Positions 1-64,000 of a DNA stretch of 64,000 nucleotides are shown here, piece by piece. This DNA is from Lactiplantibacillus daoliensis. Lineage in GTDB: Bacteria; Bacillota; Bacilli; Lactobacillales; Lactobacillaceae. A program made the position numbers and the translations under genes. Under the pieces are notes generated by a model. That model did not search any database. It was given only the letters and a program-made list of their open reading frames with translations, and was not told the DNA's origin. Position 1 is the stretch's first letter. Each line of letters starts with the position of its first letter. The stretch covers positions 62,001 to 126,000 of the forward strand of contig NZ_BJDH01000010.1 in assembly GCF_005405005.1 (NCBI RefSeq). The letters are read 5' to 3'.

Positions 1-136
1 GCAGTTATGGCTACTGATCTTATATTTCGTCGTCCGATTCTGTTCAATGTTCCTATTCGGTGGCGTTTTAACCCGCTTAATCACGGATATGTTGGACCGC
101 AGTCACGTTTTAAAATCAACGCACACTAACAATTAG
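1..136 (+). CDS. C-terminus of ECF transporter S component (YkoE-like), partial
   Basis: The frame starting at base 2 is open and ends at TAG 134-136. It gives about 44 residues with a hydrophobic helix (LWLLILYFVVRF), a second segment (MFLFGGVLTRLI) and a polar tail. Fifteen bases later come the duplicated ECF ATPase and the EcfT-like permease, the gene order of YkoEDC-type importers for thiamine or hydroxymethylpyrimidine. I infer the substrate-binding membrane subunit. The N-terminus lies outside the window, so the family cannot be shown from motifs and the substrate is a guess from gene order. Confidence 0.6.
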   Translation, partial: QLWLLILYFVVRFCSMFLFGGVLTRLITDMLDRSHVLKSTHTNN

Positions 137-151
137 AAACGAGGGAGCAAC

Positions 152-1570
152 ATGGCGAACATTGCGCTGAAAAATTTAACCTATACCTATCCTGAGGCGC
201 AAGCGCCAACCCTGAATCACGTTCAGCTCACATTCAAAGCGCATCAATTTACGCTACTAACCGGGCCTTCTGGCACAGGTAAATCTACATTGTTAAAATT
301 GATGACTGGGCTCTTAAACTTACCTAGTGATCAAGGCACAATTAGTTACGATGGTCAGCCCCTGTCCCAAATTGACCCGACGATGCGTGCAGGTCAAGTG
401 GCTTTAATGTTTCAAAATCCCAATCAACAATTCGCGATGGATACGGTGGAAAATGAGCTTATTTTCGCTTTAGAAAACCGACGCGTTCAACCTGATAAAA
501 TAGCCGAAAAAATCACGACTGCTTTAGCTTTTGTTGAGATTAGTAACTTGCGTTCACGTGAGCTCAATCAACTATCCGGTGGTGAAAAGCAAAAGGTGGC
601 TTTAGCCGTCATCGTTGCCATGGACAGTGATGTCATCTTATTAGATGAGCCCTTCGCGAGCGTTGACCCAGCTGCACGCACTAGTTTGTTAAAACGACTT
701 GTTCAGTTGCGTGATGACGCTGGCAAGACAATTATTTTAGCCGATCACGACCTAACCGATTACGCGACAATTGTCGACCAAGTTGTCCGTATCACCGCAG
801 ACCGGCAGTTGACCACCATGCCAACTGCCGATTGGCCGAACCTGTTTGCTGCCTTTGCCAAGACTAATCACTCTGATCAGCTTTGGCCATTACCAACCGA
901 ACCACAAACACCCTTGTTTCGGTTCAACCAGCTTGGTCTCAAACAAGGTCAGCACGAGCTCTTAAGAACGACTGACTTAATGCTATTACAACACCACAAC
1001 ACCTTGATTACTGGCCCTAATGGCAGTGGTAAATCGACCTTATTTGAGAGCCTCGTCCGCTTAACAACTTACGACGGGCAGATTACCTATTTAAATAACG
1101 ACATTAAAACACTACGTCGAAAGCGCTATGCCCGCCAAGTTGCTTTATTATTTCAAGATGCCGAGACGCAATTCTTAAACATTACCGTTGCGGAAGAATT
1201 AGCTCAAAGCAAAAAATACGCCTATGGTAACTACTTCACTAGTACCCGCATCGCCTTAGCCATGACACAATTAAACTTGACCGGGCATGAGGACCAAGTC
1301 ATTTACACCTTGAGCGAAGGCCAAAAGAAAAAGCTCCAAATTTTACTCATGCTAATTATGCAGTCTCCGGTCTTACTGATGGATGAACCGCTTAAGGGAC
1401 TGGATTTAAAATCAGTACGCGCCCTCGTGTCATTATTAAAGTCGACCATTGCTGTCACAAAACAAACTTTGATTATCATTAGTCATCAACTAACTGGCTT
1501 GACACCGCTGATCGACTACCACTTACGTTTTGATCATCAACAGCTCACTTACCGGGAGGCGATCGAATGA
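152..1570 (+). CDS. ECF transporter duplicated ATPase (YkoD-like)
   Basis: This 472-residue energy-coupling ATPase has two ABC domains in one chain. Domain 1 (about 1-235) shows Walker A GPSGTGKST, signature LSGGEKQKVALA, Walker B VILLDEP and a switch His in ILADHD. Domain 2 (about 255-472) shows GPNGSGKST, a divergent signature LSEGQKKKLQ and VLLMDEP. The fused arrangement is typical of YkoD-like group I/II ECF systems and replaces separate EcfA1 and EcfA2. The SD GAGGGAG lies 6-9 bases before ATG 152. The gene follows a putative S component and overlaps the EcfT-like gene by 4 bases (ATGA), so the three are one operon. It should power uptake of a vitamin or metal; the substrate is not visible here. 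Confidence 0.9.
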   Translation: MANIALKNLTYTYPEAQAPTLNHVQLTFKAHQFTLLTGPSGTGKSTLLKLMTGLLNLPSDQGTISYDGQPLSQIDPTMRAGQVALMFQNPNQQFAMDTVENELIFALENRRVQPDKIAEKITTALAFVEISNLRSRELNQLSGGEKQKVALAVIVAMDSDVILLDEPFASVDPAARTSLLKRLVQLRDDAGKTIILADHDLTDYATIVDQVVRITADRQLTTMPTADWPNLFAAFAKTNHSDQLWPLPTEPQTPLFRFNQLGLKQGQHELLRTTDLMLLQHHNTLITGPNGSGKSTLFESLVRLTTYDGQITYLNNDIKTLRRKRYARQVALLFQDAETQFLNITVAEELAQSKKYAYGNYFTSTRIALAMTQLNLTGHEDQVIYTLSEGQKKKLQILLMLIMQSPVLLMDEPLKGLDLKSVRALVSLLKSTIAVTKQTLIIISHQLTGLTPLIDYHLRFDHQQLTYREAIE

Positions 1571-2226
1571 ATCCCAGTATTAAGCTCTTATTGCTTTTTA
1601 TCATTGCGTTAGAAATCTCGTTCACGACTATTATTAGTTTGAACGTGGCCTTAATTGTGCTGGCGATTGCTTACTTACTCATTCACCACACCAAACTACG
1701 GACCATCGGTTGGCTATTGATTGTCCCTTTACTACCAGCGATTGGTCTTTGGAGTACCCAGTATATTAATGGAAGTGGCAACAAAACATTGATGGCGTGG
1801 GTCCTATTTAGCCGTATCTATACTTTCGTTTTTACCGGTGCCACGTTTACCTTGACTACCAATATTTTGCAGCTCGCCGACTCACTGGAACAGAATTGGC
1901 ATTTACCGGCCAAGTTTGCTTATGGCGTGCTCGCCGCCTATAACTTGGTGCCAAAAATTCAGCACGAAGTTAAGATTATTCGGGCTGCGGGCCTAATGCG
2001 GGGTCAGCAACTTTCATTCTGGTCGCCCAAGCTCTATTTTAAGGCCGTGCTCGTATCCATCAATTGGTCCCAAAATTTAGCTCAGGCCATGGTTTCACAT
2101 GGGTTTGTTGAAGATGCGCCCCGGACTCACTTTCGTCACTGCCCATTAGTTTGGCAAGACTGGGCAATTTTCACAGTTAGCATTATTTTGATGCAAGTTG
2201 GCGCTTTTCTCCTACCATGGCATTAA
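1567..2226 (+). CDS. ECF transporter transmembrane component (EcfT/YkoC-like)
   Basis: This 219-residue membrane protein has about five hydrophobic segments. A cytosolic motif near residue 142 (AAGLMRGQQL) matches the Ala-Arg-Gly coupling-helix signature of EcfT proteins, which contact the ATPase grooves. A family usually has two such motifs; only this one is clear. The start ATG overlaps the stop of the upstream ATPase, so translation is probably coupled. A strong terminator follows the stop. Together with the preceding genes it forms a dedicated S-A-T importer, probably of the YkoEDC class. Confidence 0.85.
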   Translation: MNPSIKLLLLFIIALEISFTTIISLNVALIVLAIAYLLIHHTKLRTIGWLLIVPLLPAIGLWSTQYINGSGNKTLMAWVLFSRIYTFVFTGATFTLTTNILQLADSLEQNWHLPAKFAYGVLAAYNLVPKIQHEVKIIRAAGLMRGQQLSFWSPKLYFKAVLVSINWSQNLAQAMVSHGFVEDAPRTHFRHCPLVWQDWAIFTVSIILMQVGAFLLPWH

Positions 2227-2267
2227 AAAAGACGTCGCCCATTTGAAGTTGGGCCGCGTCTTTTTTT
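2227..2267 (+). terminator. Rho-independent terminator after the ECF operon
   Basis: Stem AAAGACG..GCCC pairs with GGGC..CGTCTTT and is followed by seven T. It sits directly after the stop at 2226. The A-run on the left also lets it work for the convergent ABC-F gene. Confidence 0.85.
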
Positions 2268-2280
2268 AGCCACCAGCCAT

Positions 2281-3795
2281 CTACCGTTTAGCCGCTTCAA
2301 TTTGTGCTCGTAAATCTTGAATTTCAGCCGTAGATGACATTGGATCCGCCATTAACTGATCATATTTAAATTGTAATAAGGGTAAGTCTGAGGGTGCACT
2401 GGCCTTGATTGCCACTTGATCAGGATCGACTAACCGCTGCGCTTTAAAAGCCAATGTTCGCGTCGTAACTTGCTGGCGAAAGACTTCATCATGAGAAACG
2501 AAAATGACAGTACCAGGATAATTTTGTAAATAGTCTGCTAGGGCGTCTAAGGCATCCACATCTAAATAATTGGTTGGTTCATCAAGCATCAACACGTTAT
2601 ACGCTCCAACTAGAATACTGACTAGTTGCAGTTTAACTAATTCACCACCGCTCAAGCCGACCACCGTCTGATCGTAAAAGCGTGCTGGTAACCCCAACGC
2701 ACCCATGATATTCCGAATTGTTTGATCTGGTAGCTGACTCGCCGCACGCACGGTTTGCCAAACTGTCAAATGACCATCTAACGCAGTCATGTCCTGCTGG
2801 AAAACACCAATTTTAGCTGCTGCCGATACCGATAACCCCTGACACCCATTTAAAATAGCTTTTAACAACGTGGTTTTTCCACAACCATTGGGGCCAACTA
2901 ACGCAACTCGTTCACCGGGTTTAATTTGAAAACTCGTTTGTCTCAATAACGTTTCATTATGTTCACGCAGCGTTAAATCACTGGCGTAAACTACTGTTTT
3001 ACCAGTAAAAGCTGGAAAGTCCGTGGCAACTAATTTGAAGCCAACTTGTGTAAACGGCTTAGTCACCGTTGCTTCACGTGAAGCCCGTGTCATCAAGTTC
3101 TTCGCACTACGATCCATCTTCGCGGCCGTCGCTTCTCGTAATGATCTCGAATTAGCCCGTTCACCAGCAGTCATTCGTCGATTACCCTTACGAATTCGTT
3201 GCGCTTTTTCCTTGCGTGCTTGCATCGCTTGTTTTAAATCACGTTCATGCCGATTCTGGCGTACATAGGCCGCTTGCTGGGTGGCAATGGCTTGATTTTT
3301 TTGTGCCAAATAGGCCGCGTAGTTTCCTGGATAAGCCTTAAATTCTTGGTGACTGACGGCCCAAGTTTGCGTCGTGACCGCATTTAATAATTGGCGATCA
3401 TGGGAGATCAACAATAATAGGCCATGATACTGACGTAATTTTTTAACCAACCAAGCTTGATGTGGCTCATCCAAGTTTGATGACGGCTCATCTAATATTA
3501 GAATTTCAGGCCGTTCACTCAACGCTTGCCGAACACGCGCCATCATTGCTTGTCCCCCACTACGATCTTGGGTGGGCGCAATTTGGGCAACATGCGTCAC
3601 TGGCGCATCTACTAGCAGCTGACCAGTATAATCTTTATCAACACCAGTTAAGAGGTGCGCTAATGTTGACTTACCAGCCCCATTACGACCGACAATCCCG
3701 ATGTGATCGCCACTAGTCGCCATCAGTTGCTCAATCGTAAATAGTGGGCGACCATTAATTAATTTTTCAATTTTTGATAATTTTATTTCAGACAT
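2281..3795 (-). CDS. ABC-F family ATPase (ribosome-protection or translation factor type)
   Basis: This 504-residue protein has two ABC domains and no membrane segment. Domain 1 has GRNGAGKST, a degenerate signature DRSGGQ and ILILDEPSSNLD. Domain 2 has GPNGCGKTT, LSGGELVKL and VLMLDEPTNYLD. Between them lies a long basic linker (about 155-255, rich in Arg and Lys), as in ABC-F factors that insert into the ribosomal E site. The short length and short first domain resemble the antibiotic-resistance branch (Vga/Lsa/Msr-like) more than EttA or Uup; that is a guess without a tree. SD AAGGAGG lies 8 bases before ATG. It has its own promoter and a leader with a three-codon uORF, a common layout for drug-inducible ABC-F genes. 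Confidence 0.85.
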   Translation of the reverse strand: MSEIKLSKIEKLINGRPLFTIEQLMATSGDHIGIVGRNGAGKSTLAHLLTGVDKDYTGQLLVDAPVTHVAQIAPTQDRSGGQAMMARVRQALSERPEILILDEPSSNLDEPHQAWLVKKLRQYHGLLLLISHDRQLLNAVTTQTWAVSHQEFKAYPGNYAAYLAQKNQAIATQQAAYVRQNRHERDLKQAMQARKEKAQRIRKGNRRMTAGERANSRSLREATAAKMDRSAKNLMTRASREATVTKPFTQVGFKLVATDFPAFTGKTVVYASDLTLREHNETLLRQTSFQIKPGERVALVGPNGCGKTTLLKAILNGCQGLSVSAAAKIGVFQQDMTALDGHLTVWQTVRAASQLPDQTIRNIMGALGLPARFYDQTVVGLSGGELVKLQLVSILVGAYNVLMLDEPTNYLDVDALDALADYLQNYPGTVIFVSHDEVFRQQVTTRTLAFKAQRLVDPDQVAIKASAPSDLPLLQFKYDQLMADPMSSTAEIQDLRAQIEAAKR

Positions 3796-3866
3796 TCAAA
3801 ATTCCTCCTTAGGTTCAAGGATTAAATCGTCGCACAAAAAAAGCGTTCCCTTTTTACGTAGAGACC

Positions 3867-3969
3867 GCTGGCATTCGAATTCCAGCCAGCACAACTAATT
3901 AATCCCGAAAAAGACAGTCCACCCCTGATAATTTAGTTTGACTGTTTAATTGCTAGAATTAATTAGTTG
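3867..3969 (-). promoter_or_regulatory. Structured leader of the ABC-F gene (inverted repeats)
   Basis: Arms 3892-3903 and 3958-3969 are a perfect 12-bp inverted repeat. A second hairpin, GCTGGC at 3867-3872 with GCCAGC at 3885-3890, follows on the minus-strand transcript, then a T-run about 20-30 bases later. I see no strong conventional terminator stem next to the T-run, so control could be by attenuation or by masking translation. Confidence 0.5.
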
Positions 3970-3974
3970 CGCAT
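3963..3974 (-). CDS. Three-codon leader uORF (Met-Arg-Asn) before the ABC-F gene
   Basis: On the minus strand a GGAGG (3985-3989) lies 10 bases before ATG CGC AAC TAA. It starts about 30 bases after the predicted transcription start. The codons from the end of CGC onward form one arm (3958-3969) of a perfect 12-bp inverted repeat whose partner is 3892-3903. A ribosome held on the uORF would block this stem. Known inducible ABC-F and erm leaders use very short peptides with Arg near the start. That this one stalls ribosomes is inference. Confidence 0.5.
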   Translation of the reverse strand: MRN

Positions 3975-4011
3975 TGGCTGAAATCCTCCGTGTTTTCATA
4001 AGTTGATTCAT

Positions 4012-4040
4012 AGGTTATCATGGTTTAATTGTTTTTGCAA
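4012..4040 (-). promoter_or_regulatory. Promoter for the ABC-F gene
   Basis: Minus-strand -35 TTGCAA (4035-4040), 17-bp spacer, extended -10 TGA-TAACCT (4012-4017). It is divergent from, and overlaps, the crcB promoter region. Confidence 0.55.
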
Positions 4041-4051
4041 CTCACGGCTAG

Positions 4052-4080
4052 TTGTCCTCACCGATCTTTTTCTGTAAACT
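4052..4080 (+). promoter_or_regulatory. Promoter for the crcB pair
   Basis: -35 TTGTCC (4052-4057), 17-bp spacer, -10 TAAACT (4075-4080), 27 bases before the first crcB ATG. No fluoride-riboswitch core can be seen in the short 5' leader. Confidence 0.55.
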
Positions 4081-4106
4081 AGCCTTACTTACTGAAAGGA
4101 TGACAG

Positions 4107-4499
4107 ATGTTGAAAAAAGTTTTTGCGATTATTATTTTTGCCATGATTGGTGGTGGCTTTCGTGAATGGCTTAACCTCTTGATCAGCTGGCCACAACATT
4201 TTTGGATTACCGTCATCATCAATGTGAGTGGGGCCTTTTTATTAAGCCTCGTGACCACGCTGCTGCCGGCCAAGCTTCCCATTTCTGAGGCACTTGTCAC
4301 CGGTATGAGTGTGGGCTTGATTGGTAGTTTCACAACCTTTTCAACTTTTACATTTGAAACGCTACAACTCATGCAGCAAGGGCATAGCGTTTTAGTCTTA
4401 GCTTATGTTGGTGCCAGCTTGGGCCTCGGTTTAATTGCCGGGATTGCCGGTAATTTACTAAGTAATCACTGCTTACTAGTGAGGGATGAACCATGCTAA
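4107..4499 (+). CDS. crcB1: Fluoride exporter CrcB/Fluc subunit 1
   Basis: This 130-residue protein has four hydrophobic segments. The Fluc hallmark GSFTTFSTFTFE lies near residues 72-83, with the paired Phe and the Thr-Phe-Ser break that line the fluoride pore. The usual N-terminal Gly-Gly-Arg motif reads GGGFREW here. Fluc channels are dual-topology dimers, and Gram-positive bacteria often split the function between two adjacent genes, as here. SD GAAAGGA lies before ATG 4107. The gene overlaps the next crcB by 7 bases. It exports fluoride by passive channel flow and protects enolase and pyrophosphatase. Confidence 0.92.
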   Translation: MLKKVFAIIIFAMIGGGFREWLNLLISWPQHFWITVIINVSGAFLLSLVTTLLPAKLPISEALVTGMSVGLIGSFTTFSTFTFETLQLMQQGHSVLVLAYVGASLGLGLIAGIAGNLLSNHCLLVRDEPC

Positions 4500-4846
4500 T
4501 CACGATAACCGTCGTTAGCTTAGGATCAGCATTGGGCGCGGTTTCCCGCTATGCAATTATGCAGCTGACGAAGCCACTGAATCCACGACTCAAATTACCC
4601 TTGGCAACCCTCGGCATTAACCTCATCGGTGCGGGGCTACTCGGTTGGGTCATGACGAGTCCAATTCCGACCTTGTGGCAACTATTTCTGGGGACCGGCA
4701 TCATGGGTGGTCTCACCACTTTTTCAACGATGATTAATGAAATTGTCTTACTCATTCAAAGTCGTCATTTTACCACCGCCAGCTGGTATTTTGGACTAAG
4801 CTTAATTGGCGGTCTAACCATGGTTTGGTTAGGAACCTTATTGTAA
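4493..4846 (+). CDS. crcB2: Fluoride exporter CrcB/Fluc subunit 2
   Basis: This 117-residue partner of the upstream gene has four transmembrane segments. Motifs are GSALGAVSRYAIM at the N-terminus (Gly-x-x-x-Arg helix of the family), a conserved Asn in LGINLIGAGLLG, and the pore signature GGLTTFSTMINE near residues 71-82. The length is typical. It starts inside the crcB1 coding end (…GAACC-ATG), so the two are translationally coupled and probably form a heterodimeric fluoride channel. Confidence 0.92.
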   Translation: MLITITVVSLGSALGAVSRYAIMQLTKPLNPRLKLPLATLGINLIGAGLLGWVMTSPIPTLWQLFLGTGIMGGLTTFSTMINEIVLLIQSRHFTTASWYFGLSLIGGLTMVWLGTLL

Positions 4847-4849
4847 TGA

Positions 4850-4888
4850 AAAAGGACTGAGCAAGATTGCTCAATCCTTTATTTTTAT
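4850..4888. terminator. Bidirectional terminator between crcB2 and the small membrane protein
   Basis: AAAGGACTGAGCA pairs with TGCTCAATCCTTT around a 4-base loop. It has A-runs on the left and a T-rich stretch on the right, so it serves both converging genes. Confidence 0.8.
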
Positions 4889-4890
4889 AA

Positions 4891-5085
4891 TTAACTGTGA
4901 AATGGTATTGCTAAGAGTGCCAGACCACCGATTGCGGCAACCGCTAACCCCAGCCATAAAACAACTCGAATTAAAAATAGCCCAATTACGACCACGGCAA
5001 TCACACCCAGTAGCCAAAAACCAACTTTAAAGACAACTTTTAGCAACCAGAATCCAATCACCAAAGCAATCAATAAACCGATCAT
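4891..5085 (-). CDS. Small two-helix membrane protein, function unknown
   Basis: This 64-residue protein is almost entirely hydrophobic, with two or three Leu/Val/Ile/Gly segments, two Lys between helix 1 and 2, and a PFHS end. I do not recognise the family. An in-frame TAA directly precedes the ATG at 5085, so the start is fixed. The only strong SD (GGAGG, 5111-5115) is 25 bases upstream, but a GCGCC/GGCGC hairpin (5092-5107) lies between and would bring it to about 9 bases. The gene is flanked by a bidirectional terminator and the ackA gene end. Confidence 0.65.
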   Translation of the reverse strand: MIGLLIALVIGFWLLKVVFKVGFWLLGVIAVVVIGLFLIRVVLWLGLAVAAIGGLALLAIPFHS

Positions 5086-5221
5086 TTATCCGCGCCTAAT
5101 TTGGCGCTTCCCTCCTTACGGTCGTCGCGACCGCTGGTTGAACATCACTGTTCTTGTCCATTAGTTTAGCATGGCAATCAAGTCAACACTAGCAACTCGA
5201 CTGAGTTTTAAAAAAGTTTAA

Positions 5222-6409
5222 TTACTCCTGTAAGGCGGCCACTTGGCGCACCATTGCGAGTTCCTCGTTAGTTGGAATCAACAAAACTTTGACGGCTGAA
5301 TCTGAACTGCTAATAATCCCTTCATTACCAGCTGCATTCAAGTCAGTGTCTAATTTAATATTGAAGACTTGTAGTTCATCAATAATTTGTTGTCGCAACT
5401 CAACATTATGTTCACCAATACCGCCGGCAAAAATAACCGCATCCGCGCCGTGTAATTCGGTCAAATAGCTCCCGGCATACTTGGCAATGCGATTAACAAA
5501 AATATCAATCGCTAATTTTGCCCGGGGGTTCGTGTGCTCTTGTGCTTTGATTTCGCGCATATCTGGTGAAATACCAGAAACACCTAATAGTCCAGACTCA
5601 TTGTTAAGCATCATCATGATTTCATTCGGATCACTGATTTTAAGCTCTTTCATCAAGAATGGCAAAATTGATGGGTCTAAATCACCAGAACGTGTGCCCA
5701 TCGTGACGCCGGTTAACGGCGTGAAGCCCATCGAGGTATCAAAAGCCTTACCGTTTTTAACTGCAGCCAAGGACGCCCCGCTTCCTAAATGGAGCGTAAC
5801 TAAATCAAGCTCATTTTTAGATTTGTGCAGTAATTCTGCCGCCCGACCAGTCAAATACCCGTGGGAAATCCCATGTTCACCATAGCGCCGAATATGATAC
5901 TTTTGAGTCAGCTCATAAGGCAAGCTATAAATGGCATTCATTTCTGGTAAGTCAGTGAAAAATTGACTGTCGAAAACGGCATATTGTTTCACGCCTGGTA
6001 ACGTCTGTGCCATTGTTTCAATCCCTTTAGCTTCCATTGGATTGTGCAACGGCGCAAAGTTGCTGAGCCCTTTGATCTCGTCTAAAACCGTTGGCGTGAC
6101 TTCAACTGCATGTTTAAACGTTTCACCACCAGCTACCACACGATGGGCAACGGCGGTAATTTCACTTAACGACTGAATCACTTCCAAGCGTTGCAGCTCA
6201 GTGAGCATCATCTTAGCCGCCCGACCTTGGTCTAAGTTATCCACTGTTGTTTCAAATTTTTGATGATCACCATATTTGATTGTAAAAATGGAACCTGGCA
6301 TACTAATTCGTTCAACGAGTCCACTGGCTAAGACTGTTTCCGCTGGCATTTCAAATAATTGCCACTTTAATGACGAACTACCAGCATTAATAATTAATGT
6401 TTTTTGCAT
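5222..6409 (-). CDS. ackA: Acetate kinase
   Basis: This 395-residue protein converts acetyl-phosphate and ADP to acetate and ATP, the ATP-yielding end of the phosphoketolase and acetate branch. Family motifs are the N-terminal phosphate loop INAGSSSLKW, the ASKHA-fold HLGSGASLAAVKNGKAFDTSMGFTPLTG, GTRSGDLDP, and the C-terminal adenosine site FAGGIGEHN and NEELAM. Length is as expected. The frame stays open upstream, but I chose ATG 6409 because GAGGGAG lies 9-13 bases before it and the motif INAGSSSLK starts at residue 7. It is divergent from the RqcH-like gene. A palindrome TTTTCATGAAAA lies 33-44 bases upstream. Confidence 0.95.
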   Translation of the reverse strand: MQKTLIINAGSSSLKWQLFEMPAETVLASGLVERISMPGSIFTIKYGDHQKFETTVDNLDQGRAAKMMLTELQRLEVIQSLSEITAVAHRVVAGGETFKHAVEVTPTVLDEIKGLSNFAPLHNPMEAKGIETMAQTLPGVKQYAVFDSQFFTDLPEMNAIYSLPYELTQKYHIRRYGEHGISHGYLTGRAAELLHKSKNELDLVTLHLGSGASLAAVKNGKAFDTSMGFTPLTGVTMGTRSGDLDPSILPFLMKELKISDPNEIMMMLNNESGLLGVSGISPDMREIKAQEHTNPRAKLAIDIFVNRIAKYAGSYLTELHGADAVIFAGGIGEHNVELRQQIIDELQVFNIKLDTDLNAAGNEGIISSSDSAVKVLLIPTNEELAMVRQVAALQE

Positions 6410-6441
6410 CGTTATCACGCTCCCTCTACTAGAATACCGAA

Positions 6442-6453
6442 TTTTCATGAAAA
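6442..6453. promoter_or_regulatory. Palindrome TTTTCATGAAAA upstream of ackA
   Basis: A 12-bp perfect palindrome 33 bases before the ackA start. The same 12 bases occur at 9637-9648, 29 bases before the phosphoglycerate-mutase-like gene. It is one base longer in the centre than the CodY box core (TTTTC-W-GAAAA), so I do not assign a regulator. Confidence 0.35.
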
Positions 6454-6518
6454 CTGCTGAATTATTTTGTCTGCGGTATACTAAAACCAAACTTAATTTT
6501 AAAAAAGGACGGCCAACT

Positions 6519-7382
6519 ATGTCAACCCAAGCCGAATTAACCGACGCCGCCGTCGTTCAAGATGCGATGGCTCGTCAAATCTTTCGTACCAATAAACAAA
6601 TTGAGGCACTCACACGCGCTATTGATCGTGTCGACGATGCCACGGACTTACAAGTTAAGGGCACGTTATTAAAAACTTATGCGAGTCAGATTGAGGGACA
6701 TCATCACTTTGTTGAACTCCCCGATTATCGTGACCCCGATCAAACCTTAACGATTCAACTCGATATTACTAAATCAATTATGGCCAATGCAGAGGCTTAT
6801 TTTCATCAATACCGCAAGGACAAACGTGGGCTGCAAACAGTGACTAGCAATCGCAACCAAGCCGAAGCCGACTTAAAACAACAATTAGCTCGTCAAGCCG
6901 GCTTCGACCCTGAATCACCTGATCAAGTAGCAGCGATTAAGCAACAGCTGATTGCCGAAGGGGCCTTAAAGACCAAAGTTCTACATTCATCTAAGGCACC
7001 CGAGCCCGCTCATCCACGGCGTTTCTATACCACTGACCACGTTTTAGTCGAAGTGGGCAAAAATAGTGATCAAAATGACCATTTAACCCTGACCGCGCGG
7101 AAAGATTACTACTGGATGCATGTCAGTGAACTTGCTGGATCACACGTCGTAATCCACAGTAATCATCCCAGTCAACAAACACTCGAGGAAGCCGCGGTTT
7201 TGACCGCCTATTACAGCAAAGGTCGCAAATACCCACGAGTTCCCGTGGACGTCTTAAAAGTGAGCCAATTACGCAAACCCAAGGGCGCTAAATCCGGCCT
7301 AGTAACTTTTTCTGGAAAAGCGTCGACGATTACCGTTCGGCCAGATGCCGATTTAGTCAAACAATTACGTGTTGAGGAATGA
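6519..7382 (+). CDS. Truncated RqcH/FbpA-like protein: NFACT-R domain without NFACT-N
   Basis: This 287-residue protein matches the C-terminal half of RqcH (formerly FbpA). Residues 25-150 resemble its middle region (LKTYASQI, TIQLDITKSIMANAEAYFHQYRK). Residues 170-275 are the NFACT-R (DUF814) domain with VGKNSDQNDHLT, WMHVSELAGSHVVIHS, LEEAAVLTAYYSKGRKYPRVPVDV and KPKGAKSG. In RqcH the N-terminal NFACT-N domain holds the Asp-Arg pair that recruits tRNA-Ala for alanine tailing; that domain is absent. I chose ATG 6519 for its protein context; the SD AAAAAAGGA is moderate. The next gene overlaps by 4 bases. A role on the ribosome or another RNA is inference. Confidence 0.75.
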   Translation: MSTQAELTDAAVVQDAMARQIFRTNKQIEALTRAIDRVDDATDLQVKGTLLKTYASQIEGHHHFVELPDYRDPDQTLTIQLDITKSIMANAEAYFHQYRKDKRGLQTVTSNRNQAEADLKQQLARQAGFDPESPDQVAAIKQQLIAEGALKTKVLHSSKAPEPAHPRRFYTTDHVLVEVGKNSDQNDHLTLTARKDYYWMHVSELAGSHVVIHSNHPSQQTLEEAAVLTAYYSKGRKYPRVPVDVLKVSQLRKPKGAKSGLVTFSGKASTITVRPDADLVKQLRVEE

Positions 7383-7738
7383 TCAAAATGACCCCTGTTG
7401 AAAGTTATATTGCGACGACACCAGCTGAAATGCACGCCAAACTAAACGCCCTCAGAACCACGATTCTAACGGTTCTACCTGACGCTGAGGAACAGTTAAA
7501 ATACCAGATGCCGACATTTTACTGGCACGAAAATGTGATGCATTTTGCATTGTTTAAGCAGCACATTGGTTTGTACCCAACACCAAGTGGCGTCACCGCC
7601 TTTGCTGCCGAATTGACCGACTACAAGACAAGTAAGGGAGCGATTCAGTTGCCCCTCACTGCCCCATTACCACTTGACCTCGTTCGGCGCATCACTGAAT
7701 TTCGCAAACAAGAAATTATCACTAAATATCAGTTGTAA
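7379..7738 (+). CDS. DUF1801/YdhG-like protein
   Basis: This 119-residue soluble protein has the YdhG/DUF1801 pattern: an N-terminal helix with a Tyr-Ile repeat (VESYIATTP), LRTTILTVLPDAEEQLKYQMPTF, then HFALFKQHIGLYPTPSG and a closing KGAIQLPL region. In Bacillus a member was reported as a frataxin-like iron carrier, so an iron or other small-ligand role is possible. The ATG overlaps the upstream stop (ATGA), with GAGG just before it. A second start, Met4, is possible. It is co-transcribed with the RqcH-like gene. Confidence 0.75.
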   Translation: MIKMTPVESYIATTPAEMHAKLNALRTTILTVLPDAEEQLKYQMPTFYWHENVMHFALFKQHIGLYPTPSGVTAFAAELTDYKTSKGAIQLPLTAPLPLDLVRRITEFRKQEIITKYQL

Positions 7739-7742
7739 CCAA

Positions 7743-7785
7743 AAACAGATTATTTGTCACTTATTGGCAAATAACCTGTTTTTTT
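7743..7785 (+). terminator. Terminator after the YdhG-like gene
   Basis: AAACAGATTATTTG pairs with CAAATAACCTGTTT around an 11-base loop, followed by a T-run. Confidence 0.8.
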
Positions 7786-8005
7786 AACGCTGCCACCATG
7801 GTTCTTTCAAAAAGGTAATTTCAGTCACATCACTGATGTTAAGTTGCGTCACCACGCCAGCCCGTTGATTTAATAAGAGTTTCCCAGCAGTCACGGCTGC
7901 AATCAAGCCACTGGGTCGTTGCCCATCTTCCAAGGTCAACCGTACCACGCAATTTAATTCATAAGCTTGTAATAATGACGCTTCTAACGTCTTCAGCTGT
8001 TCCAT
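7784..8005 (-). CDS. Small hypothetical protein with possible Sm-like (YolD/ROF) fold
   Basis: This 73-residue protein has an N-terminal helix (about 1-16) followed by alternating short beta-like stretches: CVVRLTLEDG, GLIAAVTAGKLLLNQ, VTQLNISDVTEITFL. This order, helix plus five strands, resembles Sm-like small proteins such as YolD or Rho-binding ROF, but no diagnostic residue proves it. SD GAGGTGA lies 5-6 bases before ATG 8005. It stands alone and converges with the YdhG-like gene. Confidence 0.55.
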   Translation of the reverse strand: MEQLKTLEASLLQAYELNCVVRLTLEDGQRPSGLIAAVTAGKLLLNQRAGVVTQLNISDVTEITFLKEPWWQR

Positions 8006-8172
8006 TCAGATCACCTCATCGAAAATAGTAGCTTAATCATAGCACACTTTTAGAACGTGTGTTCGATGTTTTAGATTACATTTTGATTACTGATCAAACC
8101 ACTAAAATCGTCAGCCAGCATCCTTAAAAACTGAACCATCAATGACTGATATTTGATAATTAACCGAAAAAT

Positions 8173-8211
8173 AAAAAAGGCAGTCCTCGCATTTGTCAGG
8201 ATTGCCTTCAC
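8173..8211 (-). terminator. Terminator of the GyrI-like/phosphatase unit (minus strand)
   Basis: On the minus strand, AAGGCAATCCT pairs with AGGACTGCCTT around a 10-base loop, followed by TTTTTTATTTTT. It lies about 130 bases past the stop of the minus-strand gene at 8338. Confidence 0.75.
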
Positions 8212-8234
8212 TTAGGAGTTTACAGATATGTGAT

Positions 8235-8311
8235 GTCTGCTGTTGCTGCTACTTGTACTTAGAACTCGGGTCCGAGAGCAACAGACTAGGGTGACCCAAG
8301 TCAACCTAGTC
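8235..8311. other. Structured intergenic element with two mutually exclusive hairpins
   Basis: GACTAGG (8284-8290) pairs with CCTAGTC (8305-8311), extended by TGAC/GTCA around a CCAA loop. A second stem joins GTCTG (8235-8239) and TTGCT (8243-8247) to AGCAACAGAC (8277-8286), with a CTCG/CGAG hairpin inside. The two stems share bases 8284-8286 and cannot both form fully. On the minus strand the element precedes a terminator, so a 3'-UTR small RNA is possible; the strand is not proven. Confidence 0.35.
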
Positions 8312-8337
8312 CATTGTAGGACCAAATAACTGATTCG

Positions 8338-8973
8338 TTAAGCCTTTAGTGGCATCATTAACCAGCGCAAGACGGTCTTGCGCTTAGTAGCCACTGTCCG
8401 CCGCGGATCAGACAGGTAAATTTCTTTGTGAGCTAACGTTCGGCGCTCCCATTGATGTTCGGCAGCATAGTCCGCTAATTGCTGAAACGTCGCCGGTTCA
8501 TCGTCATACGACCCAATGTGTAAGATTTGCAAACAATTGCCATCCGTTAACTTTTCAAATTGAACCTCTGCCAATAACGGATTGGGCTTTTTGGCCTGCA
8601 CCCGAGCCAAATTTTCTGCGGCTATGGTCGGTGTGACAAAATCTGGTTGTCGCAACATAATTTTGTAGTTGAGGTCCGCCTTGTCAAAATGCCCGTCTGC
8701 TCGGACGTCAGCTGGATCCAACGTCCACAGTCCTTCCAAGGGGAAAACAGTATATTCATAATAGCCGGCTGGTATCACGTCACTTTTAGGACTCATGCGA
8801 ATCCCATAAGCAGCCTGATACAAGGCACCTGTTCGCGCCCCAAAATCCGCCTCATTAGGGTCGCCATGCCCAGTAATCGTGTAGTAATTCATCGCGGGAA
8901 TCTGAATTGGTGTCGGTACCGCTTTTGGCAGATACAATGCTTTATCGGCCTTACGCCATTCATATTTAGTCAT
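8338..8973 (-). CDS. GyrI-like small-molecule-binding domain protein
   Basis: This 211-residue soluble protein matches the stand-alone GyrI-like/SOUL-type effector-binding family: YEWRKADKALYLPKAVPTPIQIPAMNY at the start, ITGHGDPNEADFGARTGALYQAAYGIRM, YYEYTVFPLEGLW, then a second half ending with a basic tail. Relatives bind cationic or hydrophobic small molecules, or act as decoys. The real start is ATG 8973, with AGGAGG 7 bases before it. The phosphatase-like gene lies 11 bases upstream, so the two form an operon. Confidence 0.75.
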   Translation of the reverse strand: MTKYEWRKADKALYLPKAVPTPIQIPAMNYYTITGHGDPNEADFGARTGALYQAAYGIRMSPKSDVIPAGYYEYTVFPLEGLWTLDPADVRADGHFDKADLNYKIMLRQPDFVTPTIAAENLARVQAKKPNPLLAEVQFEKLTDGNCLQILHIGSYDDEPATFQQLADYAAEHQWERRTLAHKEIYLSDPRRTVATKRKTVLRWLMMPLKA

Positions 8974-8984
8974 TATCAAACCTC

Positions 8985-9608
8985 CTAGTAGCCAACTTGT
9001 CGATTGTAATAAGTTAAATAAGACCGGTTTAACTTTGGCTCAACCGCGATTTTCGTGACACTCGTATTTTCTGGTTCTGGAAAGCTCATTGGATCTTTTG
9101 GTTGTAATACCGCTAACGCCATTGCCTTAACTGTAAAGCCATGCGTCACCACAATGATTTTCTCAGTGGGGAACTGATCAGCAGTCGTCTTCAAAAAGTC
9201 ATTTGCACGGTCAATAACCTCTTCAAAGGTTTCTCCTTGAGTCGCGACTTTCACATACGTTGGCAAAACATCCTGCAACGCCTGATCAAAATATTGCGGA
9301 TAAGTGGCCTTTAATTGATCATTTTTTTGCCCATCCCACTGGCCATATGAAATTTCCAGTAACCGCGCATCCGTTTTGATGGGTAGATCACGGCCATGGT
9401 TCAAAATTGCGGCCGTTTCTTGGGTCCGGGCTAACGGGCTACAAAACAAACGGTCTGCGAAACTGATGTCAAACGCCGCATGCAATGTCTGCGCTTGCTG
9501 TTCACCGACCGCATTCAAATGCGTAATGGCCGTGTTAATAGTCCCCTGTTTCAAATTTTGCGCATTTGCAGTCGTCTGTCCGTGTCGGACAATGTAAAAA
9601 GTTGTCAT
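8985..9608 (-). CDS. Histidine phosphatase (phosphoglycerate-mutase-like)
   Basis: This 207-residue cytosolic enzyme is of the histidine phosphatase superfamily. The catalytic RHG motif is at residues 8-10 (YIVRHGQTTANA), the second substrate-binding stretch is SPLARTQETAAIL, the acid is in LLEISYGQWDGQ, and the second catalytic His is in IIVVTHGFTVKAMA. The length fits broad-specificity phosphatases (PhoE/YhfR-like) rather than the 228-250-residue cofactor-dependent glycolytic mutase, so the substrate is open. The SD (GGCGTGA) is weak. It is first in a two-gene minus-strand unit. The palindrome TTTTCATGAAAA is 29 bases upstream. Confidence 0.85.
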   Translation of the reverse strand: MTTFYIVRHGQTTANAQNLKQGTINTAITHLNAVGEQQAQTLHAAFDISFADRLFCSPLARTQETAAILNHGRDLPIKTDARLLEISYGQWDGQKNDQLKATYPQYFDQALQDVLPTYVKVATQGETFEEVIDRANDFLKTTADQFPTEKIIVVTHGFTVKAMALAVLQPKDPMSFPEPENTSVTKIAVEPKLNRSYLTYYNRQVGY

Positions 9609-9636
9609 TTAAATCACGCCTTTACATAAAATTAGT

Positions 9637-9648
9637 TTTTCATGAAAA
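9637..9648. promoter_or_regulatory. Second copy of palindrome TTTTCATGAAAA
   Basis: Identical to the 12-bp palindrome before ackA (6442-6453), here 29 bases before the phosphatase-like gene on the minus strand. A shared operator is possible. Confidence 0.35.
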
Positions 9649-9696
9649 TAATTGTTTGTTTTCTAATACTAGAACGGTTATCTCTAATTTTTCATC

Positions 9697-9725
9697 TTGA
9701 CAAAAGTTTACCAACTTGGTAAATT
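9697..9725 (+). promoter_or_regulatory. Promoter of the serine-rich leader, with palindromic operator
   Basis: -35 TTGACA (9697-9702), 17-bp spacer, -10 TAAATT (9720-9725). The palindrome TTTACCAACTTGGTAAA (9707-9723) fills the spacer and enters the -10. A bound repressor would block RNA polymerase. I cannot name the regulator. Confidence 0.65.
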
Positions 9726-9755
9726 TAAGGCAATGAAATTTTAGGAGTGGTCAGT

Positions 9756-9824
9756 ATGTTTATTAATCGTTATGCTAACTTAATCGTCTCCTCCTGGTCA
9801 ACACAAACATCTGTGTCGGCCTAA
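9756..9824 (+). CDS. Short serine-rich leader peptide (22 aa)
   Basis: AGGAG (9743-9747) lies 8 bases before ATG 9756, about 25 bases after the predicted transcription start. The peptide is 22 residues. Five serines using four different codons (TCC TCC TCA TCT TCG) and one Trp are packed into residues 12-21. It is followed by mutually exclusive hairpins and a terminator, and the next gene on this strand is serC of serine synthesis. This is the look of an amino-acid attenuator leader, though the spacing from the Ser codons to the first hairpin arm is longer than in the trp model. Confidence 0.5.
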   Translation: MFINRYANLIVSSWSTQTSVSA

Positions 9825-9838
9825 TTTCGTGTGAATTC

Positions 9839-9935
9839 AAGCCCTCATGGATGTCTATCAACATTCGATGACGAGGGCTTACTACTACTGAAATCAACAG
9901 TCCTCGTGGTTATCATAACCATCAGGACTTTTTTT
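9839..9935 (+). terminator. Attenuator-like hairpins and terminator ahead of serC
   Basis: Segment 1 AAGCCCTC (9839-9846) pairs with segment 2 GAGGGCTT (9873-9880). Segment 3 AGTCCT (9899-9904) pairs with segment 4 AGGACT (9924-9929), followed by seven T, with an inner GGTTAT/ATAACC stem. Segment 2 ACGAGGGCT (9871-9879) can instead pair with segment 3 AGTCCTCGT (9899-9907) over nine positions with one G-U pair. So 2:3 is a possible antiterminator that excludes 3:4. Confidence 0.6.
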
Positions 9936-9943
9936 GTGCTTAA

Positions 9944-10466
9944 ACTACAGGTTGAAAGACTCAAAAATATCACAAATGTCGCAGTACCAGTAACCATTAC
10001 GTCTAAAGTAGACTCACCTAAATTTAGCGCTCCGTCAGTCAAAACCGGTGTGCTGTGGTGGACGGCGCCAGCCAAGGTACGGTTTGACACCTCAATTCAA
10101 AGCCGACAAAACACGTCTTTGAATTACCCCGCGAGATTAGTCAGCCGAGAACGCCGACTAATCTTGCCGACACTGCACACCGATTTCGACTGACTCCGCT
10201 AGCGTAATTAACTGATTTACAGAATTAGCTGGAGGTCGCTGCCGATAGCATCGGACGTGCAGGTGGTGTAAGACCGACGCTTTTTGCCGGTCTTACACCA
10301 CGGACGGTCCGGGAGATTTGCGGTTTTAGCAAAGCTTCCGGGCGAGGATCAAGACGTTCCTAAGGCTTGAGCCGGTCCCTCGTCCGCATGTTATCAGCAA
10401 CAACCGGAACCACCTAATTATTGACTTCGTGGCACAGGTACAGGATTTTTAACTTGCAACCTTTTT
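9944..10466 (+). repeat. Structured repeat element, copy A (intact, about 523 bp)
   Basis: First of four copies in the window. It begins with a decayed left end (ACAGGTTGAAAGACTCAAAAA) and ends with CTTGCAACCTTT. GCTTAA lies on both sides (9938-9943 and 10467-10472), a possible target duplication. Internal hairpins are 10093-10126, 10134-10164, 10263-10301 (14-bp perfect arms) and 10346-10373 inside 10336-10409. No reading frame is shared with the other copies. It sits between the attenuator-like leader and serC. Confidence 0.85.
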
Positions 10467-10509
10467 GCTTAAGCCTTAAAAGATTAAATTTGAAAGTGGG
10501 GATTTTTTT

Positions 10510-11613
10510 ATGTCAACGTACAACTTTTCTGCCGGTCCAGCAGTGATGCCAAAACCAGTAATTGAGCAAATTCAAGCCGAGCTACCATCGTTTCAAGGTT
10601 CCGAAATGAGTATTATGGAGATTTCCCATCGCTCTCAATTATTTGATCAAGTCATCAATGACGCCGAGGCCGATTTACGTGATTTAATGGCGATTCCCGA
10701 TAATTATCACGTGCTCTTCTTCCAAGGTGGTGGTACCTTACAGTTTACCGCGGCACCACTAAATCTAGCGACCAAACATCATCACATCGGTTTATTGGAT
10801 AGCGGTCACTGGGCCAGTCGAGCCGCTGACGAAGCACGACGGGTCAACACACAAGTCGATATTCTGGGAACTGCCGCTGCGACTCATTTTACCGCACTAC
10901 CGACACTGACGGCACCGGTCGACCAAAACTTGGATTACGTCCATATCACTACTAATAACACCATTGAAGGCACGGCCTATACAACGTTGCCTGTCACCGG
11001 CAACGTGCCATTGGTCGCCGATATGTCGTCAAACTTTTTAGGCCAAGTCTACAACGTGTCCGATTTCGGCATGATTTTTGCCGGGGCTCAAAAAAATCTC
11101 GGCCCTGCCGGTTTAACCATTGTCATCGTCCGCGATGATCTCATCGGTCAAGCGCAAAACTTACCAAGTATGCTGGATTACCAACTATTTGCCGACAAGC
11201 GCTCAATGTTCAATACGCCACCTGTGTTTGCCATCTACGCCGCCGGATTGGTTTTAAAATGGCTCAAACAACAAGGTGGGCTCAAAGTCGTTGAACAACA
11301 TAATCGTACCAAGGCCAATCTACTTTATGATTTCTTGGATCAATCTAAGTTATTCACTTGCCAAGTTAAGCCAACTGACCGCTCACTCATGAACGTGCCT
11401 TTCGTCACCGGCACCCCGGCTTTAGATGCCCAAGTCATTGCTGGAGCAACGCAACACGGTTTACTAAACTTGAAAGGCCATCGGTTGGTGGGCGGTATGC
11501 GTGCCAGTTTATATAACGCCATGCCACTCGCCGGTGTTCAAGCCCTTGTAGATTACCTTGCTGCTTTTGAAGCCAACCATGCCAAAGGAGAACTTACTCA
11601 TGTATCAAATTAA
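10510..11613 (+). CDS. serC: Phosphoserine aminotransferase
   Basis: This 367-residue PLP enzyme (class V aminotransferase) turns 3-phosphohydroxypyruvate and glutamate into phosphoserine. The N-terminal signature is YNFSAGPAVMPKPV. The phosphate and PLP contacts lie in FFQGGGTLQF and SNFLGQ, the PLP Lys is Lys195 in FAGAQKNLGPAG, and the C-terminus has GGMRASLYNAMP. SD GTGGGG lies 7-8 bases before ATG. serA starts 14 bases before its stop, so the two are translationally coupled. serB is not seen here. Upstream lies the repeat element, then the serine-rich leader and terminator. Confidence 0.95.
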   Translation: MSTYNFSAGPAVMPKPVIEQIQAELPSFQGSEMSIMEISHRSQLFDQVINDAEADLRDLMAIPDNYHVLFFQGGGTLQFTAAPLNLATKHHHIGLLDSGHWASRAADEARRVNTQVDILGTAAATHFTALPTLTAPVDQNLDYVHITTNNTIEGTAYTTLPVTGNVPLVADMSSNFLGQVYNVSDFGMIFAGAQKNLGPAGLTIVIVRDDLIGQAQNLPSMLDYQLFADKRSMFNTPPVFAIYAAGLVLKWLKQQGGLKVVEQHNRTKANLLYDFLDQSKLFTCQVKPTDRSLMNVPFVTGTPALDAQVIAGATQHGLLNLKGHRLVGGMRASLYNAMPLAGVQALVDYLAAFEANHAKGELTHVSN

Positions 11614-12769
11614 AACTTATAATGCAATTGCCCGAGCAGGCTTAGAAACCTTTACCAGCGACTATACTTTAAATCAATCAGACCAACCTGATGCCTATCT
11701 CATTCGTTCCGTCGATTTGCACCAGCAAACATTCCCCAAGTCACTCAAAGTGATTGCCCGTGCTGGCGCGGGGGTCAATAATATTCCATTAGCCGCTGCG
11801 ACTAATAACGGCACCGCCGTTTTCAACACACCTGGAAGTAACGCTAATGCCGTCAAAGAACTCGTGATTGCCTTGCTCGTGATTGCCTCACGCAACTTGA
11901 TGGCAGCTGCAGATTATTCTGCTGAACATACTGAGGCCGACGTTTCTCAACGTACAGAACATGATAAAACAAAGTTTAACGGCACGGAACTGCTCGGCAA
12001 AACTTTAGCCGTCATCGGCCTAGGTCACGTCGGTTCTTTAGTCGCTAATGCTGCTTTAAACCTTGGGATGAATGTGATTGGTTATGACCCCTATCTCTCA
12101 GCGGACGCGGCTTGGAATATTTCCAAGCAAGTTCAACGGGCCGCAACTTTACAAATGGCAGTGAGCCACGCGGATTATGTCACCGTTCACGTACCTAAGA
12201 GTGAAGACACCTTAAATCTGATCGGTGCAACTGATTTAGCAGCCATGCCGGCGGGCGTCCAACTATTTAACTACTCTCGCGGTGGTATCGTGGACAACAC
12301 TGCTGTCCTTGCCGCGATCCAAACCGGAAAAGTTGCTCATTACTACACTGACTTTGGTGAACCCCAATTGGCAAATCAAGCTGCCGTGACCGTCACTCCC
12401 CACATTGGCGGATCAACCATCGAAGCCGAAGTTAATGGTGCCACACAAGCTGCGCGAACCATTATGACTTATTTGGAAACTGGTAACGTCCAGTACGCGA
12501 TCAATTTGCCGGATTTAACGGTACCCTTCAATGCCGCTTATCGCTTTACTGTCATCCATCAAAACGTCCCAAATATGGTTAGTCAGATCACGTCGAAACT
12601 TGCAGATGCCGGCTTAAACATCGCAACCATGGCAAATGCTGCTAAGCAGCACACTGCTTACACGATTATTGATGTGGATGACCTCGACCATGAAAGCAGC
12701 CAACACTTAATTGACGCGCTAAATAAAATTCCAGCAGTCTATCGCGTCCGACTGTTAATTCATCACTAA
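11600..12769 (+). CDS. serA: D-3-phosphoglycerate dehydrogenase
   Basis: This 389-residue NAD-dependent enzyme opens serine synthesis from 3-phosphoglycerate. It has the Rossmann motif GLGHVG (140-145), catalytic Arg227 (SRGGIVD), Glu254 (DFGEPQ) and His268 (TPHIGGST). A C-terminal ACT-like domain covers about 317-389 (FTVIHQNVPNMVSQITSKL). The short form has no intervening ASB domain. I start it at ATG 11600, with AAAGGAG 8-10 bases before; the frame upstream overlaps serC and lacks homology. The ACT domain suggests feedback by serine, known for the family but not shown here. Confidence 0.94.
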   Translation: MYQIKTYNAIARAGLETFTSDYTLNQSDQPDAYLIRSVDLHQQTFPKSLKVIARAGAGVNNIPLAAATNNGTAVFNTPGSNANAVKELVIALLVIASRNLMAAADYSAEHTEADVSQRTEHDKTKFNGTELLGKTLAVIGLGHVGSLVANAALNLGMNVIGYDPYLSADAAWNISKQVQRAATLQMAVSHADYVTVHVPKSEDTLNLIGATDLAAMPAGVQLFNYSRGGIVDNTAVLAAIQTGKVAHYYTDFGEPQLANQAAVTVTPHIGGSTIEAEVNGATQAARTIMTYLETGNVQYAINLPDLTVPFNAAYRFTVIHQNVPNMVSQITSKLADAGLNIATMANAAKQHTAYTIIDVDDLDHESSQHLIDALNKIPAVYRVRLLIHH

Positions 12770-12778
12770 GGACTTCGT

Positions 12779-13213
12779 ATGCAAATCGAAACATTGAAAC
12801 AACCGACTGACTTACAACTAGACCAACTCATGGCAATTTGGCTGGCTGGAAATTTAGCTGGACATCCGTTTGTCAAAGCCGACTACTGGCGCAAGCAGGT
12901 ACCAGCCGTCCGAGCAGCCTTACCAACTACACGCTTGCTTGTTGCCACTGAGGCTGACACAATCATTGGCTTCTTAGGACTGCAAGGCAACTACATTGCC
13001 GGTATTTTTGTGGCCAACACCGCTCGAAAACACGGTGTTGGCACAGCCCTACTAAACGCTGCCAAAGCCCAGCAGCCTAAGTTGCAATTAGACGTCTATA
13101 TCGCCAATCGTTCAGCGGTCGCTTTTTATCATCACAGTGATTTTCAAGTTCACGCGCAGACCATCGATAAGGCGACTAACCAACCTGAATACAATATGCG
13201 TTGGCATCGTTAA
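12779..13213 (+). CDS. GNAT-family N-acetyltransferase
   Basis: This 144-residue acetyltransferase has the GNAT core: LMAIWLAGNLAGHPF, LLVATEADTIIGFLGLQGNYIAGIFVANTARKHGVGTALLNAAK (acetyl-CoA loop around R/KxxGxG/A) and LDVYIANRSAVAFYHHSDF. The acceptor cannot be told. It lies 9 bases after serA with SD AAGGA and ends the ser operon before a strong terminator. A link to serine or amino-acid metabolism is only from position. Confidence 0.85.
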   Translation: MQIETLKQPTDLQLDQLMAIWLAGNLAGHPFVKADYWRKQVPAVRAALPTTRLLVATEADTIIGFLGLQGNYIAGIFVANTARKHGVGTALLNAAKAQQPKLQLDVYIANRSAVAFYHHSDFQVHAQTIDKATNQPEYNMRWHR

Positions 13214-13226
13214 TCAGGCTTGCTAA

Positions 13227-13278
13227 TCAAACACGCAACCCCCTTCAGCTCAAGCTAGACGGGGGTTGCGTGTTTTTG
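13227..13278 (+). terminator. Terminator of the serC-serA-GNAT operon
   Basis: AAACACGCAACCCCC pairs with GGGGGTTGCGTGTTT over 15 bp, followed by T-rich sequence. Confidence 0.9.
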
Positions 13279-13299
13279 ATTTTCAGTTATAAAAATTTT

Positions 13300-13380
13300 G
13301 TTGTATTTCGGATTGATTTTAACCATTCTCTAATGTATTCTCAGACTCGTATCATATAAAAGGATCCGAGGGGGAATCAT
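13300..13380 (+). promoter_or_regulatory. Promoter region of peptide-binding protein gene 1
   Basis: It contains TGATTTTAA and TAATGTATTCTCA, which recur in the same order and spacing before the second paralog (about 15230-15265). SD GAGGGGG lies just before ATG 13382. The exact -35 and -10 are not certain. Confidence 0.4.
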
Positions 13381-13381
13381 T

Positions 13382-15049
13382 ATGAAGTGGAAAATGATTG
13401 GGACGGCGGCAACAGTCACCGCCTCGGTAGGATTATTACTAGCTGGTTGCGGCAGCACAAAAGCTAGTTCTGGTGGTGAAAACGCGGGTAATTTAAATGG
13501 GAATATGGCTAAAACACAAGTCTTAAATTGGTCAGAAAATGGTCAGGATATTACGACCCTAGACTCGTCACTCGCAACCGACGTCATCAGTAGTACAATG
13601 ATCAGCAACTCCGAAGAAGGGTTGTATCGTTTAGGCAATAATAGTAAGGTCACACCTGGGATTGCAACGGGCACCACCGAATCTAAGAACAAGTTAGTTT
13701 ATACTTTCACGCTACGTAAAAATGCCAAATGGAGTAACGGTGATCCAGTCACCGCCCAAGATTTCGTCTATGCTTGGCGGCGTACCGTTAATCCAAAGAC
13801 CGCTTCGCAATACGCTTATTTATATTCAGGCATCAAAAATGCCGATAAGATTTCCGCGGGTAAAGCGAACGTCAATACTTTAGGGATCAAAGCTGATGGC
13901 AAGTATAAATTAACCGTCACTTTGGAAAAACCTTTGGAATACTTCAAATTATTAATGGGCTTTGACGTCTTCTTCCCACAAGATCAAAAAGTGGTTCAAG
14001 AATACGGCAAAGACTACGGGACCAGTTCAGCCAAGATGGTTTACGATGGGCCATTTAAGATGACTGGTTGGAAAGGCACTAACTCGACTTGGGCCTTAGT
14101 CCGTAACAACAATTACTGGGATAAGAAACACGTCTACCTAGATAAAATCAATGATCAAGATGTTAAATCGACAACGACCGGCTTCAACTTATTCCAGAGT
14201 GGCAAACTTGATATGGCAACCTTATCTGGCCAACAAGTTAAAAACGAAAAGAGCAACAAGAAATTGGTCATCCGCAAATCTTCTCGGTTGAACTACTTGG
14301 AATTCAACGAAAAGAAAGTCAAAGAATTGTCTAATACCAAATTACGTCAAGCGATGTCTTTGACACTTGATCGTAAACAATTGGTCACTGATGTCTTAGG
14401 CGACGGCTCTGTTCAACCAAAAGGCTTCGTCACTAATGACTTAGCCAAGGACCCAACCACTGGCAAAGACTTCGCCGCTGAAAATGCGACCGCCAGCTCG
14501 ACTGATTACAATCCAACTAAGGCTAAACAGCTTTGGGAGGAAGGCTTGAAGGAAACTGGTAAGAAGAGTCTCACTTTAACCTTAACGCATGATGATACTG
14601 ACCAAATGAAGGCCCTCTCCGAATACGTCCAAGGTCAATTGGAAAAGGACTTACCAGGATTGAAGATTACCAGTATCGCCTTGCCTTACAAGACACGGTT
14701 AGCCCGTGAAACTGCTGGGAACTTCCAGTTAGTCATTTCCGCATGGCAAGCCGACTTCTCTGATCCCATTTCCGACCTCGGGATCATGACTTCTAACAAC
14801 AGCTACAACTTCGGCCACTGGGCAAATACTGACTACGACAATGCGATCAAAGCCGCGAACGCGACGACCAGCTCAACTGAACGTTGGTCAGAAATGTCTA
14901 AGGCTGAACGGATCATTGGTACTGACGAAGGCGTTGCACCATTATCACAAAACGTGATTGCTCAAATGCTCAATCCTAAGTTGAAGGGCTTGGTTTACAA
15001 TACCGCCGGCTTGGATTACAACTTCAAGAGTGCTTATATGGCTAAATAG
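13382..15049 (+). CDS. Peptide ABC transporter substrate-binding lipoprotein (OppA-like) 1
   Basis: This 555-residue family 5 extracellular solute-binding protein has a signal peptide with lipobox LLAGC (Cys at about 23), then a Ser/Gly/Asn linker. Family stretches are VTPGIATG, YTFTLRKNAKWSNGDPVTAQDFVYAWRR and DGPFKMTGWKG. It should capture oligopeptides at the outer face and hand them to an Opp permease that is not in this window. The second copy 290 bases downstream is nearly colinear and highly similar, so this is a tandem duplication. Both lie just before an RNPP-type regulator, a regulator class that senses imported peptides. Confidence 0.92.
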   Translation: MKWKMIGTAATVTASVGLLLAGCGSTKASSGGENAGNLNGNMAKTQVLNWSENGQDITTLDSSLATDVISSTMISNSEEGLYRLGNNSKVTPGIATGTTESKNKLVYTFTLRKNAKWSNGDPVTAQDFVYAWRRTVNPKTASQYAYLYSGIKNADKISAGKANVNTLGIKADGKYKLTVTLEKPLEYFKLLMGFDVFFPQDQKVVQEYGKDYGTSSAKMVYDGPFKMTGWKGTNSTWALVRNNNYWDKKHVYLDKINDQDVKSTTTGFNLFQSGKLDMATLSGQQVKNEKSNKKLVIRKSSRLNYLEFNEKKVKELSNTKLRQAMSLTLDRKQLVTDVLGDGSVQPKGFVTNDLAKDPTTGKDFAAENATASSTDYNPTKAKQLWEEGLKETGKKSLTLTLTHDDTDQMKALSEYVQGQLEKDLPGLKITSIALPYKTRLARETAGNFQLVISAWQADFSDPISDLGIMTSNNSYNFGHWANTDYDNAIKAANATTSSTERWSEMSKAERIIGTDEGVAPLSQNVIAQMLNPKLKGLVYNTAGLDYNFKSAYMAK

Positions 15050-15162
15050 CTTTGTAATTGCCGCATTCAATTGTCACTGATAACATCCAATCGTAGGATC
15101 AGGGGACAACGTAAGTGACAAGCACAGTTCTTCAATACCAAAAAATTAATTCATAAATTTTT

Positions 15163-15198
15163 TAACGCCCGGAAACTAGTCTTTCCGAGCGTTTTTTG
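15163..15198 (+). terminator. Terminator after peptide-binding protein 1
   Basis: AACGCCCGGAAA pairs with TTTCCGAGCGTT around a 6-base loop, followed by six T. Confidence 0.85.
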
Positions 15199-15229
15199 TT
15201 GTTTAGTTGATAAAAATGTGAATATTTAG

Positions 15230-15340
15230 CCCTGATTTTAATCTATTTTTAATGTATTCTCATTGTTATATCATAAACAACTTGCTATCGCACTTATTTT
15301 TCGTTACAACGACAGCACACATAAAAAGGGGCATACATAT
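15230..15340 (+). promoter_or_regulatory. Promoter region of peptide-binding protein gene 2
   Basis: It shares CTGATTTTAATC and TTAATGTATTCTCA with the region before the first paralog, so the duplication included the promoter. SD AAAGGGG lies before ATG 15341. Confidence 0.4.
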
Positions 15341-16996
15341 ATGAAATGGAAAACACTTTCTACTGCCGTAGTGGTCACCGCCGCGGCTGGCTTTTTGCTC
15401 ACTGGTTGCGGGAACCAATCAAAATCTTCTTCCGGCGCTAACAGCGGTAATTTAGCCAAAACACAGGTTTTAAACTGGTCTGAAAATGGCCAAGATCTTT
15501 CAACCTTGGATCCATCGCTGGCCGTTGATGTCATCAGTGGGACGATGATCAATAACTCACAGGAAGGCCTTTATCGCCTGGGCAACAACAGTAAAGTCAC
15601 CCCAGGGATTGCGACCGCCACTAAGGTTTCAAAAGACAAAAAGACCTACACCTTCACGCTACGTAAGAATGCTAAATGGAGTAATGGTGACAAAGTTACC
15701 GCTAAAGACTTCGTATACGGCTGGCGGCGTACCGTTAATCCAAAGACAGCTTCGCAATACGCCTACCTCTACTCTGGCATCAAGAACGCCGATAAAATCA
15801 CTAACGGTAAAGCTAAAGCTTCTACATTAGGGATTAAAGCAGATGGTAATTATAAGCTGACCGTTACTTTGGAAAAGCCAATCCAATATTTCAAACTATT
15901 AATGGGCTTCGTCGTCTTCTTCCCACAAAACCAACATGCAGTTGACAAATACGGTAAGGATTATGGGACTAGTTCCAGCAAGATGGTCTACAACGGCCCA
16001 TTCAAGATGACCGGCTGGCAAGGCACTAACTCAACTTGGACCTTGGTTAAAAATGATCAATATTGGGACAAGAAGAGCGTGCATTTAACCAAGATCAAAG
16101 ATCAAGTCGTCAAATCAACGACAACCGGCTTTAACCTATTCCAGAGTGGCAAACTTGATATGGCCACGTTATCTGGCCAACAAGTTAAGAATGAAAAGAA
16201 TAACAAGAAGCTCGTCATCCGTAAATCTTCACGCTTGAACTACTTGGAATTCAACCAAAAGAAAGTTAAGGAACTAAGCAATAAGAAACTTCGTCAAGCG
16301 ATGTCCTTAACCTTGAATCGGAAGCAACTAGTTAACAATGTTTTAGGCGATGGTTCAGTCACACCACAAGGCTTTGTGACGGCTGGTCTCGCTAAAGATC
16401 CAACCACTGGGAAAGACTTTGCAACTGAAAATAAAGTTGCCAGTTCAGTTGACTACAATCCAACCCAAGCGAAAAAGCTTTGGAAGGAAGGTTTAGCAGA
16501 AGTTGGTAAGAAGAAATTAACTTTGACATTAACGCATGATGACACTGACCAAATGAAAGCTCTCTCCGAATACCTCCAAGGGCAATTGGAAAAAGAGCTT
16601 CCTGGTTTGACCGTCAAGAGTGTCACGGTTCCTTATAAGACTCGGATCGCACGGGAAGTCGCCGGTAACTTTGAACTTGTCATCTCAGCATGGCAAGCCG
16701 ACTTTGCGGATCCAATCTCCGACCTTGGTATCATGACGTCTACCAACGATTACAACTTCGGTAAATGGACCAACAAGTCTTACGACGAAGCCATCAATAC
16801 CGCTAACAGTACGACTAGTACCAAAGCGCGTTGGGCAGCTTTAGCTAAGGCAGAAAAAGAAATCGGCACAGATCAAGGGGTTGCACCATTATCCCAAAAT
16901 GTCGTTGCCCAAATGGTCAATCCCAAGCTGAAAGGGCTGGTTTACAACACTGCCGGTATCAACTACAACTTTAAGGAAGCCTACATGGCCAAATAG
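15341..16996 (+). CDS. Peptide ABC transporter substrate-binding lipoprotein (OppA-like) 2
   Basis: This 551-residue paralog of the gene before it has signal peptide MKWKTLSTAVVVTAAAGFLL, lipobox LTGC, the same KWSNGDKVTAKDFVYGWRR core and the same end KGLVYNTAGINYNFKEAYM. The frame is open further upstream, but ATG 15341 carries the signal peptide and SD AAAGGGG. Differences concentrate in the middle, where ligand pockets lie (for example VVFFPQNQHAVD versus DVFFPQDQKVVQ), so the two may bind different peptides. Own promoter and terminator. Confidence 0.92.
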   Translation: MKWKTLSTAVVVTAAAGFLLTGCGNQSKSSSGANSGNLAKTQVLNWSENGQDLSTLDPSLAVDVISGTMINNSQEGLYRLGNNSKVTPGIATATKVSKDKKTYTFTLRKNAKWSNGDKVTAKDFVYGWRRTVNPKTASQYAYLYSGIKNADKITNGKAKASTLGIKADGNYKLTVTLEKPIQYFKLLMGFVVFFPQNQHAVDKYGKDYGTSSSKMVYNGPFKMTGWQGTNSTWTLVKNDQYWDKKSVHLTKIKDQVVKSTTTGFNLFQSGKLDMATLSGQQVKNEKNNKKLVIRKSSRLNYLEFNQKKVKELSNKKLRQAMSLTLNRKQLVNNVLGDGSVTPQGFVTAGLAKDPTTGKDFATENKVASSVDYNPTQAKKLWKEGLAEVGKKKLTLTLTHDDTDQMKALSEYLQGQLEKELPGLTVKSVTVPYKTRIAREVAGNFELVISAWQADFADPISDLGIMTSTNDYNFGKWTNKSYDEAINTANSTTSTKARWAALAKAEKEIGTDQGVAPLSQNVVAQMVNPKLKGLVYNTAGINYNFKEAYMAK

Positions 16997-17001
16997 TTTC
17001 A

Positions 17002-17036
17002 CAAAAAGCGTTCGGCACTTGCCAAACGCTTTTTCT
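17002..17036 (+). terminator. Terminator after peptide-binding protein 2
   Basis: AAAAAGCGTT-GGC pairs with GCC-AACGCTTTTT around a short loop, ending in a T-run. Confidence 0.88.
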
Positions 17037-17153
17037 GTCCGATGACCCCTTAATCCGCCTGTTTCGGCACTGGGTTTGAACCAGTTTTTAGCTTGTCGTG
17101 CGCCGCTAAGTCTGCTAAAGTTAATGCGATAACCTTTAAGGGGGGTCAGTCAC

Positions 17154-17996
17154 TTGAACATTGAACTATTCATCGCCCGCCGAAAGGCTTTAGGCTTATC
17201 GCAGAAGGCGTTATCAGCGGGGATCTGTACACAAGCAACATTGAGCAAATTCGAGAATAACGGGAAAGCACCTGCAATTCGCATCGTTGCCCAACTCTGC
17301 CAACGATTGCATTTACAACTGGAGGACGTTTTTCCAACAGAACGCGTGGCAGATGCCGCCGTTTTGACCGAAATGGAAAAAATCGAATTCGACTTAATTA
17401 CGAGTGAATACGCGGATGCCGAAAAGCGGTTAGACAAGATTGCTGACGAACCACGCCACGATCAAGAAACAAAGCTGCAATATTGTTTTCTAAAGGGTTA
17501 CGTGGCGGCGCTGAATCAGCAGCCAATCAGCGATGTTTTATTCAACTTTGACCAAATCATTACAGATTTAGATGAACAACACGCCTCAATTTATACCCAG
17601 TTGGCTTACTGCGGTACGGGGATTGCTTATCAAAATAATCATGAACCTGATAAGGCTCAGTATTACTTTGAAAAGGTTCGGCATGCACTCCCAAATCTCT
17701 CATTAGAAACCACCGCTAGTGTTTGGCGCGTGATTAACTTGGCCTACTATACCGGGAGTTTTTACGCCAGTATTGATGAAATTGCCCAAAGTGAAAAGTT
17801 GTTGGCCTATGCGATTGAAATCTGTGCGCGGTTCCACGTAACCTTTTACGTCGCCAAGATTAAATTCCTACAGGCACAGTTGAGTATTGACCCAGCTAAG
17901 ACGACGGAATTATTGAATGACGCTACCGCCTTTGCCCGCATCAACAATAATCGTCAATTAATTAAGAAAATTTCAAATTTTTCAAAATCTCGTTAA
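17154..17996 (+). CDS. RNPP-type (Rgg/PlcR-like) XRE regulator with TPR-like C-terminus
   Basis: This 280-residue regulator has an N-terminal XRE helix-turn-helix at about 4-58 (FIARRKALGLSQKALSAGICTQATLSKFENN) and an all-helical C-terminal region of about 220 residues with repeated helix pairs typical of TPR peptide-binding regulators (Rgg, PlcR, PrgX). The start is TTG 17154; AAGGGGGG lies 7-8 bases before it and no ATG fits. Such proteins bind small peptides imported by Opp. It lies directly after two OppA-like genes and before a small hydrophobic ORF with a strong SD. That these form one signalling unit is inference. Confidence 0.8.
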   Translation: MNIELFIARRKALGLSQKALSAGICTQATLSKFENNGKAPAIRIVAQLCQRLHLQLEDVFPTERVADAAVLTEMEKIEFDLITSEYADAEKRLDKIADEPRHDQETKLQYCFLKGYVAALNQQPISDVLFNFDQIITDLDEQHASIYTQLAYCGTGIAYQNNHEPDKAQYYFEKVRHALPNLSLETTASVWRVINLAYYTGSFYASIDEIAQSEKLLAYAIEICARFHVTFYVAKIKFLQAQLSIDPAKTTELLNDATAFARINNNRQLIKKISNFSKSR

Positions 17997-18086
17997 GGGC
18001 TTGCTTATTAATTGCATCCTAACCAGATATCGCCTAAGCTATAGGTATCAAGTGGAAGTGGTTTAGACGGTAAGGAGGTCCTGCCC

Positions 18087-18246
18087 ATGTTATTAGCAGG
18101 TTTATTAGCGGCAGCTGGGTTAGCTGCAGTTGCTGGCGTCGTCGCTGGCAATCGCGTTCCAGCAGCACAACCAGTCAGAATACGACACGATGAACGCTCA
18201 GGCCAAAATCGTCGATAACTTTAAATCAGCCATTAAACACAAATAG
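18087..18246 (+). pseudogene. Small hydrophobic protein gene, apparently frameshifted
   Basis: SD TAAGGAGG lies 8 bases before ATG 18087. This frame gives 43 residues (MLLAGLLAAAGLAAVAGVVAGN, then RVPAAQPVRIRHDERSGQNRR) and stops at 18218. A second frame, entered near 18165-18170, reads QSEYDTMNAQAKIVDNFKSA then IKHK and stops at 18246, just at a terminator. The second frame looks far more protein-like after the Gly/Ala-rich helix, so I infer a single-base indel in a gene of about 53 codons. The alternative is that the 43-residue form is real, for example a secreted peptide for the adjacent RNPP regulator. Confidence 0.5.
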
Positions 18247-18288
18247 CTCGTTAGGATTGCAATAAACAATCCTAACGAGCTATTTTTA
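18244..18288. terminator. Terminator after the small ORF; also serves the adhesin
   Basis: AGCTCGTTAGGATTG pairs perfectly with CAATCCTAACGAGCT around a 7-base loop, followed by ATTTTTAG. It lies between the converging small ORF and adhesin gene. Confidence 0.88.
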
Positions 18289-18307
18289 GTCTGACTTTAA
18301 ACCTGAA

Positions 18308-21300
18308 CTAAGCGCGTTTGCGCCGAGTTTCAAACCAGCCAGCTAACATGAACATTAACCAACCAATTGCCATTAACCAAACTGATTCAGATTCATCAGT
18401 TTGTGGCAAGGTTTGAGCAGTTTTGTGAGTCGTCGCTTTAGACGCCACAACTGTCTTCGCCACCGTTGGCGTGACTGGAACAGTCACTGCCGTCGGTTCA
18501 TCAACTGGCTTCACTGGAAGAACTGGTGTCGTTGGTGACGGCATCACTTGATCCGGTTGTGCCGGTTGACTTGGTGTTGTTGGTTTCGTTGGTACTTCTG
18601 GTTCAGTCGGATTCTCAGGTTCTTCCGGCGTCGTCGGGATACCGTGTCCGCTACTGTAACGGTAGCAGTCGTGTCCCCGAGCAATAAAGTAACCGGTTGA
18701 GCTTTTGTCGCCAATTGATAACCAGTTGGCGCAACTGTTTCAACTAAGGAATACGTACCCATGGCTAAATCATTAAAAATGAGTTGACCATTGGCATCCG
18801 TCGTCCCAGTTGCCACCACGTTACCCGTTGCATCCTTCAAATCGAAAGTCGCACCGGCTAACGTTGCGCCAGTCGCACTGTCTACCTTGGTAATCGTTAA
18901 TTGACCTTTAATTGCGTCATCCGCAACTGTCTGTACTTGGTCAGTATTATCCGCAGAAATCACAACTTGTAGTGACTTCGTGTTAAGTCGATAACCAGTA
19001 GGAGCAGTTACTTCTACTAAGTCGTACGTACCCAAGGCTAAATCATTAAAAATGAGTTGACCATTGGCATCCGTTACCGCCGTTTGAACGACTTGCTTAG
19101 TCGTTGCATCACGCAATTCAAACGTCGCACCAGCTAACTTAGCATTTGTCGTGCCATCAACTTTAGTCACCGTGAGGCTACCTTTAATTTCAGCATCCTT
19201 AACTGCTACTGTTAGATAGTTAGTTTGACTATCTAAGGTAACTTTAGTAGGTACAGAATTCAAAGTATAACCTGCAGGTGCGTTCGTTTCTTGGATCTGA
19301 TATGTGCCTTGTGCTAAACCGGCAAACACAGCTTGACCATTTTCGTCGGTTGTTTGTGTTTGTGTAAACCCGCTACCATCAGTAGCCGTCAACGTAAAGG
19401 TTGCACCAGCTAATAACTTATTACCACTCTCATCAGTCTTAGTGACTGTAATCGTCCGATAAGTATTCGTCAGCGTAACCATATTGCCGTCTTTAACTTG
19501 ACTGATTGCATAATCAGCCAAAGCAGCTTTCTGATCATCCACTGCAGATTCCTGCACAGTGTAAGCATAAAGCTTACCGTTAGCATCACTAGTTGGCAAA
19601 TTATCGAATGACCCTTGGTAACCATTTTCAGCTGTCAACTTCAACGTTTGGCTAGTTGAGTTATCATTCAGAAACAAGGTCACTGTGACACTAGGCTTTG
19701 TGCCTACTGGCATATTGACCCAAACCTTTTTAACCGCCAAACTAGTCGTTGGAATTGCTGTGTCGGTAACCGGTTCTGAAACACGATAGGTATTAACCCC
19801 ATCCACAGTCGTCGCAGCGTGAGGATCAATCACAATTACATGAGCCGTTTTGTCCAACAAATAGCCGTTAGGAGCGGCTGTTTCAACAAGCTGATACGTT
19901 CCGGCCGCCAAATTTGAAATCGTCAATTGACCATTCTTATCGGTTTTTAAACCAGACTGCAGTACTAAGCCATCTGTTGTTTGTAATTCATAAACAGCAT
20001 CCGGCACTGCAACCCCCGTATCTTTATCAGTTTTAGTGACAAAGAGCGTATAGGTGTGCCAATCGGCCGACGCAACGGCACCAGAAGCTAAGAATGGACT
20101 GGAACTAGCTTTATTCGTGTCATCAGGCGTATTCCCGCTGTTGCCGCTATCACCGCCACCCGGAGTCGTGGTTCCACCATCACCAGGATCAGTTGTACTA
20201 GGTAACTTGTAATTCGCAGTCGCACTATTCGTGTAGATTTGATCAGGTGCTTCAGTTGCAACTGAGTAATAGATGTTAATGGCAGTCGAGATATCACCTA
20301 ACTCAATGGTCATCTGATTACCAACCACTGATATCGATACGGCCTTAGGCGACACGCCTTTAGCAGGTGTGAAAACACCCGTTTCAAGATCGTATTTGCC
20401 AAGATTACCAGAGACACCAGGATCAGAACGTACAAAACTGCCATCAACATAAGAGCCACTTACAAAGCTGCCATTAATATAAGCGCCGCTTTCAAAAGTG
20501 ATCTCACTATTATGCTTTTGATATTGACCTAATTGATCAACAACCTCGACACTATTCCAATCCTCGCTACCTAGATTGACAACGATTTGCCATTCGATCG
20601 ACTTACCATCTGACAACCACCAACCAACTTTGTTGATTTTGGCCTTGTCATCACCAATATTGGTATCCGTCCCAGTGACATGGAACATCAAAGTTCCTTG
20701 TCGACTAGACACATTGTTTAACTCGAAATAATTATTAAAAGTCAACGTCCCGGTTTGGGTACCCGCCTTGGCTGAGAAGGTTCCAATCGACTGATTCGCA
20801 GCATTAGCTATATTGACTGCGGTGGTATTAGCAGTGAACAGAACATTCTTTGGTAAGTTTATCGTCATAGTATCACCAGCTTTGACTGGTACACCATCCT
20901 TGATTGACCACTGAATGGTCGCAATGTAGCCCGCATAAAGGCTGAGCACATCGTCGGCACTATAGACTTTACCAGTACTATCTGTCACCACAGCATCACT
21001 TACTGAAACGTCATCAGCGGCTAACTTAGCTTGGGCAGCCAAAGCTGTAAATTCACTGAGACTCAGTTTCATTAAACTGGCTTTGGGCAAGATGTGACGA
21101 TCCGACCCATTTTGACTAGTCGTCTTAGGGGTATATTGCTGCGTCACAGTCTGTTGCTTGCTCGTTTCAGCATTATCAGATTTAGCAGCAGCTTTCACGT
21201 TGACTGGATCACTTTTACTAGCCTGAGATTCAGAACTGCTGCTGGCAGAACTCTCTTGATCCGTCGTATCGGATGAAGTTGAGTTTGAGCTGGCAGTACT

Positions 21301-21582
21301 GCTACTCTGACTAGCCGAAGATGCTGTTGAGAAACTATTAGAATTAGCACTACTTTCTGAGTTAACACTGGTCGAAGTATGATTATCTAAAACAACTTCC
21401 TTGGCCGGCTTCACTGATTTCTCGCTTGAAGCTGCGGCTGCATCAACAGTTGATTCAGCAACAGTGTTAGCTGTTGAATCTGCTTTAGCGGCAGTGGCGG
21501 TGGTTGCCAACAAAGTCAGTAACGTTGCCGTCCCCGCTAAAAAGGCTTTAAAGCGTTTATTTGTCTTATTTAATTTCATCAT
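18308..21582 (-). pseudogene. Cna-type LPQTDE surface adhesin, frameshifted before the wall anchor
   Basis: The main frame (18544-21582) codes a signal peptide to about residue 34, a Ser-rich stretch (about 40-160), a collagen-binding-like A region (about 175-470, ending before a Pro/Gly/Thr linker), four SpaA-type prealbumin repeats (VTKTD…VETAAPNGY type, with Lys and Glu placed for isopeptide bonds) and one Cna-B repeat (VKKVWVN…ALADYAI). At about 18641-18646 the frame turns into Arg-rich nonsense and stops. The next frame continues GIPTTPEEPENPTEPEVPTK and leads into 18308-18547, with Pro-rich spacer, LPQTDE, membrane helix and RRKRA tail. One base seems missing. The product would be secreted, not anchored. 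An assembly error is possible. Met2 (21579) has better SD spacing. Confidence 0.85.
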
Positions 21583-21647
21583 TTTCCCTCCCTTCTATAA
21601 TGAGATTGAAGGTTAAGGTCAATCAGAGATTAACCTAACCAATTAAT

Positions 21648-21677
21648 TATAAGCCCATTTGTACGAACATAACAATG
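21648..21677 (-). promoter_or_regulatory. Putative promoter of the adhesin gene
   Basis: Minus-strand -10 TATAAT (21648-21653) with TTGTTA 18 bases upstream as -35. It lies about 65 bases before the start codon. Confidence 0.4.
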
Positions 21678-21810
21678 ATTGGAACAGAATATTATCAATC
21701 CGATTAACTGTTGCTAGATAACTGTAATTTTAAGGGCCATAGGGCAACTAGCCCCCACTTCACTGCAACGTCCCTAGATTAGTTTCTTGGCATCACTAAT
21801 GATTAAACAT

Positions 21811-22371
21811 CTAAAGGTTGAAGGGCTCAAAAAGCGTCACAAACGTCGCAGTACCAGTAACCATTACGTCTAAAGTAGGACTCACCCAAATTTAGCGCTC
21901 CGTCAGCCAAAACCGGTGTGCTGTGGGGGACGGCACCAGCCAGAGTACGGTCTGTCGCCTCACTTCAAAGCCGGAAAACCACGTCTTTGAAGTGCCCCGC
22001 AAGATTAGTCAGCTAAAAACGCCGACTAATCTTGCCGACACTGAACACCGATTCTGACTGACTCCGCTAAGCGTAATTAACGGATTATCAAAAAATAACT
22101 ACTGACTTAGCTGGAGGTTGTTGCTGATAGCATCGGACGTGCAGGTGGCGTTTGACCGGCGTTTCTTGCCGGCCTTACACCACGGACGGTCCGGTAGATT
22201 TGTGATTTTAGCAAAGCTTCCGGGCGAGGTTCAAGACGCTTCTAAGGCTTGAACCGGTCCCTCGTCCGCATGTTATCAGTAACAACCGGAAGCGGCAGTA
22301 TTTAACTATTTCCCATAGCCTGAATATTGCTATGGTGGAACAGGACAAGAATCTTCAACTTGCAATCTTTA
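21811..22371 (+). repeat. Structured repeat element, copy B (intact, about 560 bp)
   Basis: Left end CTAAAGGTTG (21811-21820), right end TTGCAATCTTTAA. Same order of blocks as copy A. Hairpin arms 21961-21970 and 21985-21994 (CACTTCAAAG/CTTTGAAGTG) differ from copies A and C on both sides and still pair. Arms 22228-22235 and 22248-22255 read GGTTCAAG/CTTGAACC. It fills most of the 950-base gap between the adhesin and the MFS gene. Confidence 0.85.
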
Positions 22372-22440
22372 ATTAGACATTTTTAAATGGCTGCTAAACG
22401 CCGCAAAACAGCCGTTTAATTTAGGAATCTTTTCCGTTCT

Positions 22441-22535
22441 TTAGTCAAACCACTGAAACTAGTATAATTGACTGATAACTTGACACTTGATCACGGCAGA
22501 ATTAGATCAAGTGTCTCAAAACTACTATAACTAGT
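22441..22535 (+). promoter_or_regulatory. MFS gene promoter with inverted-repeat operator or hairpin
   Basis: -10 TATAAT (22463-22468) with a weak -35 TTAGTC 16 bases before. Downstream lies a perfect 11-bp inverted repeat, GACACTTGATC (22482-22492) with GATCAAGTGTC (22505-22515). ACTAGT flanks it on both sides (22458-22463, 22530-22535). It looks like an operator or a 5'-leader hairpin. Confidence 0.5.
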
Positions 22536-22550
22536 CAGGAGATGACCGTT

Positions 22551-23738
22551 GTGTCTAAATACCGCTGGCAAGCCAGTGTCTTAGTGCTTGTTTCATTTAT
22601 GTTGGGATGTAATGAATTTATGGTCGTTGGGGTTATCTCAGACATTGCTAAATCACTGCAAGTAACGGTCGCTACCGCAGGCTATTTAGTAACCATTTTT
22701 GCCATTGTTTACGCCATCAGCACACCAATTGTGACCCTGTTTGCGAATCGTTTTGACCGCTTCCACGCCTTGATGGTTCTGATGGTCATCTTTCTAATTG
22801 GTAATACAGCGAGTGGTTTTGCCACCAGCTATGGTTGGTTCCTGGCTTCACGGTTAGTGACTGCTGCCGTTGCAGGCACGATTGAATCGTTGATTACGCT
22901 ATTTGCCTACGATCTGGCTCCCCGTCACAAACGCGCTAGTTTGATTTCTTGGATAGCTGCTGGATTTAGTATTGCTTCAGTCATTGGTTTGCCTATTGGC
23001 ACGGCAATTAGTACTGCGACTAGCTGGCATATGGCCTTTCATCTGATTTCAGTTCTCAGCCTGTTGACCTGCTTAGCGCTAATAATCATGCTACCACGTC
23101 ATCTTGCTAAAGCGACCGGTAAAAGCAGTCTAAAAGGTCAGCTCGTGTTGCTTACTGATCAACGAATCATCTTGGGTACATTGCTCATTCTCTTCTCGGC
23201 AGCCGCCTTATACGCCTATTACACCTATATTCGGCCGTTATTAACGACAGGCCTGGGCTTCAGTACCACGATGCTAAATTGGTTACTTTTGGCACTAGGG
23301 ATTATGAACATTCTAGGCAATCGTCTTTCAGGTTTTGTCGCTGAACGTCATGGTTTAAGGACCTTACCACGTTTCTATCTCATTGATATCGTGCTCTTAT
23401 TGAGCCTCCCATTAGCAATGACAACGCCCTTGGTTGCTTTGAATATTTTGTTAGTCTTAGGATTAATTATCACCGTCTTAAATGCCCCAATTCAAATTCA
23501 TTTTCTAGGCGTGGCTGAAGCCGATTATCCGCAAGCAACGTTGTTGGCATCATCACTCAACGCCATCTTTTTCAATATTGGTATCTCAATTGGTTCAGCG
23601 ACGGCCGCGACTGTAATGGCCCACGGTGGCTTGTCACATTTAGGCTACGGCGCCGCCGTATTTTCTAGCTTAGCCTTAATCACCGTTATCGTTCTCAACC
23701 GGGTCGTCGCGCACGCTAAATGCGAAACAAAACAGTAA
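22551..23738 (+). CDS. Major facilitator superfamily transporter (DHA1/AraJ-like)
   Basis: This 395-residue protein has 12 hydrophobic segments. The first helix carries LGCNEFMVVGVISDIA, the form seen in DHA1 sugar-efflux and chloramphenicol-type exporters. Motif A is degenerate (FANRFDRFHALMVLM), and helix 5 has a Gly-rich SIASVIGLPIGTAI. I start at GTG 22551, with AGGAG 9 bases upstream; the ATG at 22542 touches the SD. It is a proton-driven exporter of unknown substrate, alone behind a promoter with a large inverted repeat, which suggests substrate-controlled expression. Confidence 0.85.
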   Translation: MSKYRWQASVLVLVSFMLGCNEFMVVGVISDIAKSLQVTVATAGYLVTIFAIVYAISTPIVTLFANRFDRFHALMVLMVIFLIGNTASGFATSYGWFLASRLVTAAVAGTIESLITLFAYDLAPRHKRASLISWIAAGFSIASVIGLPIGTAISTATSWHMAFHLISVLSLLTCLALIIMLPRHLAKATGKSSLKGQLVLLTDQRIILGTLLILFSAAALYAYYTYIRPLLTTGLGFSTTMLNWLLLALGIMNILGNRLSGFVAERHGLRTLPRFYLIDIVLLLSLPLAMTTPLVALNILLVLGLIITVLNAPIQIHFLGVAEADYPQATLLASSLNAIFFNIGISIGSATAATVMAHGGLSHLGYGAAVFSSLALITVIVLNRVVAHAKCETKQ

Positions 23739-23863
23739 CGAGTTGCTGAAAATGGCATTTTCCTAAATTTCAGTCAAATGGATTGACTTGCAAACGCTGT
23801 CGCCTTTATAATTTTGCCCAATTGGTATGTAAGTTAGTTCCCATAACTGAGAGGAAAATTGAT

Positions 23864-24082
23864 TTGGATCAAAAACTTATTCTAGTCAACGGCCGGCTCG
23901 TGTTCGCTTTAATCAGTGTCATCGGTGCCGCCTTGATCACGTTGCACGATAATCCGGCCACCGTTTATTCGACACTCCGCTTGTATTTAACAGGGATGGT
24001 CATTTTAGGAATTGGACTCGATATTTTCGGACGACTCAAATTACAATCACTAGCGACTGATGATGACGATGATCAAGACTAA
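23864..24082 (+). CDS. Small membrane protein with acidic tail
   Basis: This 72-residue protein, with start TTG 23864 and GAGAGG 9 bases before, has two hydrophobic helices (LVFALISVIGAALITL and LYLTGMVILGIGLDIFG) and a C-terminal run of Asp (ATDDDDDQD). No family recognised. The frame is open upstream to 23783, but that part has no SD and poor protein character. Terminator follows. Confidence 0.55.
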   Translation: MDQKLILVNGRLVFALISVIGAALITLHDNPATVYSTLRLYLTGMVILGIGLDIFGRLKLQSLATDDDDDQD

Positions 24083-24092
24083 TAACCGGATC

Positions 24093-24124
24093 CAAAGTGT
24101 GAGCCAATGACTCGCACTTTTTTA
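24093..24124 (+). terminator. Terminator after the acidic-tail membrane protein
   Basis: AAAGTGTGAG pairs with CTCGCACTTT (one mismatch) around a 7-base loop, followed by T-run. Confidence 0.8.
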
Positions 24125-25066
24125 TTATCATCATTAACTATTATAAAAATTTATGTTCACTTAACAAACATGCCGTTATTTTGCAATTTGTAGGCATTTT
24201 TATTGTTTAGGTATTATAATAAGTTATGTTCAATTAAATAATCGTTACAATTTCAACGGACTCTTGCTCACAACTTGTCTCAAAGGAAGGTTACCGATTA
24301 TTTTCTCTTGACGAATTGTCACACCCCTTTAACCGATAAGCTGGCGTTATGTTTATGCTAATAAACCTTCTAATCTCTGTTATACTAGAGCCAAGCGATT
24401 AGAAACACTCATTAGACTCATTTATAGTTTCAAGGGGTCAACTTTAATCCGAGCTATCCGTTATAAAGTACGCTAAAATAGGTGTAAGCATACTCCTAGA
24501 TAGGGTCTCAACATATCCTTTCAATTATCACCTGATATATGACAGGGCGTTAATCGATTAAAAATAGTTATACCGTTTTTTTATCGATTAACATTTTCAT
24601 CTATGGACAGCTTATAAATTTTTAACAGTCGATAAATTTTAATTATCACTTTAACCCATTAACCTTTATGTCAATCGTCAAATATTATTCACAATTAATT
24701 ACTATTTAGGTTAAGAATATTTGTTAAAGTGACAGATACTAGGCTTATTGGGACAAAAAAAGTTATTTAAATTGTAATACCCCTTTAACCGATAACTAAA
24801 ATGGATAACAGTATTTATATAAATCCTGTTATAACAACGTTTAACATAATTCGATTTAAATGAACATTAGCGTTGCTTATCAATTTAAGGCGTCAACCAT
24901 TTTACAGATTATTCGACAACGGTTACAACAACACACTTATTTATTTTGGCAGTGGTATGATTAATCGGTAACTAATCCGAAGATTGATAAACGCCCAATC
25001 AAAATCCAAGTTCACTTGGTTAAATACCCATTAACATTAATATTTTTTATGGAGGCTGCATTTTTC
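24125..25066. other. AT-rich intergenic region with direct and inverted repeats
   Basis: 940 bases without a convincing gene, clearly more AT-rich than the neighbours. It holds ACCCCTTTAACCGATAA twice (24323-24339 and 24779-24795; the match extends to 26 bases with two differences) and an inverted repeat GTTAATCGAT/ATCGATTAAC (24549-24558, 24583-24592). It lies before the LysR gene and may hold its operators, or be the scar of a lost gene. Confidence 0.6.
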
Positions 25067-25972
25067 ATGAACATTAAGGATCTGTATTACTTCCAGCGTC
25101 TAATCAGTACTCAAAGTTACACGCAAACAGCTGCTGATTTCCATGTCAGTCAGCCCACCATTTCGCAGGCCATTAAACGACTGGAACGTCATTTTCAAAC
25201 GACGCTCTTTTTCCGTCAGGCCAAAACAAAAGCACTCGTTTTAACGCCTAGTGGTCAACAACTCTTGTTAGCCGCTAACGATATTATTTCTAACTGGCAA
25301 CACGTCAACGAATCAATTGGCCATTTACGTCAGCACACACTTCGTTTGGGTATCGAACCTGCTGTCGGCGAACACTATTTGCCTGCAATCACGAAACCAA
25401 TTATCGAACAAGACTTATTACACAGCGTGCACACGGTTGAAATGGGCGCTAACCAATTAGTTAAACAAGTTCTCGGTGGTCAATTAGATCTTGCAATTAG
25501 TGGTAATTTAGATCAAACACTGGATGAACGCTTGGCTGTCACGCCTTTACGTTCGTTCCAATTTAAAATTCTCGCTAATCCAAATCATCCACTGGCTAAA
25601 ATGGCGCATCCAACCTTTAAAGAAGCACTTAAATCACCATTTGTTATTTTAAATGCCACTTACTTAAATAAATTGGTCTTTCATCAATTGGCAGAACAAC
25701 TTTCAATTGAACCACAAGTGCTGTTCGAATCTGATAACAGCACTTTAATTAGCGGCTTAGTCCGCGAAAACTTAGCGCTTGGCTTTATTTCTGATATCGC
25801 AACGCCGCCAGCAGATGGTCTCGTTGAAATTCCAGTCGAAGACGTCCAAGTTCCTAGCGTGCATATCAATCTGATTCGTCGAGCCCATCAATTTCCAATT
25901 GGCTTGTTCAAGCAGATTATGGATATTGTCGAAGAAACTTTCAAAACGGAAGATGCCGCTGCGAAAGAATAA
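25067..25972 (+). CDS. LysR-family transcriptional regulator
   Basis: This 301-residue regulator has an N-terminal winged helix-turn-helix (MNIKDLYYFQRLISTQSYTQ through ADFHVSQPTISQAIKRLERHF) and a C-terminal periplasmic-binding-like effector domain from about 90. I start at ATG 25067, with GGAGG 11 bases before; the 17 codons upstream look like leader. The DNA-binding half resembles malolactic regulators (MleR type), but no mle genes are near. No divergent gene lies next to it, so its target is unknown; the AT-rich region upstream is a candidate. Confidence 0.85.
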   Translation: MNIKDLYYFQRLISTQSYTQTAADFHVSQPTISQAIKRLERHFQTTLFFRQAKTKALVLTPSGQQLLLAANDIISNWQHVNESIGHLRQHTLRLGIEPAVGEHYLPAITKPIIEQDLLHSVHTVEMGANQLVKQVLGGQLDLAISGNLDQTLDERLAVTPLRSFQFKILANPNHPLAKMAHPTFKEALKSPFVILNATYLNKLVFHQLAEQLSIEPQVLFESDNSTLISGLVRENLALGFISDIATPPADGLVEIPVEDVQVPSVHINLIRRAHQFPIGLFKQIMDIVEETFKTEDAAAKE

Positions 25973-25994
25973 CGCAGGCGCTTTAGGCCTAAAT

Positions 25995-26040
25995 TAAAAA
26001 CAGATCACGCAATCATTGGATTGCTTGATCTGTTTTTTTA
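25995..26040 (+). terminator. Terminator after the LysR gene
   Basis: AAAAACAGATCACGCAATC pairs with GATTGCTTGATCTGTTTTT around a short loop, with a T-run. Confidence 0.9.
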
Positions 26041-26047
26041 GTGTCAT

Positions 26048-26597
26048 CTAAAGGTTGCCAGTTAAAAATTGCCAGTCTGCGCCACTATGTCAATAGTCAG
26101 GTGATGAAAACTAGTCCTGCCGTTTCCAATTGTTGCTGATAACATGCGGACGAGGGACTGGGTCAAGCCTGAGAAACGTCTTGACCCTCGCCTGGAAGCT
26201 TTGCCAAAATCGCAAATCTACCAGACCGTCCGTGGTTGTAAGGCCGGCAAGAAACGCCGGTCAAACGCCACCTGCACGTCCGATGCTACCAGCAACAGCC
26301 TCCAGCTAATCAGCAGCTTTGAGAGGATAAATCAGTTATTTATGTTTAGTGGAGTCAGCCAAAATCGGTGTGCAGTATCGGCAAGAATAGTTAGCGTTCT
26401 TAGCTGACTATTCTTGCTGGGCAATTCAAAGACGTGTTTTATCGGCTTTGAATTGAGGCGTCAGACCGTACTGTGGCTGGCGCCGTCCCCCACAGCACAC
26501 CGGTTTTGACCGACGGAGCGCTGAGTTTGCGCAAGTCTACTTTAAATGTGACGGTTACTGCTACAGTTGTAATGTTTTTGAGACTTTCAACCTTTAA
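26048..26597 (-). repeat. Structured repeat element, copy C (intact, reverse orientation, 550 bp)
   Basis: Left end CTAAAGGTTG (26048-26057) and right end CAACCTTTAA (26588-26597) are inverted repeats of each other, which defines the element ends. Hairpin arms 26160-26167/26180-26187 (GGGTCAAG/CTTGACCC), 26381-26391/26407-26417 and 26422-26431/26446-26455 differ from copies A and B but still pair. It lies 31 bases past the stop of the alpha-glucosidase gene. Confidence 0.87.
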
Positions 26598-26628
26598 CTG
26601 GCATTAAAGATCCAAATGCCGACGAAAA

Positions 26629-28302
26629 CTAGAATTGGTAAACTTTAGCTTCGTATGGCCGCAATTCATCGCCAGCATCATCCGCATAGTTACTAATCAA
26701 CAATTTTGCGTCCGTCGGTAATTGGTCAAAATGCCGTGTTTGCGATTTTTCAGTAAAGTTGCAAATAACCAACAACGTTTCCGCTTTATCTTGACGCAAG
26801 TAGGCATAAACTTCCGCGTCATCGGCGGCCAATAATTGATAGTCCCCATCCGTAATAACCGGTAAGGTATGCCGTAATTCAATTAACCGTTGATAGTAGT
26901 TGAACACCGAGTCTGATTGAGCTAACGTTTGCTTGGCATTGATTTCCGGATAATTTTTATTAACCGCTAACCAAGGCGTCCCAGTTGAAAAGCCAGCATT
27001 TAAACTCGCATCCCATTGCATTGGCGTCCGGGCGTTATCCCGTGAAATATGAGCCAAATAAGCCAACATCGTGGCGGCTGGCACACGTTGTTCTTCATCA
27101 ACGAAGTGGTGATACGCATTTAACGATTCCAAATCTTGATAGTCACTGAGTTTGGTGAAGTGGGCACTGGTCATGGCCAGCTCTTCACCTTCATAAATGT
27201 ACGGCGTCCCTTGAAGAAAATGTAATAACGTCGCTAACATCTTAGCTGAGCGTTCTCGATAAGCTGGATGATCATTCCCAAACCGTGAAACGATCCGCGG
27301 CTGGTCATGGTTATCCCAATATAAACTATTCCAAGCGGTGCCATGTAACCCAGTTTGCCACTTAGTTAAACTTTGTTTCAAATCAACCAATTTTACTGGC
27401 TGATCATTCCACTTACCGAGTTCTGGCGCTGGATTACCATCTAGTCCCATGTGTTCAAATTCAAAGACCATATTTAACTCATTCGTCTTTAGTCCCGCAG
27501 ATTGCTGGGCATCGGCTACCGTGGCAGCTGGTGATTCGCCAACCGTGATCAGGTCATGACCGGCTAGAACCTTGGCGTGCATTTCTTGTAAGAATTCACT
27601 CAGCCGTGGACCATTCGCAATGATTGGGCCGATGTCGGCATAAGGTTCCCCAGGATTAGGCTGACCATCCGCAAAGCTGGCAGGTTTCGAAATTAAGTTA
27701 ATCACATCTAAGCGGAACCCATCAACGCCTTTTTCAACCCAGAAATTCATCATGTCATAGACAGCTTGACGTAATTTTGGATTTTCCCAATTTAAATCAG
27801 CTTGTTCCACCGCAAAGGAGTGCAAATAATACTGCTGACGACTTTCAACGTATTCCCAAACAGAACCACCGAAAAAGCCGCCCCAGTTGTTGGGTGCATG
27901 CCCATCGACCGGATCACGCCAAATATAGTAATCTGAATAAGGGTTGTCTTTACTCTTGGCACTTTCCTTAAACCACTTATTTTCAATCGAAGAGTGATTG
28001 ACGACAATATCCATCATTATCTTTAACCCACGCTTATGAGCACCAGCCAACAATTTATCAAAGTCGGCCATCGTCCCAAATTCTGGATTAATATCATAAT
28101 AATCACTAATATCGTAACCATTATCCACACCAGGCGAACGATAAATCGGATTCAACCAAATCACATCAGCCCCGAGTTTTTTAATATAGTCGAGTCGACT
28201 AGTGACACCAGGTAAATCCCCGATCCCATCACCATTCGAGTCCTGAAATGAACGCGGGTAAACTTGATAAACGACAGCTTTTTGCCACCATTGTGTTGTC
28301 AA
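26629..28302 (-). CDS. GH13 alpha-glucosidase (oligo-1,6-glucosidase type)
   Basis: This 557-residue cytosolic enzyme has the GH13 barrel: VYQVYPRSFQDSNGDGIGDL at the N-terminus, nucleophile Asp in DGFRLDVINLISK, acid Glu in TVGESPAA, third Asp in YWDNHDQPR, and a C-terminal beta domain ending LRPYEAKVYQF. Val directly after the nucleophile is the known mark of alpha-1,6 preference in this subfamily. Start TTG 28302 has GGAG 8 bases before. It is close to the 49.6-kb paralog. A cre-like site precedes it. A 3'-end remnant of a sister copy lies beside sacR at 31.7 kb. Confidence 0.9.
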   Translation of the reverse strand: MTTQWWQKAVVYQVYPRSFQDSNGDGIGDLPGVTSRLDYIKKLGADVIWLNPIYRSPGVDNGYDISDYYDINPEFGTMADFDKLLAGAHKRGLKIMMDIVVNHSSIENKWFKESAKSKDNPYSDYYIWRDPVDGHAPNNWGGFFGGSVWEYVESRQQYYLHSFAVEQADLNWENPKLRQAVYDMMNFWVEKGVDGFRLDVINLISKPASFADGQPNPGEPYADIGPIIANGPRLSEFLQEMHAKVLAGHDLITVGESPAATVADAQQSAGLKTNELNMVFEFEHMGLDGNPAPELGKWNDQPVKLVDLKQSLTKWQTGLHGTAWNSLYWDNHDQPRIVSRFGNDHPAYRERSAKMLATLLHFLQGTPYIYEGEELAMTSAHFTKLSDYQDLESLNAYHHFVDEEQRVPAATMLAYLAHISRDNARTPMQWDASLNAGFSTGTPWLAVNKNYPEINAKQTLAQSDSVFNYYQRLIELRHTLPVITDGDYQLLAADDAEVYAYLRQDKAETLLVICNFTEKSQTRHFDQLPTDAKLLISNYADDAGDELRPYEAKVYQF

Positions 28303-28328
28303 AAGAATCACTCCTCTAAGTTTATTTA

Positions 28329-28342
28329 TGTTAGCGTTTCCA
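28329..28342 (-). promoter_or_regulatory. cre-like box before the alpha-glucosidase gene
   Basis: TGGAAACGCTAACA on the minus strand fits the CcpA box TGNAANCGNNWNCA. It may also be read by the LacI-type regulators nearby. Confidence 0.6.
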
Positions 28343-28471
28343 ACAGTTCTATTTTAACATTGAACTCCGGCGATTAACGGCGAAACGATTTCTAATTCTG
28401 GAATACGTTTCAAAATTGTGAATCCATTTGAAATACCGTTACATGGCCGCTCTGATTTGACTAGACTGCCA

Positions 28472-28603
28472 CTGGAACGTGGTCACCGCCGATCATCGTC
28501 AAGTTGAAACAACCTTAAACTCGATTAGATGGTTAAACATTTTATCTCTCAAGTCGGCATTCGAGACCGCACTTTGGCTCGAAAACGGCCCACCACGTTC
28601 CAG
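28472..28603. repeat. Intergenic inverted-repeat element
   Basis: CTGGAACGTGG (28472-28482) pairs with CCACGTTCCAG (28593-28603), enclosing a smaller TTCGAG/CTCGAA repeat (28560-28565, 28578-28583). It is unrelated to the four-copy repeat family and fills much of the gap between the glucosidase and the T-box. Confidence 0.45.
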
Positions 28604-28660
28604 CCCTAAGTAACACTAACCTGTAGCGGCAATTTACAGTAATCTAGCTTGTTCCAATCC

Positions 28661-28689
28661 TTGACGCCCTCAAAAGTTCATGCTATTAT
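28661..28689 (+). promoter_or_regulatory. Promoter of the T-box transcript
   Basis: -35 TTGACG (28661-28666), 17-bp spacer, -10 TATTAT (28684-28689). Confidence 0.75.
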
Positions 28690-28693
28690 CGCA

Positions 28694-28952
28694 GTTAACT
28701 TCATAAGGAACATTTAGGCTACTTTCAAGTAGGATGAACACTGTGCGTCAGGAAGTCGGTGGTTGCTGCGAATCGATCAGGTGTGACATCATGAAATACA
28801 GTTAGCCGTTGTCCGGGTGTGCCCGGCGGATTGTAATTAGCACCGTTATCAGCTAGTGAGTGGAAAAGAACTTGTCTTTTCAAGCTGGGTGGTACCACGG
28901 TCTAATCAATCGTCCCTGTTGCAATTTGTTGCAGCGAGGACGATTTTTTTGT
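28694..28952 (+). ncRNA. T-box riboswitch, tyrosine type
   Basis: The T-box core TGGGTGGTACCACG lies at 28886-28899, followed by a terminator (AATCGTCC…GGACGATT plus T-run, 28907-28950). Near the base of stem I, TAACT pairs with AGTTA and TCAT with ATGA, leaving TAC (28797-28799) in the specifier position: a tyrosine codon. The base after TGG is T, which fits a tRNA with discriminator A, as tRNA-Tyr has. Uncharged tRNA-Tyr should favour the antiterminator and switch on the downstream transporter. Confidence 0.9.
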
Positions 28953-28981
28953 TGAAAAATTTTAGAGGAGTGACTTAATTT

Positions 28982-30379
28982 ATGAAAAAAGCAGCGACTT
29001 GGCGGCCGGTACATCTGCCGGAAGCCTTAGCAGTACTACTGATTATGTTGGCCATCATGGGCTTAGGTGTCATCAAATTCGGCCTTTCGCCACAAACGCC
29101 TGTTATCTTGGTCATCGCATTGGTTATCTTATGGGCTCGAGTACGCGGGGCCGCCTGGGATGATATCCACGGCGGCATCATCGACGGAATTAAAACTGGC
29201 ATTATCCCCATCTTCATCTTCTTACTAATCGGGGCGTTAATCAGCGTTTGGATCGCGGCTGGCATCATTCCATCCATGATGGTCTTCGGTTTCCACCTGA
29301 TTTCGGCCCAATGGTTTGTCCCATCCGTCTTCTTAGTTTGTGCGATTATCGGGACTTCAATCGGGAGTGCCTTTACGATTATTTCGACCATCGGCATCGC
29401 GTTATTTGGTATTGGGACTACCATGGGGATTAATCCAGCGTTGATTGCTGGGGCAATTATCTCCGGTGCCATTTTTGGGGATAAAACGTCCCCTCTTTCT
29501 GACTCTACTAATTTGGCAGCCGCTATCGCCGAAAGTGACCTATTTGATCACATCCGAAATCTCATGTGGTCCACGATTCCCGCCTTCGTTGTTTCACTAA
29601 TCTTGTACACCGTGTTAGGCGCAGGCGCAGCGACTGAAACTCATCTTGGGAAAATTAATACAACCTTAGCCGTTCTCAATCAAAACTTCACCATCAGCTG
29701 GTGGGCAGCATTACCTTTAATCGTGATGCTCGTATGTGCCATTCGAAAAGTCCCAGCAATTGCGACACTTCTAATAAACATTGCTTTAGCCATCGTCATG
29801 ATTTTTAGCCAGAATCCGCGAACGCCCTTGGTCAAAATCGCGACGATGATTGAAACTGGTTTCGTTTCAAAAACGGGCAACGCCGGGGTGGATCAACTCC
29901 TATCACGTGGTGGAATCAGTGCAATGATGGGTACTGTTTCATTAATTTTATTAACCTTATCTTTGGGTGGTCTGCTTATGCGTTTCAACTTGATTCAAAC
30001 CGCCATGGTGCCGCTCGCCAAGCGTCTGCGAAGCGCCGGAATGACTGTTACCGCAACGATTTTAGCCGGGATTGGCGTCAACGTATTCGTTGGTGAACAA
30101 TACTTATCTGTCATTCTTCCCGGTAAAGCTTTCAAGAAGACCTTTAATGAACAAGGACTGGCTAATTTAGCACTAAGCCGGGTCCTAGAAGATGGCGGGA
30201 CCGTCATCAACTACTTGATTCCTTGGGGTGTTGCTGGGGCATTTGCGGCAAACACGCTGGGCGTTTCAACCTTGGCTTACCTGCCATTCTGTTTCTTCAG
30301 CTTGTTATCGCCAGTCTTTTCCATTATTAGTGGCTTTACCGGTTGGGGACTCAAGCGTCAAAAGAGTGTTAACCCTTAA
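28982..30379 (+). CDS. NhaC-family antiporter, probable tyrosine transporter
   Basis: This 465-residue membrane protein has about 11-12 helices and NhaC-family features: GIIDGIKTGIIPIFIFLLIGALI, GTSIGSAFTIISTIG, IFGDKTSPLSDSTNLAAAI (the ion site region) and VGEQYLSVILPGKAFKK. NhaC proteins exchange Na+ and H+, but comparative work on T-box genes assigned some members (YheL type) to tyrosine uptake; the tyrosine-type T-box directly before this gene agrees. SD AGAGGAG lies before ATG. A role with a decarboxylase as exchanger is possible, but no tyrosine decarboxylase is near. Confidence 0.85.
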   Translation: MKKAATWRPVHLPEALAVLLIMLAIMGLGVIKFGLSPQTPVILVIALVILWARVRGAAWDDIHGGIIDGIKTGIIPIFIFLLIGALISVWIAAGIIPSMMVFGFHLISAQWFVPSVFLVCAIIGTSIGSAFTIISTIGIALFGIGTTMGINPALIAGAIISGAIFGDKTSPLSDSTNLAAAIAESDLFDHIRNLMWSTIPAFVVSLILYTVLGAGAATETHLGKINTTLAVLNQNFTISWWAALPLIVMLVCAIRKVPAIATLLINIALAIVMIFSQNPRTPLVKIATMIETGFVSKTGNAGVDQLLSRGGISAMMGTVSLILLTLSLGGLLMRFNLIQTAMVPLAKRLRSAGMTVTATILAGIGVNVFVGEQYLSVILPGKAFKKTFNEQGLANLALSRVLEDGGTVINYLIPWGVAGAFAANTLGVSTLAYLPFCFFSLLSPVFSIISGFTGWGLKRQKSVNP

Positions 30380-30461
30380 AAGCAAGCAAAAGCCCCCACT
30401 AAGTTAGTCAGCAAACACAAGCTCGAATCCGATGGTCGCGGCTTGTGTAGATACCCATGCT

Positions 30462-30503
30462 CCCCCTACAATTAGATAAAAGGACTTTTTATCAAGGAGG
30501 GGG
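30462..30503 (+). promoter_or_regulatory. Promoter/leader hairpin before the oxidoreductase gene
   Basis: A possible -10 TACAAT (30467-30472) with TTGTGT 19 bases upstream. GATAAAA/TTTTATC makes a hairpin ending at the SD AAGGAGGGGG. CCCCC (30462-30466) could pair with the SD, but only if transcription starts upstream of it. Confidence 0.35.
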
Positions 30504-30509
30504 CATACG

Positions 30510-31424
30510 ATGCTTGCATATGGTTATCGAAAATTTGGGGGACCCGCTGTCTTTGAAACACTTGATCAGCCGGCGTTAAAACCAGCAGCCAATCAAGTTA
30601 TTATTACAACACTAGCACTCAATTTAAATGATGAGGATCGCATTGAACGCTTAGGCGCCAATGCGACTACCCCATTACCAATGATTCCTGGTCACGATGT
30701 CGTTGGCCGCGTAACTCAAGTTGGCGCGGCGGTGACTGATCTGTCGATTGGTACTTTAGTGGCCGCACACACAGATCATGCTTACGCGGAACAAGTTTGT
30801 TTGGACGCTGACAGTACCGTCACCGTGCCTGACAATTTAACACCTGCCCAGGCTGTCAGCCTGATTACACCCGGAATTACAGCCTATAAAACGGTCCGTT
30901 ATTTTGCAGATGTGCAACCAGATCAGACGGTGATTGTTAAAGGTGCCGCCGGTGGGGTAGGTTCACTAGTCGTCCAGTTAGCCAAACGGCTCGGTGCCAA
31001 AGTGATTGCCGTCGCCAGTCAACGACACGCCGACACTTTAACCGCATTAGGCGTTGACCAGTTTGTGGCCTATGATCGACAAGATCCCGCCCATGTTCTA
31101 GCTGATTGTGGCGATGTCGTCATCAACGTAGCGTTGAATGGCGTCGATGGCAAAGCGGACTTGGCCATGGCCAAGTTTGACGCAACCATTGCGTCCATCG
31201 CGACCCGCTTACCAGCGACTAGTAAGTCCATTCGTTTCCGATCCATTCACGCAACTGACGCAATTTCTGACCAAGCCGCGTTGCAAATGCTCTTTAAACT
31301 ATTAAGTACTGGTCAACTGCAGACCAATATCGGTTACCAATTACCGTTCAATCTGGCTGGCTTCATCCAAGGTCATGAACTATTGGATCAGCCACATAAC
31401 GGTCGGATCGTGATTGAAAAATAA
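30510..31424 (+). CDS. Zinc-free medium-chain dehydrogenase (quinone oxidoreductase-like)
   Basis: This 304-residue MDR-superfamily protein has an N-terminal GroES-like domain with PMIPGHDVVGRVTQVGA and a Rossmann domain with GAAGGVGSLVVQLAKRLGAKVIAVAS. The cysteines that bind structural zinc are missing, as in quinone reductase and crotonyl-CoA reductase branches. It likely reduces quinones or enones with NADPH. Strong SD AAGGAGG. Alone between two terminator-like structures. Confidence 0.87.
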   Translation: MLAYGYRKFGGPAVFETLDQPALKPAANQVIITTLALNLNDEDRIERLGANATTPLPMIPGHDVVGRVTQVGAAVTDLSIGTLVAAHTDHAYAEQVCLDADSTVTVPDNLTPAQAVSLITPGITAYKTVRYFADVQPDQTVIVKGAAGGVGSLVVQLAKRLGAKVIAVASQRHADTLTALGVDQFVAYDRQDPAHVLADCGDVVINVALNGVDGKADLAMAKFDATIASIATRLPATSKSIRFRSIHATDAISDQAALQMLFKLLSTGQLQTNIGYQLPFNLAGFIQGHELLDQPHNGRIVIEK

Positions 31425-31475
31425 AAAAATCGCACCTAGCCAGTCTTTTCAGACCATGCTAGGTGCGATTTTTAT
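31424..31475 (+). terminator. Terminator after the oxidoreductase
   Basis: AAAAATCGCACCTAGC pairs perfectly with GCTAGGTGCGATTTTT, with an inner hairpin in the loop. Confidence 0.9.
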
Positions 31476-31481
31476 TTCATT

Positions 31482-31715
31482 CTAAGGGTTGAAAGACTCA
31501 AAAACATCACAAATGTCGCAGTACCAGTGACCCTTATGTCTAAAGTAGACTTGTCTAAATTCAGCGCTCCGTCAGTCAAAATCGGTGTGTGTGGGGGGCA
31601 AGGTTCAAGACGTTTCTGAGGCTTGAACCGGTCCCCTCGTCCGCATACTATCGGCAACAACCGGAAGCGGCAGTAATCAACTAGTTTCCACTGCCTGATT
31701 ATTGACATAAGGGCG
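31482..31715 (+). repeat. Structured repeat element, copy D (internally deleted)
   Basis: Left end CTAAGGGTTG then the same first 120 bases as copies A and B. After GTCAAAATCGGTGTGTG it jumps to GGTTCAAGACG near the end, losing about 320 bases. The right inverted end is missing; the element runs straight into an alpha-glucosidase gene remnant at about 31711. Confidence 0.8.
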
Positions 31716-31761
31716 CAATTGATTGCCAGCATCTTCGGCACAGTTACTAATCATTAACAAT
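31711..31761 (-). pseudogene. 3'-end remnant of a GH13 alpha-glucosidase gene
   Basis: On the minus strand it reads ISNCAEDAGNQLRP, against ISNYADDAGDELRP at the C-terminus of the intact gene at 26629; the DNA matches over about 45 bases with scattered changes. It lies between the sacR stop and repeat copy D. It marks an alpha-glucosidase gene that once followed sacR and was deleted, or a duplicated end left by rearrangement. Confidence 0.8.
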
Positions 31762-32742
31762 CTATGCAGTGATACCTTTAATTAATTTCACTGGCAAAAC
31801 ATACTTTTCTTCTAAGGTGCAGTTTGCATCGGCAATCCGTTGTAATAATAGCGATACTAGCAACGTACTAATATCAGCTAACGGTTGCTCAATCGTCGTC
31901 AGATTAGGATGATAGTTACGAATCAATGCGGTCCCATCGTAACCCACTAACCGTAAATCCGTTGGAATCGTTAATTTTAATTGTTGGGCGACATTCGCCG
32001 TCAGCAAAGCCGTTAAGTCATCACTACAAAAAACACCATTATAAGCATGATTCTCTAAAATCGTCCGAATTTCCATCGTTTTTAGCGCCGGTGACAATTC
32101 AAATGGCAACTCATGGACATGTGGGGTTAGTCCTTGCTGCTTCAAATAGGCTTCATAGCCTTCTCGCCGGCCGTTCGTTGGCGAACCCGCATGACTTTTA
32201 CCCGTAAAAATTGCAATCTTATCGGCGCCAGCTTGTTGCAAGGTTTGCGCGGCTAACCAGCCACCGTTAAAGTTGTCCGAACTCACAATAGGGACATTAT
32301 CTGACAAATAGCGGTCAAATGAAATAATCGGCAGACCATATTGTTGGTATTCTTCAATCCCGAGATTATGCGCCCCCGCAATAATGCCATCAACTTGGTT
32401 AGCCATCAACATCTGCAAGTAATCTCGTTCCTTTTGCGGATCATCCGCACTATTACAAAGAATCACCTTATAGTTTTTCGCAAATAGTAATTTTTCTATC
32501 CGAGAAACGAGTTCCGCAAAGAATGGGTTACTGATATCTGAAAAAATCAGGCCGACTAATTGCGTATTTTTTCCTTGTAATGACCGAGCCATATTATTTG
32601 GTTGATAATGTAACTCTCGCATCGCTGCGAATACTTTTTGTTTAGTTTTTTCACTGAGATAGCCGTGATCGTTAATCACCCGCGAGACAGTCGTCACCGA
32701 CACACCCGCAAGCTGGGCCACATCGTTCAATTTTGGTTTCAT
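31762..32742 (-). CDS. sacR: LacI-family sucrose operon repressor
   Basis: This 326-residue repressor has an N-terminal LacI helix-turn-helix (KLNDVAQLAGVSVTTVSRVIND) and hinge (NNMARSLQGKNTQLVGLIF), followed by a periplasmic-binding-like sugar domain with GYDGTALIRN and TTIEQPLADI. I start at ATG 32742, with GGAG 8-12 bases before, rather than the open frame upstream. It is 20 bases after sacA, in the same operon, and should bind the LacI-type operators in the divergent sacA/PTS promoter region. The name rests on this context. Confidence 0.9.
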   Translation of the reverse strand: MKPKLNDVAQLAGVSVTTVSRVINDHGYLSEKTKQKVFAAMRELHYQPNNMARSLQGKNTQLVGLIFSDISNPFFAELVSRIEKLLFAKNYKVILCNSADDPQKERDYLQMLMANQVDGIIAGAHNLGIEEYQQYGLPIISFDRYLSDNVPIVSSDNFNGGWLAAQTLQQAGADKIAIFTGKSHAGSPTNGRREGYEAYLKQQGLTPHVHELPFELSPALKTMEIRTILENHAYNGVFCSDDLTALLTANVAQQLKLTIPTDLRLVGYDGTALIRNYHPNLTTIEQPLADISTLLVSLLLQRIADANCTLEEKYVLPVKLIKGITA

Positions 32743-32762
32743 CTCAACCGCTCCAATAATTC

Positions 32763-34211
32763 TTATTTGCGCCAATCCCAGACCGTTCCACTCACTGCTG
32801 CAACATTACCAGCTAGTTGTAGTTGCGTCGCAGCATCATCCAAGAAGAACCGGCCGGTCATGGTTGTATAGCCATTATTAATATAGCATTCAAAAACTGA
32901 GACATCTATGATGAGTCGCAGTTTAAGGGCACTATGCGGCTTAACTTGTGTTGTCCGCGTTTGACCATACTTCTCACCAAAGGGATGACCAGTATGACTA
33001 CGGTCAATCGCGACTGTGCCGGCTTGTGAATCTAAATCAATTAATAAATAGTGATCGGCGTCGGTCGTCGCGACCTTTAGCCGGACTTGTTCATCTGCTT
33101 CAAGGGTAAATTCTGTTTCAAATGTCGCTGGGAGGTCAATGACTTTAGCCTGAATTGGTTGCGCGGTTGCGCGTAATTTTTTCGTCTCAGCAACTGGATT
33201 TTGATATAAATGATTATCTTTTAAAGTCAGTTCTTTCACTAAACTGAGACAATGGGCCCAGTTTTCAGCGTCAGTCGGATACGAAATTTCTGGTAAGCCA
33301 ATCCAGCTCACTGCTAACGCCCGGCCATCTGGGGCATTGAATGCTTCCGTTGCATAAACATCAAAGCCTGCGTCTAATTGGGTCGGCGCAGCCGCAGCCG
33401 TAAAGTTAACTTGGTCTAAATCAAGCCGCTGACCAATTAAGGAAATATTCGGATAAATATTTTGATAATCGAGGGTTGTTTTGGGTAATCCTTGGGGACA
33501 GAAGATTAAGACTGGTTGTCCATTAATTTCGACTAAGTTAGGACATTCAACCATATAGCCACGTAGATTCGCTGGCAAGTTAAGTTCACCCTGTAACGCC
33601 CACTGCTTTAAATCTGAACTATGGTAAAGTAACGCCGCACCAACCTCAGCCGTTGTTTGGGCCCCAATCAACGCGTAATACTCACCATCGCGTTCAAATA
33701 AATATGGATCACGAAACGACGAAGTATAGCCAGTGGGGGCTGAACTAATCATTGGTGGCGTGACTTTCTGAACCTGATTATTTTTATCCATCCAAGCACC
33801 AATCTGGTATGAATGGCGTTGCCAATCGGCGTCACGAACATTGCCGGTGTACATCATAAACAAGCGCTCTCCCACTGGTAACGCCGTCCCAGTATAGGCA
33901 CCATGAGAATCATATTTAGAATCTGGCTGAATCACTAAACCCTCATCATGCCAATGGTTCAAGTCCGTTGAAATCAGATGTTGCCAAGCTTTCAAACCGT
34001 GAACGGGACCATATGGAAAAACTTGATAGGATAAATGCCATTGATTATTAAAATAAGAAAAGCCATTGGGATCATTTAGTAAGCCGGAAGCCGGTTGAAT
34101 GTGATGTTGTAGTCGCCATTTAGACTTAGCGACTTGTTTACGTAAAGTTGGTAAAGTTTCCTTGGGCCACGCCTTATATGAGGTATATCTCGTTTCACGA
34201 TTCCAAATCAT
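32763..34211 (-). CDS. sacA: Sucrose-6-phosphate hydrolase (GH32 beta-fructofuranosidase)
   Basis: This 482-residue cytosolic GH32 enzyme splits sucrose-6-P into glucose-6-P and fructose. The five-blade propeller has nucleophile Asp47 in GLLNDPNGFSY, the transition-state Asp in SSFRDPYLF and the acid Glu in MVECPNLV. A C-terminal beta-sandwich carries SVFECYINNG. Length is normal. SD GGAGGAG lies 9 bases before ATG. It is divergent from the sucrose PTS gene and co-transcribed with sacR. The fructose product needs a fructokinase, and no such gene is in this window. Confidence 0.94.
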   Translation of the reverse strand: MIWNRETRYTSYKAWPKETLPTLRKQVAKSKWRLQHHIQPASGLLNDPNGFSYFNNQWHLSYQVFPYGPVHGLKAWQHLISTDLNHWHDEGLVIQPDSKYDSHGAYTGTALPVGERLFMMYTGNVRDADWQRHSYQIGAWMDKNNQVQKVTPPMISSAPTGYTSSFRDPYLFERDGEYYALIGAQTTAEVGAALLYHSSDLKQWALQGELNLPANLRGYMVECPNLVEINGQPVLIFCPQGLPKTTLDYQNIYPNISLIGQRLDLDQVNFTAAAAPTQLDAGFDVYATEAFNAPDGRALAVSWIGLPEISYPTDAENWAHCLSLVKELTLKDNHLYQNPVAETKKLRATAQPIQAKVIDLPATFETEFTLEADEQVRLKVATTDADHYLLIDLDSQAGTVAIDRSHTGHPFGEKYGQTRTTQVKPHSALKLRLIIDVSVFECYINNGYTTMTGRFFLDDAATQLQLAGNVAAVSGTVWDWRK

Positions 34212-34250
34212 TATTTAAAACTCCTCCGATTGTTAATTTAAGTTGACCCC

Positions 34251-34280
34251 ATTATAAAACCGCTTACAACTGTATGTCAA
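34251..34280 (-). promoter_or_regulatory. sacA promoter with cre-like box in the spacer
   Basis: Minus strand -35 TTGACA (34275-34280), 18-bp spacer, -10 TATAAT (34251-34256). The spacer holds TGTAAGCGGTTTTA, a near match to cre and to the LacI-type operator on the other side. Confidence 0.7.
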
Positions 34281-34373
34281 ACGTTTATCATTTTTATACT
34301 AATTTTATGCTGCTTTCTGCTAAATCGCCGTTATCAGTATCTTTTTTAGCTAAAATGTTTTTGTGGCAAACGC

Positions 34374-34425
34374 TTGACATAAATTCAAAACTTGTTATGA
34401 TTGGTTTTGTAAAGCGCTTGCAAAA
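34374..34425 (+). promoter_or_regulatory. Sucrose PTS promoter and operator
   Basis: -35 TTGACA (34374-34379), 16-bp spacer, extended -10 TGT-TATGAT (34396-34401). The near-palindrome TTGTAAAGCGCTTGCAA lies at 34407-34423, right over the transcription start: a LacI-type (SacR or CcpA) operator. Confidence 0.75.
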
Positions 34426-34468
34426 CGAAAACTTTTAAATTAGCAAAACTCAAAAGGAGTGGTCTTAA

Positions 34469-36427
34469 ATGAACCATCAAGAAGTTGCGAATCGCGTCTT
34501 AGCTGCGATTGGTAAAAACAATATCCAAGCTGCCGCCCACTGTGCGACTCGTTTACGGTTAGTCATCAAGGATGAATCTAAAATTAACCAAAAAGCTTTA
34601 GATGATGACCCAGATGTTAAAGGAACCTTTGAAACCAACGGTCAATATCAAATTATCATCGGCCCTGGTGATGTCGATCACGTCTACGATGCGCTCATTG
34701 CTGAAACCGGTCTCAAAGAAGCTACTCCCGACGACATTAAAGCCGTTGCCAGTGCTGGTCAAAAACGTAATCCATTAATGGACTTTCTTAAAGTGCTATC
34801 AGATATTTTTATTCCTATTATTCCAGCGTTGGTCGCTGGTGGGCTATTAATGGCTTTAAACAACGTTTTAACGGCTGAACACTTATTCATGGCAAAATCA
34901 GTCGTTGAAGTTTATCCCGGCGTCAAAGGGATTGCTGAAATGATCAACGCCATGGCCAGTGCACCGTTCACATTCTTGCCAATCCTGTTAGGCTTCTCAG
35001 CCACGAAACGATTTGGTGGGAACCCCTACTTAGGGGCCGCCATGGGGATGATTATGGTCTTACCAGACTTAGTCAACGGCTACAGCGTTGCTGCAACCAT
35101 GGCTGCTGGTAAAATGCCTTATTGGAACGTCTTCGGTTTACACATTTCACAAGCCGGCTACCAAGGCCAAGTTTTACCCGTTTTAGCAGTTGCCTTCATC
35201 TTGGCAACCTTGGAAAAATTCTTCCACAAACATATCAAAGGGGCCTTCGACTTTACGTTTACCCCAATGTTCTCAATTGTTATTACCGGTTTCTTAACTT
35301 TCACGATTGTCGGCCCAGTCTTACGAACGGTCAGTGACGCCTTAACAAATGGTTTAGTTGGCCTCTATAACACGACTGGCTGGATTGGAATGGGGATCTT
35401 CGGGCTCTTATATTCCGCGATTGTCATTACTGGGTTACACCAAACTTTCCCAGCCATCGAAACACAGTTGCTCGCTAACGTTGCTAAAACTGGTGGTTCA
35501 TTCATCTTCCCAGTTGCTTCCATGGCTAACATTGGTCAAGGGGCCGCAACTTTAGCCATCTTCTTCGCTACTAAGAGTCAAAAACAAAAGGCTTTGACGT
35601 CATCAGCCGGCCTATCAGCGTTACTTGGGATTACTGAACCGGCTATCTTCGGGGTCAACTTGAAGATGAAGTTTCCATTCGTCTTTGGAGCAATTGCTTC
35701 TGGGATTGCCTGTGTCTTCTTAGGGTTATTCCACGTTTTGGCTGTTGCGATGGGACCTGCATCCGTCATCGGCTTTATCTCAATTGCGTCAAAATCAATT
35801 ACAGCATTCATGTTAAGTGCTGTAATCTCATTTATCGTTGCCTTCATCCCAACCTTCGTTTATGCAAAACGGACCTTAGGTGATGACACTGACCAAGTTG
35901 AAACACCAAGTACTTCAACCACGCCAGTCGCTAGCTTAGTTAGTGACGAAGTCTTAGCTGCACCAGTTAGTGGGACTGCTGAAAGTCTCCGCGATGTTAA
36001 GGATCAAGTTTTCTCTGCTGAAATTATGGGTAAAGGTGCGGCATTCATCCCAACCGATGACCAAGTCTTAGCTCCGGCTGACGGGACCATTACCGTCACT
36101 TATGATAGTAAACATGCTTATGGGATTAAAACTACCGATGGTGCCGAAGTCCTCATTCATTTAGGTCTCGACACGGTCAATTTAAACGGTGAACACTTCA
36201 CCACTAACGTTAAAAAGGGTGATACCGTTCATCAAGGTGATTTACTAGGAACTTTCGATGTAAAAGCGCTAAAAGCTGCTAACTATGATCCAACGGTTAT
36301 GCTCGTCATCACGAATACCGCTGACTATGCAAACGTTGAACGTCTAAAAGCACAACAAGTTACCGCCGGTGATCAGATTGTTGCTTTGACTGAACCAGCA
36401 CAAACTGGTGTTGCTGCTGCGATCTAA
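34469..36427 (+). CDS. Sucrose PTS EIIBCA component
   Basis: This 652-residue three-domain permease has EIIB at 1-90 with phospho-Cys25 ([12 protein letters not shown]), EIIC at about 100-460 (ten or so helices, [14 protein letters not shown] and [17 protein letters not shown]), and a C-terminal EIIA of glucose type at about 490-640 with phospho-His in [14 protein letters not shown]. It imports and phosphorylates a disaccharide. Divergence from sacA and the SacR-like operator make sucrose the best guess; trehalose and beta-glucoside systems share the fold. SD AAAGGAGTGG. The GH36 gene follows after about 20 bases in the same operon. Confidence 0.92.
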
Positions 36428-36447
36428 CTTGCTAAGGAGGGTTGAGT

Positions 36448-38616
36448 TTGCCCGTTGAAGTCGATAAAAAAACTGGTTTAATCAACCTTTATAACGATCA
36501 AATCAGCTATGTTATTCAAATCTTGGACCATCGTTACCCAGTACACCGTTACTTTGGGACCGTCTTAACTGATATGACGACATTGCCACCATTACCAACT
36601 GGTAATCATGCTTTTGCTGTTGATACACAACCGGACTTTCCATATTCAGTGACTTCGCTGCCTTTAGAATACTCGACGATTGGTAGCGGCGATTATCGTC
36701 AACCGGGGTACCTGATTACGTCCCCTGCCGGTCAATTATTACCAATTTTGACCGCCACTGGCATCACAGTAACTGAAAAGCCACTCAACTTGACGCAATT
36801 ACCGCCGACAGTCGCTAAAGGCACGGCTGTGACAACCCTAATCATTCATTTAGCTGATCCAGTGACGGGGCTCAATCTCGACTTAAATTATACAATTTTT
36901 GAACATACAGCTTTAATTTTACGTAGTACCACGGTGATAAATCACGGAACCGCATCCCTTACGCTAAACGCTATCAATAGCCTGCAATTAGACTTGGCCG
37001 ATGACCAATACGATGCACTAACTTTTAACGGCACGCATGCGCACGAAGCCAATCCAACACTTGCCCCATTGCGTCCCGGCATACAATGTCAACGTAGTTT
37101 GCGTGGGACTAGTGGGCCGCAACAACAACCTTTTATGGGATTAGCACGACCGCAAGCGACCGAATTTAGTGGTGAGGTCTTGGGAACGGCCCTCGTTTGG
37201 AGCGGTAATTTTCAGGCCGCAGTCGAAGTCGATCAGTACGCACATTCACGGCTAACACTAGGGCTTGAACCAACCACCTTTCAGTGGCAACTGACACCAG
37301 GCACGTCCTTTCAATCACCGGAAGCCATTTTAACTTGGTCGATGGATGGGTTCAACGGCTTATCACAAGTCTTTCATGACTTCGGTAATCAGCTGCAACC
37401 AAGCCTAACTCCGGATCCAATTGCGATAAACACCTGGGAAAGTGACTTCTTTGACGTTGACGCTACCAAGGTTCGCCAACTGATTGACCAAGCAACTGAT
37501 TTGGGACTAGAGATGGTCGTCGTTGATGATGGTTGGTTCGTAAATCGTCATGGTGAAAATGGTCAGCTTGGAGACTGGCAAGTTGATTCGGTTAAATTTC
37601 CGCAGGGCTTGCGGCCACTAGCTGATCAGGCTCATCAACAGGGCCTTAAATTCGGCTTATGGCTTGAGCCGGAAATGGTTACGACCAACAGTCAGCTGTA
37701 CCGTGACCACCCCGATTGGGCGTTACATTATCAACAGCGCGCCCCAATCACGGCGCGGCATCAGTTAGTCCTAGATTTGTCACAACCAGCTGTTCAAGAA
37801 CATTTATTAACCACAATCATCGAGCTGATTGAAACCAACCAACTAGATTATTTGAAATGGGACATGAACCGTCATTTAACCCAAGTTGGCAATGACCTTT
37901 TGCCTGGAAACCAACAAGGTGAATTATATTATCGCTACGTGACTGGTCTCTATAGGCTTTTGACCAAATTACGTGCTCACTTTCCGGCACTGATCATCGA
38001 AAATTGCTCTGCTGGCGGCGGTCGACTAGATTTTGGGATGCTGGCCTACACCAATCAAACGTGGTTAAGTGACCTGACCGACCCAGTTGATCGTGCTAAA
38101 ATCGAAAATGGTTTCAGCTATCTATTTCCACCATCTTGCTTTAGCACGCATGTCTCGGCATCGCCTAATGGTCAGAATGGCCGCGTAACACCTTTACAGA
38201 CGCGACTGAACTTAGCCTCAATTGGGAATCTAGGCTTTGAACTAGCTTTAGAAAACTTAACCCCTGCCGAACAGCAACGCGTAATAGCTCAAGTTAACCA
38301 GTCAAAGCGCTGGCGGTCAGCTTTCAATGACGCCCGCTTTTATCGGCTCACAGACTGGCGAGACCAGCCAGATTATCAGGCTTGGTTGCTAGTCACTCGT
38401 GATCAACAACAAGCGCTCTGTTTTTATACAAGGAGCTTAAGCTCGGCAGTCAAGGTTTCTACCCAGCTTCCACTGCACTACCTTGCAGATCAACGTCACT
38501 ATCTCGTGAATGGTCACTCATATGCAGGACATGGCTTAAACCAAGTTGGTCTAACGATTTTACCCGCTAAACAAGATTTTGAAAGTCAGCTCATTTGGTT
38601 ACAAGCTACCGACTAA
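36448..38616 (+). CDS. GH36 alpha-galactosidase
   Basis: This 722-residue GH36 enzyme has an N-terminal beta-sandwich (1-330), then a barrel with VVDDGWFVNRHGEN and GLWLEPEMV, the nucleophile Asp in LKWDMNRHL, ENCSAGGGRLDFGML, and the acid Asp in WLSDLTDPVDRAKIENG. No signal peptide, so it acts inside the cell on raffinose-, melibiose- or stachyose-type sugars. Start TTG 36448 has AAGGAGG 7 bases before; the TTG at 36442 is too close. Cotranscription with the sucrose PTS is unusual and suggests use of raffinose-family sugars through this locus. Confidence 0.92.
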   Translation: MPVEVDKKTGLINLYNDQISYVIQILDHRYPVHRYFGTVLTDMTTLPPLPTGNHAFAVDTQPDFPYSVTSLPLEYSTIGSGDYRQPGYLITSPAGQLLPILTATGITVTEKPLNLTQLPPTVAKGTAVTTLIIHLADPVTGLNLDLNYTIFEHTALILRSTTVINHGTASLTLNAINSLQLDLADDQYDALTFNGTHAHEANPTLAPLRPGIQCQRSLRGTSGPQQQPFMGLARPQATEFSGEVLGTALVWSGNFQAAVEVDQYAHSRLTLGLEPTTFQWQLTPGTSFQSPEAILTWSMDGFNGLSQVFHDFGNQLQPSLTPDPIAINTWESDFFDVDATKVRQLIDQATDLGLEMVVVDDGWFVNRHGENGQLGDWQVDSVKFPQGLRPLADQAHQQGLKFGLWLEPEMVTTNSQLYRDHPDWALHYQQRAPITARHQLVLDLSQPAVQEHLLTTIIELIETNQLDYLKWDMNRHLTQVGNDLLPGNQQGELYYRYVTGLYRLLTKLRAHFPALIIENCSAGGGRLDFGMLAYTNQTWLSDLTDPVDRAKIENGFSYLFPPSCFSTHVSASPNGQNGRVTPLQTRLNLASIGNLGFELALENLTPAEQQRVIAQVNQSKRWRSAFNDARFYRLTDWRDQPDYQAWLLVTRDQQQALCFYTRSLSSAVKVSTQLPLHYLADQRHYLVNGHSYAGHGLNQVGLTILPAKQDFESQLIWLQATD

Positions 38617-38769
38617 AATTGACGTGCTTGCCGTCCAAATGTTTAAATCTTTACATTTTCCATACACAAGCTACATGAAAACTATGTATTGATTAGGTAT
38701 ATTTAATCATGAATCAACGCAACACCCCCTGAGGTATTTTTTGAGCGCAATTTGCGAGCTTTCGTAACG

Positions 38770-38813
38770 AAAAGCGCCCGCACGACTTTTAACGGTCGTG
38801 CGGGCGCCTTTTT
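38770..38813. terminator. Bidirectional terminator between GH36 and the GH13 operon
   Basis: GCGCCCGCACGAC pairs perfectly with GTCGTGCGGGCGC around a 7-base loop, with T-runs on both strands. Confidence 0.92.
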
Positions 38814-38819
38814 ATTAAG

Positions 38820-40103
38820 TCAAATATTGCCGACAATGACTGGTTCCCCGGTGAAAGTGAATTTCTCGTTGACCACTGAAATCGTCGTTCGATCAATTTT
38901 GTTCTGATAATCACCCGTTGGCAATTGACAGGCCACCGCTTCAATGAAGTGACTGAAAGCAAAGTAACCAATGACTTTTTGTGACCCACTAGTATACGTT
39001 ACTGACATGACGGACTTGTTTTCTGCCTTAATCGTATACGCACCTGTGCTAAAAATAGGCTGATGTTTTAACGTCGCTAATCGACTAATCAGCTCTGAAA
39101 GATTAGCTGTCCCGTCCAAGGCAATGGGATCGGCATCGAATAAACTTGGCAAATGGGCCGCACCAAATTCTTCCCCATTATAGATGAGCCCAGCACCCTT
39201 TTGGAAAAGACTGAAGGACAGCATGTTACGTCTCATTTGAGGATCTGGCAAATATTGCGCCGCTCGTGGCACATCGTGATTTTCCAAAAACCGCATTTTA
39301 ACGTAGTTCTTCGGATAGGTGACATCTTGCTTCATTAGAATCCGTGCCAGTTCTGACAAGGACCGTTCGCCCTTAACCGTTGCCCGAAAATCTTCCAAAA
39401 CATCATAATCATAGGTCAAGTCAAAGGCCTGATAGATTTCACTGTCAGATAAATCATCAAAACCAGCTTCACGCACTTGTTTGATAAAATCAGGGCCATT
39501 CGTTTCAGCTAACCAAATTAGACCAGGCTTATATTCAGCCAATTCGTGCCGCGCCTCTAGCCAAAAGGCCAATGGGACTAGCGGCGCAACATCACAACGA
39601 AAGCCATCAACATAATCGGCCCATTGTTTCAAAGTCTGAATTTGATAATCCCATAATTCATGATGACCATAATCTAAATCAATAATGTCTGACCAGTCAG
39701 CCACTCGATTTCCAAAACTACCGTCTGGCTTATGATAAAACCAATCTGGATGCTGCTGCAGCAGTTTTGAATCTGGGGAAGTATGATTATAAACAACATC
39801 TATCATGACTCGCATACCTTGGTCATGAATGGCTTTTGTTAAGGCGATAAAATCTGCCATCGTGCCGAGTTCTGGATTAATCCCGCGATAATCCGAAATC
39901 GCATATGGCGACCCTAATGTTCCTTTGCGATTTTTCTGGCCAATTGGCTGGATTGGCATTAACCAGATAATGTCGGTTCCTAAGGCTTTAATCCGTGGCA
40001 AATCTGCCTGTACAGCTTTAAAAGATCCTTGTTTTGAATAATTACGAGTAAAAACTGAATAAATTAGTTGTTGGCGCAATTTGATATCTGTTCCAATTGC
40101 CAT
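38820..40103 (-). CDS. Short GH13 alpha-amylase-family enzyme
   Basis: This 427-residue cytosolic GH13 protein shows YSVFTRNYSKQGSF, VMIDVVYNHTS, nucleophile Asp in DGFRCDVAPLVPL, acid Glu in LIWLAETNG and third Asp in RFLENHDVPRAA. It is shorter than oligo-glucosidases (no long subdomain B insertion, small C-domain) and has no signal peptide, so it probably works on short maltodextrins or as a transferase. ATG 40103 has AAAGGAG 8 bases before. Overlaps the coding end of the upstream GH13 region; third gene of the LacI-GH13-GH13 operon. Confidence 0.85.
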   Translation of the reverse strand: MAIGTDIKLRQQLIYSVFTRNYSKQGSFKAVQADLPRIKALGTDIIWLMPIQPIGQKNRKGTLGSPYAISDYRGINPELGTMADFIALTKAIHDQGMRVMIDVVYNHTSPDSKLLQQHPDWFYHKPDGSFGNRVADWSDIIDLDYGHHELWDYQIQTLKQWADYVDGFRCDVAPLVPLAFWLEARHELAEYKPGLIWLAETNGPDFIKQVREAGFDDLSDSEIYQAFDLTYDYDVLEDFRATVKGERSLSELARILMKQDVTYPKNYVKMRFLENHDVPRAAQYLPDPQMRRNMLSFSLFQKGAGLIYNGEEFGAAHLPSLFDADPIALDGTANLSELISRLATLKHQPIFSTGAYTIKAENKSVMSVTYTSGSQKVIGYFAFSHFIEAVACQLPTGDYQNKIDRTTISVVNEKFTFTGEPVIVGNI

Positions 40104-40105
40104 TT

Positions 40106-41782
40106 TCACCGCTCCTTTACGTCATCAATTGTCACTGTCATCGACCACGGCTGGTATTTATTCTGATCAGCTTGTTGTTCAACCATTCCGACCGTTAAAG
40201 TCGGTTTAGCATCACTGCTAACACTCACCACTTTGGCTGTATCGGTTAAATTACAAGTTACCGTAGCAACTTTATCCGCTAATTGGCGGGTATATTGAAA
40301 GACCCCACTAACCGTCGGCTGAATGACTTCATCCCCTGCTGTAAATAATGAAGTTTGTTTCAGCCGCAATAACTCCCGATAAAAGCTTAATAAACTTGTC
40401 GAATCCAACATTTCAGCCGCAACTGAGACGGACTTTGTTGGTTGCCCATTCAGCCAAGGCTCATGTTCTGAAAAACCTTGGTATGGTTGATCAGTGTCCC
40501 ACGGCATGACACCCCGAGCAGCCATCTTGTGAGTGGAATTTAGCATTTTCATGGCCGCATCCGCTGAATAACCAGCTGCGAGTGCCTGCTGGTAAAATGG
40601 CAACACGGTCTGATCATGAAAATCTGACAATTGGTTCAGAGAACTATTTTCTAAGCCAAGCTCTTCACCGTAATAAATAATGGGCAGGCCCCGTTGTAAA
40701 TACAACATTGTTGCCAGACACTTTAAGCTTTGCCAATAATAAGCCGGGCTAGCATAGCGTGAGGCAACCCGCGCCATATCATGATTACTCCAATACAGAA
40801 CTGGCAGACTGACATCCGCAAGCTTCGTTTCAATCGTCGTTAACCGTTGGCGCATCCCATCAACATCCAGCGCTTTAGGCTGGAACTCTGCTGGCAATCG
40901 CGAATCAAGCTGATCCATACGATCGACAATCGAACGGAACGTAATCACCGCATCACATTCATCATTTTGTGGGCGACTGTAATCAATCAATAGCTCAGGG
41001 CTAGCCGAAGCTGCTTCCCCTAAAATAAAGACATCTGGCTTGATGGCGCGTAAAGCGTGGCAGAATTCACGTAAATAAGGCTGTACTCGACTAAGATGCG
41101 CGTAAAAAGTATCATCGATGATTGGTTTTTGCGGATCACCGACTGCAAATTGTTTGAAATTGGCTTTATCAATATGAATAAAGGCATCCAGTCTTAACCC
41201 ATCGATTCCTTTATTGAGCCAAAACTTGGCGATCTCAATCATCGCCTGTCTCACAGCCGGATTCTGCCAATTCAGATCTGGCATATGCCGATCAAATAAA
41301 TGAAAGTAATAGTTATTCGGCTCTTTTGGCGTTGGCTCCCAGACGCTACCACCAAAGAATGAGCCCCAATTATTAGGTAACTGTCCTGGTTGCGCTTGGG
41401 CCCATAAATAATAATCATGATAGGCACTTTGCGGATCCTTCAAAGCTGCTTTAAACCAAGGATGCTGATCAGATGTATGGTTCATAACAAAATCCAATAA
41501 CAAATGCATCCCATTCTGATGCAATGCTTGAATCAAATCCTCAACGTCCGCCATCGACCCGACAGATTGGTCAATTTGATAGTAATCGGCAACATCATAA
41601 CCATTATCAACCTGGGGAGACACATAAATTGGGTTCAGCCAAACTGTCGTAATTCCTAAAGCCTTCAGGTATGGAATTTTTTGAATAACGCCTTGCAAGT
41701 CACCAATGCCGTCATTATTCGTGTCATTGAAGCTTTTAGGATAAATCTGATAAATAACTTGTTTTTCATGCCATTTTGCCAT
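40106..41782 (-). CDS. GH13 alpha-glucosidase, Ala-type (alpha-1,4 preference likely)
   Basis: This 558-residue enzyme is related to oligo-glucosidases: VIYQIYPKSFNDTNNDGIGDL, LLDFVMNHTSDQHPWF, nucleophile Asp in DGLRLDAFIHIDK, acid Glu in FILGEAASASPELL and third Asp in LYWSNHDMARVA. Ala follows the nucleophile where the two other long GH13 enzymes here have Val. In this subfamily that change is known to favour alpha-1,4 over alpha-1,6 bonds. It follows its LacI regulator by 14 bases. Maltose or phosphorylated disaccharide hydrolysis are both possible. Confidence 0.87.
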   Translation of the reverse strand: MAKWHEKQVIYQIYPKSFNDTNNDGIGDLQGVIQKIPYLKALGITTVWLNPIYVSPQVDNGYDVADYYQIDQSVGSMADVEDLIQALHQNGMHLLLDFVMNHTSDQHPWFKAALKDPQSAYHDYYLWAQAQPGQLPNNWGSFFGGSVWEPTPKEPNNYYFHLFDRHMPDLNWQNPAVRQAMIEIAKFWLNKGIDGLRLDAFIHIDKANFKQFAVGDPQKPIIDDTFYAHLSRVQPYLREFCHALRAIKPDVFILGEAASASPELLIDYSRPQNDECDAVITFRSIVDRMDQLDSRLPAEFQPKALDVDGMRQRLTTIETKLADVSLPVLYWSNHDMARVASRYASPAYYWQSLKCLATMLYLQRGLPIIYYGEELGLENSSLNQLSDFHDQTVLPFYQQALAAGYSADAAMKMLNSTHKMAARGVMPWDTDQPYQGFSEHEPWLNGQPTKSVSVAAEMLDSTSLLSFYRELLRLKQTSLFTAGDEVIQPTVSGVFQYTRQLADKVATVTCNLTDTAKVVSVSSDAKPTLTVGMVEQQADQNKYQPWSMTVTIDDVKER

Positions 41783-41796
41783 TTCAGTTGTTCCTC

Positions 41797-42804
41797 CTAA
41801 GCTAACGTCTGAACCGAATTCCGTTCAATAATTCGATGTGGCACAATAATCTTTGTGGCCAGACTGTCAGCGTGTTTCAGATCAATCACAATTCGAGCGG
41901 CTTCCATGCCCAACCGCCGTGGAAAAATTTCAATCGACGTTAACATCGGACGAGCGGTTTCCGCAAAAATTGAATTATTAAACGCAATGACAGATGGTCG
42001 CTCATCTTCCGAACAAACAGCACCCAAGACATGCTGTAATCGCAATCCCAGCATGTCATCAACAACTACAAAAGCGGTTACATTTGGATTGTCGTGCCTA
42101 TATTGTTTCACAATTTCAAAATCATCGTCATATTTGGCGAAAACGATCTTAAGTTTACGGGTCGCAAACCCGTGTGATTCAACAATTTGTCGATAACCCA
42201 TTAGCCGATCATTTTGAGCCATCTTTATTAAATCGCTATAAACAAAACAAATTTCTTGATGCCCATGATCTACTAAGAAACGGGTAGCATCCGCGCCAGC
42301 CAAGATATTATCATTATCAACATAGGGCGTTTCATTGACGTGCCGGTATGGCTTCCCAACGATAACAAAGTGTACTTTCAGGGCGGTCAATCTCTCAACG
42401 ATCGGATCATTTTTTTCAGAATATAATAGAATAAATCGCCGAATCATACCTTGAGTGACCATTGTATTAATACTATTCAATAATTCTTCTTGTGACGTCC
42501 CCGTAGCCAAGTTAACCATTAATTTCGCATCATAACAGACTTCACTCACGCCACGAATAATTTCCATAAAGACCGGGTTTCCAAAAACATCTTGGTGATC
42601 AACGGGTAATACAACGCCAATCGCGTTACTCTGCTTATTAGCTAAACTTTGAGCATTGAAATCTGGCGCATAATTTAATTTGGCCATCGCTTCATGGACT
42701 CTTTTTTGCGTTTTTGGACTAATTGTTGGATTATTATGCATTGCTCTGGAAGCAGTTGACGGCGAAACACCCGCTAATTCTGCAACATCTTTAATTGTTG
42801 CCAT
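41797..42804 (-). CDS. LacI-family (MalR-like) regulator of the GH13 operon
   Basis: This 335-residue protein has an N-terminal HTH (TIKDVAELAGVSPSTASRAMHNNPTIS), hinge helix YAPDFNAQSLANKQSNAIGV, and a C-terminal sugar-binding domain with VVDDMLGLRLQHVLG and LTSIEIFPRRLGMEAARI. It heads the operon with two GH13 genes and is next to the maltose operon, so maltose or maltodextrin is the likely inducer. SD GGAGATGAG before ATG. A 20-bp palindrome 43 bases upstream may be its own operator. Confidence 0.88.
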   Translation of the reverse strand: MATIKDVAELAGVSPSTASRAMHNNPTISPKTQKRVHEAMAKLNYAPDFNAQSLANKQSNAIGVVLPVDHQDVFGNPVFMEIIRGVSEVCYDAKLMVNLATGTSQEELLNSINTMVTQGMIRRFILLYSEKNDPIVERLTALKVHFVIVGKPYRHVNETPYVDNDNILAGADATRFLVDHGHQEICFVYSDLIKMAQNDRLMGYRQIVESHGFATRKLKIVFAKYDDDFEIVKQYRHDNPNVTAFVVVDDMLGLRLQHVLGAVCSEDERPSVIAFNNSIFAETARPMLTSIEIFPRRLGMEAARIVIDLKHADSLATKIIVPHRIIERNSVQTLA

Positions 42805-42846
42805 AATCTCATCTCCTGCATGTTCTCACTGCCAATTTTGAAACAC

Positions 42847-42866
42847 GTCAGACAGATTTGTCTGAC
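42847..42866. promoter_or_regulatory. Palindromic operator before the LacI-GH13 operon
   Basis: GTCAGACA (42847-42854) and TGTCTGAC (42859-42866) around GATT. It lies between the promoter (-10 TATAAT at 42901-42906, minus strand) and the LacI gene. It lacks the central CG of usual LacI-family sites, so another regulator is possible. Confidence 0.5.
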
Positions 42867-42915
42867 TTTTCAAACATTAAATCTTTTATACTGAAAATCT
42901 ATTATACCTATAAAA

Positions 42916-42942
42916 TTAGGCCGTGCACAATGCACAGCCTAA
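42916..42942 (-). terminator. Terminator of the maltose operon
   Basis: On the minus strand TTAGGCTGTGCA pairs with TGCACGGCCTAA, followed by TTTTAT. It lies 57 bases past the maltose phosphorylase stop and partly overlaps the -35 of the next operon. Confidence 0.7.
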
Positions 42943-42998
42943 TCATCAGCCTATTAACATCAATGTCATACCGAATCAAGGATTAATCTCAACAACCA

Positions 42999-45278
42999 TT
43001 AAGCTTTAGTAGCAGCCGTGACTTGATCTTTTAAAATCACGTCTTCCCCGTTCAATTCAATCGTTAAGGCATCGCCACTGACTAATTCAACAGTCGTCTG
43101 AGTTTGATCCACATCGACCTTCAACAACCGACCTCGGAAGTTAATATGGAATTGGTAGTGTGACCATTCCTTTGGCGCAAATGGTGCAAAGGATAATTTA
43201 CCATCTCGCACCCGCATGCCAGCAAAGCCTTGAACAATTGCCAACCACGACCCAGTCATTGAGGTAATATGCAACCCGTCAACCGTGTCATTGTTGTAGT
43301 TATCCAAATCTAACCGGGCGGTCCGTTGATACATTTCAACTGCTTTTTCCTCATAATGGAGATCAGCAGCCAAAATTGCGTGAACAGCGGGAGACAAACT
43401 TGATTCATGAACCGTTAATGGTTCGTAGAAATCAAAGTTAGCCTTCTTTTGCGCTGTCGTAAAGTGATCCATAAAATAGTAAATGCCTTGTAAAACATCC
43501 GCTTGTTTGATGTATGGTGACCGTAAGATGTGATCCCATGACCAGTGTTGATTGATGGGCCGTTGATCAGCTGGAATTGATGAAGCTGGTTTCAAATCTT
43601 TATCCAAGAACGTATCATTTTGAACAAAAATGCCTAAGTCATCATCATGTGGGAAGTACATCCGGTCAACAATATCTTGCCATTTTGCTAATTCGTCGGC
43701 ACTCACGTTTAATGCGTCGCGTTTGGCATCAGCAACCTTTTTCAAGCTGGCTAACGTGTATTGCAACGTCCAGCGTGCCAAGAAGTTGGTGTACCAATTA
43801 TTGTTAACGTTGTTTTCGTATTCATTAGGTCCAGTAACGCCGTGGATCATGTACTGCTGTTTACGTTCGGAGAAGTGTACTCGATCAGCCCAGAACCGTG
43901 AAATGGCAGTCAAGACATCGATTCCTTTTTCCTTCAAGTAAGTTTCATCACCGGTGTAACGGGTGTAGTTATAGATGGCATAAGCGATTGAACCATTCCG
44001 ATGAATTTCTTCAAAGGTAATTTCCCATTCGTTATGACATTCAATCCCGTTAAAGGTGACCATCGGGAAGAGTGCCCCATCGAGGCCTTGCATCTTCGCA
44101 TTGTGGAACGCACCGTCTAATTGATTGTAACGGTATTCCAACAAGTTTTCAGTCACTTTTGGCTTAGCTAACGACAGATAGAACGGTACTCCGAAGGCTT
44201 CGGTATCCCAATAAGTGGCGCCACCGTACTTTTCACCCGTGAACCCTTTTGGTCCAAGATTCAAGCGCTTGTCTTCACCGTAGTAAGTGGAGAATAATTG
44301 GAATAGGTTAAAACGAATCCCTTGTTGTGCCGCATCGTCACCTTCAATAGCAACATCCGCTAGTTCCCAACGTTTTGCCCAAACTGCTACATGCGCTTTC
44401 AGCAATTCTTCGTAAGTCTGCGCATGAACCGCTTCAGCCAATTTGGCCATGCCAGTACGTAATGCCGACATGTCTGAGTAGTCCCGGGAAGTCACGACGA
44501 CCACCCGTTTTTCAAAATTCTTAGTTTCATCAGGCGCCAAAGTTCCACGGAAAATGTTTGTGACGGCTTTTTCCGTATCAGGTGCAGCTGAACCTCTAAA
44601 ATCAGTCAAGTGCATCATTTGCATGCCTAAGGTGAACCGTGGTGTTCCAAAATCATTCGGCTTGGTTTGTGCAACCATGCTGCCACCAGTGACCGCATGA
44701 CTCTTGTCAAGCACTTGCCAGAATTGTTCGTCGTAGTTGGCATCTTCATTGAAGACATCCGCATCAATCTGTGAAATGAAGCCGATTTGGACGGGCTCAT
44801 CACTCAAATTATGCACACTATAATGGACATCGAACAATTCCTTCTGAGCAACACTCACGAAGCGATCAATTTGGAATTGCACTCGTTTTTCACCTTTGGT
44901 CACGATAAATGACCGGCGTAAGACACCTGTGTGCATATCCAAATCAATCATAAAGTCGCTGATTTCGTCTTTTGCCAAGTCAACTTGATCGCCATCAATC
45001 GTTAAATTGACTTTGACAAAATTGACCGCATTGATCACTTTACCGAAATAGTCTGGGTAGCCATTCTTCCACCAGCCGACCCGAGTCTTATCTGGATACC
45101 AGACTCCGCCGATGTAGATGCCTTTCAAGGTGTCATTGGAATAATGTTCCTCAAACATCCCACGCATCCCCATATAGCCATTCCCGATACTGGTCATACT
45201 TTCTTGTAACCGTTTATCCGTTGGCACTAATTCATGACTAATCACGTGCCACGGATCGACCTCAAAAATACGTTTCAT
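42999..45278 (-). CDS. Maltose phosphorylase (GH65)
   Basis: This 759-residue enzyme converts maltose and phosphate into glucose and beta-glucose-1-phosphate. Features: N-terminal beta-sandwich (1-270), the (alpha/alpha)6 barrel with WDTEAFGVPFYL, FNGIECHNEWEITFEEIHRNGS, and the acid Glu in GVTGPNEYENNVNNNW, then the phosphate site TVHESSLSPAVHAIL, and a C-terminal jelly roll. The order matches maltose rather than trehalose or kojibiose phosphorylase by context only. SD TAGGAGG before ATG. It ends the malE-F-G-msmK operon. beta-Phosphoglucomutase, its usual partner, is not in this window. Confidence 0.92.
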   Translation of the reverse strand: MKRIFEVDPWHVISHELVPTDKRLQESMTSIGNGYMGMRGMFEEHYSNDTLKGIYIGGVWYPDKTRVGWWKNGYPDYFGKVINAVNFVKVNLTIDGDQVDLAKDEISDFMIDLDMHTGVLRRSFIVTKGEKRVQFQIDRFVSVAQKELFDVHYSVHNLSDEPVQIGFISQIDADVFNEDANYDEQFWQVLDKSHAVTGGSMVAQTKPNDFGTPRFTLGMQMMHLTDFRGSAAPDTEKAVTNIFRGTLAPDETKNFEKRVVVVTSRDYSDMSALRTGMAKLAEAVHAQTYEELLKAHVAVWAKRWELADVAIEGDDAAQQGIRFNLFQLFSTYYGEDKRLNLGPKGFTGEKYGGATYWDTEAFGVPFYLSLAKPKVTENLLEYRYNQLDGAFHNAKMQGLDGALFPMVTFNGIECHNEWEITFEEIHRNGSIAYAIYNYTRYTGDETYLKEKGIDVLTAISRFWADRVHFSERKQQYMIHGVTGPNEYENNVNNNWYTNFLARWTLQYTLASLKKVADAKRDALNVSADELAKWQDIVDRMYFPHDDDLGIFVQNDTFLDKDLKPASSIPADQRPINQHWSWDHILRSPYIKQADVLQGIYYFMDHFTTAQKKANFDFYEPLTVHESSLSPAVHAILAADLHYEEKAVEMYQRTARLDLDNYNNDTVDGLHITSMTGSWLAIVQGFAGMRVRDGKLSFAPFAPKEWSHYQFHINFRGRLLKVDVDQTQTTVELVSGDALTIELNGEDVILKDQVTAATKA

Positions 45279-45307
45279 CTTGATACGTCCTCCTAAATAA
45301 TTGCGAT

Positions 45308-45349
45308 AGAAAGGGAGTCTGTGACAATAATGTCTCCAGACTCCCTTCT
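45308..45349 (-). other. Intercistronic hairpin between msmK and maltose phosphorylase
   Basis: AGAAGGGAGTCT pairs with AGACTCCCTTTCT on the minus strand without a T-run. It is likely an RNA processing or stability element rather than a full terminator. Confidence 0.5.
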
Positions 45350-45382
45350 AAATCCATCTAACGCGACCGTGTTAACGACTCA

Positions 45383-46486
45383 TTATTCAATCGTTAATTC
45401 AGTTTCGTCATCGAAGAAATGGGCTTTACTCATTTCAAACGCCATTTCGACTTCTTCGCCTGGTTTATGATAATCACGTGCATTAACTTGGGCTACGAAT
45501 TCAGTTTCACCGGTACGTGAATAGAGCATTGAATCAGTACCTAAGAATTCTGAAACTTCAACTTTAGCACTAACAACCGCATCAGGCATCGCTTCTAAGG
45601 CTACTTGTTCGGTATGAATATCTTCAGGACGAATCCCGACTGTCAATTTCTTACCATCGTAACCTTTTTCACGTAAGACCTTTAACCGACCTTCAGGAAC
45701 CGCAACATCCAAGCCACGACCATTAGAAACACGACCATTCTTCAATTCAGCATCAAAGAAGTTCATTGAAGGTGATCCCATGAACCCAGCCACGAATTTG
45801 TTGGTTGGCTTATTGTAAAGTTCATCTGGTGTTCCGACTTGTTGAATCTTACCATCGTTCATGATAACAATTCGATCGGCCATCGTCATCGCTTCAACTT
45901 GATCATGGGTCACATAAATCATGTTTGTTTGTAACCGTTGATGTAATTGGGCAATCTGTGTCCGCATATCAACCCGCAACTTAGCATCCAAGTTTGAGAG
46001 GGGTTCATCAAGTAAGAACAACTTCGCATCTCGAACGATTGCTCGTCCTAAAGCGACACGTTGCCGTTGCCCACCAGATAATGCAGCTGGTTTCCGTTGT
46101 AGAAAATCAGTCAACCCTAAAATTTCAGCGGCATTATCAACCCGTTTTTTGATTTCGTCTTTTGGCATTTTCTTAATTGAAAGTCCAAAACCCATGTTGT
46201 CAAAAACGGTCATGTTTGGATATAGTGCGTAGTTTTGGAAAACCATCGCAATATCCCGATCCTTAGGTGCCAAGTCATTAATGACCTTGCCATCCATCAC
46301 TAAATCACCCTTGGAAATATCTTCCAAGCCGGCAATCATCCGTAACGTGGTTGATTTACCACAACCAGAAGGACCGACAAAAACAATAAATTCTTTATCT
46401 TTAATATCTAGATTAAAGTCACTTACGGAATAGCTATCATTACCATCGTATTCCTTATAAATATGCTTTAAATTAATTTCAACCAT
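45383..46486 (-). CDS. msmK: Maltose/multiple-sugar ABC transporter ATPase (MsmK/MalK-like)
   Basis: This 367-residue ATPase has Walker A GPSGCGKST, Q-loop MVFQNYALYPNMTV, signature LSGGQRQRVALGRAI, Walker B LFLLDEPLSNLD, switch VTHDQVEAM, then a C-terminal OB-fold regulatory region (TVGIRPEDIH). Typical CUT1 sugar importer ATPase; in Gram-positives such a subunit often serves several importers. Fifth gene of the operon; 70 bases separate it from malG. Confidence 0.92.
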   Translation of the reverse strand: MVEINLKHIYKEYDGNDSYSVSDFNLDIKDKEFIVFVGPSGCGKSTTLRMIAGLEDISKGDLVMDGKVINDLAPKDRDIAMVFQNYALYPNMTVFDNMGFGLSIKKMPKDEIKKRVDNAAEILGLTDFLQRKPAALSGGQRQRVALGRAIVRDAKLFLLDEPLSNLDAKLRVDMRTQIAQLHQRLQTNMIYVTHDQVEAMTMADRIVIMNDGKIQQVGTPDELYNKPTNKFVAGFMGSPSMNFFDAELKNGRVSNGRGLDVAVPEGRLKVLREKGYDGKKLTVGIRPEDIHTEQVALEAMPDAVVSAKVEVSEFLGTDSMLYSRTGETEFVAQVNARDYHKPGEEVEMAFEMSKAHFFDDETELTIE

Positions 46487-46555
46487 CTTAACTGTCTCCC
46501 CTTACTCCGATTTCACCAATCGCATCAATGCTTAATATGAATACAGTTACACTAA

Positions 46556-47434
46556 CTATTTAACTGACCCACTTGTTACCCCAGCAATAATGTATTTCTG
46601 GAAGAAGACATACATAATTAAGACCGGCAGTAAAACTAAGACGTATGAAGCAAAGGCTAAGTTGTATTGCGTTGAGAATTGACCTTGGAACACATATTGT
46701 GCCAACTGTAACGTTTGTTGATCTGGATTGCTCAACAGAACCAATGGCATTAAGAAGTCATTCCAAGTCCACATAAATGACAAGATAGCAACTGTGGCAT
46801 GCATTGGCTTCATTAGTGGGAAGATCACCTTAAAGAATATCTGCATTGGCTTAGCGCCGTCCATTTCAGCGGCTTCTTCAAGCGCTGTTGGAATTTCCTT
46901 AACAAATCCTGAATAGAGGAAGATGTTTTGTGGTAACCCAAAGACAATATATAGGAATGTAATCCCAATAATATTATCCATATGGAAAGCACTGACTTCT
47001 TTAACTAACGGTAACATGATGACATTGAACGGAATAAACATCGCACTGATGAAGTAGTAATACATCATATTAAAGAATTTGTTCTTTAAGCGATACCGCG
47101 TAATGACATAAGCCGCCATTGAGTTTGTGAAGATCGTAAAGATGACATTAACAACCGTAATAAACAATGTGTTCAAGAACATCTTGGGAAAGTTTGTCAT
47201 TTGCCAAGCGTTCTTAAAGTTTTCCCAATGGATTTGCTTAGGCAATGATAAGACGTTGCTCATTTGACTCGGATCTTTTAACGCAATCACAATCGTGATA
47301 TAAAGCGGTCCTAAGATTGCAAAAATTGCAAGCACCATCATGACACTAGTCAGTGTCCAGTTTACTTTTTTCTTACGCTTCTTGGACTTACGTGGAGCCG
47401 GCGTATTATTATTCAAATCTGCATTAGCTTGCAT
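46556..47434 (-). CDS. malG: Maltodextrin ABC transporter permease MalG-like
   Basis: This 292-residue CUT1 permease has six helices, a basic cytosolic N-terminus, and the EAA loop EEAAEMDGAKPMQIFFKVIFPLMKP, which docks on the ATPase. Its start overlaps the malF stop region (47434), so the two permeases are coupled. It forms the heterodimeric channel with MalF. Confidence 0.92.
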   Translation of the reverse strand: MQANADLNNNTPAPRKSKKRKKKVNWTLTSVMMVLAIFAILGPLYITIVIALKDPSQMSNVLSLPKQIHWENFKNAWQMTNFPKMFLNTLFITVVNVIFTIFTNSMAAYVITRYRLKNKFFNMMYYYFISAMFIPFNVIMLPLVKEVSAFHMDNIIGITFLYIVFGLPQNIFLYSGFVKEIPTALEEAAEMDGAKPMQIFFKVIFPLMKPMHATVAILSFMWTWNDFLMPLVLLSNPDQQTLQLAQYVFQGQFSTQYNLAFASYVLVLLPVLIMYVFFQKYIIAGVTSGSVK

Positions 47435-48333
47435 TATCCCAACCGCTCCTCTCGTTTATTCAAAACTCTCAACTGAATGAGTGAGATTGTAAGTACAACA
47501 ATGAACAGTACCACGGCGTTCGCAGATTGAACTGCGAATTGTGAGCCTTGGAAACCTTGCGTATAAATTTCAACTGAAATTGACGTTGTACTATTACCTG
47601 GGCCACCATTAGTCATCGCCATGATTTGGTCGAAGACCATGAGGTAACCTTTAACTGATAAGACTAAATTAATCGTGAAGAACGGTGCAATCAATGGGAA
47701 TGTCAAACGCATGAATTTTTGCCATGGGTTGACACCATCTAAGGCCGCAGCTTCATAAATTTCTGGATCAACTGACTGAAGTCCAGCCAGGTAAATCAAG
47801 GTATTAAACGCTAATCCTTGCCAAATGGTCATGATTAAAATTCCAACCCAAGCATGCGTTGTCCCTAAGATGTTACTGGACATAAAGCCCCAGTGTAGCG
47901 CCCGGCCTAAGCTTGGTAACATGTTACCAAAGATAAACTTAAACACGAACCCAACAATCAATGACCCTAGCATGTATGGTAAGAAATAAATTGCCTTCAA
48001 GAAATTTTGATACTTGATTTTACCATTCAAGCCAACGGCAATCGCCAAAGCAATTGCATTAACTAAAATTGTGGCAAACAAGGCAAATTTAAACGTAAAC
48101 CAATAAGCATGCGTAATATTACTGTTACCGAACATATACAGATAGTTCTTTAGACCGACAAACTTCCAAGTGCCATACCCGCTCCAGTCAGTGAAGCTGT
48201 AAAATACCCCGCGTAAAAACGGAATGGTATGAAAAATGAAGAATAGGATCCCAATTGGAACCACCATCATATAATATGCAAATGGTATCTTTTTCCCCTT
48301 ACGTTTGGGTTTTCTCTTAATCGTCTCTTGCAT
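47434..48333 (-). CDS. malF: Maltodextrin ABC transporter permease MalF-like
   Basis: This 299-residue CUT1 permease has six helices, a basic N-terminus (KRKPKRKGKKIPF) and EAA loop EAAALDGVNPWQKFMRLTFPLI. It lacks the large extracellular loop of E. coli MalF, as is usual in Firmicutes. 14 bases after malE. Confidence 0.92.
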   Translation of the reverse strand: MQETIKRKPKRKGKKIPFAYYMMVVPIGILFFIFHTIPFLRGVFYSFTDWSGYGTWKFVGLKNYLYMFGNSNITHAYWFTFKFALFATILVNAIALAIAVGLNGKIKYQNFLKAIYFLPYMLGSLIVGFVFKFIFGNMLPSLGRALHWGFMSSNILGTTHAWVGILIMTIWQGLAFNTLIYLAGLQSVDPEIYEAAALDGVNPWQKFMRLTFPLIAPFFTINLVLSVKGYLMVFDQIMAMTNGGPGNSTTSISVEIYTQGFQGSQFAVQSANAVVLFIVVLTISLIQLRVLNKREERLG

Positions 48334-48347
48334 TAGTTATCGATCCT

Positions 48348-49604
48348 TTACTTTACATTGGCAGACTTAAAGGCAGAATCAGCTTTCTTCAAACTCTTAG
48401 TGATATTAGTGGCATCACTCATACCCTTAGTTTGGTTAACACCAGTTTGAGTTAAGACTTGAGTCATATCGAAACCATCTGGATAGTAGTGGTCTGGGTA
48501 GTTGACAACATCACCCTTAGCTAAATCTGCTGAAATGCCTTTAAGGGAAGCAGCATTCTGGTCGATACCCTTAATTGCTGAGAATGAGAATTGTTCTTTA
48601 TTGTAAAGTTTGGCATTCTTGTCAGTCATCATGAATTTAACAAACTTCATGGCAGCTGCTTTATTCTTAGAATTCTTAGAAACAGCTAAAGCAACGTCAA
48701 TCCCTGAAGTAACTTTGTTCTTGCTGGCATCGTTGTTAACTGGCAACTTGAACATATCTAAATCAACATCTTTTTTGCTGGTCTTAGCTTGTGGAATGAC
48801 AAAGTTACCATTGATCATCATGGCTGCTTTACCTTCAGCTAAAGCCTTGGTCCCATCGTTATAAGTGGTCCCCATGTAATCTTTTTGAGCATACTTAGAA
48901 ATTTCAAGATACTTCGTCATAACTGGTTTATAAGTTGAGGCAAAGGTGGTCTTGTTATTCTTACGTTCTTTGATCCATGAACTACCAACCATGTTCGATG
49001 AAAGTTGGTTAAAGACGCCCATGGTGGTCCAACTGTCTTGGAATGGCAATTCAAATGGCGTAATGCCTTTAGCCTTCAAGGTCTTGGCATCGGCAATTAA
49101 TTCATCCCAAGTCGTTGGTGTCTTAGTAATGCCAGCCTTTTTGAATAAGGCCTTGTTATAAACAATACCAGAAGCATTGGTTGCATATGGAACCGCATCC
49201 AATTTGCCGCCTTTAGAGATTGAAGTAATCATCTTTTGGTATTGTGGCATGGTGTTCTTCGTGAATGATTCCTTGCTCATGTCAACTAAGACACCAGCTT
49301 TTTGGATTTGTTGATAGTTAACATCCCCACCAACAGCCATCACATCAGGAATTGAGTTTTTAGCCAAATCTGACTTCAAAACTGTCCCGGCATTACTTGG
49401 TGATGATAATTGAACTTTGATATCTGGATTTTTCTTTTCAAATGATGCAATCATCTTTTTGTAAGTTGGTGCATTTTCAGTCTTCGTTGAGAAAAATTGT
49501 AAAGTTGTTTTCTTTGAAGAGCTGCTGTTTCCACAGGCGGTTGTTACTAGTGATAAAGCAATTAAACTAGCTGAAACTGCGAGTAACTTAGTTCCTTTTT
49601 TCAT
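48348..49604 (-). CDS. malE: Maltodextrin-binding lipoprotein MalE-like
   Basis: This 418-residue family 1 solute-binding protein has a signal peptide with lipobox VTTAC (Cys about 24), a short Ser/Lys linker, and the sugar-binding fold with NAGTVLKSDLAKNSIPDVMAV, AVPYATNASGIVYNKALFKKAG and EGKAAMMINGNFV. It binds maltose or maltodextrins outside and feeds MalFG. 18 bases after the alpha-glucosidase gene. The maltose assignment rests on neighbours. Confidence 0.9.
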   Translation of the reverse strand: MKKGTKLLAVSASLIALSLVTTACGNSSSSKKTTLQFFSTKTENAPTYKKMIASFEKKNPDIKVQLSSPSNAGTVLKSDLAKNSIPDVMAVGGDVNYQQIQKAGVLVDMSKESFTKNTMPQYQKMITSISKGGKLDAVPYATNASGIVYNKALFKKAGITKTPTTWDELIADAKTLKAKGITPFELPFQDSWTTMGVFNQLSSNMVGSSWIKERKNNKTTFASTYKPVMTKYLEISKYAQKDYMGTTYNDGTKALAEGKAAMMINGNFVIPQAKTSKKDVDLDMFKLPVNNDASKNKVTSGIDVALAVSKNSKNKAAAMKFVKFMMTDKNAKLYNKEQFSFSAIKGIDQNAASLKGISADLAKGDVVNYPDHYYPDGFDMTQVLTQTGVNQTKGMSDATNITKSLKKADSAFKSANVK

Positions 49605-49622
49605 GTTTATTTCCCCTTTTTT

Positions 49623-51320
49623 TTACCCGATAATCGAGCTATAAACTTTGGCTTCAAACGGACGTAGCTCACTGCCACGGTCGTCATCGTAATTACTGAT
49701 TAATAAATTGCTATTACTATCTGGTGTAACTTCTGTTTGAATGATTTGATCAGTGTAATTAGCGACGACTAATAATGACTGTTGCGCATTTGTTCGTGTG
49801 TAAGCATAAACGCTTTCATTTTGTTCAGTCCCCGGAACTTGTTCATAGCGGCCATCCGTGATGACATCTAGCGTATGACGTAAACGAATTAATTCTTTAT
49901 AGAAAGCGAGTACTGAATGATCATCATTCAATTCGGCTGCAGCATTAATTTCCTTATAATTAGGATTAGCGGCCAGCCATGGTTCATGATCGCTGAACCC
50001 ACCATTGGCTTCAGTCGACCACTGCATTGGTGTCCGGGCATTATCCCGTGAATGGAATCGCAAGTATGCTAGCATCGTGTCCCCGTCAACTAGCTGCTCG
50101 TCATCGACCAATTCATGATAGGCATTGATAGATTCCAAATCACGATAATCACTTAATGAGTTGAAATTGGCGTTGGTCATCCCAAGTTCTTCACCTTCGT
50201 AAATGTATGGGGTCCCTTGCAACATATGCAAGACTAACGCCAACATCTTGGCAGAACGAACTCGGTAAGCTTCACTGTCGTCCCCAAATCTGGAAACGGC
50301 TCGTGGTTGATCATGATTATTCCAATATAATGAGTTCCAAGCCTTACCGTAGAGACCCACTTGCCATTTAGTTAAGTTATTCTTTAAGTCAACCAAATTT
50401 GTTTTACGTGAATCCCACTTACCTAGTGCTGGATTGGTGTTTGAATCCAGTCCCATATGTTCAAATTGAAAGACCATATTCAACTCATCATTATTCAGAT
50501 TAGAATATTTCAAGGCATTTTCAATATCCACCCCAGGCGTTTCACCAACAGTAATCAAATCATGTTTTTTCATGACCTGTTGATTCATTTCCTTGAGGTA
50601 TTCATGGACATGCGGACCGTTAGAAACTAATCCCGAATTTCCATACATGGCGCCTTCAGACTTAGGACCATCTGGTAAGCCAGCTGGTTTGGAAATTAAA
50701 CTAATAACATCCATTCTAAAGCCATCAACACCACGGTCAGACCACCAGTTCATCATGTCATAGACTGACTGGCGCATCTCCGAATTTTCCCAGTTTAAAT
50801 CTGGCTGTTCGGGTGCAAACAAATGCAAGTAATATTGTTTCGTGGCCTCATCGTATGTCCAAGCTGGGCCGGAAAATGCTGCGCCCCAGTTGTTAGGTGC
50901 ATGACCATCGACTGGATCGCGCCAGATATAATAATCACGATGCGCATTTTCGGTCGACTTTCGACTTTCAACAAACCAATTATGTTGATCCGAAGTATGA
51001 TTAACAACCAAGTCCATCATAATCTTCAGCCCGAGTTGGTGTGCTTTGGCCAACAGTCTTTCAAAATCAGCCATCGACCCTAATTCAGGATTAATTGCTT
51101 GATAATCACTAATATCATAGCCATTATCAACACCTGGTGAAGCATAAACCGGGTTTAACCAAATGACATCAACGCCAAGATCTTTAATATAATCCAAGCG
51201 ACTGGTAATCCCATTTAAATCTCCCATACCATCATGGTTACTATCTTGAAAACTACGTGGATATACTTGATACACAACGGACTTTTGCCACCATTGTGCC
51301 TTTGAATCCCGTTCACCCAT
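49623..51320 (-). CDS. GH13 alpha-glucosidase heading the maltose operon
   Basis: This 565-residue oligo-glucosidase has VVYQVYPRSFQDSNHDGMGDL, MDLVVNHTSDQHNWF, nucleophile Asp in DGFRMDVISLISK, acid Glu in TVGETPGVD and third Asp in YWNNHDQPRAV. Val after the nucleophile suggests alpha-1,6 activity, so it would clip isomaltose and panose ends of imported dextrins. Very similar to the 26.6-kb enzyme. SD GGAGG 7 bases before ATG. First gene of alpha-glucosidase-malE-F-G-msmK-phosphorylase. Confidence 0.92.
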   Translation of the reverse strand: MGERDSKAQWWQKSVVYQVYPRSFQDSNHDGMGDLNGITSRLDYIKDLGVDVIWLNPVYASPGVDNGYDISDYQAINPELGSMADFERLLAKAHQLGLKIMMDLVVNHTSDQHNWFVESRKSTENAHRDYYIWRDPVDGHAPNNWGAAFSGPAWTYDEATKQYYLHLFAPEQPDLNWENSEMRQSVYDMMNWWSDRGVDGFRMDVISLISKPAGLPDGPKSEGAMYGNSGLVSNGPHVHEYLKEMNQQVMKKHDLITVGETPGVDIENALKYSNLNNDELNMVFQFEHMGLDSNTNPALGKWDSRKTNLVDLKNNLTKWQVGLYGKAWNSLYWNNHDQPRAVSRFGDDSEAYRVRSAKMLALVLHMLQGTPYIYEGEELGMTNANFNSLSDYRDLESINAYHELVDDEQLVDGDTMLAYLRFHSRDNARTPMQWSTEANGGFSDHEPWLAANPNYKEINAAAELNDDHSVLAFYKELIRLRHTLDVITDGRYEQVPGTEQNESVYAYTRTNAQQSLLVVANYTDQIIQTEVTPDSNSNLLISNYDDDRGSELRPFEAKVYSSIIG

Positions 51321-51390
51321 TATTTCGCCTCCAAAAGTGATAAATACACAACCATTTAAAATGTCTATACAATTCTTTTTAAACGTTTAC

Positions 51391-51402
51391 GCAACCGTTT
51401 GC
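51391..51402. promoter_or_regulatory. MalR-type operator 1
   Basis: GCAACCGTTTGC, LacI-family site with central CG, about 40 bases downstream of the maltose promoter -10. Confidence 0.65.
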
Positions 51403-51440
51403 ACGTTGTTGCATAGTTAAAAGGAATCGCTTACATGTCT

Positions 51441-51468
51441 ATTATACGTAAGCGTATTCGTTTGTCAA
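51441..51468 (-). promoter_or_regulatory. Promoter of the maltose operon
   Basis: Minus strand -35 TTGACA (51463-51468), 16-bp spacer, -10 TATAAT (51441-51446). The spacer holds a cre-like GAATACGCTTACG. Confidence 0.75.
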
Positions 51469-51509
51469 TAGAATTAATATTCGCAATTAAATATATTTAT
51501 TTTTGGATT

Positions 51510-51529
51510 TTACGCAATCGGTTGCGTAA
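51510..51529. promoter_or_regulatory. MalR-type operator 2
   Basis: TTACGCAATCGGTTGCGTAA, a near-perfect palindrome with central CG, upstream of the -35 and 12 bases from the end of the GH31 gene. With operator 1, about 130 bases apart, it could allow looping. Confidence 0.7.
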
Positions 51530-51540
51530 CTATACCAATC

Positions 51541-53787
51541 CTACTCCACAGACATTAATTCAAGAATCATTTCAGTAATATTAGGAACATCAATACTCGT
51601 TAAATAACTGATAAATCCAGCCCGATCTTGGGTCTGGTATTGCTGCCAAATCGTCTGCTTTAAACTAAAATCAATTTTTGCAAATTGTAATTTCTTTTGT
51701 AGTTCCTGTTCAACGATTGCTTTCTGATCAGCAAGTTGTGGCTGAATCATTTGATAACCGTCACCTGAAACTAACGATTCAATTCGATCATAGCTCATCC
51801 CCACTGACTGCAAAGTATATTGCCGATCAGTTGGAATAATATGTTGTGGATCGTCAACCGTAATGGTCAATTTACCCGTCGCATCTTGCCAATCAAAGTG
51901 CGTTTTAGCAATAGCGGTCGCTGTATGTTCGACCATCTCATATTGGCCGTCGCTACCACCAAAGACTTTCAAGGCGAGCTGACTTGGCAATTTATCGGCA
52001 GGTGCCATGTAATCGACACTTAATGGGACAATACTGCCGGCTTTAACGAATACCGGATATTGAGCCAATGGCCGAAACGCGGTTACCACGCGATTACCTT
52101 GATAGCGAATGCCCGTAAACCAATCATACCAAGTTCCGGCGGGTAACCAGGTCTTCGCCTTTCCCAACTGAGCCGCATCTGCCATGGGTGTCGTAATTGG
52201 CGCAACCAGCATCGCTGACCCGAATTGATATTCATTTTTGAAATGATAAGCCGTTTCATCTTCTGGATGACCATAGTAGAGCGGCTGAATTAAAGGTGTC
52301 CCATCCGTATGGGTTCGATAATTTTCACTGTCCAAATAAGGAATTAACTGACTCCGTAGTTGTAAGAATTTGATCATGATCTGCTTGATATCAGACCGAT
52401 AATTCCAGGGCTCTTTTCCCATAAAAATATTATTTGAGCTATGCATTCTCAAAATCGGGCTGAAGACCCCAAATTGCAACCAACGCAAGGCTAACTCCCC
52501 ATCATAGCTACCAAACATGTGACCACCAATATCATGACTCCACCAAGTGTAGCCAATATTAGAAGCAGTGGCAGTGAAGTATGGTTGAAATTGCAACGAT
52601 TGCCACGAAGCTACCGTATCACCGGAAAAACCAATTGGATAACGATGACTACCTGGTCCAGCGTAACGTGACAAAATTAGCGCATCATTGTTCCGCTTGC
52701 GCTTAAGATCTTGATAGTGGGCAATATTCAATAACCAGAGTGGATCCACCTGTTTGGCACCACGCTGCCCACCTTGTTGCCAATCAATCCACCAGAAATC
52801 GACCCCTTGCTTTTCGAGAGCTGTGTGCACCATCTCAAAGTAAGCCTTCCGGAAAGCAGCATTTTGCAAATCAAAAATTGCTGGTTCTTCTTTAGCCGTA
52901 TCAAGCTGTAATGCCTTCGCAACTTGCGGGTAAGTTTCTTCGTTTGGTCGAATCCCTGCTGCTGGATGAACATTCAAGGTGATTTTATGGCCAGTAGCGT
53001 GCAACTTTGCCATCATTTTTTTCGGATTTGGAAAATAAGCTTTGTCCCAAGTATAGCCAGTCCAGCCACTACCGTACCTCGCTGGAATATCAGTTGTATG
53101 CCAATTCATATCCAAAACTGAAACGGCAATTGGAATCCGCTGTTCAGTAAACTTAGCCATTAATTTTAAATACTCATCTTGGTGATAAGGATAGTAACGA
53201 CTCCACCAGTTTCCTAGCGCAAAGCGCGGTACCATTGGCGGAAAACCAGTTAATTCGTAATACATCTTGAGCGTTTGACGAAAATCACGACCATACGTGA
53301 AGTAGTACATATCTTGTTCTGCGTGTTCGCGCCGACTAACTTGATCACCAACCAATAGAAATGACTCCGAATCATCGATCACACCAAAGCCATCTTTGGA
53401 GATTAACCCTTCTTCTAACGGAATTGCCCCATCAGCCTTATCCAGCGTCCGAGCCGTCCCTTTGAGATTGTACTTAACTTTTTCACCATAATGCCACCGA
53501 CTGTAATGGGTTCCATAGTTGCTACGCGCATCAATAAATAAGCTGCCAGCATCAAACTTGCCGCCAACATAATATAAGGTGAAATTAGCCGTTCTTAAAA
53601 CTAATTCATAACCAGCGACCGTCATAATTTCATAGTCAGTCGACTTTAACTGCCGATTTTGAACCAATGACGTTGTCTGATCTTCAAATTGCCCCGTCTC
53701 TGAATATTCCATCCGTAATAATCCCGCATCCAGCACTGAGAAGCGAGCTAATCCAACTGTAATGACATTCGTTTTCACAAATTTCAC
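51541..53787 (-). CDS. GH31 alpha-glucosidase-family enzyme
   Basis: This 748-residue cytosolic GH31 enzyme has VSVLDMNWHTTDIP at the barrel start, nucleophile Asp in DFWWIDWQQGG, acid Asp in GFSGDTVASWQSL and the catalytic-site RYAGPGSHRYPIG. The C-terminal beta domains include APADKLPSQLALKVFGG. Start is uncertain: GTG 53787 is used, with a weak GAAAG before it. Substrate could be alpha-glucosides or alpha-xylosides; the maltose operon downstream supports dextrins. A cre-like TGAAAGCGGTTATC lies just upstream. Confidence 0.85.
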   Translation of the reverse strand: MKFVKTNVITVGLARFSVLDAGLLRMEYSETGQFEDQTTSLVQNRQLKSTDYEIMTVAGYELVLRTANFTLYYVGGKFDAGSLFIDARSNYGTHYSRWHYGEKVKYNLKGTARTLDKADGAIPLEEGLISKDGFGVIDDSESFLLVGDQVSRREHAEQDMYYFTYGRDFRQTLKMYYELTGFPPMVPRFALGNWWSRYYPYHQDEYLKLMAKFTEQRIPIAVSVLDMNWHTTDIPARYGSGWTGYTWDKAYFPNPKKMMAKLHATGHKITLNVHPAAGIRPNEETYPQVAKALQLDTAKEEPAIFDLQNAAFRKAYFEMVHTALEKQGVDFWWIDWQQGGQRGAKQVDPLWLLNIAHYQDLKRKRNNDALILSRYAGPGSHRYPIGFSGDTVASWQSLQFQPYFTATASNIGYTWWSHDIGGHMFGSYDGELALRWLQFGVFSPILRMHSSNNIFMGKEPWNYRSDIKQIMIKFLQLRSQLIPYLDSENYRTHTDGTPLIQPLYYGHPEDETAYHFKNEYQFGSAMLVAPITTPMADAAQLGKAKTWLPAGTWYDWFTGIRYQGNRVVTAFRPLAQYPVFVKAGSIVPLSVDYMAPADKLPSQLALKVFGGSDGQYEMVEHTATAIAKTHFDWQDATGKLTITVDDPQHIIPTDRQYTLQSVGMSYDRIESLVSGDGYQMIQPQLADQKAIVEQELQKKLQFAKIDFSLKQTIWQQYQTQDRAGFISYLTSIDVPNITEMILELMSVE

Positions 53788-53828
53788 CGCACTTTCTTTT
53801 TGAATATCTATACAGTACCACAAAGATA

Positions 53829-53842
53829 ACCGCTTTCAACAC
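53829..53842 (-). promoter_or_regulatory. cre-like box before the GH31 gene
   Basis: Minus strand TGAAAGCGGTTATC, near match to the CcpA box, about 42 bases before the GH31 start. Confidence 0.45.
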
Positions 53843-53951
53843 ACGGAATAGCTTTATGTCCTTAAAATAAAAAAAGGACTTTTTCCACTAGCTTTAACCA
53901 CTCGTTTCCAGTACAATACTAATCAAACAACCCAAAACAGGAGGCCCTACC

Positions 53952-54470
53952 ATGTCCACCCACGCATCCGTCAAATCAATCACGTTACTCGGCGTCTTAA
54001 CCGCCATGCAGATTATGTTGAACAGCCTATTATCCATTCAATTTCTAACCACTAAGATTGCCTTTGCATTCGTTGTTGTCGCGATTACGGCGCGGCTTTT
54101 TTCACCACTCGTAACGGCCGGAAGCACGGCTTTAGCTTACTTTCTCGGCATGGTCCTCTTTCCAAAGTTTACGTTTTTCCCTGGTTTTATCCTAACTGCG
54201 TTCGTAACTGGTCTTGTGTTCGGGATTGCCTTTCAACAGCGCACCTCACTAACCCGTATTCTGCTAGCAAACTTCATCGTTCTCTTTATTCTGAATCTAT
54301 TTCTCAACAGTCTCTGGTTACATATCATGTACCTGACACCTTGGTCAGCCTTACTGACGACTCGGTTCATTCAAGAAATCGTCTCTTACTTAGTCTATAC
54401 GACCGTTCTCGTGCTACTGTTCAAAGTACCCATTATTAACCAATTGACAGCTCAGTTTAACGCCAAATAA
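53952..54470 (+). CDS. ECF transporter S component, folate (FolT)-like
   Basis: This 172-residue protein has six hydrophobic segments. The pattern ITLLGVLTAMQIMLNSLLSIQF with an early Ala-Met segment, and FPKFTFFPGFILTAFVTGLVFG, fit FolT-type substrate-binding subunits. Such proteins share a general EcfAAT module coded elsewhere. SD CAGGAGG before ATG. Single gene with own terminator. Folate is the family guess. Confidence 0.75.
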   Translation: MSTHASVKSITLLGVLTAMQIMLNSLLSIQFLTTKIAFAFVVVAITARLFSPLVTAGSTALAYFLGMVLFPKFTFFPGFILTAFVTGLVFGIAFQQRTSLTRILLANFIVLFILNLFLNSLWLHIMYLTPWSALLTTRFIQEIVSYLVYTTVLVLLFKVPIINQLTAQFNAK

Positions 54471-54512
54471 AAATGATCGATTAGCCAGTGTTTGGTTAAT
54501 CGATCATTTTTG
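54470..54512 (+). terminator. Terminator after the FolT-like gene
   Basis: AAAAATGATCGATTA pairs with TAATCGATCATTTTT around a CC/GG-closed loop; A- and T-runs make it bidirectional. Confidence 0.88.
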
Positions 54513-54518
54513 TCATAC

Positions 54519-56039
54519 CTATTTAACGTATTTAGCGACTTGAGTCCCAGCTTGGCGACCAAAGATCACGATTTCTGCCACGGAATTCCCACCAATCCGG
54601 TTGTCACCGTGCAAGCCACCGGTAACTTCACCAGCGGCATAAAGGCCCGGAATCGCTTGTCCTGACTTCTTCAAGACTTCAGTTTGCGGATTGATCTTCA
54701 CGCCACCCATGGTGTAATGAATCCCAGGGGCAATCTTAATTGCATAGTATTTCGGCGTATTTAACTGATTATCCATCCCGGTCGTCCGCTCAAACTGACC
54801 ATCTTTTTTAGCCTTAACGTCGTCATTCCACGTCTGAACCGTCTTTTCAAGTTCGCTACTAGGAACGGTCAACTTCTTTGCCAATTCGCTCAGTGTTGCG
54901 GCTGATTCAACCATGCCCTTCTTTTCATACTGATTAATCGCAGTGACCCGTTTCTTGACACCGCCATCGAATAAGACGTAAGCATATTGATCTGGTTGTT
55001 TATTGATCGCTGCGGAAACGACATCCCGAGTGCCCATTTCGTTCGTGAAACGATCCCCGGCTGTATTTATCAGAATACCACCTTCACCACGCACCGCTTC
55101 ACCAACTAAATATGGTGGCTTTTGATAAACCGTTGGGTGAATTTGGATCTTATCCATATCAACTGTGTAGCCACCCAAATCAGTAATCATCTTAACCCCA
55201 TCACCAGTACTGCCGGCTTGATTCGTCGTCACATATTTCGACAAATCTGGGCGATACTGCTTAATCATCGCCTTGCTGGCACCAAAACCACCGGTCGTCA
55301 CAATGACTGCTTTGGAACTAATCGTTTTCGTCTTATCTTGATCAAACTTCACTTTAACGCCGTCAACCTTGCCGGCTTTTTCATTAATCTTCGTGACATC
55401 CGCATTCACATAAATTGGAATCGCTTGTTTCTTCACATTTTTGAGTAAGCCACTCACCAAGTAGCCGCCGACCGCGGAACCATCGGCGGGACGATGAGTC
55501 CGTTTAACACTCATACCCCCGGTAATGGTTAAATTGGTTAATTTAATTCCCATACCATCTAGCCAATCAACCGCACTCGCGGAGTGGTCAACGAAGAAAC
55601 GTAGCATCGCTTTATCGTTGGTCCCATGCCCGCCAGCTAAGGTTTCCTGATAAAACTTATCGTTCGAATCTTTAATCCCAGCCTTTTTCTGAACCTTCGT
55701 TTCCGAGGCATTCATTCCCGAAGAGGCTTTCAACGTGTTCCCACCAGCAACGGGCATCTTTTCCAAAATAACTGGTTTTAACCCTTTTTCTTTGGCTGCC
55801 AATGCCGCCGACATCCCGGCACCACCAGCACCAATAATGACCACGTCATAGTTAGACTTCAGACTTTTCATTGATGAATACTGCGTCTTCGAAGCCCCCG
55901 AAGTGACCTCCGTCTTCTTCGATGAACTACTTTTACTGCTACTTGATTTTGTACTAGTCGAGCTGGTATTCCCACAACCGGCTAAACTGGCGACCACCAG
56001 CGTTAAGCTGGCAACTAAGGCCAAGCCACGTGTCTTCAT
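54519..56039 (-). CDS. Surface lipoprotein flavocytochrome c/fumarate-reductase-like flavoprotein
   Basis: This 506-residue protein has a signal peptide with lipobox LAGC (Cys22), a Ser/Lys linker, then at Glu44-Thr52 EVTSGASKT, which resembles the ApbE flavinylation motif (D-x-x-S/T-G-A-T/S-x-S/T) with Glu for Asp; Ser50 would be the site. The FAD-binding fold follows with DVVIIGAGGAGMSAALAA, the substrate region MGGVKINPQT, KRTHRPADGSAVGGYLV and C-terminal GDNRIGGNSVAEIVIFG. The FMN-binding domain of larger relatives is missing. It should reduce fumarate-like or cinnamate-like acceptors outside the membrane. ATG 56039 has GGAGG 8 bases before. Confidence 0.85.
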   Translation of the reverse strand: MKTRGLALVASLTLVVASLAGCGNTSSTSTKSSSSKSSSSKKTEVTSGASKTQYSSMKSLKSNYDVVIIGAGGAGMSAALAAKEKGLKPVILEKMPVAGGNTLKASSGMNASETKVQKKAGIKDSNDKFYQETLAGGHGTNDKAMLRFFVDHSASAVDWLDGMGIKLTNLTITGGMSVKRTHRPADGSAVGGYLVSGLLKNVKKQAIPIYVNADVTKINEKAGKVDGVKVKFDQDKTKTISSKAVIVTTGGFGASKAMIKQYRPDLSKYVTTNQAGSTGDGVKMITDLGGYTVDMDKIQIHPTVYQKPPYLVGEAVRGEGGILINTAGDRFTNEMGTRDVVSAAINKQPDQYAYVLFDGGVKKRVTAINQYEKKGMVESAATLSELAKKLTVPSSELEKTVQTWNDDVKAKKDGQFERTTGMDNQLNTPKYYAIKIAPGIHYTMGGVKINPQTEVLKKSGQAIPGLYAAGEVTGGLHGDNRIGGNSVAEIVIFGRQAGTQVAKYVK

Positions 56040-56206
56040 AATATTTCCCTCCAAAGCGTTATTTTTTCGATATTGTGAAGTGCTGAATTAATTGTAACAT
56101 AAGTTAACTAACTAATGGAACCCCTTTCATAGGCTTAGCTGACACATCCGCGTCAAAAAAAGAGCTTTCTCAATTTGAGTTAGATCATCTTTCACAAAAT
56201 TAATTT

Positions 56207-57811
56207 TTAATTCAAGGCTGCAATCATACCCGTTAAGAAATCGGTCGCAGTACCAACAAAAGCTTGTTGCGAAACTTTAAAAATCGGCGCTTTTTCATCA
56301 GGATTTACCGCGATAATATGTTGCGCACCAGCCATGCCAAGCACATACTGTTCAGCGCCAGAAATCCCAATATTAATAATAACCTCTGGTGTGACCGTCA
56401 TACCATCAATCCCAATCAATTGTTCAGCATTAAACGTTTCCAATTTAGTTAACGGCTGGGTCACCCCAATCGCTGCCCCAATCCATTTTGCCAATTGCTG
56501 AGCCTGCAACAATGTCGCCGGTTCCAAGGCGCCTTGGCCTAACGCAATGATCCGCTTCGCATTCTTGATTGACCCGACATTTACAGGTACTGCCTCAGTT
56601 AAACCAAGTGTTTTAACAACTTGATGTAAATCAGTCACCTGAATCCGCTTAGCCACTGCCACTGGTTGGTCAGCCTTCAGTGGATCCCAATGATCAAGTC
56701 CCAAGGCATGCCGACCAATTTGCTGCTGCAACTGCACCGGCGTGCCAGTCGCTAACGTTAGTGCCTGGGCTTCCGCCATTAACTGCGTCAGCGGCAGCAC
56801 CGTCGTGACCGCGGCACCACCTAACAACTGGGTGGCTTGTTGTGTCATCAACAAGCTATTCTGACTACTTGTCACGGCTGCCATTGCCGCGACAGTTTCA
56901 AAATCACGTTTTTGATCAACCTGTTGCGCCGCATGCCACGTCATTAATTCACTTAGCTGTAATTTAGTGGCTAGTTTGCCCACCTGCAATTGAGCTGTCG
57001 CATCAGCATTCAACAAGGCGTCGCCGATGACACGCTGACTCGTATAGCGTTTGACTGTTGCTAAGGTGCGCTGACCAATGCCAACACTAATAGCAGCTAT
57101 CATAATATTGCCCAAAGCGGTCATATGGCGCGCAATCGTTGCACCTTGATTTTGATAGCCTAACCGTTGCTCGTCGGTCACTTCTACCTCATTTAAACGT
57201 ACGGCAGCCATTGGGACGGCTGGTAAGCCTGCTAACCGAATTGGTTGTTGAATCCGCAGCCCAGTTCGATCTGCCGGAATCACAAATTGCAGCTGATTAT
57301 CCTGGATAGTCTTTGCCAGCACAACATAAGCAGCAGCTTGACCGGCGTTAACGACCAAAGTTTTGTCCCCCGTCAGTGACCAGCCTGCGCCCGCTTGTTT
57401 AGAAGCACTGCACTGAATTGCCGAACGACCACCGCCATCTGGTTCAGTAACCGCAATGGCAAGCGGCGTTGTCTGTGCTGCTTGTAGCGTTTCAGCGAAT
57501 TGAGCTGGTTTGCCATATAGCGTTAAGGCAGTAGTGGCCACCCAAGTACTAGCTAACATTACCGCTGCACTCACTGAGCCTTGAGCGATCGCCGCTAATG
57601 CTAAAATCTGTTCTGAAAGACTGGCGGCCATCCCAAATGGTTTTGCCAATCCCAGTTCCGGTAACCCTTCATTGACCAATAATTGATAAGCCTCAGCACT
57701 TGTTTGCTGTCCTTGAGCCAGTTGCGCGTCAAATGGCGCTAATTTTTCCTGACTAAACTTCGTTAAATGTTGCCATAGCTCTCGTTGTTCGGCAGTTAAA
57801 TTCTCATCCAT
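56207..57811 (-). CDS. Acyl-CoA dehydrogenase fused to ETF-alpha C-terminal domain
   Basis: Residues 1-370 follow the acyl-CoA dehydrogenase fold: helical N-terminus, FAD strand AIAVTEPDGGG (119-128), WSLTGDKTLVVNAG (144-157), and a helical end. Where dehydrogenases carry the base Glu (TIYEGT), this protein has TLATGT (352-357), with Thr355 in place of Glu; the alternative Glu site in the helix near 245-260 also has none. Residues 418-534 are an ETF-alpha FAD domain (RIIALGQGALEP, LIGIDGMTVTPEVIINIGISG, IIAVNPDEKAPIFKV); the usual Ser-Arg of ASRP reads VTQP and the QH reads QY. No ETF-beta is near. An unusual electron-transfer flavoprotein; own transcript after the TetR terminator. Confidence 0.85.
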   Translation of the reverse strand: MDENLTAEQRELWQHLTKFSQEKLAPFDAQLAQGQQTSAEAYQLLVNEGLPELGLAKPFGMAASLSEQILALAAIAQGSVSAAVMLASTWVATTALTLYGKPAQFAETLQAAQTTPLAIAVTEPDGGGRSAIQCSASKQAGAGWSLTGDKTLVVNAGQAAAYVVLAKTIQDNQLQFVIPADRTGLRIQQPIRLAGLPAVPMAAVRLNEVEVTDEQRLGYQNQGATIARHMTALGNIMIAAISVGIGQRTLATVKRYTSQRVIGDALLNADATAQLQVGKLATKLQLSELMTWHAAQQVDQKRDFETVAAMAAVTSSQNSLLMTQQATQLLGGAAVTTVLPLTQLMAEAQALTLATGTPVQLQQQIGRHALGLDHWDPLKADQPVAVAKRIQVTDLHQVVKTLGLTEAVPVNVGSIKNAKRIIALGQGALEPATLLQAQQLAKWIGAAIGVTQPLTKLETFNAEQLIGIDGMTVTPEVIINIGISGAEQYVLGMAGAQHIIAVNPDEKAPIFKVSQQAFVGTATDFLTGMIAALN

Positions 57812-57861
57812 CCCGCGACCTCGCTTCTTTAAGTGTTTAGCTCTAATTTACCACAACTCAC

Positions 57862-57894
57862 AAAAAAGGCAGTGACAATCGTCACCACCTTGTC
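57862..57894 (-). terminator. Terminator of the ABC-permease-TetR operon
   Basis: Minus strand AAGGTGGTGAC pairs with GTCACTGCCTT around GATT, followed by six T. It separates the operon from the ACAD/ETF gene. Confidence 0.85.
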
Positions 57895-57896
57895 CG

Positions 57897-58541
57897 TTAT
57901 TTCGGATCAATAAACCCATTTTCCAAAATCGCCATATACTTTTTTGCTCGTTCAGCGACCCATTGTGCATCTGCCATTGTTTTCATTTCAGGACGTTTTT
58001 TTGCTTGGGCTTGAAACTCAGCAAAAATTTGATTATAAATCCCCATAATCAACTCAATCACCGTTTCGCGATCAACTTCTGGTCGTAATGGAAGGCGATC
58101 AATGATCTCACCAATCATCAGCTGTGAAAGTTGCAAACTTTGCGTATACAATTCCTGCAACTCGCTCTGGATTTTCGCCGGTAATTTATCCGCATTGCCA
58201 TAAGCACTGATCATCAGCCGCATTTCATCTGGATGTTTACGGCCAAAGTCAGCCTTGTATTTGGTACTGCGCACGACTAACGCGACCAAATCAACCGGTG
58301 TTTCAAAAGCTGCCGGCGTCACTTCGGCTTTAATTCGCTCCGTGGCGGCAACGACCGTCTGAAAATACAGCTGCTGTTTGCTACCGTAGTAGTGAAAAAT
58401 TAACCCCTTTGAGACTTTGGCAACCTGCGCAATCTGATCCGTTTTGGCAGCCGTATAGCCTTGAACCGCAAATTCATGTGTGGCCGCTGCCATAATCCGG
58501 GCAACCTTTTTAGGGTCTTTGGGAGTAGCTTCTCGTCCCAT
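57897..58541 (-). CDS. TetR-family regulator of the ABC exporter
   Basis: This 214-residue regulator has an N-terminal HTH in IMAAATHEFAVQGYTAAKTDQI followed by AKVSKGLIFHYYGSKQQLYF, and a helical ligand-binding C-terminus. I start at ATG 58541, with AAAGGGAG 8 bases before. It is the last gene of the ATPase-permease-TetR operon, and a 31-bp palindrome covers that promoter, so autorepression with drug or metabolite release is the likely model. Confidence 0.9.
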   Translation of the reverse strand: MGREATPKDPKKVARIMAAATHEFAVQGYTAAKTDQIAQVAKVSKGLIFHYYGSKQQLYFQTVVAATERIKAEVTPAAFETPVDLVALVVRSTKYKADFGRKHPDEMRLMISAYGNADKLPAKIQSELQELYTQSLQLSQLMIGEIIDRLPLRPEVDRETVIELIMGIYNQIFAEFQAQAKKRPEMKTMADAQWVAERAKKYMAILENGFIDPK

Positions 58542-58560
58542 TTGCGTGACTCCCTTTCTG

Positions 58561-60180
58561 CTATTGCGCCAAATCCCGGCGCCGATAGCCAATACTTGCT
58601 ATCACTAATATTAGCACAGTTAGTCCCAGCAGCCACCAGCTGGTTGACCAGTCAATCGCCTTGAGTGGCACTTTATTAACAAATCCGAGTGGTGTCACCT
58701 TTTTCGCCCAAGTTGGCAACTTGATTAGACTGCCTAAATACAGCGAAAAGAACCCGTACAATACCCAGAACCAGGCTAAATAGCGCCATTTTGGTAACCA
58801 TCCAGCTAGTAAACTCGCCGCCGCTACCATTACTAGCATGGCCGGCACATAGGCTAACCAAACTTGCCAATACGTCCCCCATTTAATCGGGTCAGTCATG
58901 ACAGTCAGCCCAGTCACATACATGCCAACTAGTCCTGCCAAATAAACCAGCAGAGCTTCAGCCAACGCAAAGCCAGTGTAACTGGCCCACACATGCCAAC
59001 GTGATGTGGCGGTCGCATATAATTGGTGCAAATAACCCTTATTCTCGTCACTCACTAATTTCAACATCGTCTGAACTGCTGGAATCAATGCCACGACCAC
59101 AATTACGATTGCAAGAATAGCGATAAAGTTTTTCACAATCACCCGATTTGCGGCCGCTAATGCCGAGGTCCCTAATAGTTGCTTAATCATTGGATTGCTT
59201 TTGGCTAAATCACCAATCGTATTGAAAATGGAGCCATAAGCAGCACCCAAGACTAAATTACCAACGGTCCAGGCTAGCAAGGCGGTTCGTGATTCACGCC
59301 ACAGTAACGTCATCGGTCCAGCCAAAAATGGTGATGCCGTCCGTCGACCTTGACGTGTCGCGATGAAACCGGCACCCATGTCGCGTCGCCAATTCAACGT
59401 CGCCGCCAAACCTGCACAGACCAAACCAAACAGTAGCATCCAAAGAATCGGTAACCAATCATTATTTTGATAAATACTCAACTTTTCGATCCAACCGAAT
59501 GGAATCCACCAAGTGGTCTGCGGGTCACTGACATCCGTGCTCATCCGTGCGATATACATAACACCAAAAATGGCATAACTGAGCATGGTCGTCTCACCAG
59601 CATTATCGGCTAATTGCGCAATGAGTAGTGTCAGCATCCCAAATAACCAACCCATCGCAGCCAGACCAAAACCAATCAGCCAGTTACCAGCCGTATCAGC
59701 ACCTGGCATACCTGAAACTTGTAGCCCCGCCCCATACAGTAAGCCGAGGACAAAATTCAGTCCAGTTAATTCCACAACGCCCGCTGTTAGTGGTGCTAGA
59801 CGGCCAACGGCATGTGCGCGAACAAGTTCTAACAAGCCATCGTCTTCTTCACCCCGGGTCGTTGCGACGGCTAACATAATATTCATAATCACCATAACGA
59901 TGGCCATGAACACCACCATTTCCGTCGCAAAAATCTTTGCGGTCGTATAGGGTGGTTTCGCCATGAAGGCCCCAAACAAAGAGACCATCGCTGGTGACTT
60001 CAACGTTTTCACAATCGAGTCAATGGCCTTGGATGTGCTATAAATGCCATCGAACTTAGCGGCAATCGCTGTTAATAGTCCCGCCAAAGTGACCGTCCAA
60101 ATCAAGATTTTCGTCCAATCACGCTTTAAATTAAGCCGAATTAGTAATCCGGTCCGTTTAAATAATTGTCCTGACATCAT
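58561..60180 (-). CDS. ABC-2 exporter permease (polyether/tetronasin-type)
   Basis: This 539-residue protein has about 12 hydrophobic segments as two repeats of six; the second half begins near SPFLAGPMTLLWRESRTALLAW. The motif EEDDGLLELVRAHAVGR after the second helices matches the family of large ABC-2 permeases that export antibiotics. The start is ATG 60180, with GGGGAG 8 bases before; a GTG at 60189 overlaps the ATPase stop. It works with the ATPase just upstream and precedes TetR by 19 bases. Confidence 0.88.
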   Translation of the reverse strand: MMSGQLFKRTGLLIRLNLKRDWTKILIWTVTLAGLLTAIAAKFDGIYSTSKAIDSIVKTLKSPAMVSLFGAFMAKPPYTTAKIFATEMVVFMAIVMVIMNIMLAVATTRGEEDDGLLELVRAHAVGRLAPLTAGVVELTGLNFVLGLLYGAGLQVSGMPGADTAGNWLIGFGLAAMGWLFGMLTLLIAQLADNAGETTMLSYAIFGVMYIARMSTDVSDPQTTWWIPFGWIEKLSIYQNNDWLPILWMLLFGLVCAGLAATLNWRRDMGAGFIATRQGRRTASPFLAGPMTLLWRESRTALLAWTVGNLVLGAAYGSIFNTIGDLAKSNPMIKQLLGTSALAAANRVIVKNFIAILAIVIVVVALIPAVQTMLKLVSDENKGYLHQLYATATSRWHVWASYTGFALAEALLVYLAGLVGMYVTGLTVMTDPIKWGTYWQVWLAYVPAMLVMVAAASLLAGWLPKWRYLAWFWVLYGFFSLYLGSLIKLPTWAKKVTPLGFVNKVPLKAIDWSTSWWLLGLTVLILVIASIGYRRRDLAQ

Positions 60181-60185
60181 CCGAC

Positions 60186-61106
60186 TCACTCCCCATCAGC
60201 AGTCCGCGCATCATTTGGTGATTCATAATACCGCATAAATAAATCTTCCAAAGTTGGCGGGGTACTCGTCAAAGTGACTAGTTGTTTCGCGGTTAAATAC
60301 TGCATGACTGCAGTGAGCTGATCCGCTTCAACAGCCAAGCTGACATGATTCTCACCATGTTTGGTCGTTAGACCATGGACCCCTGGTAACGTTGCTAGGC
60401 CCGTTAATGGCTGTACCGTCTGCACATCGATCGTGGTGCGCGTCAAATGCCGCATCTCGGCCAATGTGCCAGTCTCAACAATGGCGCCTTCCCGAATAAT
60501 GCCAATCCGATCACACATTTTTTCAACTTCTGACAAAATATGACTTGAGAGTAAAATACTCTTTCCCGCAGATTTAAGCTGGAGCACGTGTTCTTGGAAG
60601 GTCTGTTCATTAAGTGGATCTAAGCCGGAAGTCGGCTCATCAAAAATATAAAAATCCGCATCCGTTGAGAACGCTGCAATCAAAGCGACCTTTTGACGAT
60701 TTCCTTTTGAATAAGTCCGGGCCTTTTTACGTGGGTCTAAGCCGAATTCTTTGATCAAGGCATCCGTCTTTTCCGAATGGTGTTCACCATTCATCTTCAA
60801 GAAAAGATCAATGATTTCACCGCCACTCAAGTTAGGCCATAAATAGACATCCCCCGGCACATAGGCAATCCGCTGATGGATGGCGACACTCTTTTCCCAC
60901 ACATCTTCACCAAAAATAGTTGCGGATCCACCGTTCGCCTTTAAAATACCTAGTAACACTCGGATTGTCGTCGATTTACCAGCGCCGTTAGGGCCGATAA
61001 ACCCAAAAACTTCCCCCGGATAAATTTCAAAATCAATATCTTTTAACGCTTGAAACTTGCCAAAACGTTTCTGTAAATGCGAAATCTTTAATAATGGCGT
61101 TGTCAT
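60186..61106 (-). CDS. ABC exporter ATPase
   Basis: This 306-residue ATPase has Walker A GPNGAGKST, signature YSKGNRQKVAL, Walker B FYIFDEPTSGLD, switch SSHILSEVE, and a C-terminal extension of about 80 residues (TTIDVQTVQPLTGLATLPGV), typical of drug exporter ATPases (DrrA/CcmA type). I start at ATG 61106, with GAGGGGG 8-9 bases before; the 42 codons upstream are leader containing the promoter. First gene of the operon with ABC-2 permease and TetR. Confidence 0.9.
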   Translation of the reverse strand: MTTPLLKISHLQKRFGKFQALKDIDFEIYPGEVFGFIGPNGAGKSTTIRVLLGILKANGGSATIFGEDVWEKSVAIHQRIAYVPGDVYLWPNLSGGEIIDLFLKMNGEHHSEKTDALIKEFGLDPRKKARTYSKGNRQKVALIAAFSTDADFYIFDEPTSGLDPLNEQTFQEHVLQLKSAGKSILLSSHILSEVEKMCDRIGIIREGAIVETGTLAEMRHLTRTTIDVQTVQPLTGLATLPGVHGLTTKHGENHVSLAVEADQLTAVMQYLTAKQLVTLTSTPPTLEDLFMRYYESPNDARTADGE

Positions 61107-61188
61107 CGTCGTTTCCCCCTCGGATGTGACCACGCAAGCTGTCAGTCTGATGCGTGCAGTCACACTAAGATTTTCTAATGCAGAAGCA

Positions 61189-61232
61189 ATAATAATCCAC
61201 GTTGACTCACAAGTCAATGACTTGTGAGTCAA
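61189..61232 (-). promoter_or_regulatory. ABC exporter promoter with 31-bp perfect palindrome (TetR operator)
   Basis: Arms TTGACTCACAAGTCA (61202-61216) and its complement (61218-61232) around a single base. Minus strand -35 TTGACT (61212-61217) lies in the palindrome; 17-bp spacer; -10 TATTAT (61189-61194). It is the probable operator of the TetR protein of this operon. Confidence 0.8.
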
Positions 61233-61318
61233 TAATCATCTAAAATTTTTTATACCGACTAAAACACTGATAAATCGGGCACTTATAATCTGAAATTCAC
61301 TTAAATAACGACTAACAA

Positions 61319-61348
61319 AAACAGCGACTCTTTTTAGCCGCTGCTCAT
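61319..61348 (-). terminator. Terminator after the SDR gene
   Basis: Minus strand AGCAGCGGCT… with AGTCGCTGTTTTT. Stem CAGCG/CGCTG followed by five T. Confidence 0.7.
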
Positions 61349-61356
61349 TCATTAAT

Positions 61357-62151
61357 TTAAAAAATCGTTGGCACTAACCCACCGTCAGCTCGCAAGGCCT
61401 CACCTGAAAAGCTGCTAGCGAATGGACTTGCAACGAAGACAGCTAACCGACCAATTTCGTTAGGCCGAATTAAGCGTTGAATTTGAGATAAGGGGCGATG
61501 ATTGATCATAAAATCATGTTCCCATTGATCCGCCGGCAAGTTCGAATCAGCATACATTTCATTCAGCATATGTTGGACGCCTTCCGTCAACGTCGAACCC
61601 GGCATGACCGTATTCACAGTAACGTGTGTGCCAACCGTCAGTTTTGATAAACTTTTTGCTAAGGATAAGTTCATTGACTTCGTCATCGAATATTGTGGCA
61701 TCTCACCAGAAGGCATGACTGCTTCTTCGCTCGCAATAAAAATCACGCGACCGAAATCATTTGCTAACATCGCCGGTAAATAATGACGTGCGAGGCGGTT
61801 TCCGGATAGGACATTCACTTTAAAGAACCGTTCCCAAGTCGCATCATCAATGGCATCGTAAGCCATCGGGGCAAAGATTCCCATATTATTAACCAGCACA
61901 TCCACGGTCGGCACCTGTTCAAATAACTGAGCCGCTTCCGCTGGATCACTAATGTCATACGGGGCCGCAATTGGCTGTGTTTCAGGATAATCTGCCGCTA
62001 ACGTCGTCACAACCGCTTGAACAGTTTCTGCCCGCCGCCCATTGATCACGACGTCCGCACCTTCTTTGGCAAATGCTTCAGCGATTGCGCGACCAATACC
62101 TTTGGTCGATCCGGTGACCAACACTCGTTTATGTTCCAAACCCATTTCCAT
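61357..62151 (-). CDS. Short-chain dehydrogenase/reductase
   Basis: This 264-residue classical SDR has cofactor motif VTGSTKGIGRAIAEAF (about 12-27), NNMG in place of NNAG, catalytic Ser in IFIASEEAVM, and Tyr/Lys in YSMTKS. An Arg just after the first beta-turn region (NGRRAE) suggests NADP(H). Substrate unknown. SD GGAGG 9 bases before ATG. Single gene between two terminators. Confidence 0.9.
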   Translation of the reverse strand: MEMGLEHKRVLVTGSTKGIGRAIAEAFAKEGADVVINGRRAETVQAVVTTLAADYPETQPIAAPYDISDPAEAAQLFEQVPTVDVLVNNMGIFAPMAYDAIDDATWERFFKVNVLSGNRLARHYLPAMLANDFGRVIFIASEEAVMPSGEMPQYSMTKSMNLSLAKSLSKLTVGTHVTVNTVMPGSTLTEGVQHMLNEMYADSNLPADQWEHDFMINHRPLSQIQRLIRPNEIGRLAVFVASPFASSFSGEALRADGGLVPTIF

Positions 62152-62236
62152 TCGTGAAATCCTCCGTTCAACTTAATTTTCTGACTAAGCTTAGCGGTTC
62201 CTTGCTTGAAACACAACTAAACTACCTTTAAGTGAC

Positions 62237-62277
62237 AAAAAAGACGGGCCCAGCAATGATTGCTGCGACTCGTCTTT
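62237..62277 (-). terminator. Terminator after the AP2-domain gene
   Basis: Minus strand AAGACGAGTCGCAGCAAT pairs with ATTGCTGGGCCCGTCTT, followed by T-run. Confidence 0.85.
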
Positions 62278-62290
62278 ATATGTACGCGTT

Positions 62291-62782
62291 TTATTCCGCG
62301 CTCGTTTTAGCATAAGCTTCTAGAATTGGTTTAACATAACGTTCTTCGGCTTGTTTCCGTGCCACAATGGCATCATCCATATCGGCAAATTGTTGATTTA
62401 ACACTAAATGACCACGATACATCAATCGTGCCACCCATTTTTGGGAACAACGATCAAAGGAAACGCCAATGACACCACTACGGTTACGGCTATTCGGCTT
62501 CAACCGATCCACTGAAGTTCCTTGATAGAGTGGTAAATTATCGCTCCGCCCCATATTTTGGCGCGTCTTAGGGTTATCAAAAATATTCTTACGACTGACA
62601 TCAGCACGTAAGCAACCACAACTCTTAGTAATTCCCTTACGAAGCCGATAACTGTCGACAACAACTTGGTTACCACATGAACATTGACACAACCACCGGG
62701 CATTCCCATTTGGCGCACTTTCTGCACGCTTAATGACCGTTAATCGGGTAAACGTCTCACCAGTTAAATCTTTTAGTCGCAT
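62291..62782 (-). CDS. Orphan AP2-like DNA-binding protein with N-terminal Cys motif
   Basis: This 163-residue protein has an N-terminal Cys region (CQCSCGN with Cys32, 34, 36, and KSCGCL with Cys55, 57) that looks like a small zinc site, followed by an AP2-type DNA-binding domain at about 98-150 (RSGVIGVSFDRCSQKWVARL, then DDAIVARKQAEERYVKP). Such AP2 proteins are common in phages and as parts of HNH homing endonucleases; here no HNH residues are visible. ATG 62782 follows SD GAGGTG. Solitary between housekeeping genes, so likely phage-derived and either domesticated or stranded. Confidence 0.8.
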   Translation of the reverse strand: MRLKDLTGETFTRLTVIKRAESAPNGNARWLCQCSCGNQVVVDSYRLRKGITKSCGCLRADVSRKNIFDNPKTRQNMGRSDNLPLYQGTSVDRLKPNSRNRSGVIGVSFDRCSQKWVARLMYRGHLVLNQQFADMDDAIVARKQAEERYVKPILEAYAKTSAE

Positions 62783-63134
62783 CAAACTCACCTCGTTTTT
62801 ATCTATTTCTTGTACCTATTACTCATTGGCCTTAAGTACAATCTATACTGATTTTATGAAAATAGTATGACGAATACAAAAATATTCATAGCATTATTTA
62901 TTTAAATCTAAATTTTAGCCATGAATTTCTGAAACACTCAACCCATACCGGCTTTAGTCATTCAATAGAATACTACTATTTTTATTTAATGTCACTTAAT
63001 ATTATTTATATAATAATTATTTCAAACTTACACTAATTGAGCACACAACAAAAAAAGGCGTTTCCAACTTTTATTGGTCACGCCAGTCATTAGACTTTTA
63101 ATCATCTGTATAGCGCTATGCAAACGATATAGCA
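62783..63134. other. AT-rich gap with terminator of the DUF2812 gene
   Basis: About 350 bases, very AT-rich. It holds the terminator of the minus-strand gene at 63135 (GGCGTGACCAA with TTGGAAACGCC and a T-run, about 63047-63084). I see no gene. The promoter of the AP2 gene should lie here but is not clear. Confidence 0.6.
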
Positions 63135-63932
63135 TTAAATAATCCAGCCAATTGGCGCCAATCCCAACCAGCTAATCACGTTCACCGTTGTTTCAGTTGG
63201 GACCATTGGTCGTAAAACTTGCTTGATTTCGCTTTCGGTCGCCAGTGTTTGCAGGTCATACCAATATCCGCCTTTACGACTATGCCCAACCAAGTGCCAG
63301 CGTCCCAATGATTTTAAAGTATCCGTATCAATACCATCTTTTAGTGGCTCAATGTACACATGCATGGTCGGCAGCCACGCGCCATCATACTCCCGCGTAT
63401 CACGGCGCAGAATGACAATTTGATTTTGTAAATTTTTAGCACTCCACCAAAACCGGAACAAAACACAAACACCAATCAACATATATATTTGTGAAATCAG
63501 CAACTGATTACCAGTTTGCATCGTAAAGATTAAGACCCCAAAGAAACCGACGCCTAAGTAGATCAGCAAATTAATGGTGTTCATCGCCTTATCACGCATC
63601 CCCAGTGCGACTTCCAACCGCATTTTGGGATCGCCTGGCGAGACTTGAGCCGCCACTACTTCTGGACGATCACTACCCGTATACACAACCTGAATATCTG
63701 GCTTTTGAACTTGAACCGTTGCTAGGACTTGGAATAAGTGGCTTGATTTTGTCATTTCTGCCACCAATTCACTTGGGACATACTCACTAAAAATTCGAAA
63801 GGTCGTCTTGACGTGTTTAAAATGATACCAATTACCACGTAAACCGGCTAAACACCAGCCGTGCTGTGCTAGCTTATTCAACCATTTTAATTCTTGTTCA
63901 GATCCCTTGATTAAAAACCGATATCGCCACAT
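63135..63932 (-). CDS. DUF2812 membrane protein
   Basis: This 265-residue protein has the DUF2812 pattern at the N-terminus (FLIKGSEQELKWLNKLAQHGWCL, then GNWYHFKHV), two central transmembrane helices (about 120-160) and a cytosolic second half with a repeat of the same kind (RWHLVGHSRKGGYWYDL), then C-terminal WLGLAPIGWII. Genes of this family often accompany PadR regulators. SD AAAGGGG 8-9 bases before ATG. A second gene with nearly the same end lies just upstream. Confidence 0.8.
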   Translation of the reverse strand: MWRYRFLIKGSEQELKWLNKLAQHGWCLAGLRGNWYHFKHVKTTFRIFSEYVPSELVAEMTKSSHLFQVLATVQVQKPDIQVVYTGSDRPEVVAAQVSPGDPKMRLEVALGMRDKAMNTINLLIYLGVGFFGVLIFTMQTGNQLLISQIYMLIGVCVLFRFWWSAKNLQNQIVILRRDTREYDGAWLPTMHVYIEPLKDGIDTDTLKSLGRWHLVGHSRKGGYWYDLQTLATESEIKQVLRPMVPTETTVNVISWLGLAPIGWII

Positions 63933-63964
63933 TTTATCGCTTCCCCTTTTAGTAATACGCTCCT

Positions 63965-64000
63965 TTAAAAGTAACCGATTGGTGCTAGTCCCAACATACC
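63965..64000 (-). CDS. C-terminus of a second DUF2812-like gene, partial
   Basis: The minus frame entering at 64000 reads GMLGLAPIGYF and stops at TAA (63965-63967). The end of the next gene is WLGLAPIGWII, so this is probably a tandem paralog. Only 11 residues are in the window. It ends 32 bases before the downstream start, so the two would be co-transcribed. Confidence 0.55.
   Translation of the reverse strand, partial: GMLGLAPIGYF

Follow-up and report, generated by a model that had tools for sequence, protein, structure and literature searches.

Outward-facing copies of a covarying domain in an abundant intergenic repeat of Lactiplantibacillus daoliensis with the ends of an IS4-family insertion sequence

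A structured intergenic repeat recurs within a 64,000-nt stretch of the Lactiplantibacillus daoliensis genome (NZ_BJDH01000010.1, positions 62,001 to 126,000; hereafter the window), which raises the question whether it is a mobile DNA, a structured RNA or both, and whether its copies are still under selection once inserted. A sequence-only reading of the window had reported four copies, A, B, C (reverse) and D (deleted), all of which are present, with ends that can be read from the sequence (Table 1). Copy C lies downstream of treC, adjoining a hairpin that resembles a terminator and has both an A-tract and a T-tract, and its site in L. pingfangensis contains no element. In the decayed copy D, the sole scoring part is the third-hairpin stretch at 31598-31629.

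Table 1. Positions of the repeat copies and of their D domains in the window
Feature	Position	Strand	Remarks
Copy A, full-length element	9945..10466	+	TSD-like GCTTAAA 9938-9944 / GCTTAAG 10467-10473
Copy A, left domain D, outward	10028..10201	-	R1 56.4 bits; R2 177.5 bits (10028-10198)
Copy A, right domain D, outward	10226..10411	+	R1 200.4 bits
Copy B, full-length element	21811..22372	+	TSD TTAAACAT 21803-21810 / TTAGACAT 22373-22380
Copy B, left domain D	21896..22070	-	R1 72.1 bits; R2 181.3 bits (21896-22066)
Copy B, right domain D	22108..22293	+	R1 215.2 bits
Copy C, full-length element	26048..26597	-	Target duplication decayed, ATGCCAG / ATGACAC
Copy C, right domain D (element orientation)	26122..26308	-	R1 194.7 bits
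Copy C, left domain D (element orientation)	26346..26520	+	R1 49.1 bits; R2 177.7 bits (26350-26520)
Copy D, decayed element	31482..~31715	+	3' inverted repeat and most of both domains gone

Copy number, ends and mobility of the repeat

The complete element is about 540 bp long, and its copies are mostly intergenic in L. daoliensis. Not four but at least 93-94 copies, amounting to 41.5 kb, were found in the 2.63-Mb genome; counting pieces of at least 150 bp gave at least 94 copies, none overlapping in genome coordinates, although two of them, separated by 288 bp, may be parts of one decayed element. The earlier statement that the copies share no reading frame broadly holds. Among the window copies, A alone is partly overlapped by an ORF of at least 90 aa (9831-10193, start outside the element), taken as due to chance, and 10 of 92 copies have more than 60 bp in common with an ORF of 80 aa or longer. 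No transposase gene was found inside the four window copies among ORFs of at least 90 aa.

The ends are indeed inverted repeats, as had been read from the sequence. These terminal inverted repeats (TIRs) have the form [C]TAAAGGTTGAAAG...CTTTCAACCTTTA[G], with [C]TAAAGGTTGAAAG present at either end, and both ends were recognised in 52 of the 94 own-genome copies and in 17 of 19 copies in G020, a genome of the same genus. Target duplications of 7-8 bp exceed those obtained with shuffled pairing and are retained by a minority of old copies, exact 8-bp duplications flanking 10 of the 52 own-genome copies with both ends (0.14 with shuffled pairing) and 5 of the 17 such copies in G020 (0.32 with shuffled pairing). 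Insertion sites have T-rich sequence on one side and A-rich sequence on the other. Intrinsic terminators directed into the element are over-represented there (15 on the right and 13 on the left of 68 copies, as compared to 0.3 and 1.0 in shuffles).

An autonomous relative with the same ends, which the sequence-only reading had advised looking for, is present in G020 as an insertion sequence (IS) of 1567 bp (C1 64426-65992) with ATAGGAG on either side. Its ORF of 457 aa matches NCBIfam IS4_4 (NF049925) with 460.3 bits against a cut-off of 250, and Pfam DDE_5 and DDE_Tnp_1 above cut-off, identifying an IS4-type DDE transposase. Homologues bounded by the same TIR occur in G008, G010 and G017, a second transposase homologue in G020 (L216) is without these TIRs, and no homologue was found in the L. 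daoliensis genome itself. Because IS4-family ISs with the same ends exist in genomes of the same genus, the repeats are taken to be non-autonomous (MITE-like) transposons, one of the two possibilities raised earlier and in agreement with the TIRs and target duplications; that they belong to the IS4 group is very probable. By its mobility the element is a MITE, carrying an undescribed structured payload. REP/RAYT elements, which are short palindromes linked to the RAYT (Y1) transposase, are ruled out by the size of about 540 bp, the TIRs with 7-8 bp duplications and the DDE rather than Y1 enzyme of the same-ended IS.

Architecture and spread of domain D

The payload consists of two domains of about 180 nt, designated D, which are reverse-complement homologues arranged back to back and facing outward. 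Each comprises a stem of about 25 bp enclosing a hairpin, a short inner stem and then two hairpins with conserved loops; a loop pseudoknot was weighed by eye and dropped. A model of the right domain (R1) matches left domains over their full length on the opposite strand with 49-84 bits, as compared to 24-34 bits for wrong-strand matches on right domains, and the reciprocal model (R2) confirms the inverted homology. The earlier reading had missed that the left and right halves represent one domain in opposite orientations.

A search of Lactobacillaceae genomes, which that reading had also advised, revealed matches to the D model in 69 of 350 genomes, representing 10 of 40 genera. No TIR or target duplication was found within the searched flanks of 25 such loci (21 in other genera, four in distant congeners), the search for common end motifs in three other genera gave nothing convincing, and no autonomous element bearing D was found. 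No neighbouring ORF family recurs at 17 loci where one domain is clear, save at orthologous or identical loci and for an antisense frame. This short antisense open frame, recurring in some genera, is taken as a shadow of the structure, and a protein-coding role of D is considered unlikely.

D was not recognised as a known RNA family in Rfam: none of 4227 families matches the window at gathering score, and a relaxed search with copy B and six other loci yielded only sub-threshold matches, lying outside D or overlapping its edge. A phage or plasmid origin was discarded: searches of phage and plasmid collections with copy B gave no match, and viral contigs do not contain the one exact degenerate pattern looked for in them.

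Constraint on inserted copies and the proposed strand of action

The paired hairpin changes quoted in the sequence-only reading are present in the sequence, and double changes exceed chance in both domains. The left domain, compared across 70 genomic copies, shows 101 double changes where independent columns predict 36, and 95 of them are canonical; for the right domain (69 genomic copies) the numbers are 67 against 26, with 59 canonical. In all, 33 of 54 and 48 of 60 pairs vary on both sides, the observed covariation is attained in none of 500 shuffles, and slid structures are 29-45% paired as compared to 95-98% for the D fold. Covariation thus goes beyond its controls, but by itself cannot separate RNA from single-stranded DNA.

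Selection on folding, as suggested earlier, is supported for the inserted copies by changes on terminal branches. Across 31 copies, changes per site amount to 0.043 at paired D positions, 0.077 at unpaired D positions, 0.106 in the leader, 0.099 in the tail and 0.096 in the TIRs; hence, paired D sites change 2.4-fold more slowly than leader and tail, and they diverged less in 30 of the 31 copies. Double changes with both sides altered on one and the same branch number 31, 28 of them canonical, whereas the null means are 13.2 and 9.5. From the slower change of paired sites and the excess of same-branch compensatory changes, we infer continued selection for pairing in inserted copies.

What such selection acts on depends on how D works. 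It could be the gene of a trans-acting structured RNA (for example protein-binding or oligomerising), with its own promoter and hitch-hiking in multi-copy transposons. The large copy number suits this reading, as do the persistence of copies with a single domain (of 94, 11 are without the right domain only and 11 without the left only) and the single D next to the same orthologous gene in each of three genomes from another genus (g21), where flanks hardly align and the closest ORFs called to either side are on the opposite strand. It is nevertheless judged unlikely, given that constraint on inserted copies would be unexpected with about 94 redundant copies and that neither a promoter (1 match, 0.8 expected) nor an intrinsic terminator (none, 1.0 expected) was found in or around copy B, the sole copy scanned. 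A trans-acting RNA would hardly account for selection on every one of some 94 redundant copies, and cis action of D is therefore suggested, albeit tentatively.

Alternatively, D might fold as single-stranded DNA or as a cruciform serving transposition, replication or copy retention, with RNA irrelevant. The element is a TIR-bearing mobile DNA, double changes occur in long and short stems alike, and the endpoints of several internal deletions fall close to the bases of hairpins, as hairpin deletion during replication would produce. A cruciform is, however, strand-symmetric, whereas in both domains wobble pairs are tolerated more often on the outward strand (332 against 228 for the other strand in terminal events), such that the favoured strand switches between the halves; moreover, constraint continues after insertion. 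We regard folded DNA as rather improbable, and the strand-specific wobble bias in these alignments leans towards RNA. Composition and mutation bias account for part of the outward preference: C>U also exceeds G>A at unpaired positions of both domains, so that part of the bias may be mutational, and the bias is reversed in the young copies of G020 (8 against 17, summed). The gain in stability of the outward strand (-10.3 and -12.2 kcal/mol in 34 and 37 sampled sequences) was dropped as evidence on the strand, since shuffles (-8.2 and -9.9) attribute it mostly to composition. On balance, D probably acts as a folded RNA.

That these are ordinary decayed MITEs whose hairpins were kept regular by quasipalindrome correction (template switching), with no selection on function, is very doubtful: it would accord with the clustering of right-domain double changes (20 of 59, 4.2 when permuted) and with one-sided changes of a canonical pair on terminal branches disrupting it more often than preserving it (151 against 131), but not with the unclustered left-domain doubles (14 of 95, 16.9 when permuted), the covariation of long-range closing stems, the conserved loop residues, the strand-specific wobble bias or the slower change of unpaired D as compared to the leader.

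Known repeats and a proposed mode of action

No paper describing this repeat was recognised in searches of the open-access literature; an earlier systematic stem-loop survey included L. johnsonii, and the word 'plantarum' does not occur in it (PMC2267715). Bacterial MITEs share TIRs, target direct repeats, intergenic sites, an IS origin and transcripts predicted to fold (PMC10969869), whereas the element described here, of about 540 bp, has two inverted copies of a conserved, covarying domain that changes slowly after insertion and is common to ten genera. Pneumococcal BOX, RUP and SPRITE are likewise multi-copy structured intergenic repeats, regarded as mobile parasites and over-represented between convergent genes, small interspersed repeats being typically below 200 bp (PMC3049150); the terms 'compensatory' and 'covari' are absent from the main text of that paper, its passages on these repeats cited here describe no inverted pair of one domain, and the host family is another. 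The bcr1-bcr18 repeats of Bacillus cereus are mobile, group-specific and of 100-400 bp, bcr1 averaging 39 copies per strain, but their mobility is tied to a TTTAT motif rather than to IS4-type TIRs and 8-bp duplications (PMC6542083). GOLLD, ROOL and OLE are large, ornate RNAs of bacteria, of which one takes its name from Lactobacillales and another from the rumen (PMC12286853). D differs in being an inverted pair within an IS4-type transposon, and the window has no Rfam match at gathering score. The GOLLD, ROOL and OLE RNAs are in Rfam.

With moderate confidence, the whole is best explained by a non-autonomous transposon of the IS4 group, carrying two outward D domains that act as cis RNA. An IS4-family transposase would move the element in trans by cut and paste; D would work as RNA on the outward strand, acting in cis on the locus of each copy, which is the least certain step. 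The single D preserved beside an orthologous gene in the three g21 genomes also speaks for this explanation. Against it stand the lack of promoter and terminator signals in copy B, the lack of a transposase homologue in the L. daoliensis genome and of TIRs or target duplications at the 25 loci elsewhere, the reversed wobble bias in G020, the clustered right-domain double changes and the excess of pair-breaking single changes. With two opposed D copies, the effect would not depend on the orientation of insertion, and neighbouring terminators could end the outward transcripts. It is conceivable, though we put it forward with reserve, that D represents a new class of structured RNA of about 180 nt with nested three-way junctions, found in at least ten Lactobacillaceae genera, which in Lactiplantibacillus forms a two-headed, orientation-independent, IS4-mobilised cassette acting in cis at a large share of the about 94 sites.

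MITEs are commonly viewed as inert or as accidental regulators. The inserted copies described here appear to be still selected for base pairing, and the folded domain appears older than the divergence of the genera. D is also a candidate RNA family with no match detected in Rfam 15. More than 90 natural replicates in one genome, a congener whose recent copies are near-identical and host genera of fermented foods render a post-insertion role of folded repeat RNAs directly testable. If the reading of D as a new RNA class acting in cis at many sites is true, a seemingly selfish repeat would constitute a genome-wide layer of RNA regulation at the 3' ends of genes.

Copies and mobility of the element

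The four copies that the sequence-only reading had placed in the window, with common order and sequence, were borne out by reading the window sequence (see the table), and further copies of the family, on which that reading depended, do exist, with BLAST on own-genome loci and stretches (minimum length 150 bp) yielding 94 distinct copies in the L. daoliensis genome (2,632,925 bases, 19 contigs). These copies sum to 41,550 bp with zero overlaps in genome coordinates, and one pair 288 bp apart could be a single decayed element. A 20-base motif from the 3' half, when as many as 3 mismatches are allowed, has 85 occurrences in the same genome (reversed control, 0), and a 21-base motif from the 5' half has 107, some of which are the opposite arm of the same stem. 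Both domains are full in 52 of the 94 copies; the right domain alone is missing from 11, the left alone from another 11, and the remaining 20 are partial. Of 92 copies, 10 share more than 60 bp with an ORF of 80 aa or longer. Mean pairwise identity is 83% (range 76.5-88.6) among 31 own-genome copies of 500-600 bp, drawn from the 63 of 94 in which each end could be recognised when at most 4 mismatches were tolerated. Among the 94 copies, several internal deletions stop near the base of a hairpin in the domains, the pattern that hairpin loss during replication would give. At gathering score, no Rfam family matched anywhere in the window, nor did one match the payload in the searches made; copy B was unmatched in phage and plasmid collections, and no published description of the repeat was recognised in a literature search. 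The bacterial repeats nearest in kind are pneumococcal BOX/RUP/SPRITE (PMC3049150) and bcr of B. cereus (PMC6542083).

The element ends in [C]TAAAGGTTGAAAG and its inverse, and ends are sharp among the listed copies of G020, a genome of the same genus whose copies diverge by 1.3-2.3% from their own consensus in the domains. Both ends were recognisable in 52 of the 94 own copies and 17 of the 19 in G020; among these, exact 8-bp flanking duplications were found in 10 and 5 (shuffled pairing 0.14 and 0.32), rising to 15 and 8 with one mismatch allowed (0.40 and 0.60), and exact duplications in a 7-bp frame in 7 and 4 (0.11 and 0.18); exact duplication is gone from most old copies. A search for the ends revealed a pair 1,567 bp apart in G020, flanked on either side by ATAGGAG and enclosing a single ORF of 457 aa. 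Its product belongs to the IS4 family (460 bits to NF049925, whose cut-off is 250; Pfam DDE_5). The autonomous relative with the same ends that the earlier reading had proposed to look for is present there as an insertion sequence. Transposase matches were obtained in 5 of 14 genomes searched, that in G004 covering only 22 residues, with no homologue in the own genome, which was among the 14. Relatives in G008, G010 and G017, which are other species, have the same TIR and similar spacing and, over most pieces, share 45-62% identity with the G020 transposase, those of G010 and G017 being split and target duplications not clear; at a second G020 homologue (L216) these TIRs were not seen. The suggestion of a non-autonomous transposon is thus well supported by TIRs, 7-8 bp duplications and an IS4-family insertion sequence with the same ends. 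By mobility the element is a MITE, showing every feature tested here, and it is highly probable that an IS4-type transposase moves it in trans, often to sites next to terminators.

Beyond the duplication, positions before the element are T-rich and those after it A-rich. Of 68 copies, 15 have a terminator-like hairpin within 90 nt on the right that points into the element and 13 have one on the left (0.3 and 1.0 in shuffles); for hairpins pointing outward the counts are 9 and 6 (1.0 in shuffles on either side). Neighbouring ORFs of the 92 classifiable copies (94 minus 2 at edges) are convergent in 37, divergent in 9 and co-directional in 46, where the element has the sense of the genes in 21 and the opposite in 25; the convergent share of gaps over 60 bp in the 64-kb window is 6 of 26, a small background. 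The window's TreC shares 93% identity with its Lactiplantibacillus pingfangensis counterpart and 71-84% with those of the other Lactiplantibacillus listed, which points to that genus for the host. L. pingfangensis has copy C's site without the element, and a search of its 13.7-kb stretch found no domain. This gap downstream of treC holds elements in L. xiangfangensis and a MAG in opposite orientations, which therefore are apparently independent insertions.

Coordinates of element copies, their relatives and other features (window positions unless a locus handle is given)
Feature	Position	Strand	Remark
Element copy A	9945-10466		read from sequence
Element copy B	21811-22372		read from sequence
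Element copy C	26048-26597	minus	read from sequence
Element copy D	start 31482		read from sequence; 3' end missing, both domains largely lost
Domain D elements downstream of treC in two relatives	L276 11708-12105; L277 11733-12130	opposite orientations
IS4-family relatives with same TIR	L212 1353-2915; L213 938-2395; L214 1345-2851		L213, L214 split
Surface protein, 1012 aa	18544-21582	minus	SpaA/Cna_B-type domains
Its internal 85-nt repeats	18717, 18990, 19860
Adjacent ORFs	13382-16996		300 nt in common at 79% identity; probably tandem paralogues
treC part and second ORF about 23 kb off	27663-28178; 50666-51181		72-74% identity; likely paralogue
T-box leader match near a domain D element of another genus	L238 847-1034	minus	sub-threshold (43.6 bits, gathering 93)

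The two halves and their fold

RNAalifold on 31 copies gave two large domains, one in each half. Each structure was then derived afresh from the distinct domain sequences that spanned no less than 85% of the model, 134 out of 185 hits for one and 146 out of 213 for the other. Each domain (domain D, distinct from copy D) has a closing stem of about 23-25 bp, a hairpin, a short inner stem and two further hairpins. The right-domain HMM matches left-domain consensuses on the opposite strand only (best E 2e-5, tiny database). The right-domain covariance model, R1, matches left domains over the full length on the opposite strand with scores of 49-84 bits and E values from about 1e-12 to 1e-22, against 24-34 bits for its wrong-strand matches on right domains. 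For the left-domain model, R2, scores on right domains are 57-93 bits, and wrong-strand matches score 29-44. On these matches, the two halves are one domain, inverted; in G006 they are hard to tell apart, leaving L067 and L081 of uncertain side, one row per training alignment. The order was minus-then-plus, that is outward, in 13 of 13 close pairs and in close pairs of other genera as well. At a further locus, L251, two domains separated by about 900 nt share one orientation.

Covariation was assessed on 41 right-domain (of 51 listed) and 42 left-domain (of 47 listed) sequences, the lists themselves being subsets, and 97.5% and 95.3% of cells pair, with both sides changing at 33 of the 54 pairs in the right domain and 48 of the 60 in the left; 0 of 500 shuffles reached the observed covariation values, and slid structures were 29-45% paired. 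The paired hairpin changes reported earlier hold in both domains, as double changes among own-genome copies exceed expectation and are mostly canonical (left 101, of which 95 canonical, vs 36 expected; right 67, of which 59 canonical, vs 26). Doubles are also in excess in G004, G010 and G016 (both domains) and in G013 (right; too few left sequences), with no excess in the young G020 copies (0 vs 0.2 and 0.4 expected).

Probable selection after insertion

In the tree of the 31 copies, terminal length is 3.11 and internal length 0.34, which gives a star-like shape. In columns with at most 3 gaps, terminal changes per site in the domain are 0.043 at paired and 0.077 at unpaired positions, and outside it 0.106 in the leader, 0.099 in the tail (23 of 65 columns usable), 0.085 in the centre and 0.096 in the TIR; divergence from the consensus is lower in the paired domain than in leader and tail combined in 30 of 31 copies. 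Same-branch doubles number 31 vs a null mean of 13.2 (maximum 26), of which 28 are canonical vs 9.5 (maximum 17), slid pairings giving 2-6 canonical. Terminal single-sided changes from a canonical pair keep pairing in 131 cases and break it in 151, and therefore the constraint is partial. In single-domain copies the remaining domain is folded as well as the rest, albeit in small groups of 5 and 6 sequences, with 14 and 30 sequences unassignable.

The earlier reading left the folded molecule as either RNA or single-stranded DNA, and the wobble bias leans to the former. On the outward strand, G-U exceeds A-C among single changes on terminal (332 vs 228) and internal branches (93 vs 64), and the favoured strand switches between element halves; with the left-domain structure derived on the other strand, where cells are 368 A-C and 211 G-U, the outward bias persists. 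Counting against RNA, however, are a C>U excess at unpaired positions, a composition effect on folding energy, the opposite wobble tendency in young G020 copies (8 vs 17) and the clustering of doubles in the right domain. We judge RNA a better reading than DNA, albeit not a proven one.

Distribution and possible role

R1, for which no more than 7 candidates in any genome were scored, matched in 69 of 350 Lactobacillaceae genomes (own genome included) and 10 of 40 genera. A sample of 295 genomes from the order gave 9 with matches, 2 of which lie outside the family at 23-25 bits and are treated as noise. Three genomes of one genus (g21) carry a single domain beside an orthologous gene (proteins 91-94% identical) with poorly aligning flanks, and G367 copies are 68-85% identical over aligned parts, chiefly the domains. 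Ends of the Lactiplantibacillus TIR/TSD type were not found at the 25 loci searched (21 in other genera, 4 in distant congeners), the control search finding them in 5 of 5 known copies. An antisense short open frame with similar residues recurs over the domain in L251, L266, L269, L272 and L237, probably as a by-product of the conserved structure.

Selection acting on many redundant copies suggests an effect of the element in cis. Two opposed copies of the domain would make such an effect independent of orientation, and terminators at insertion sites could end any outward transcripts.
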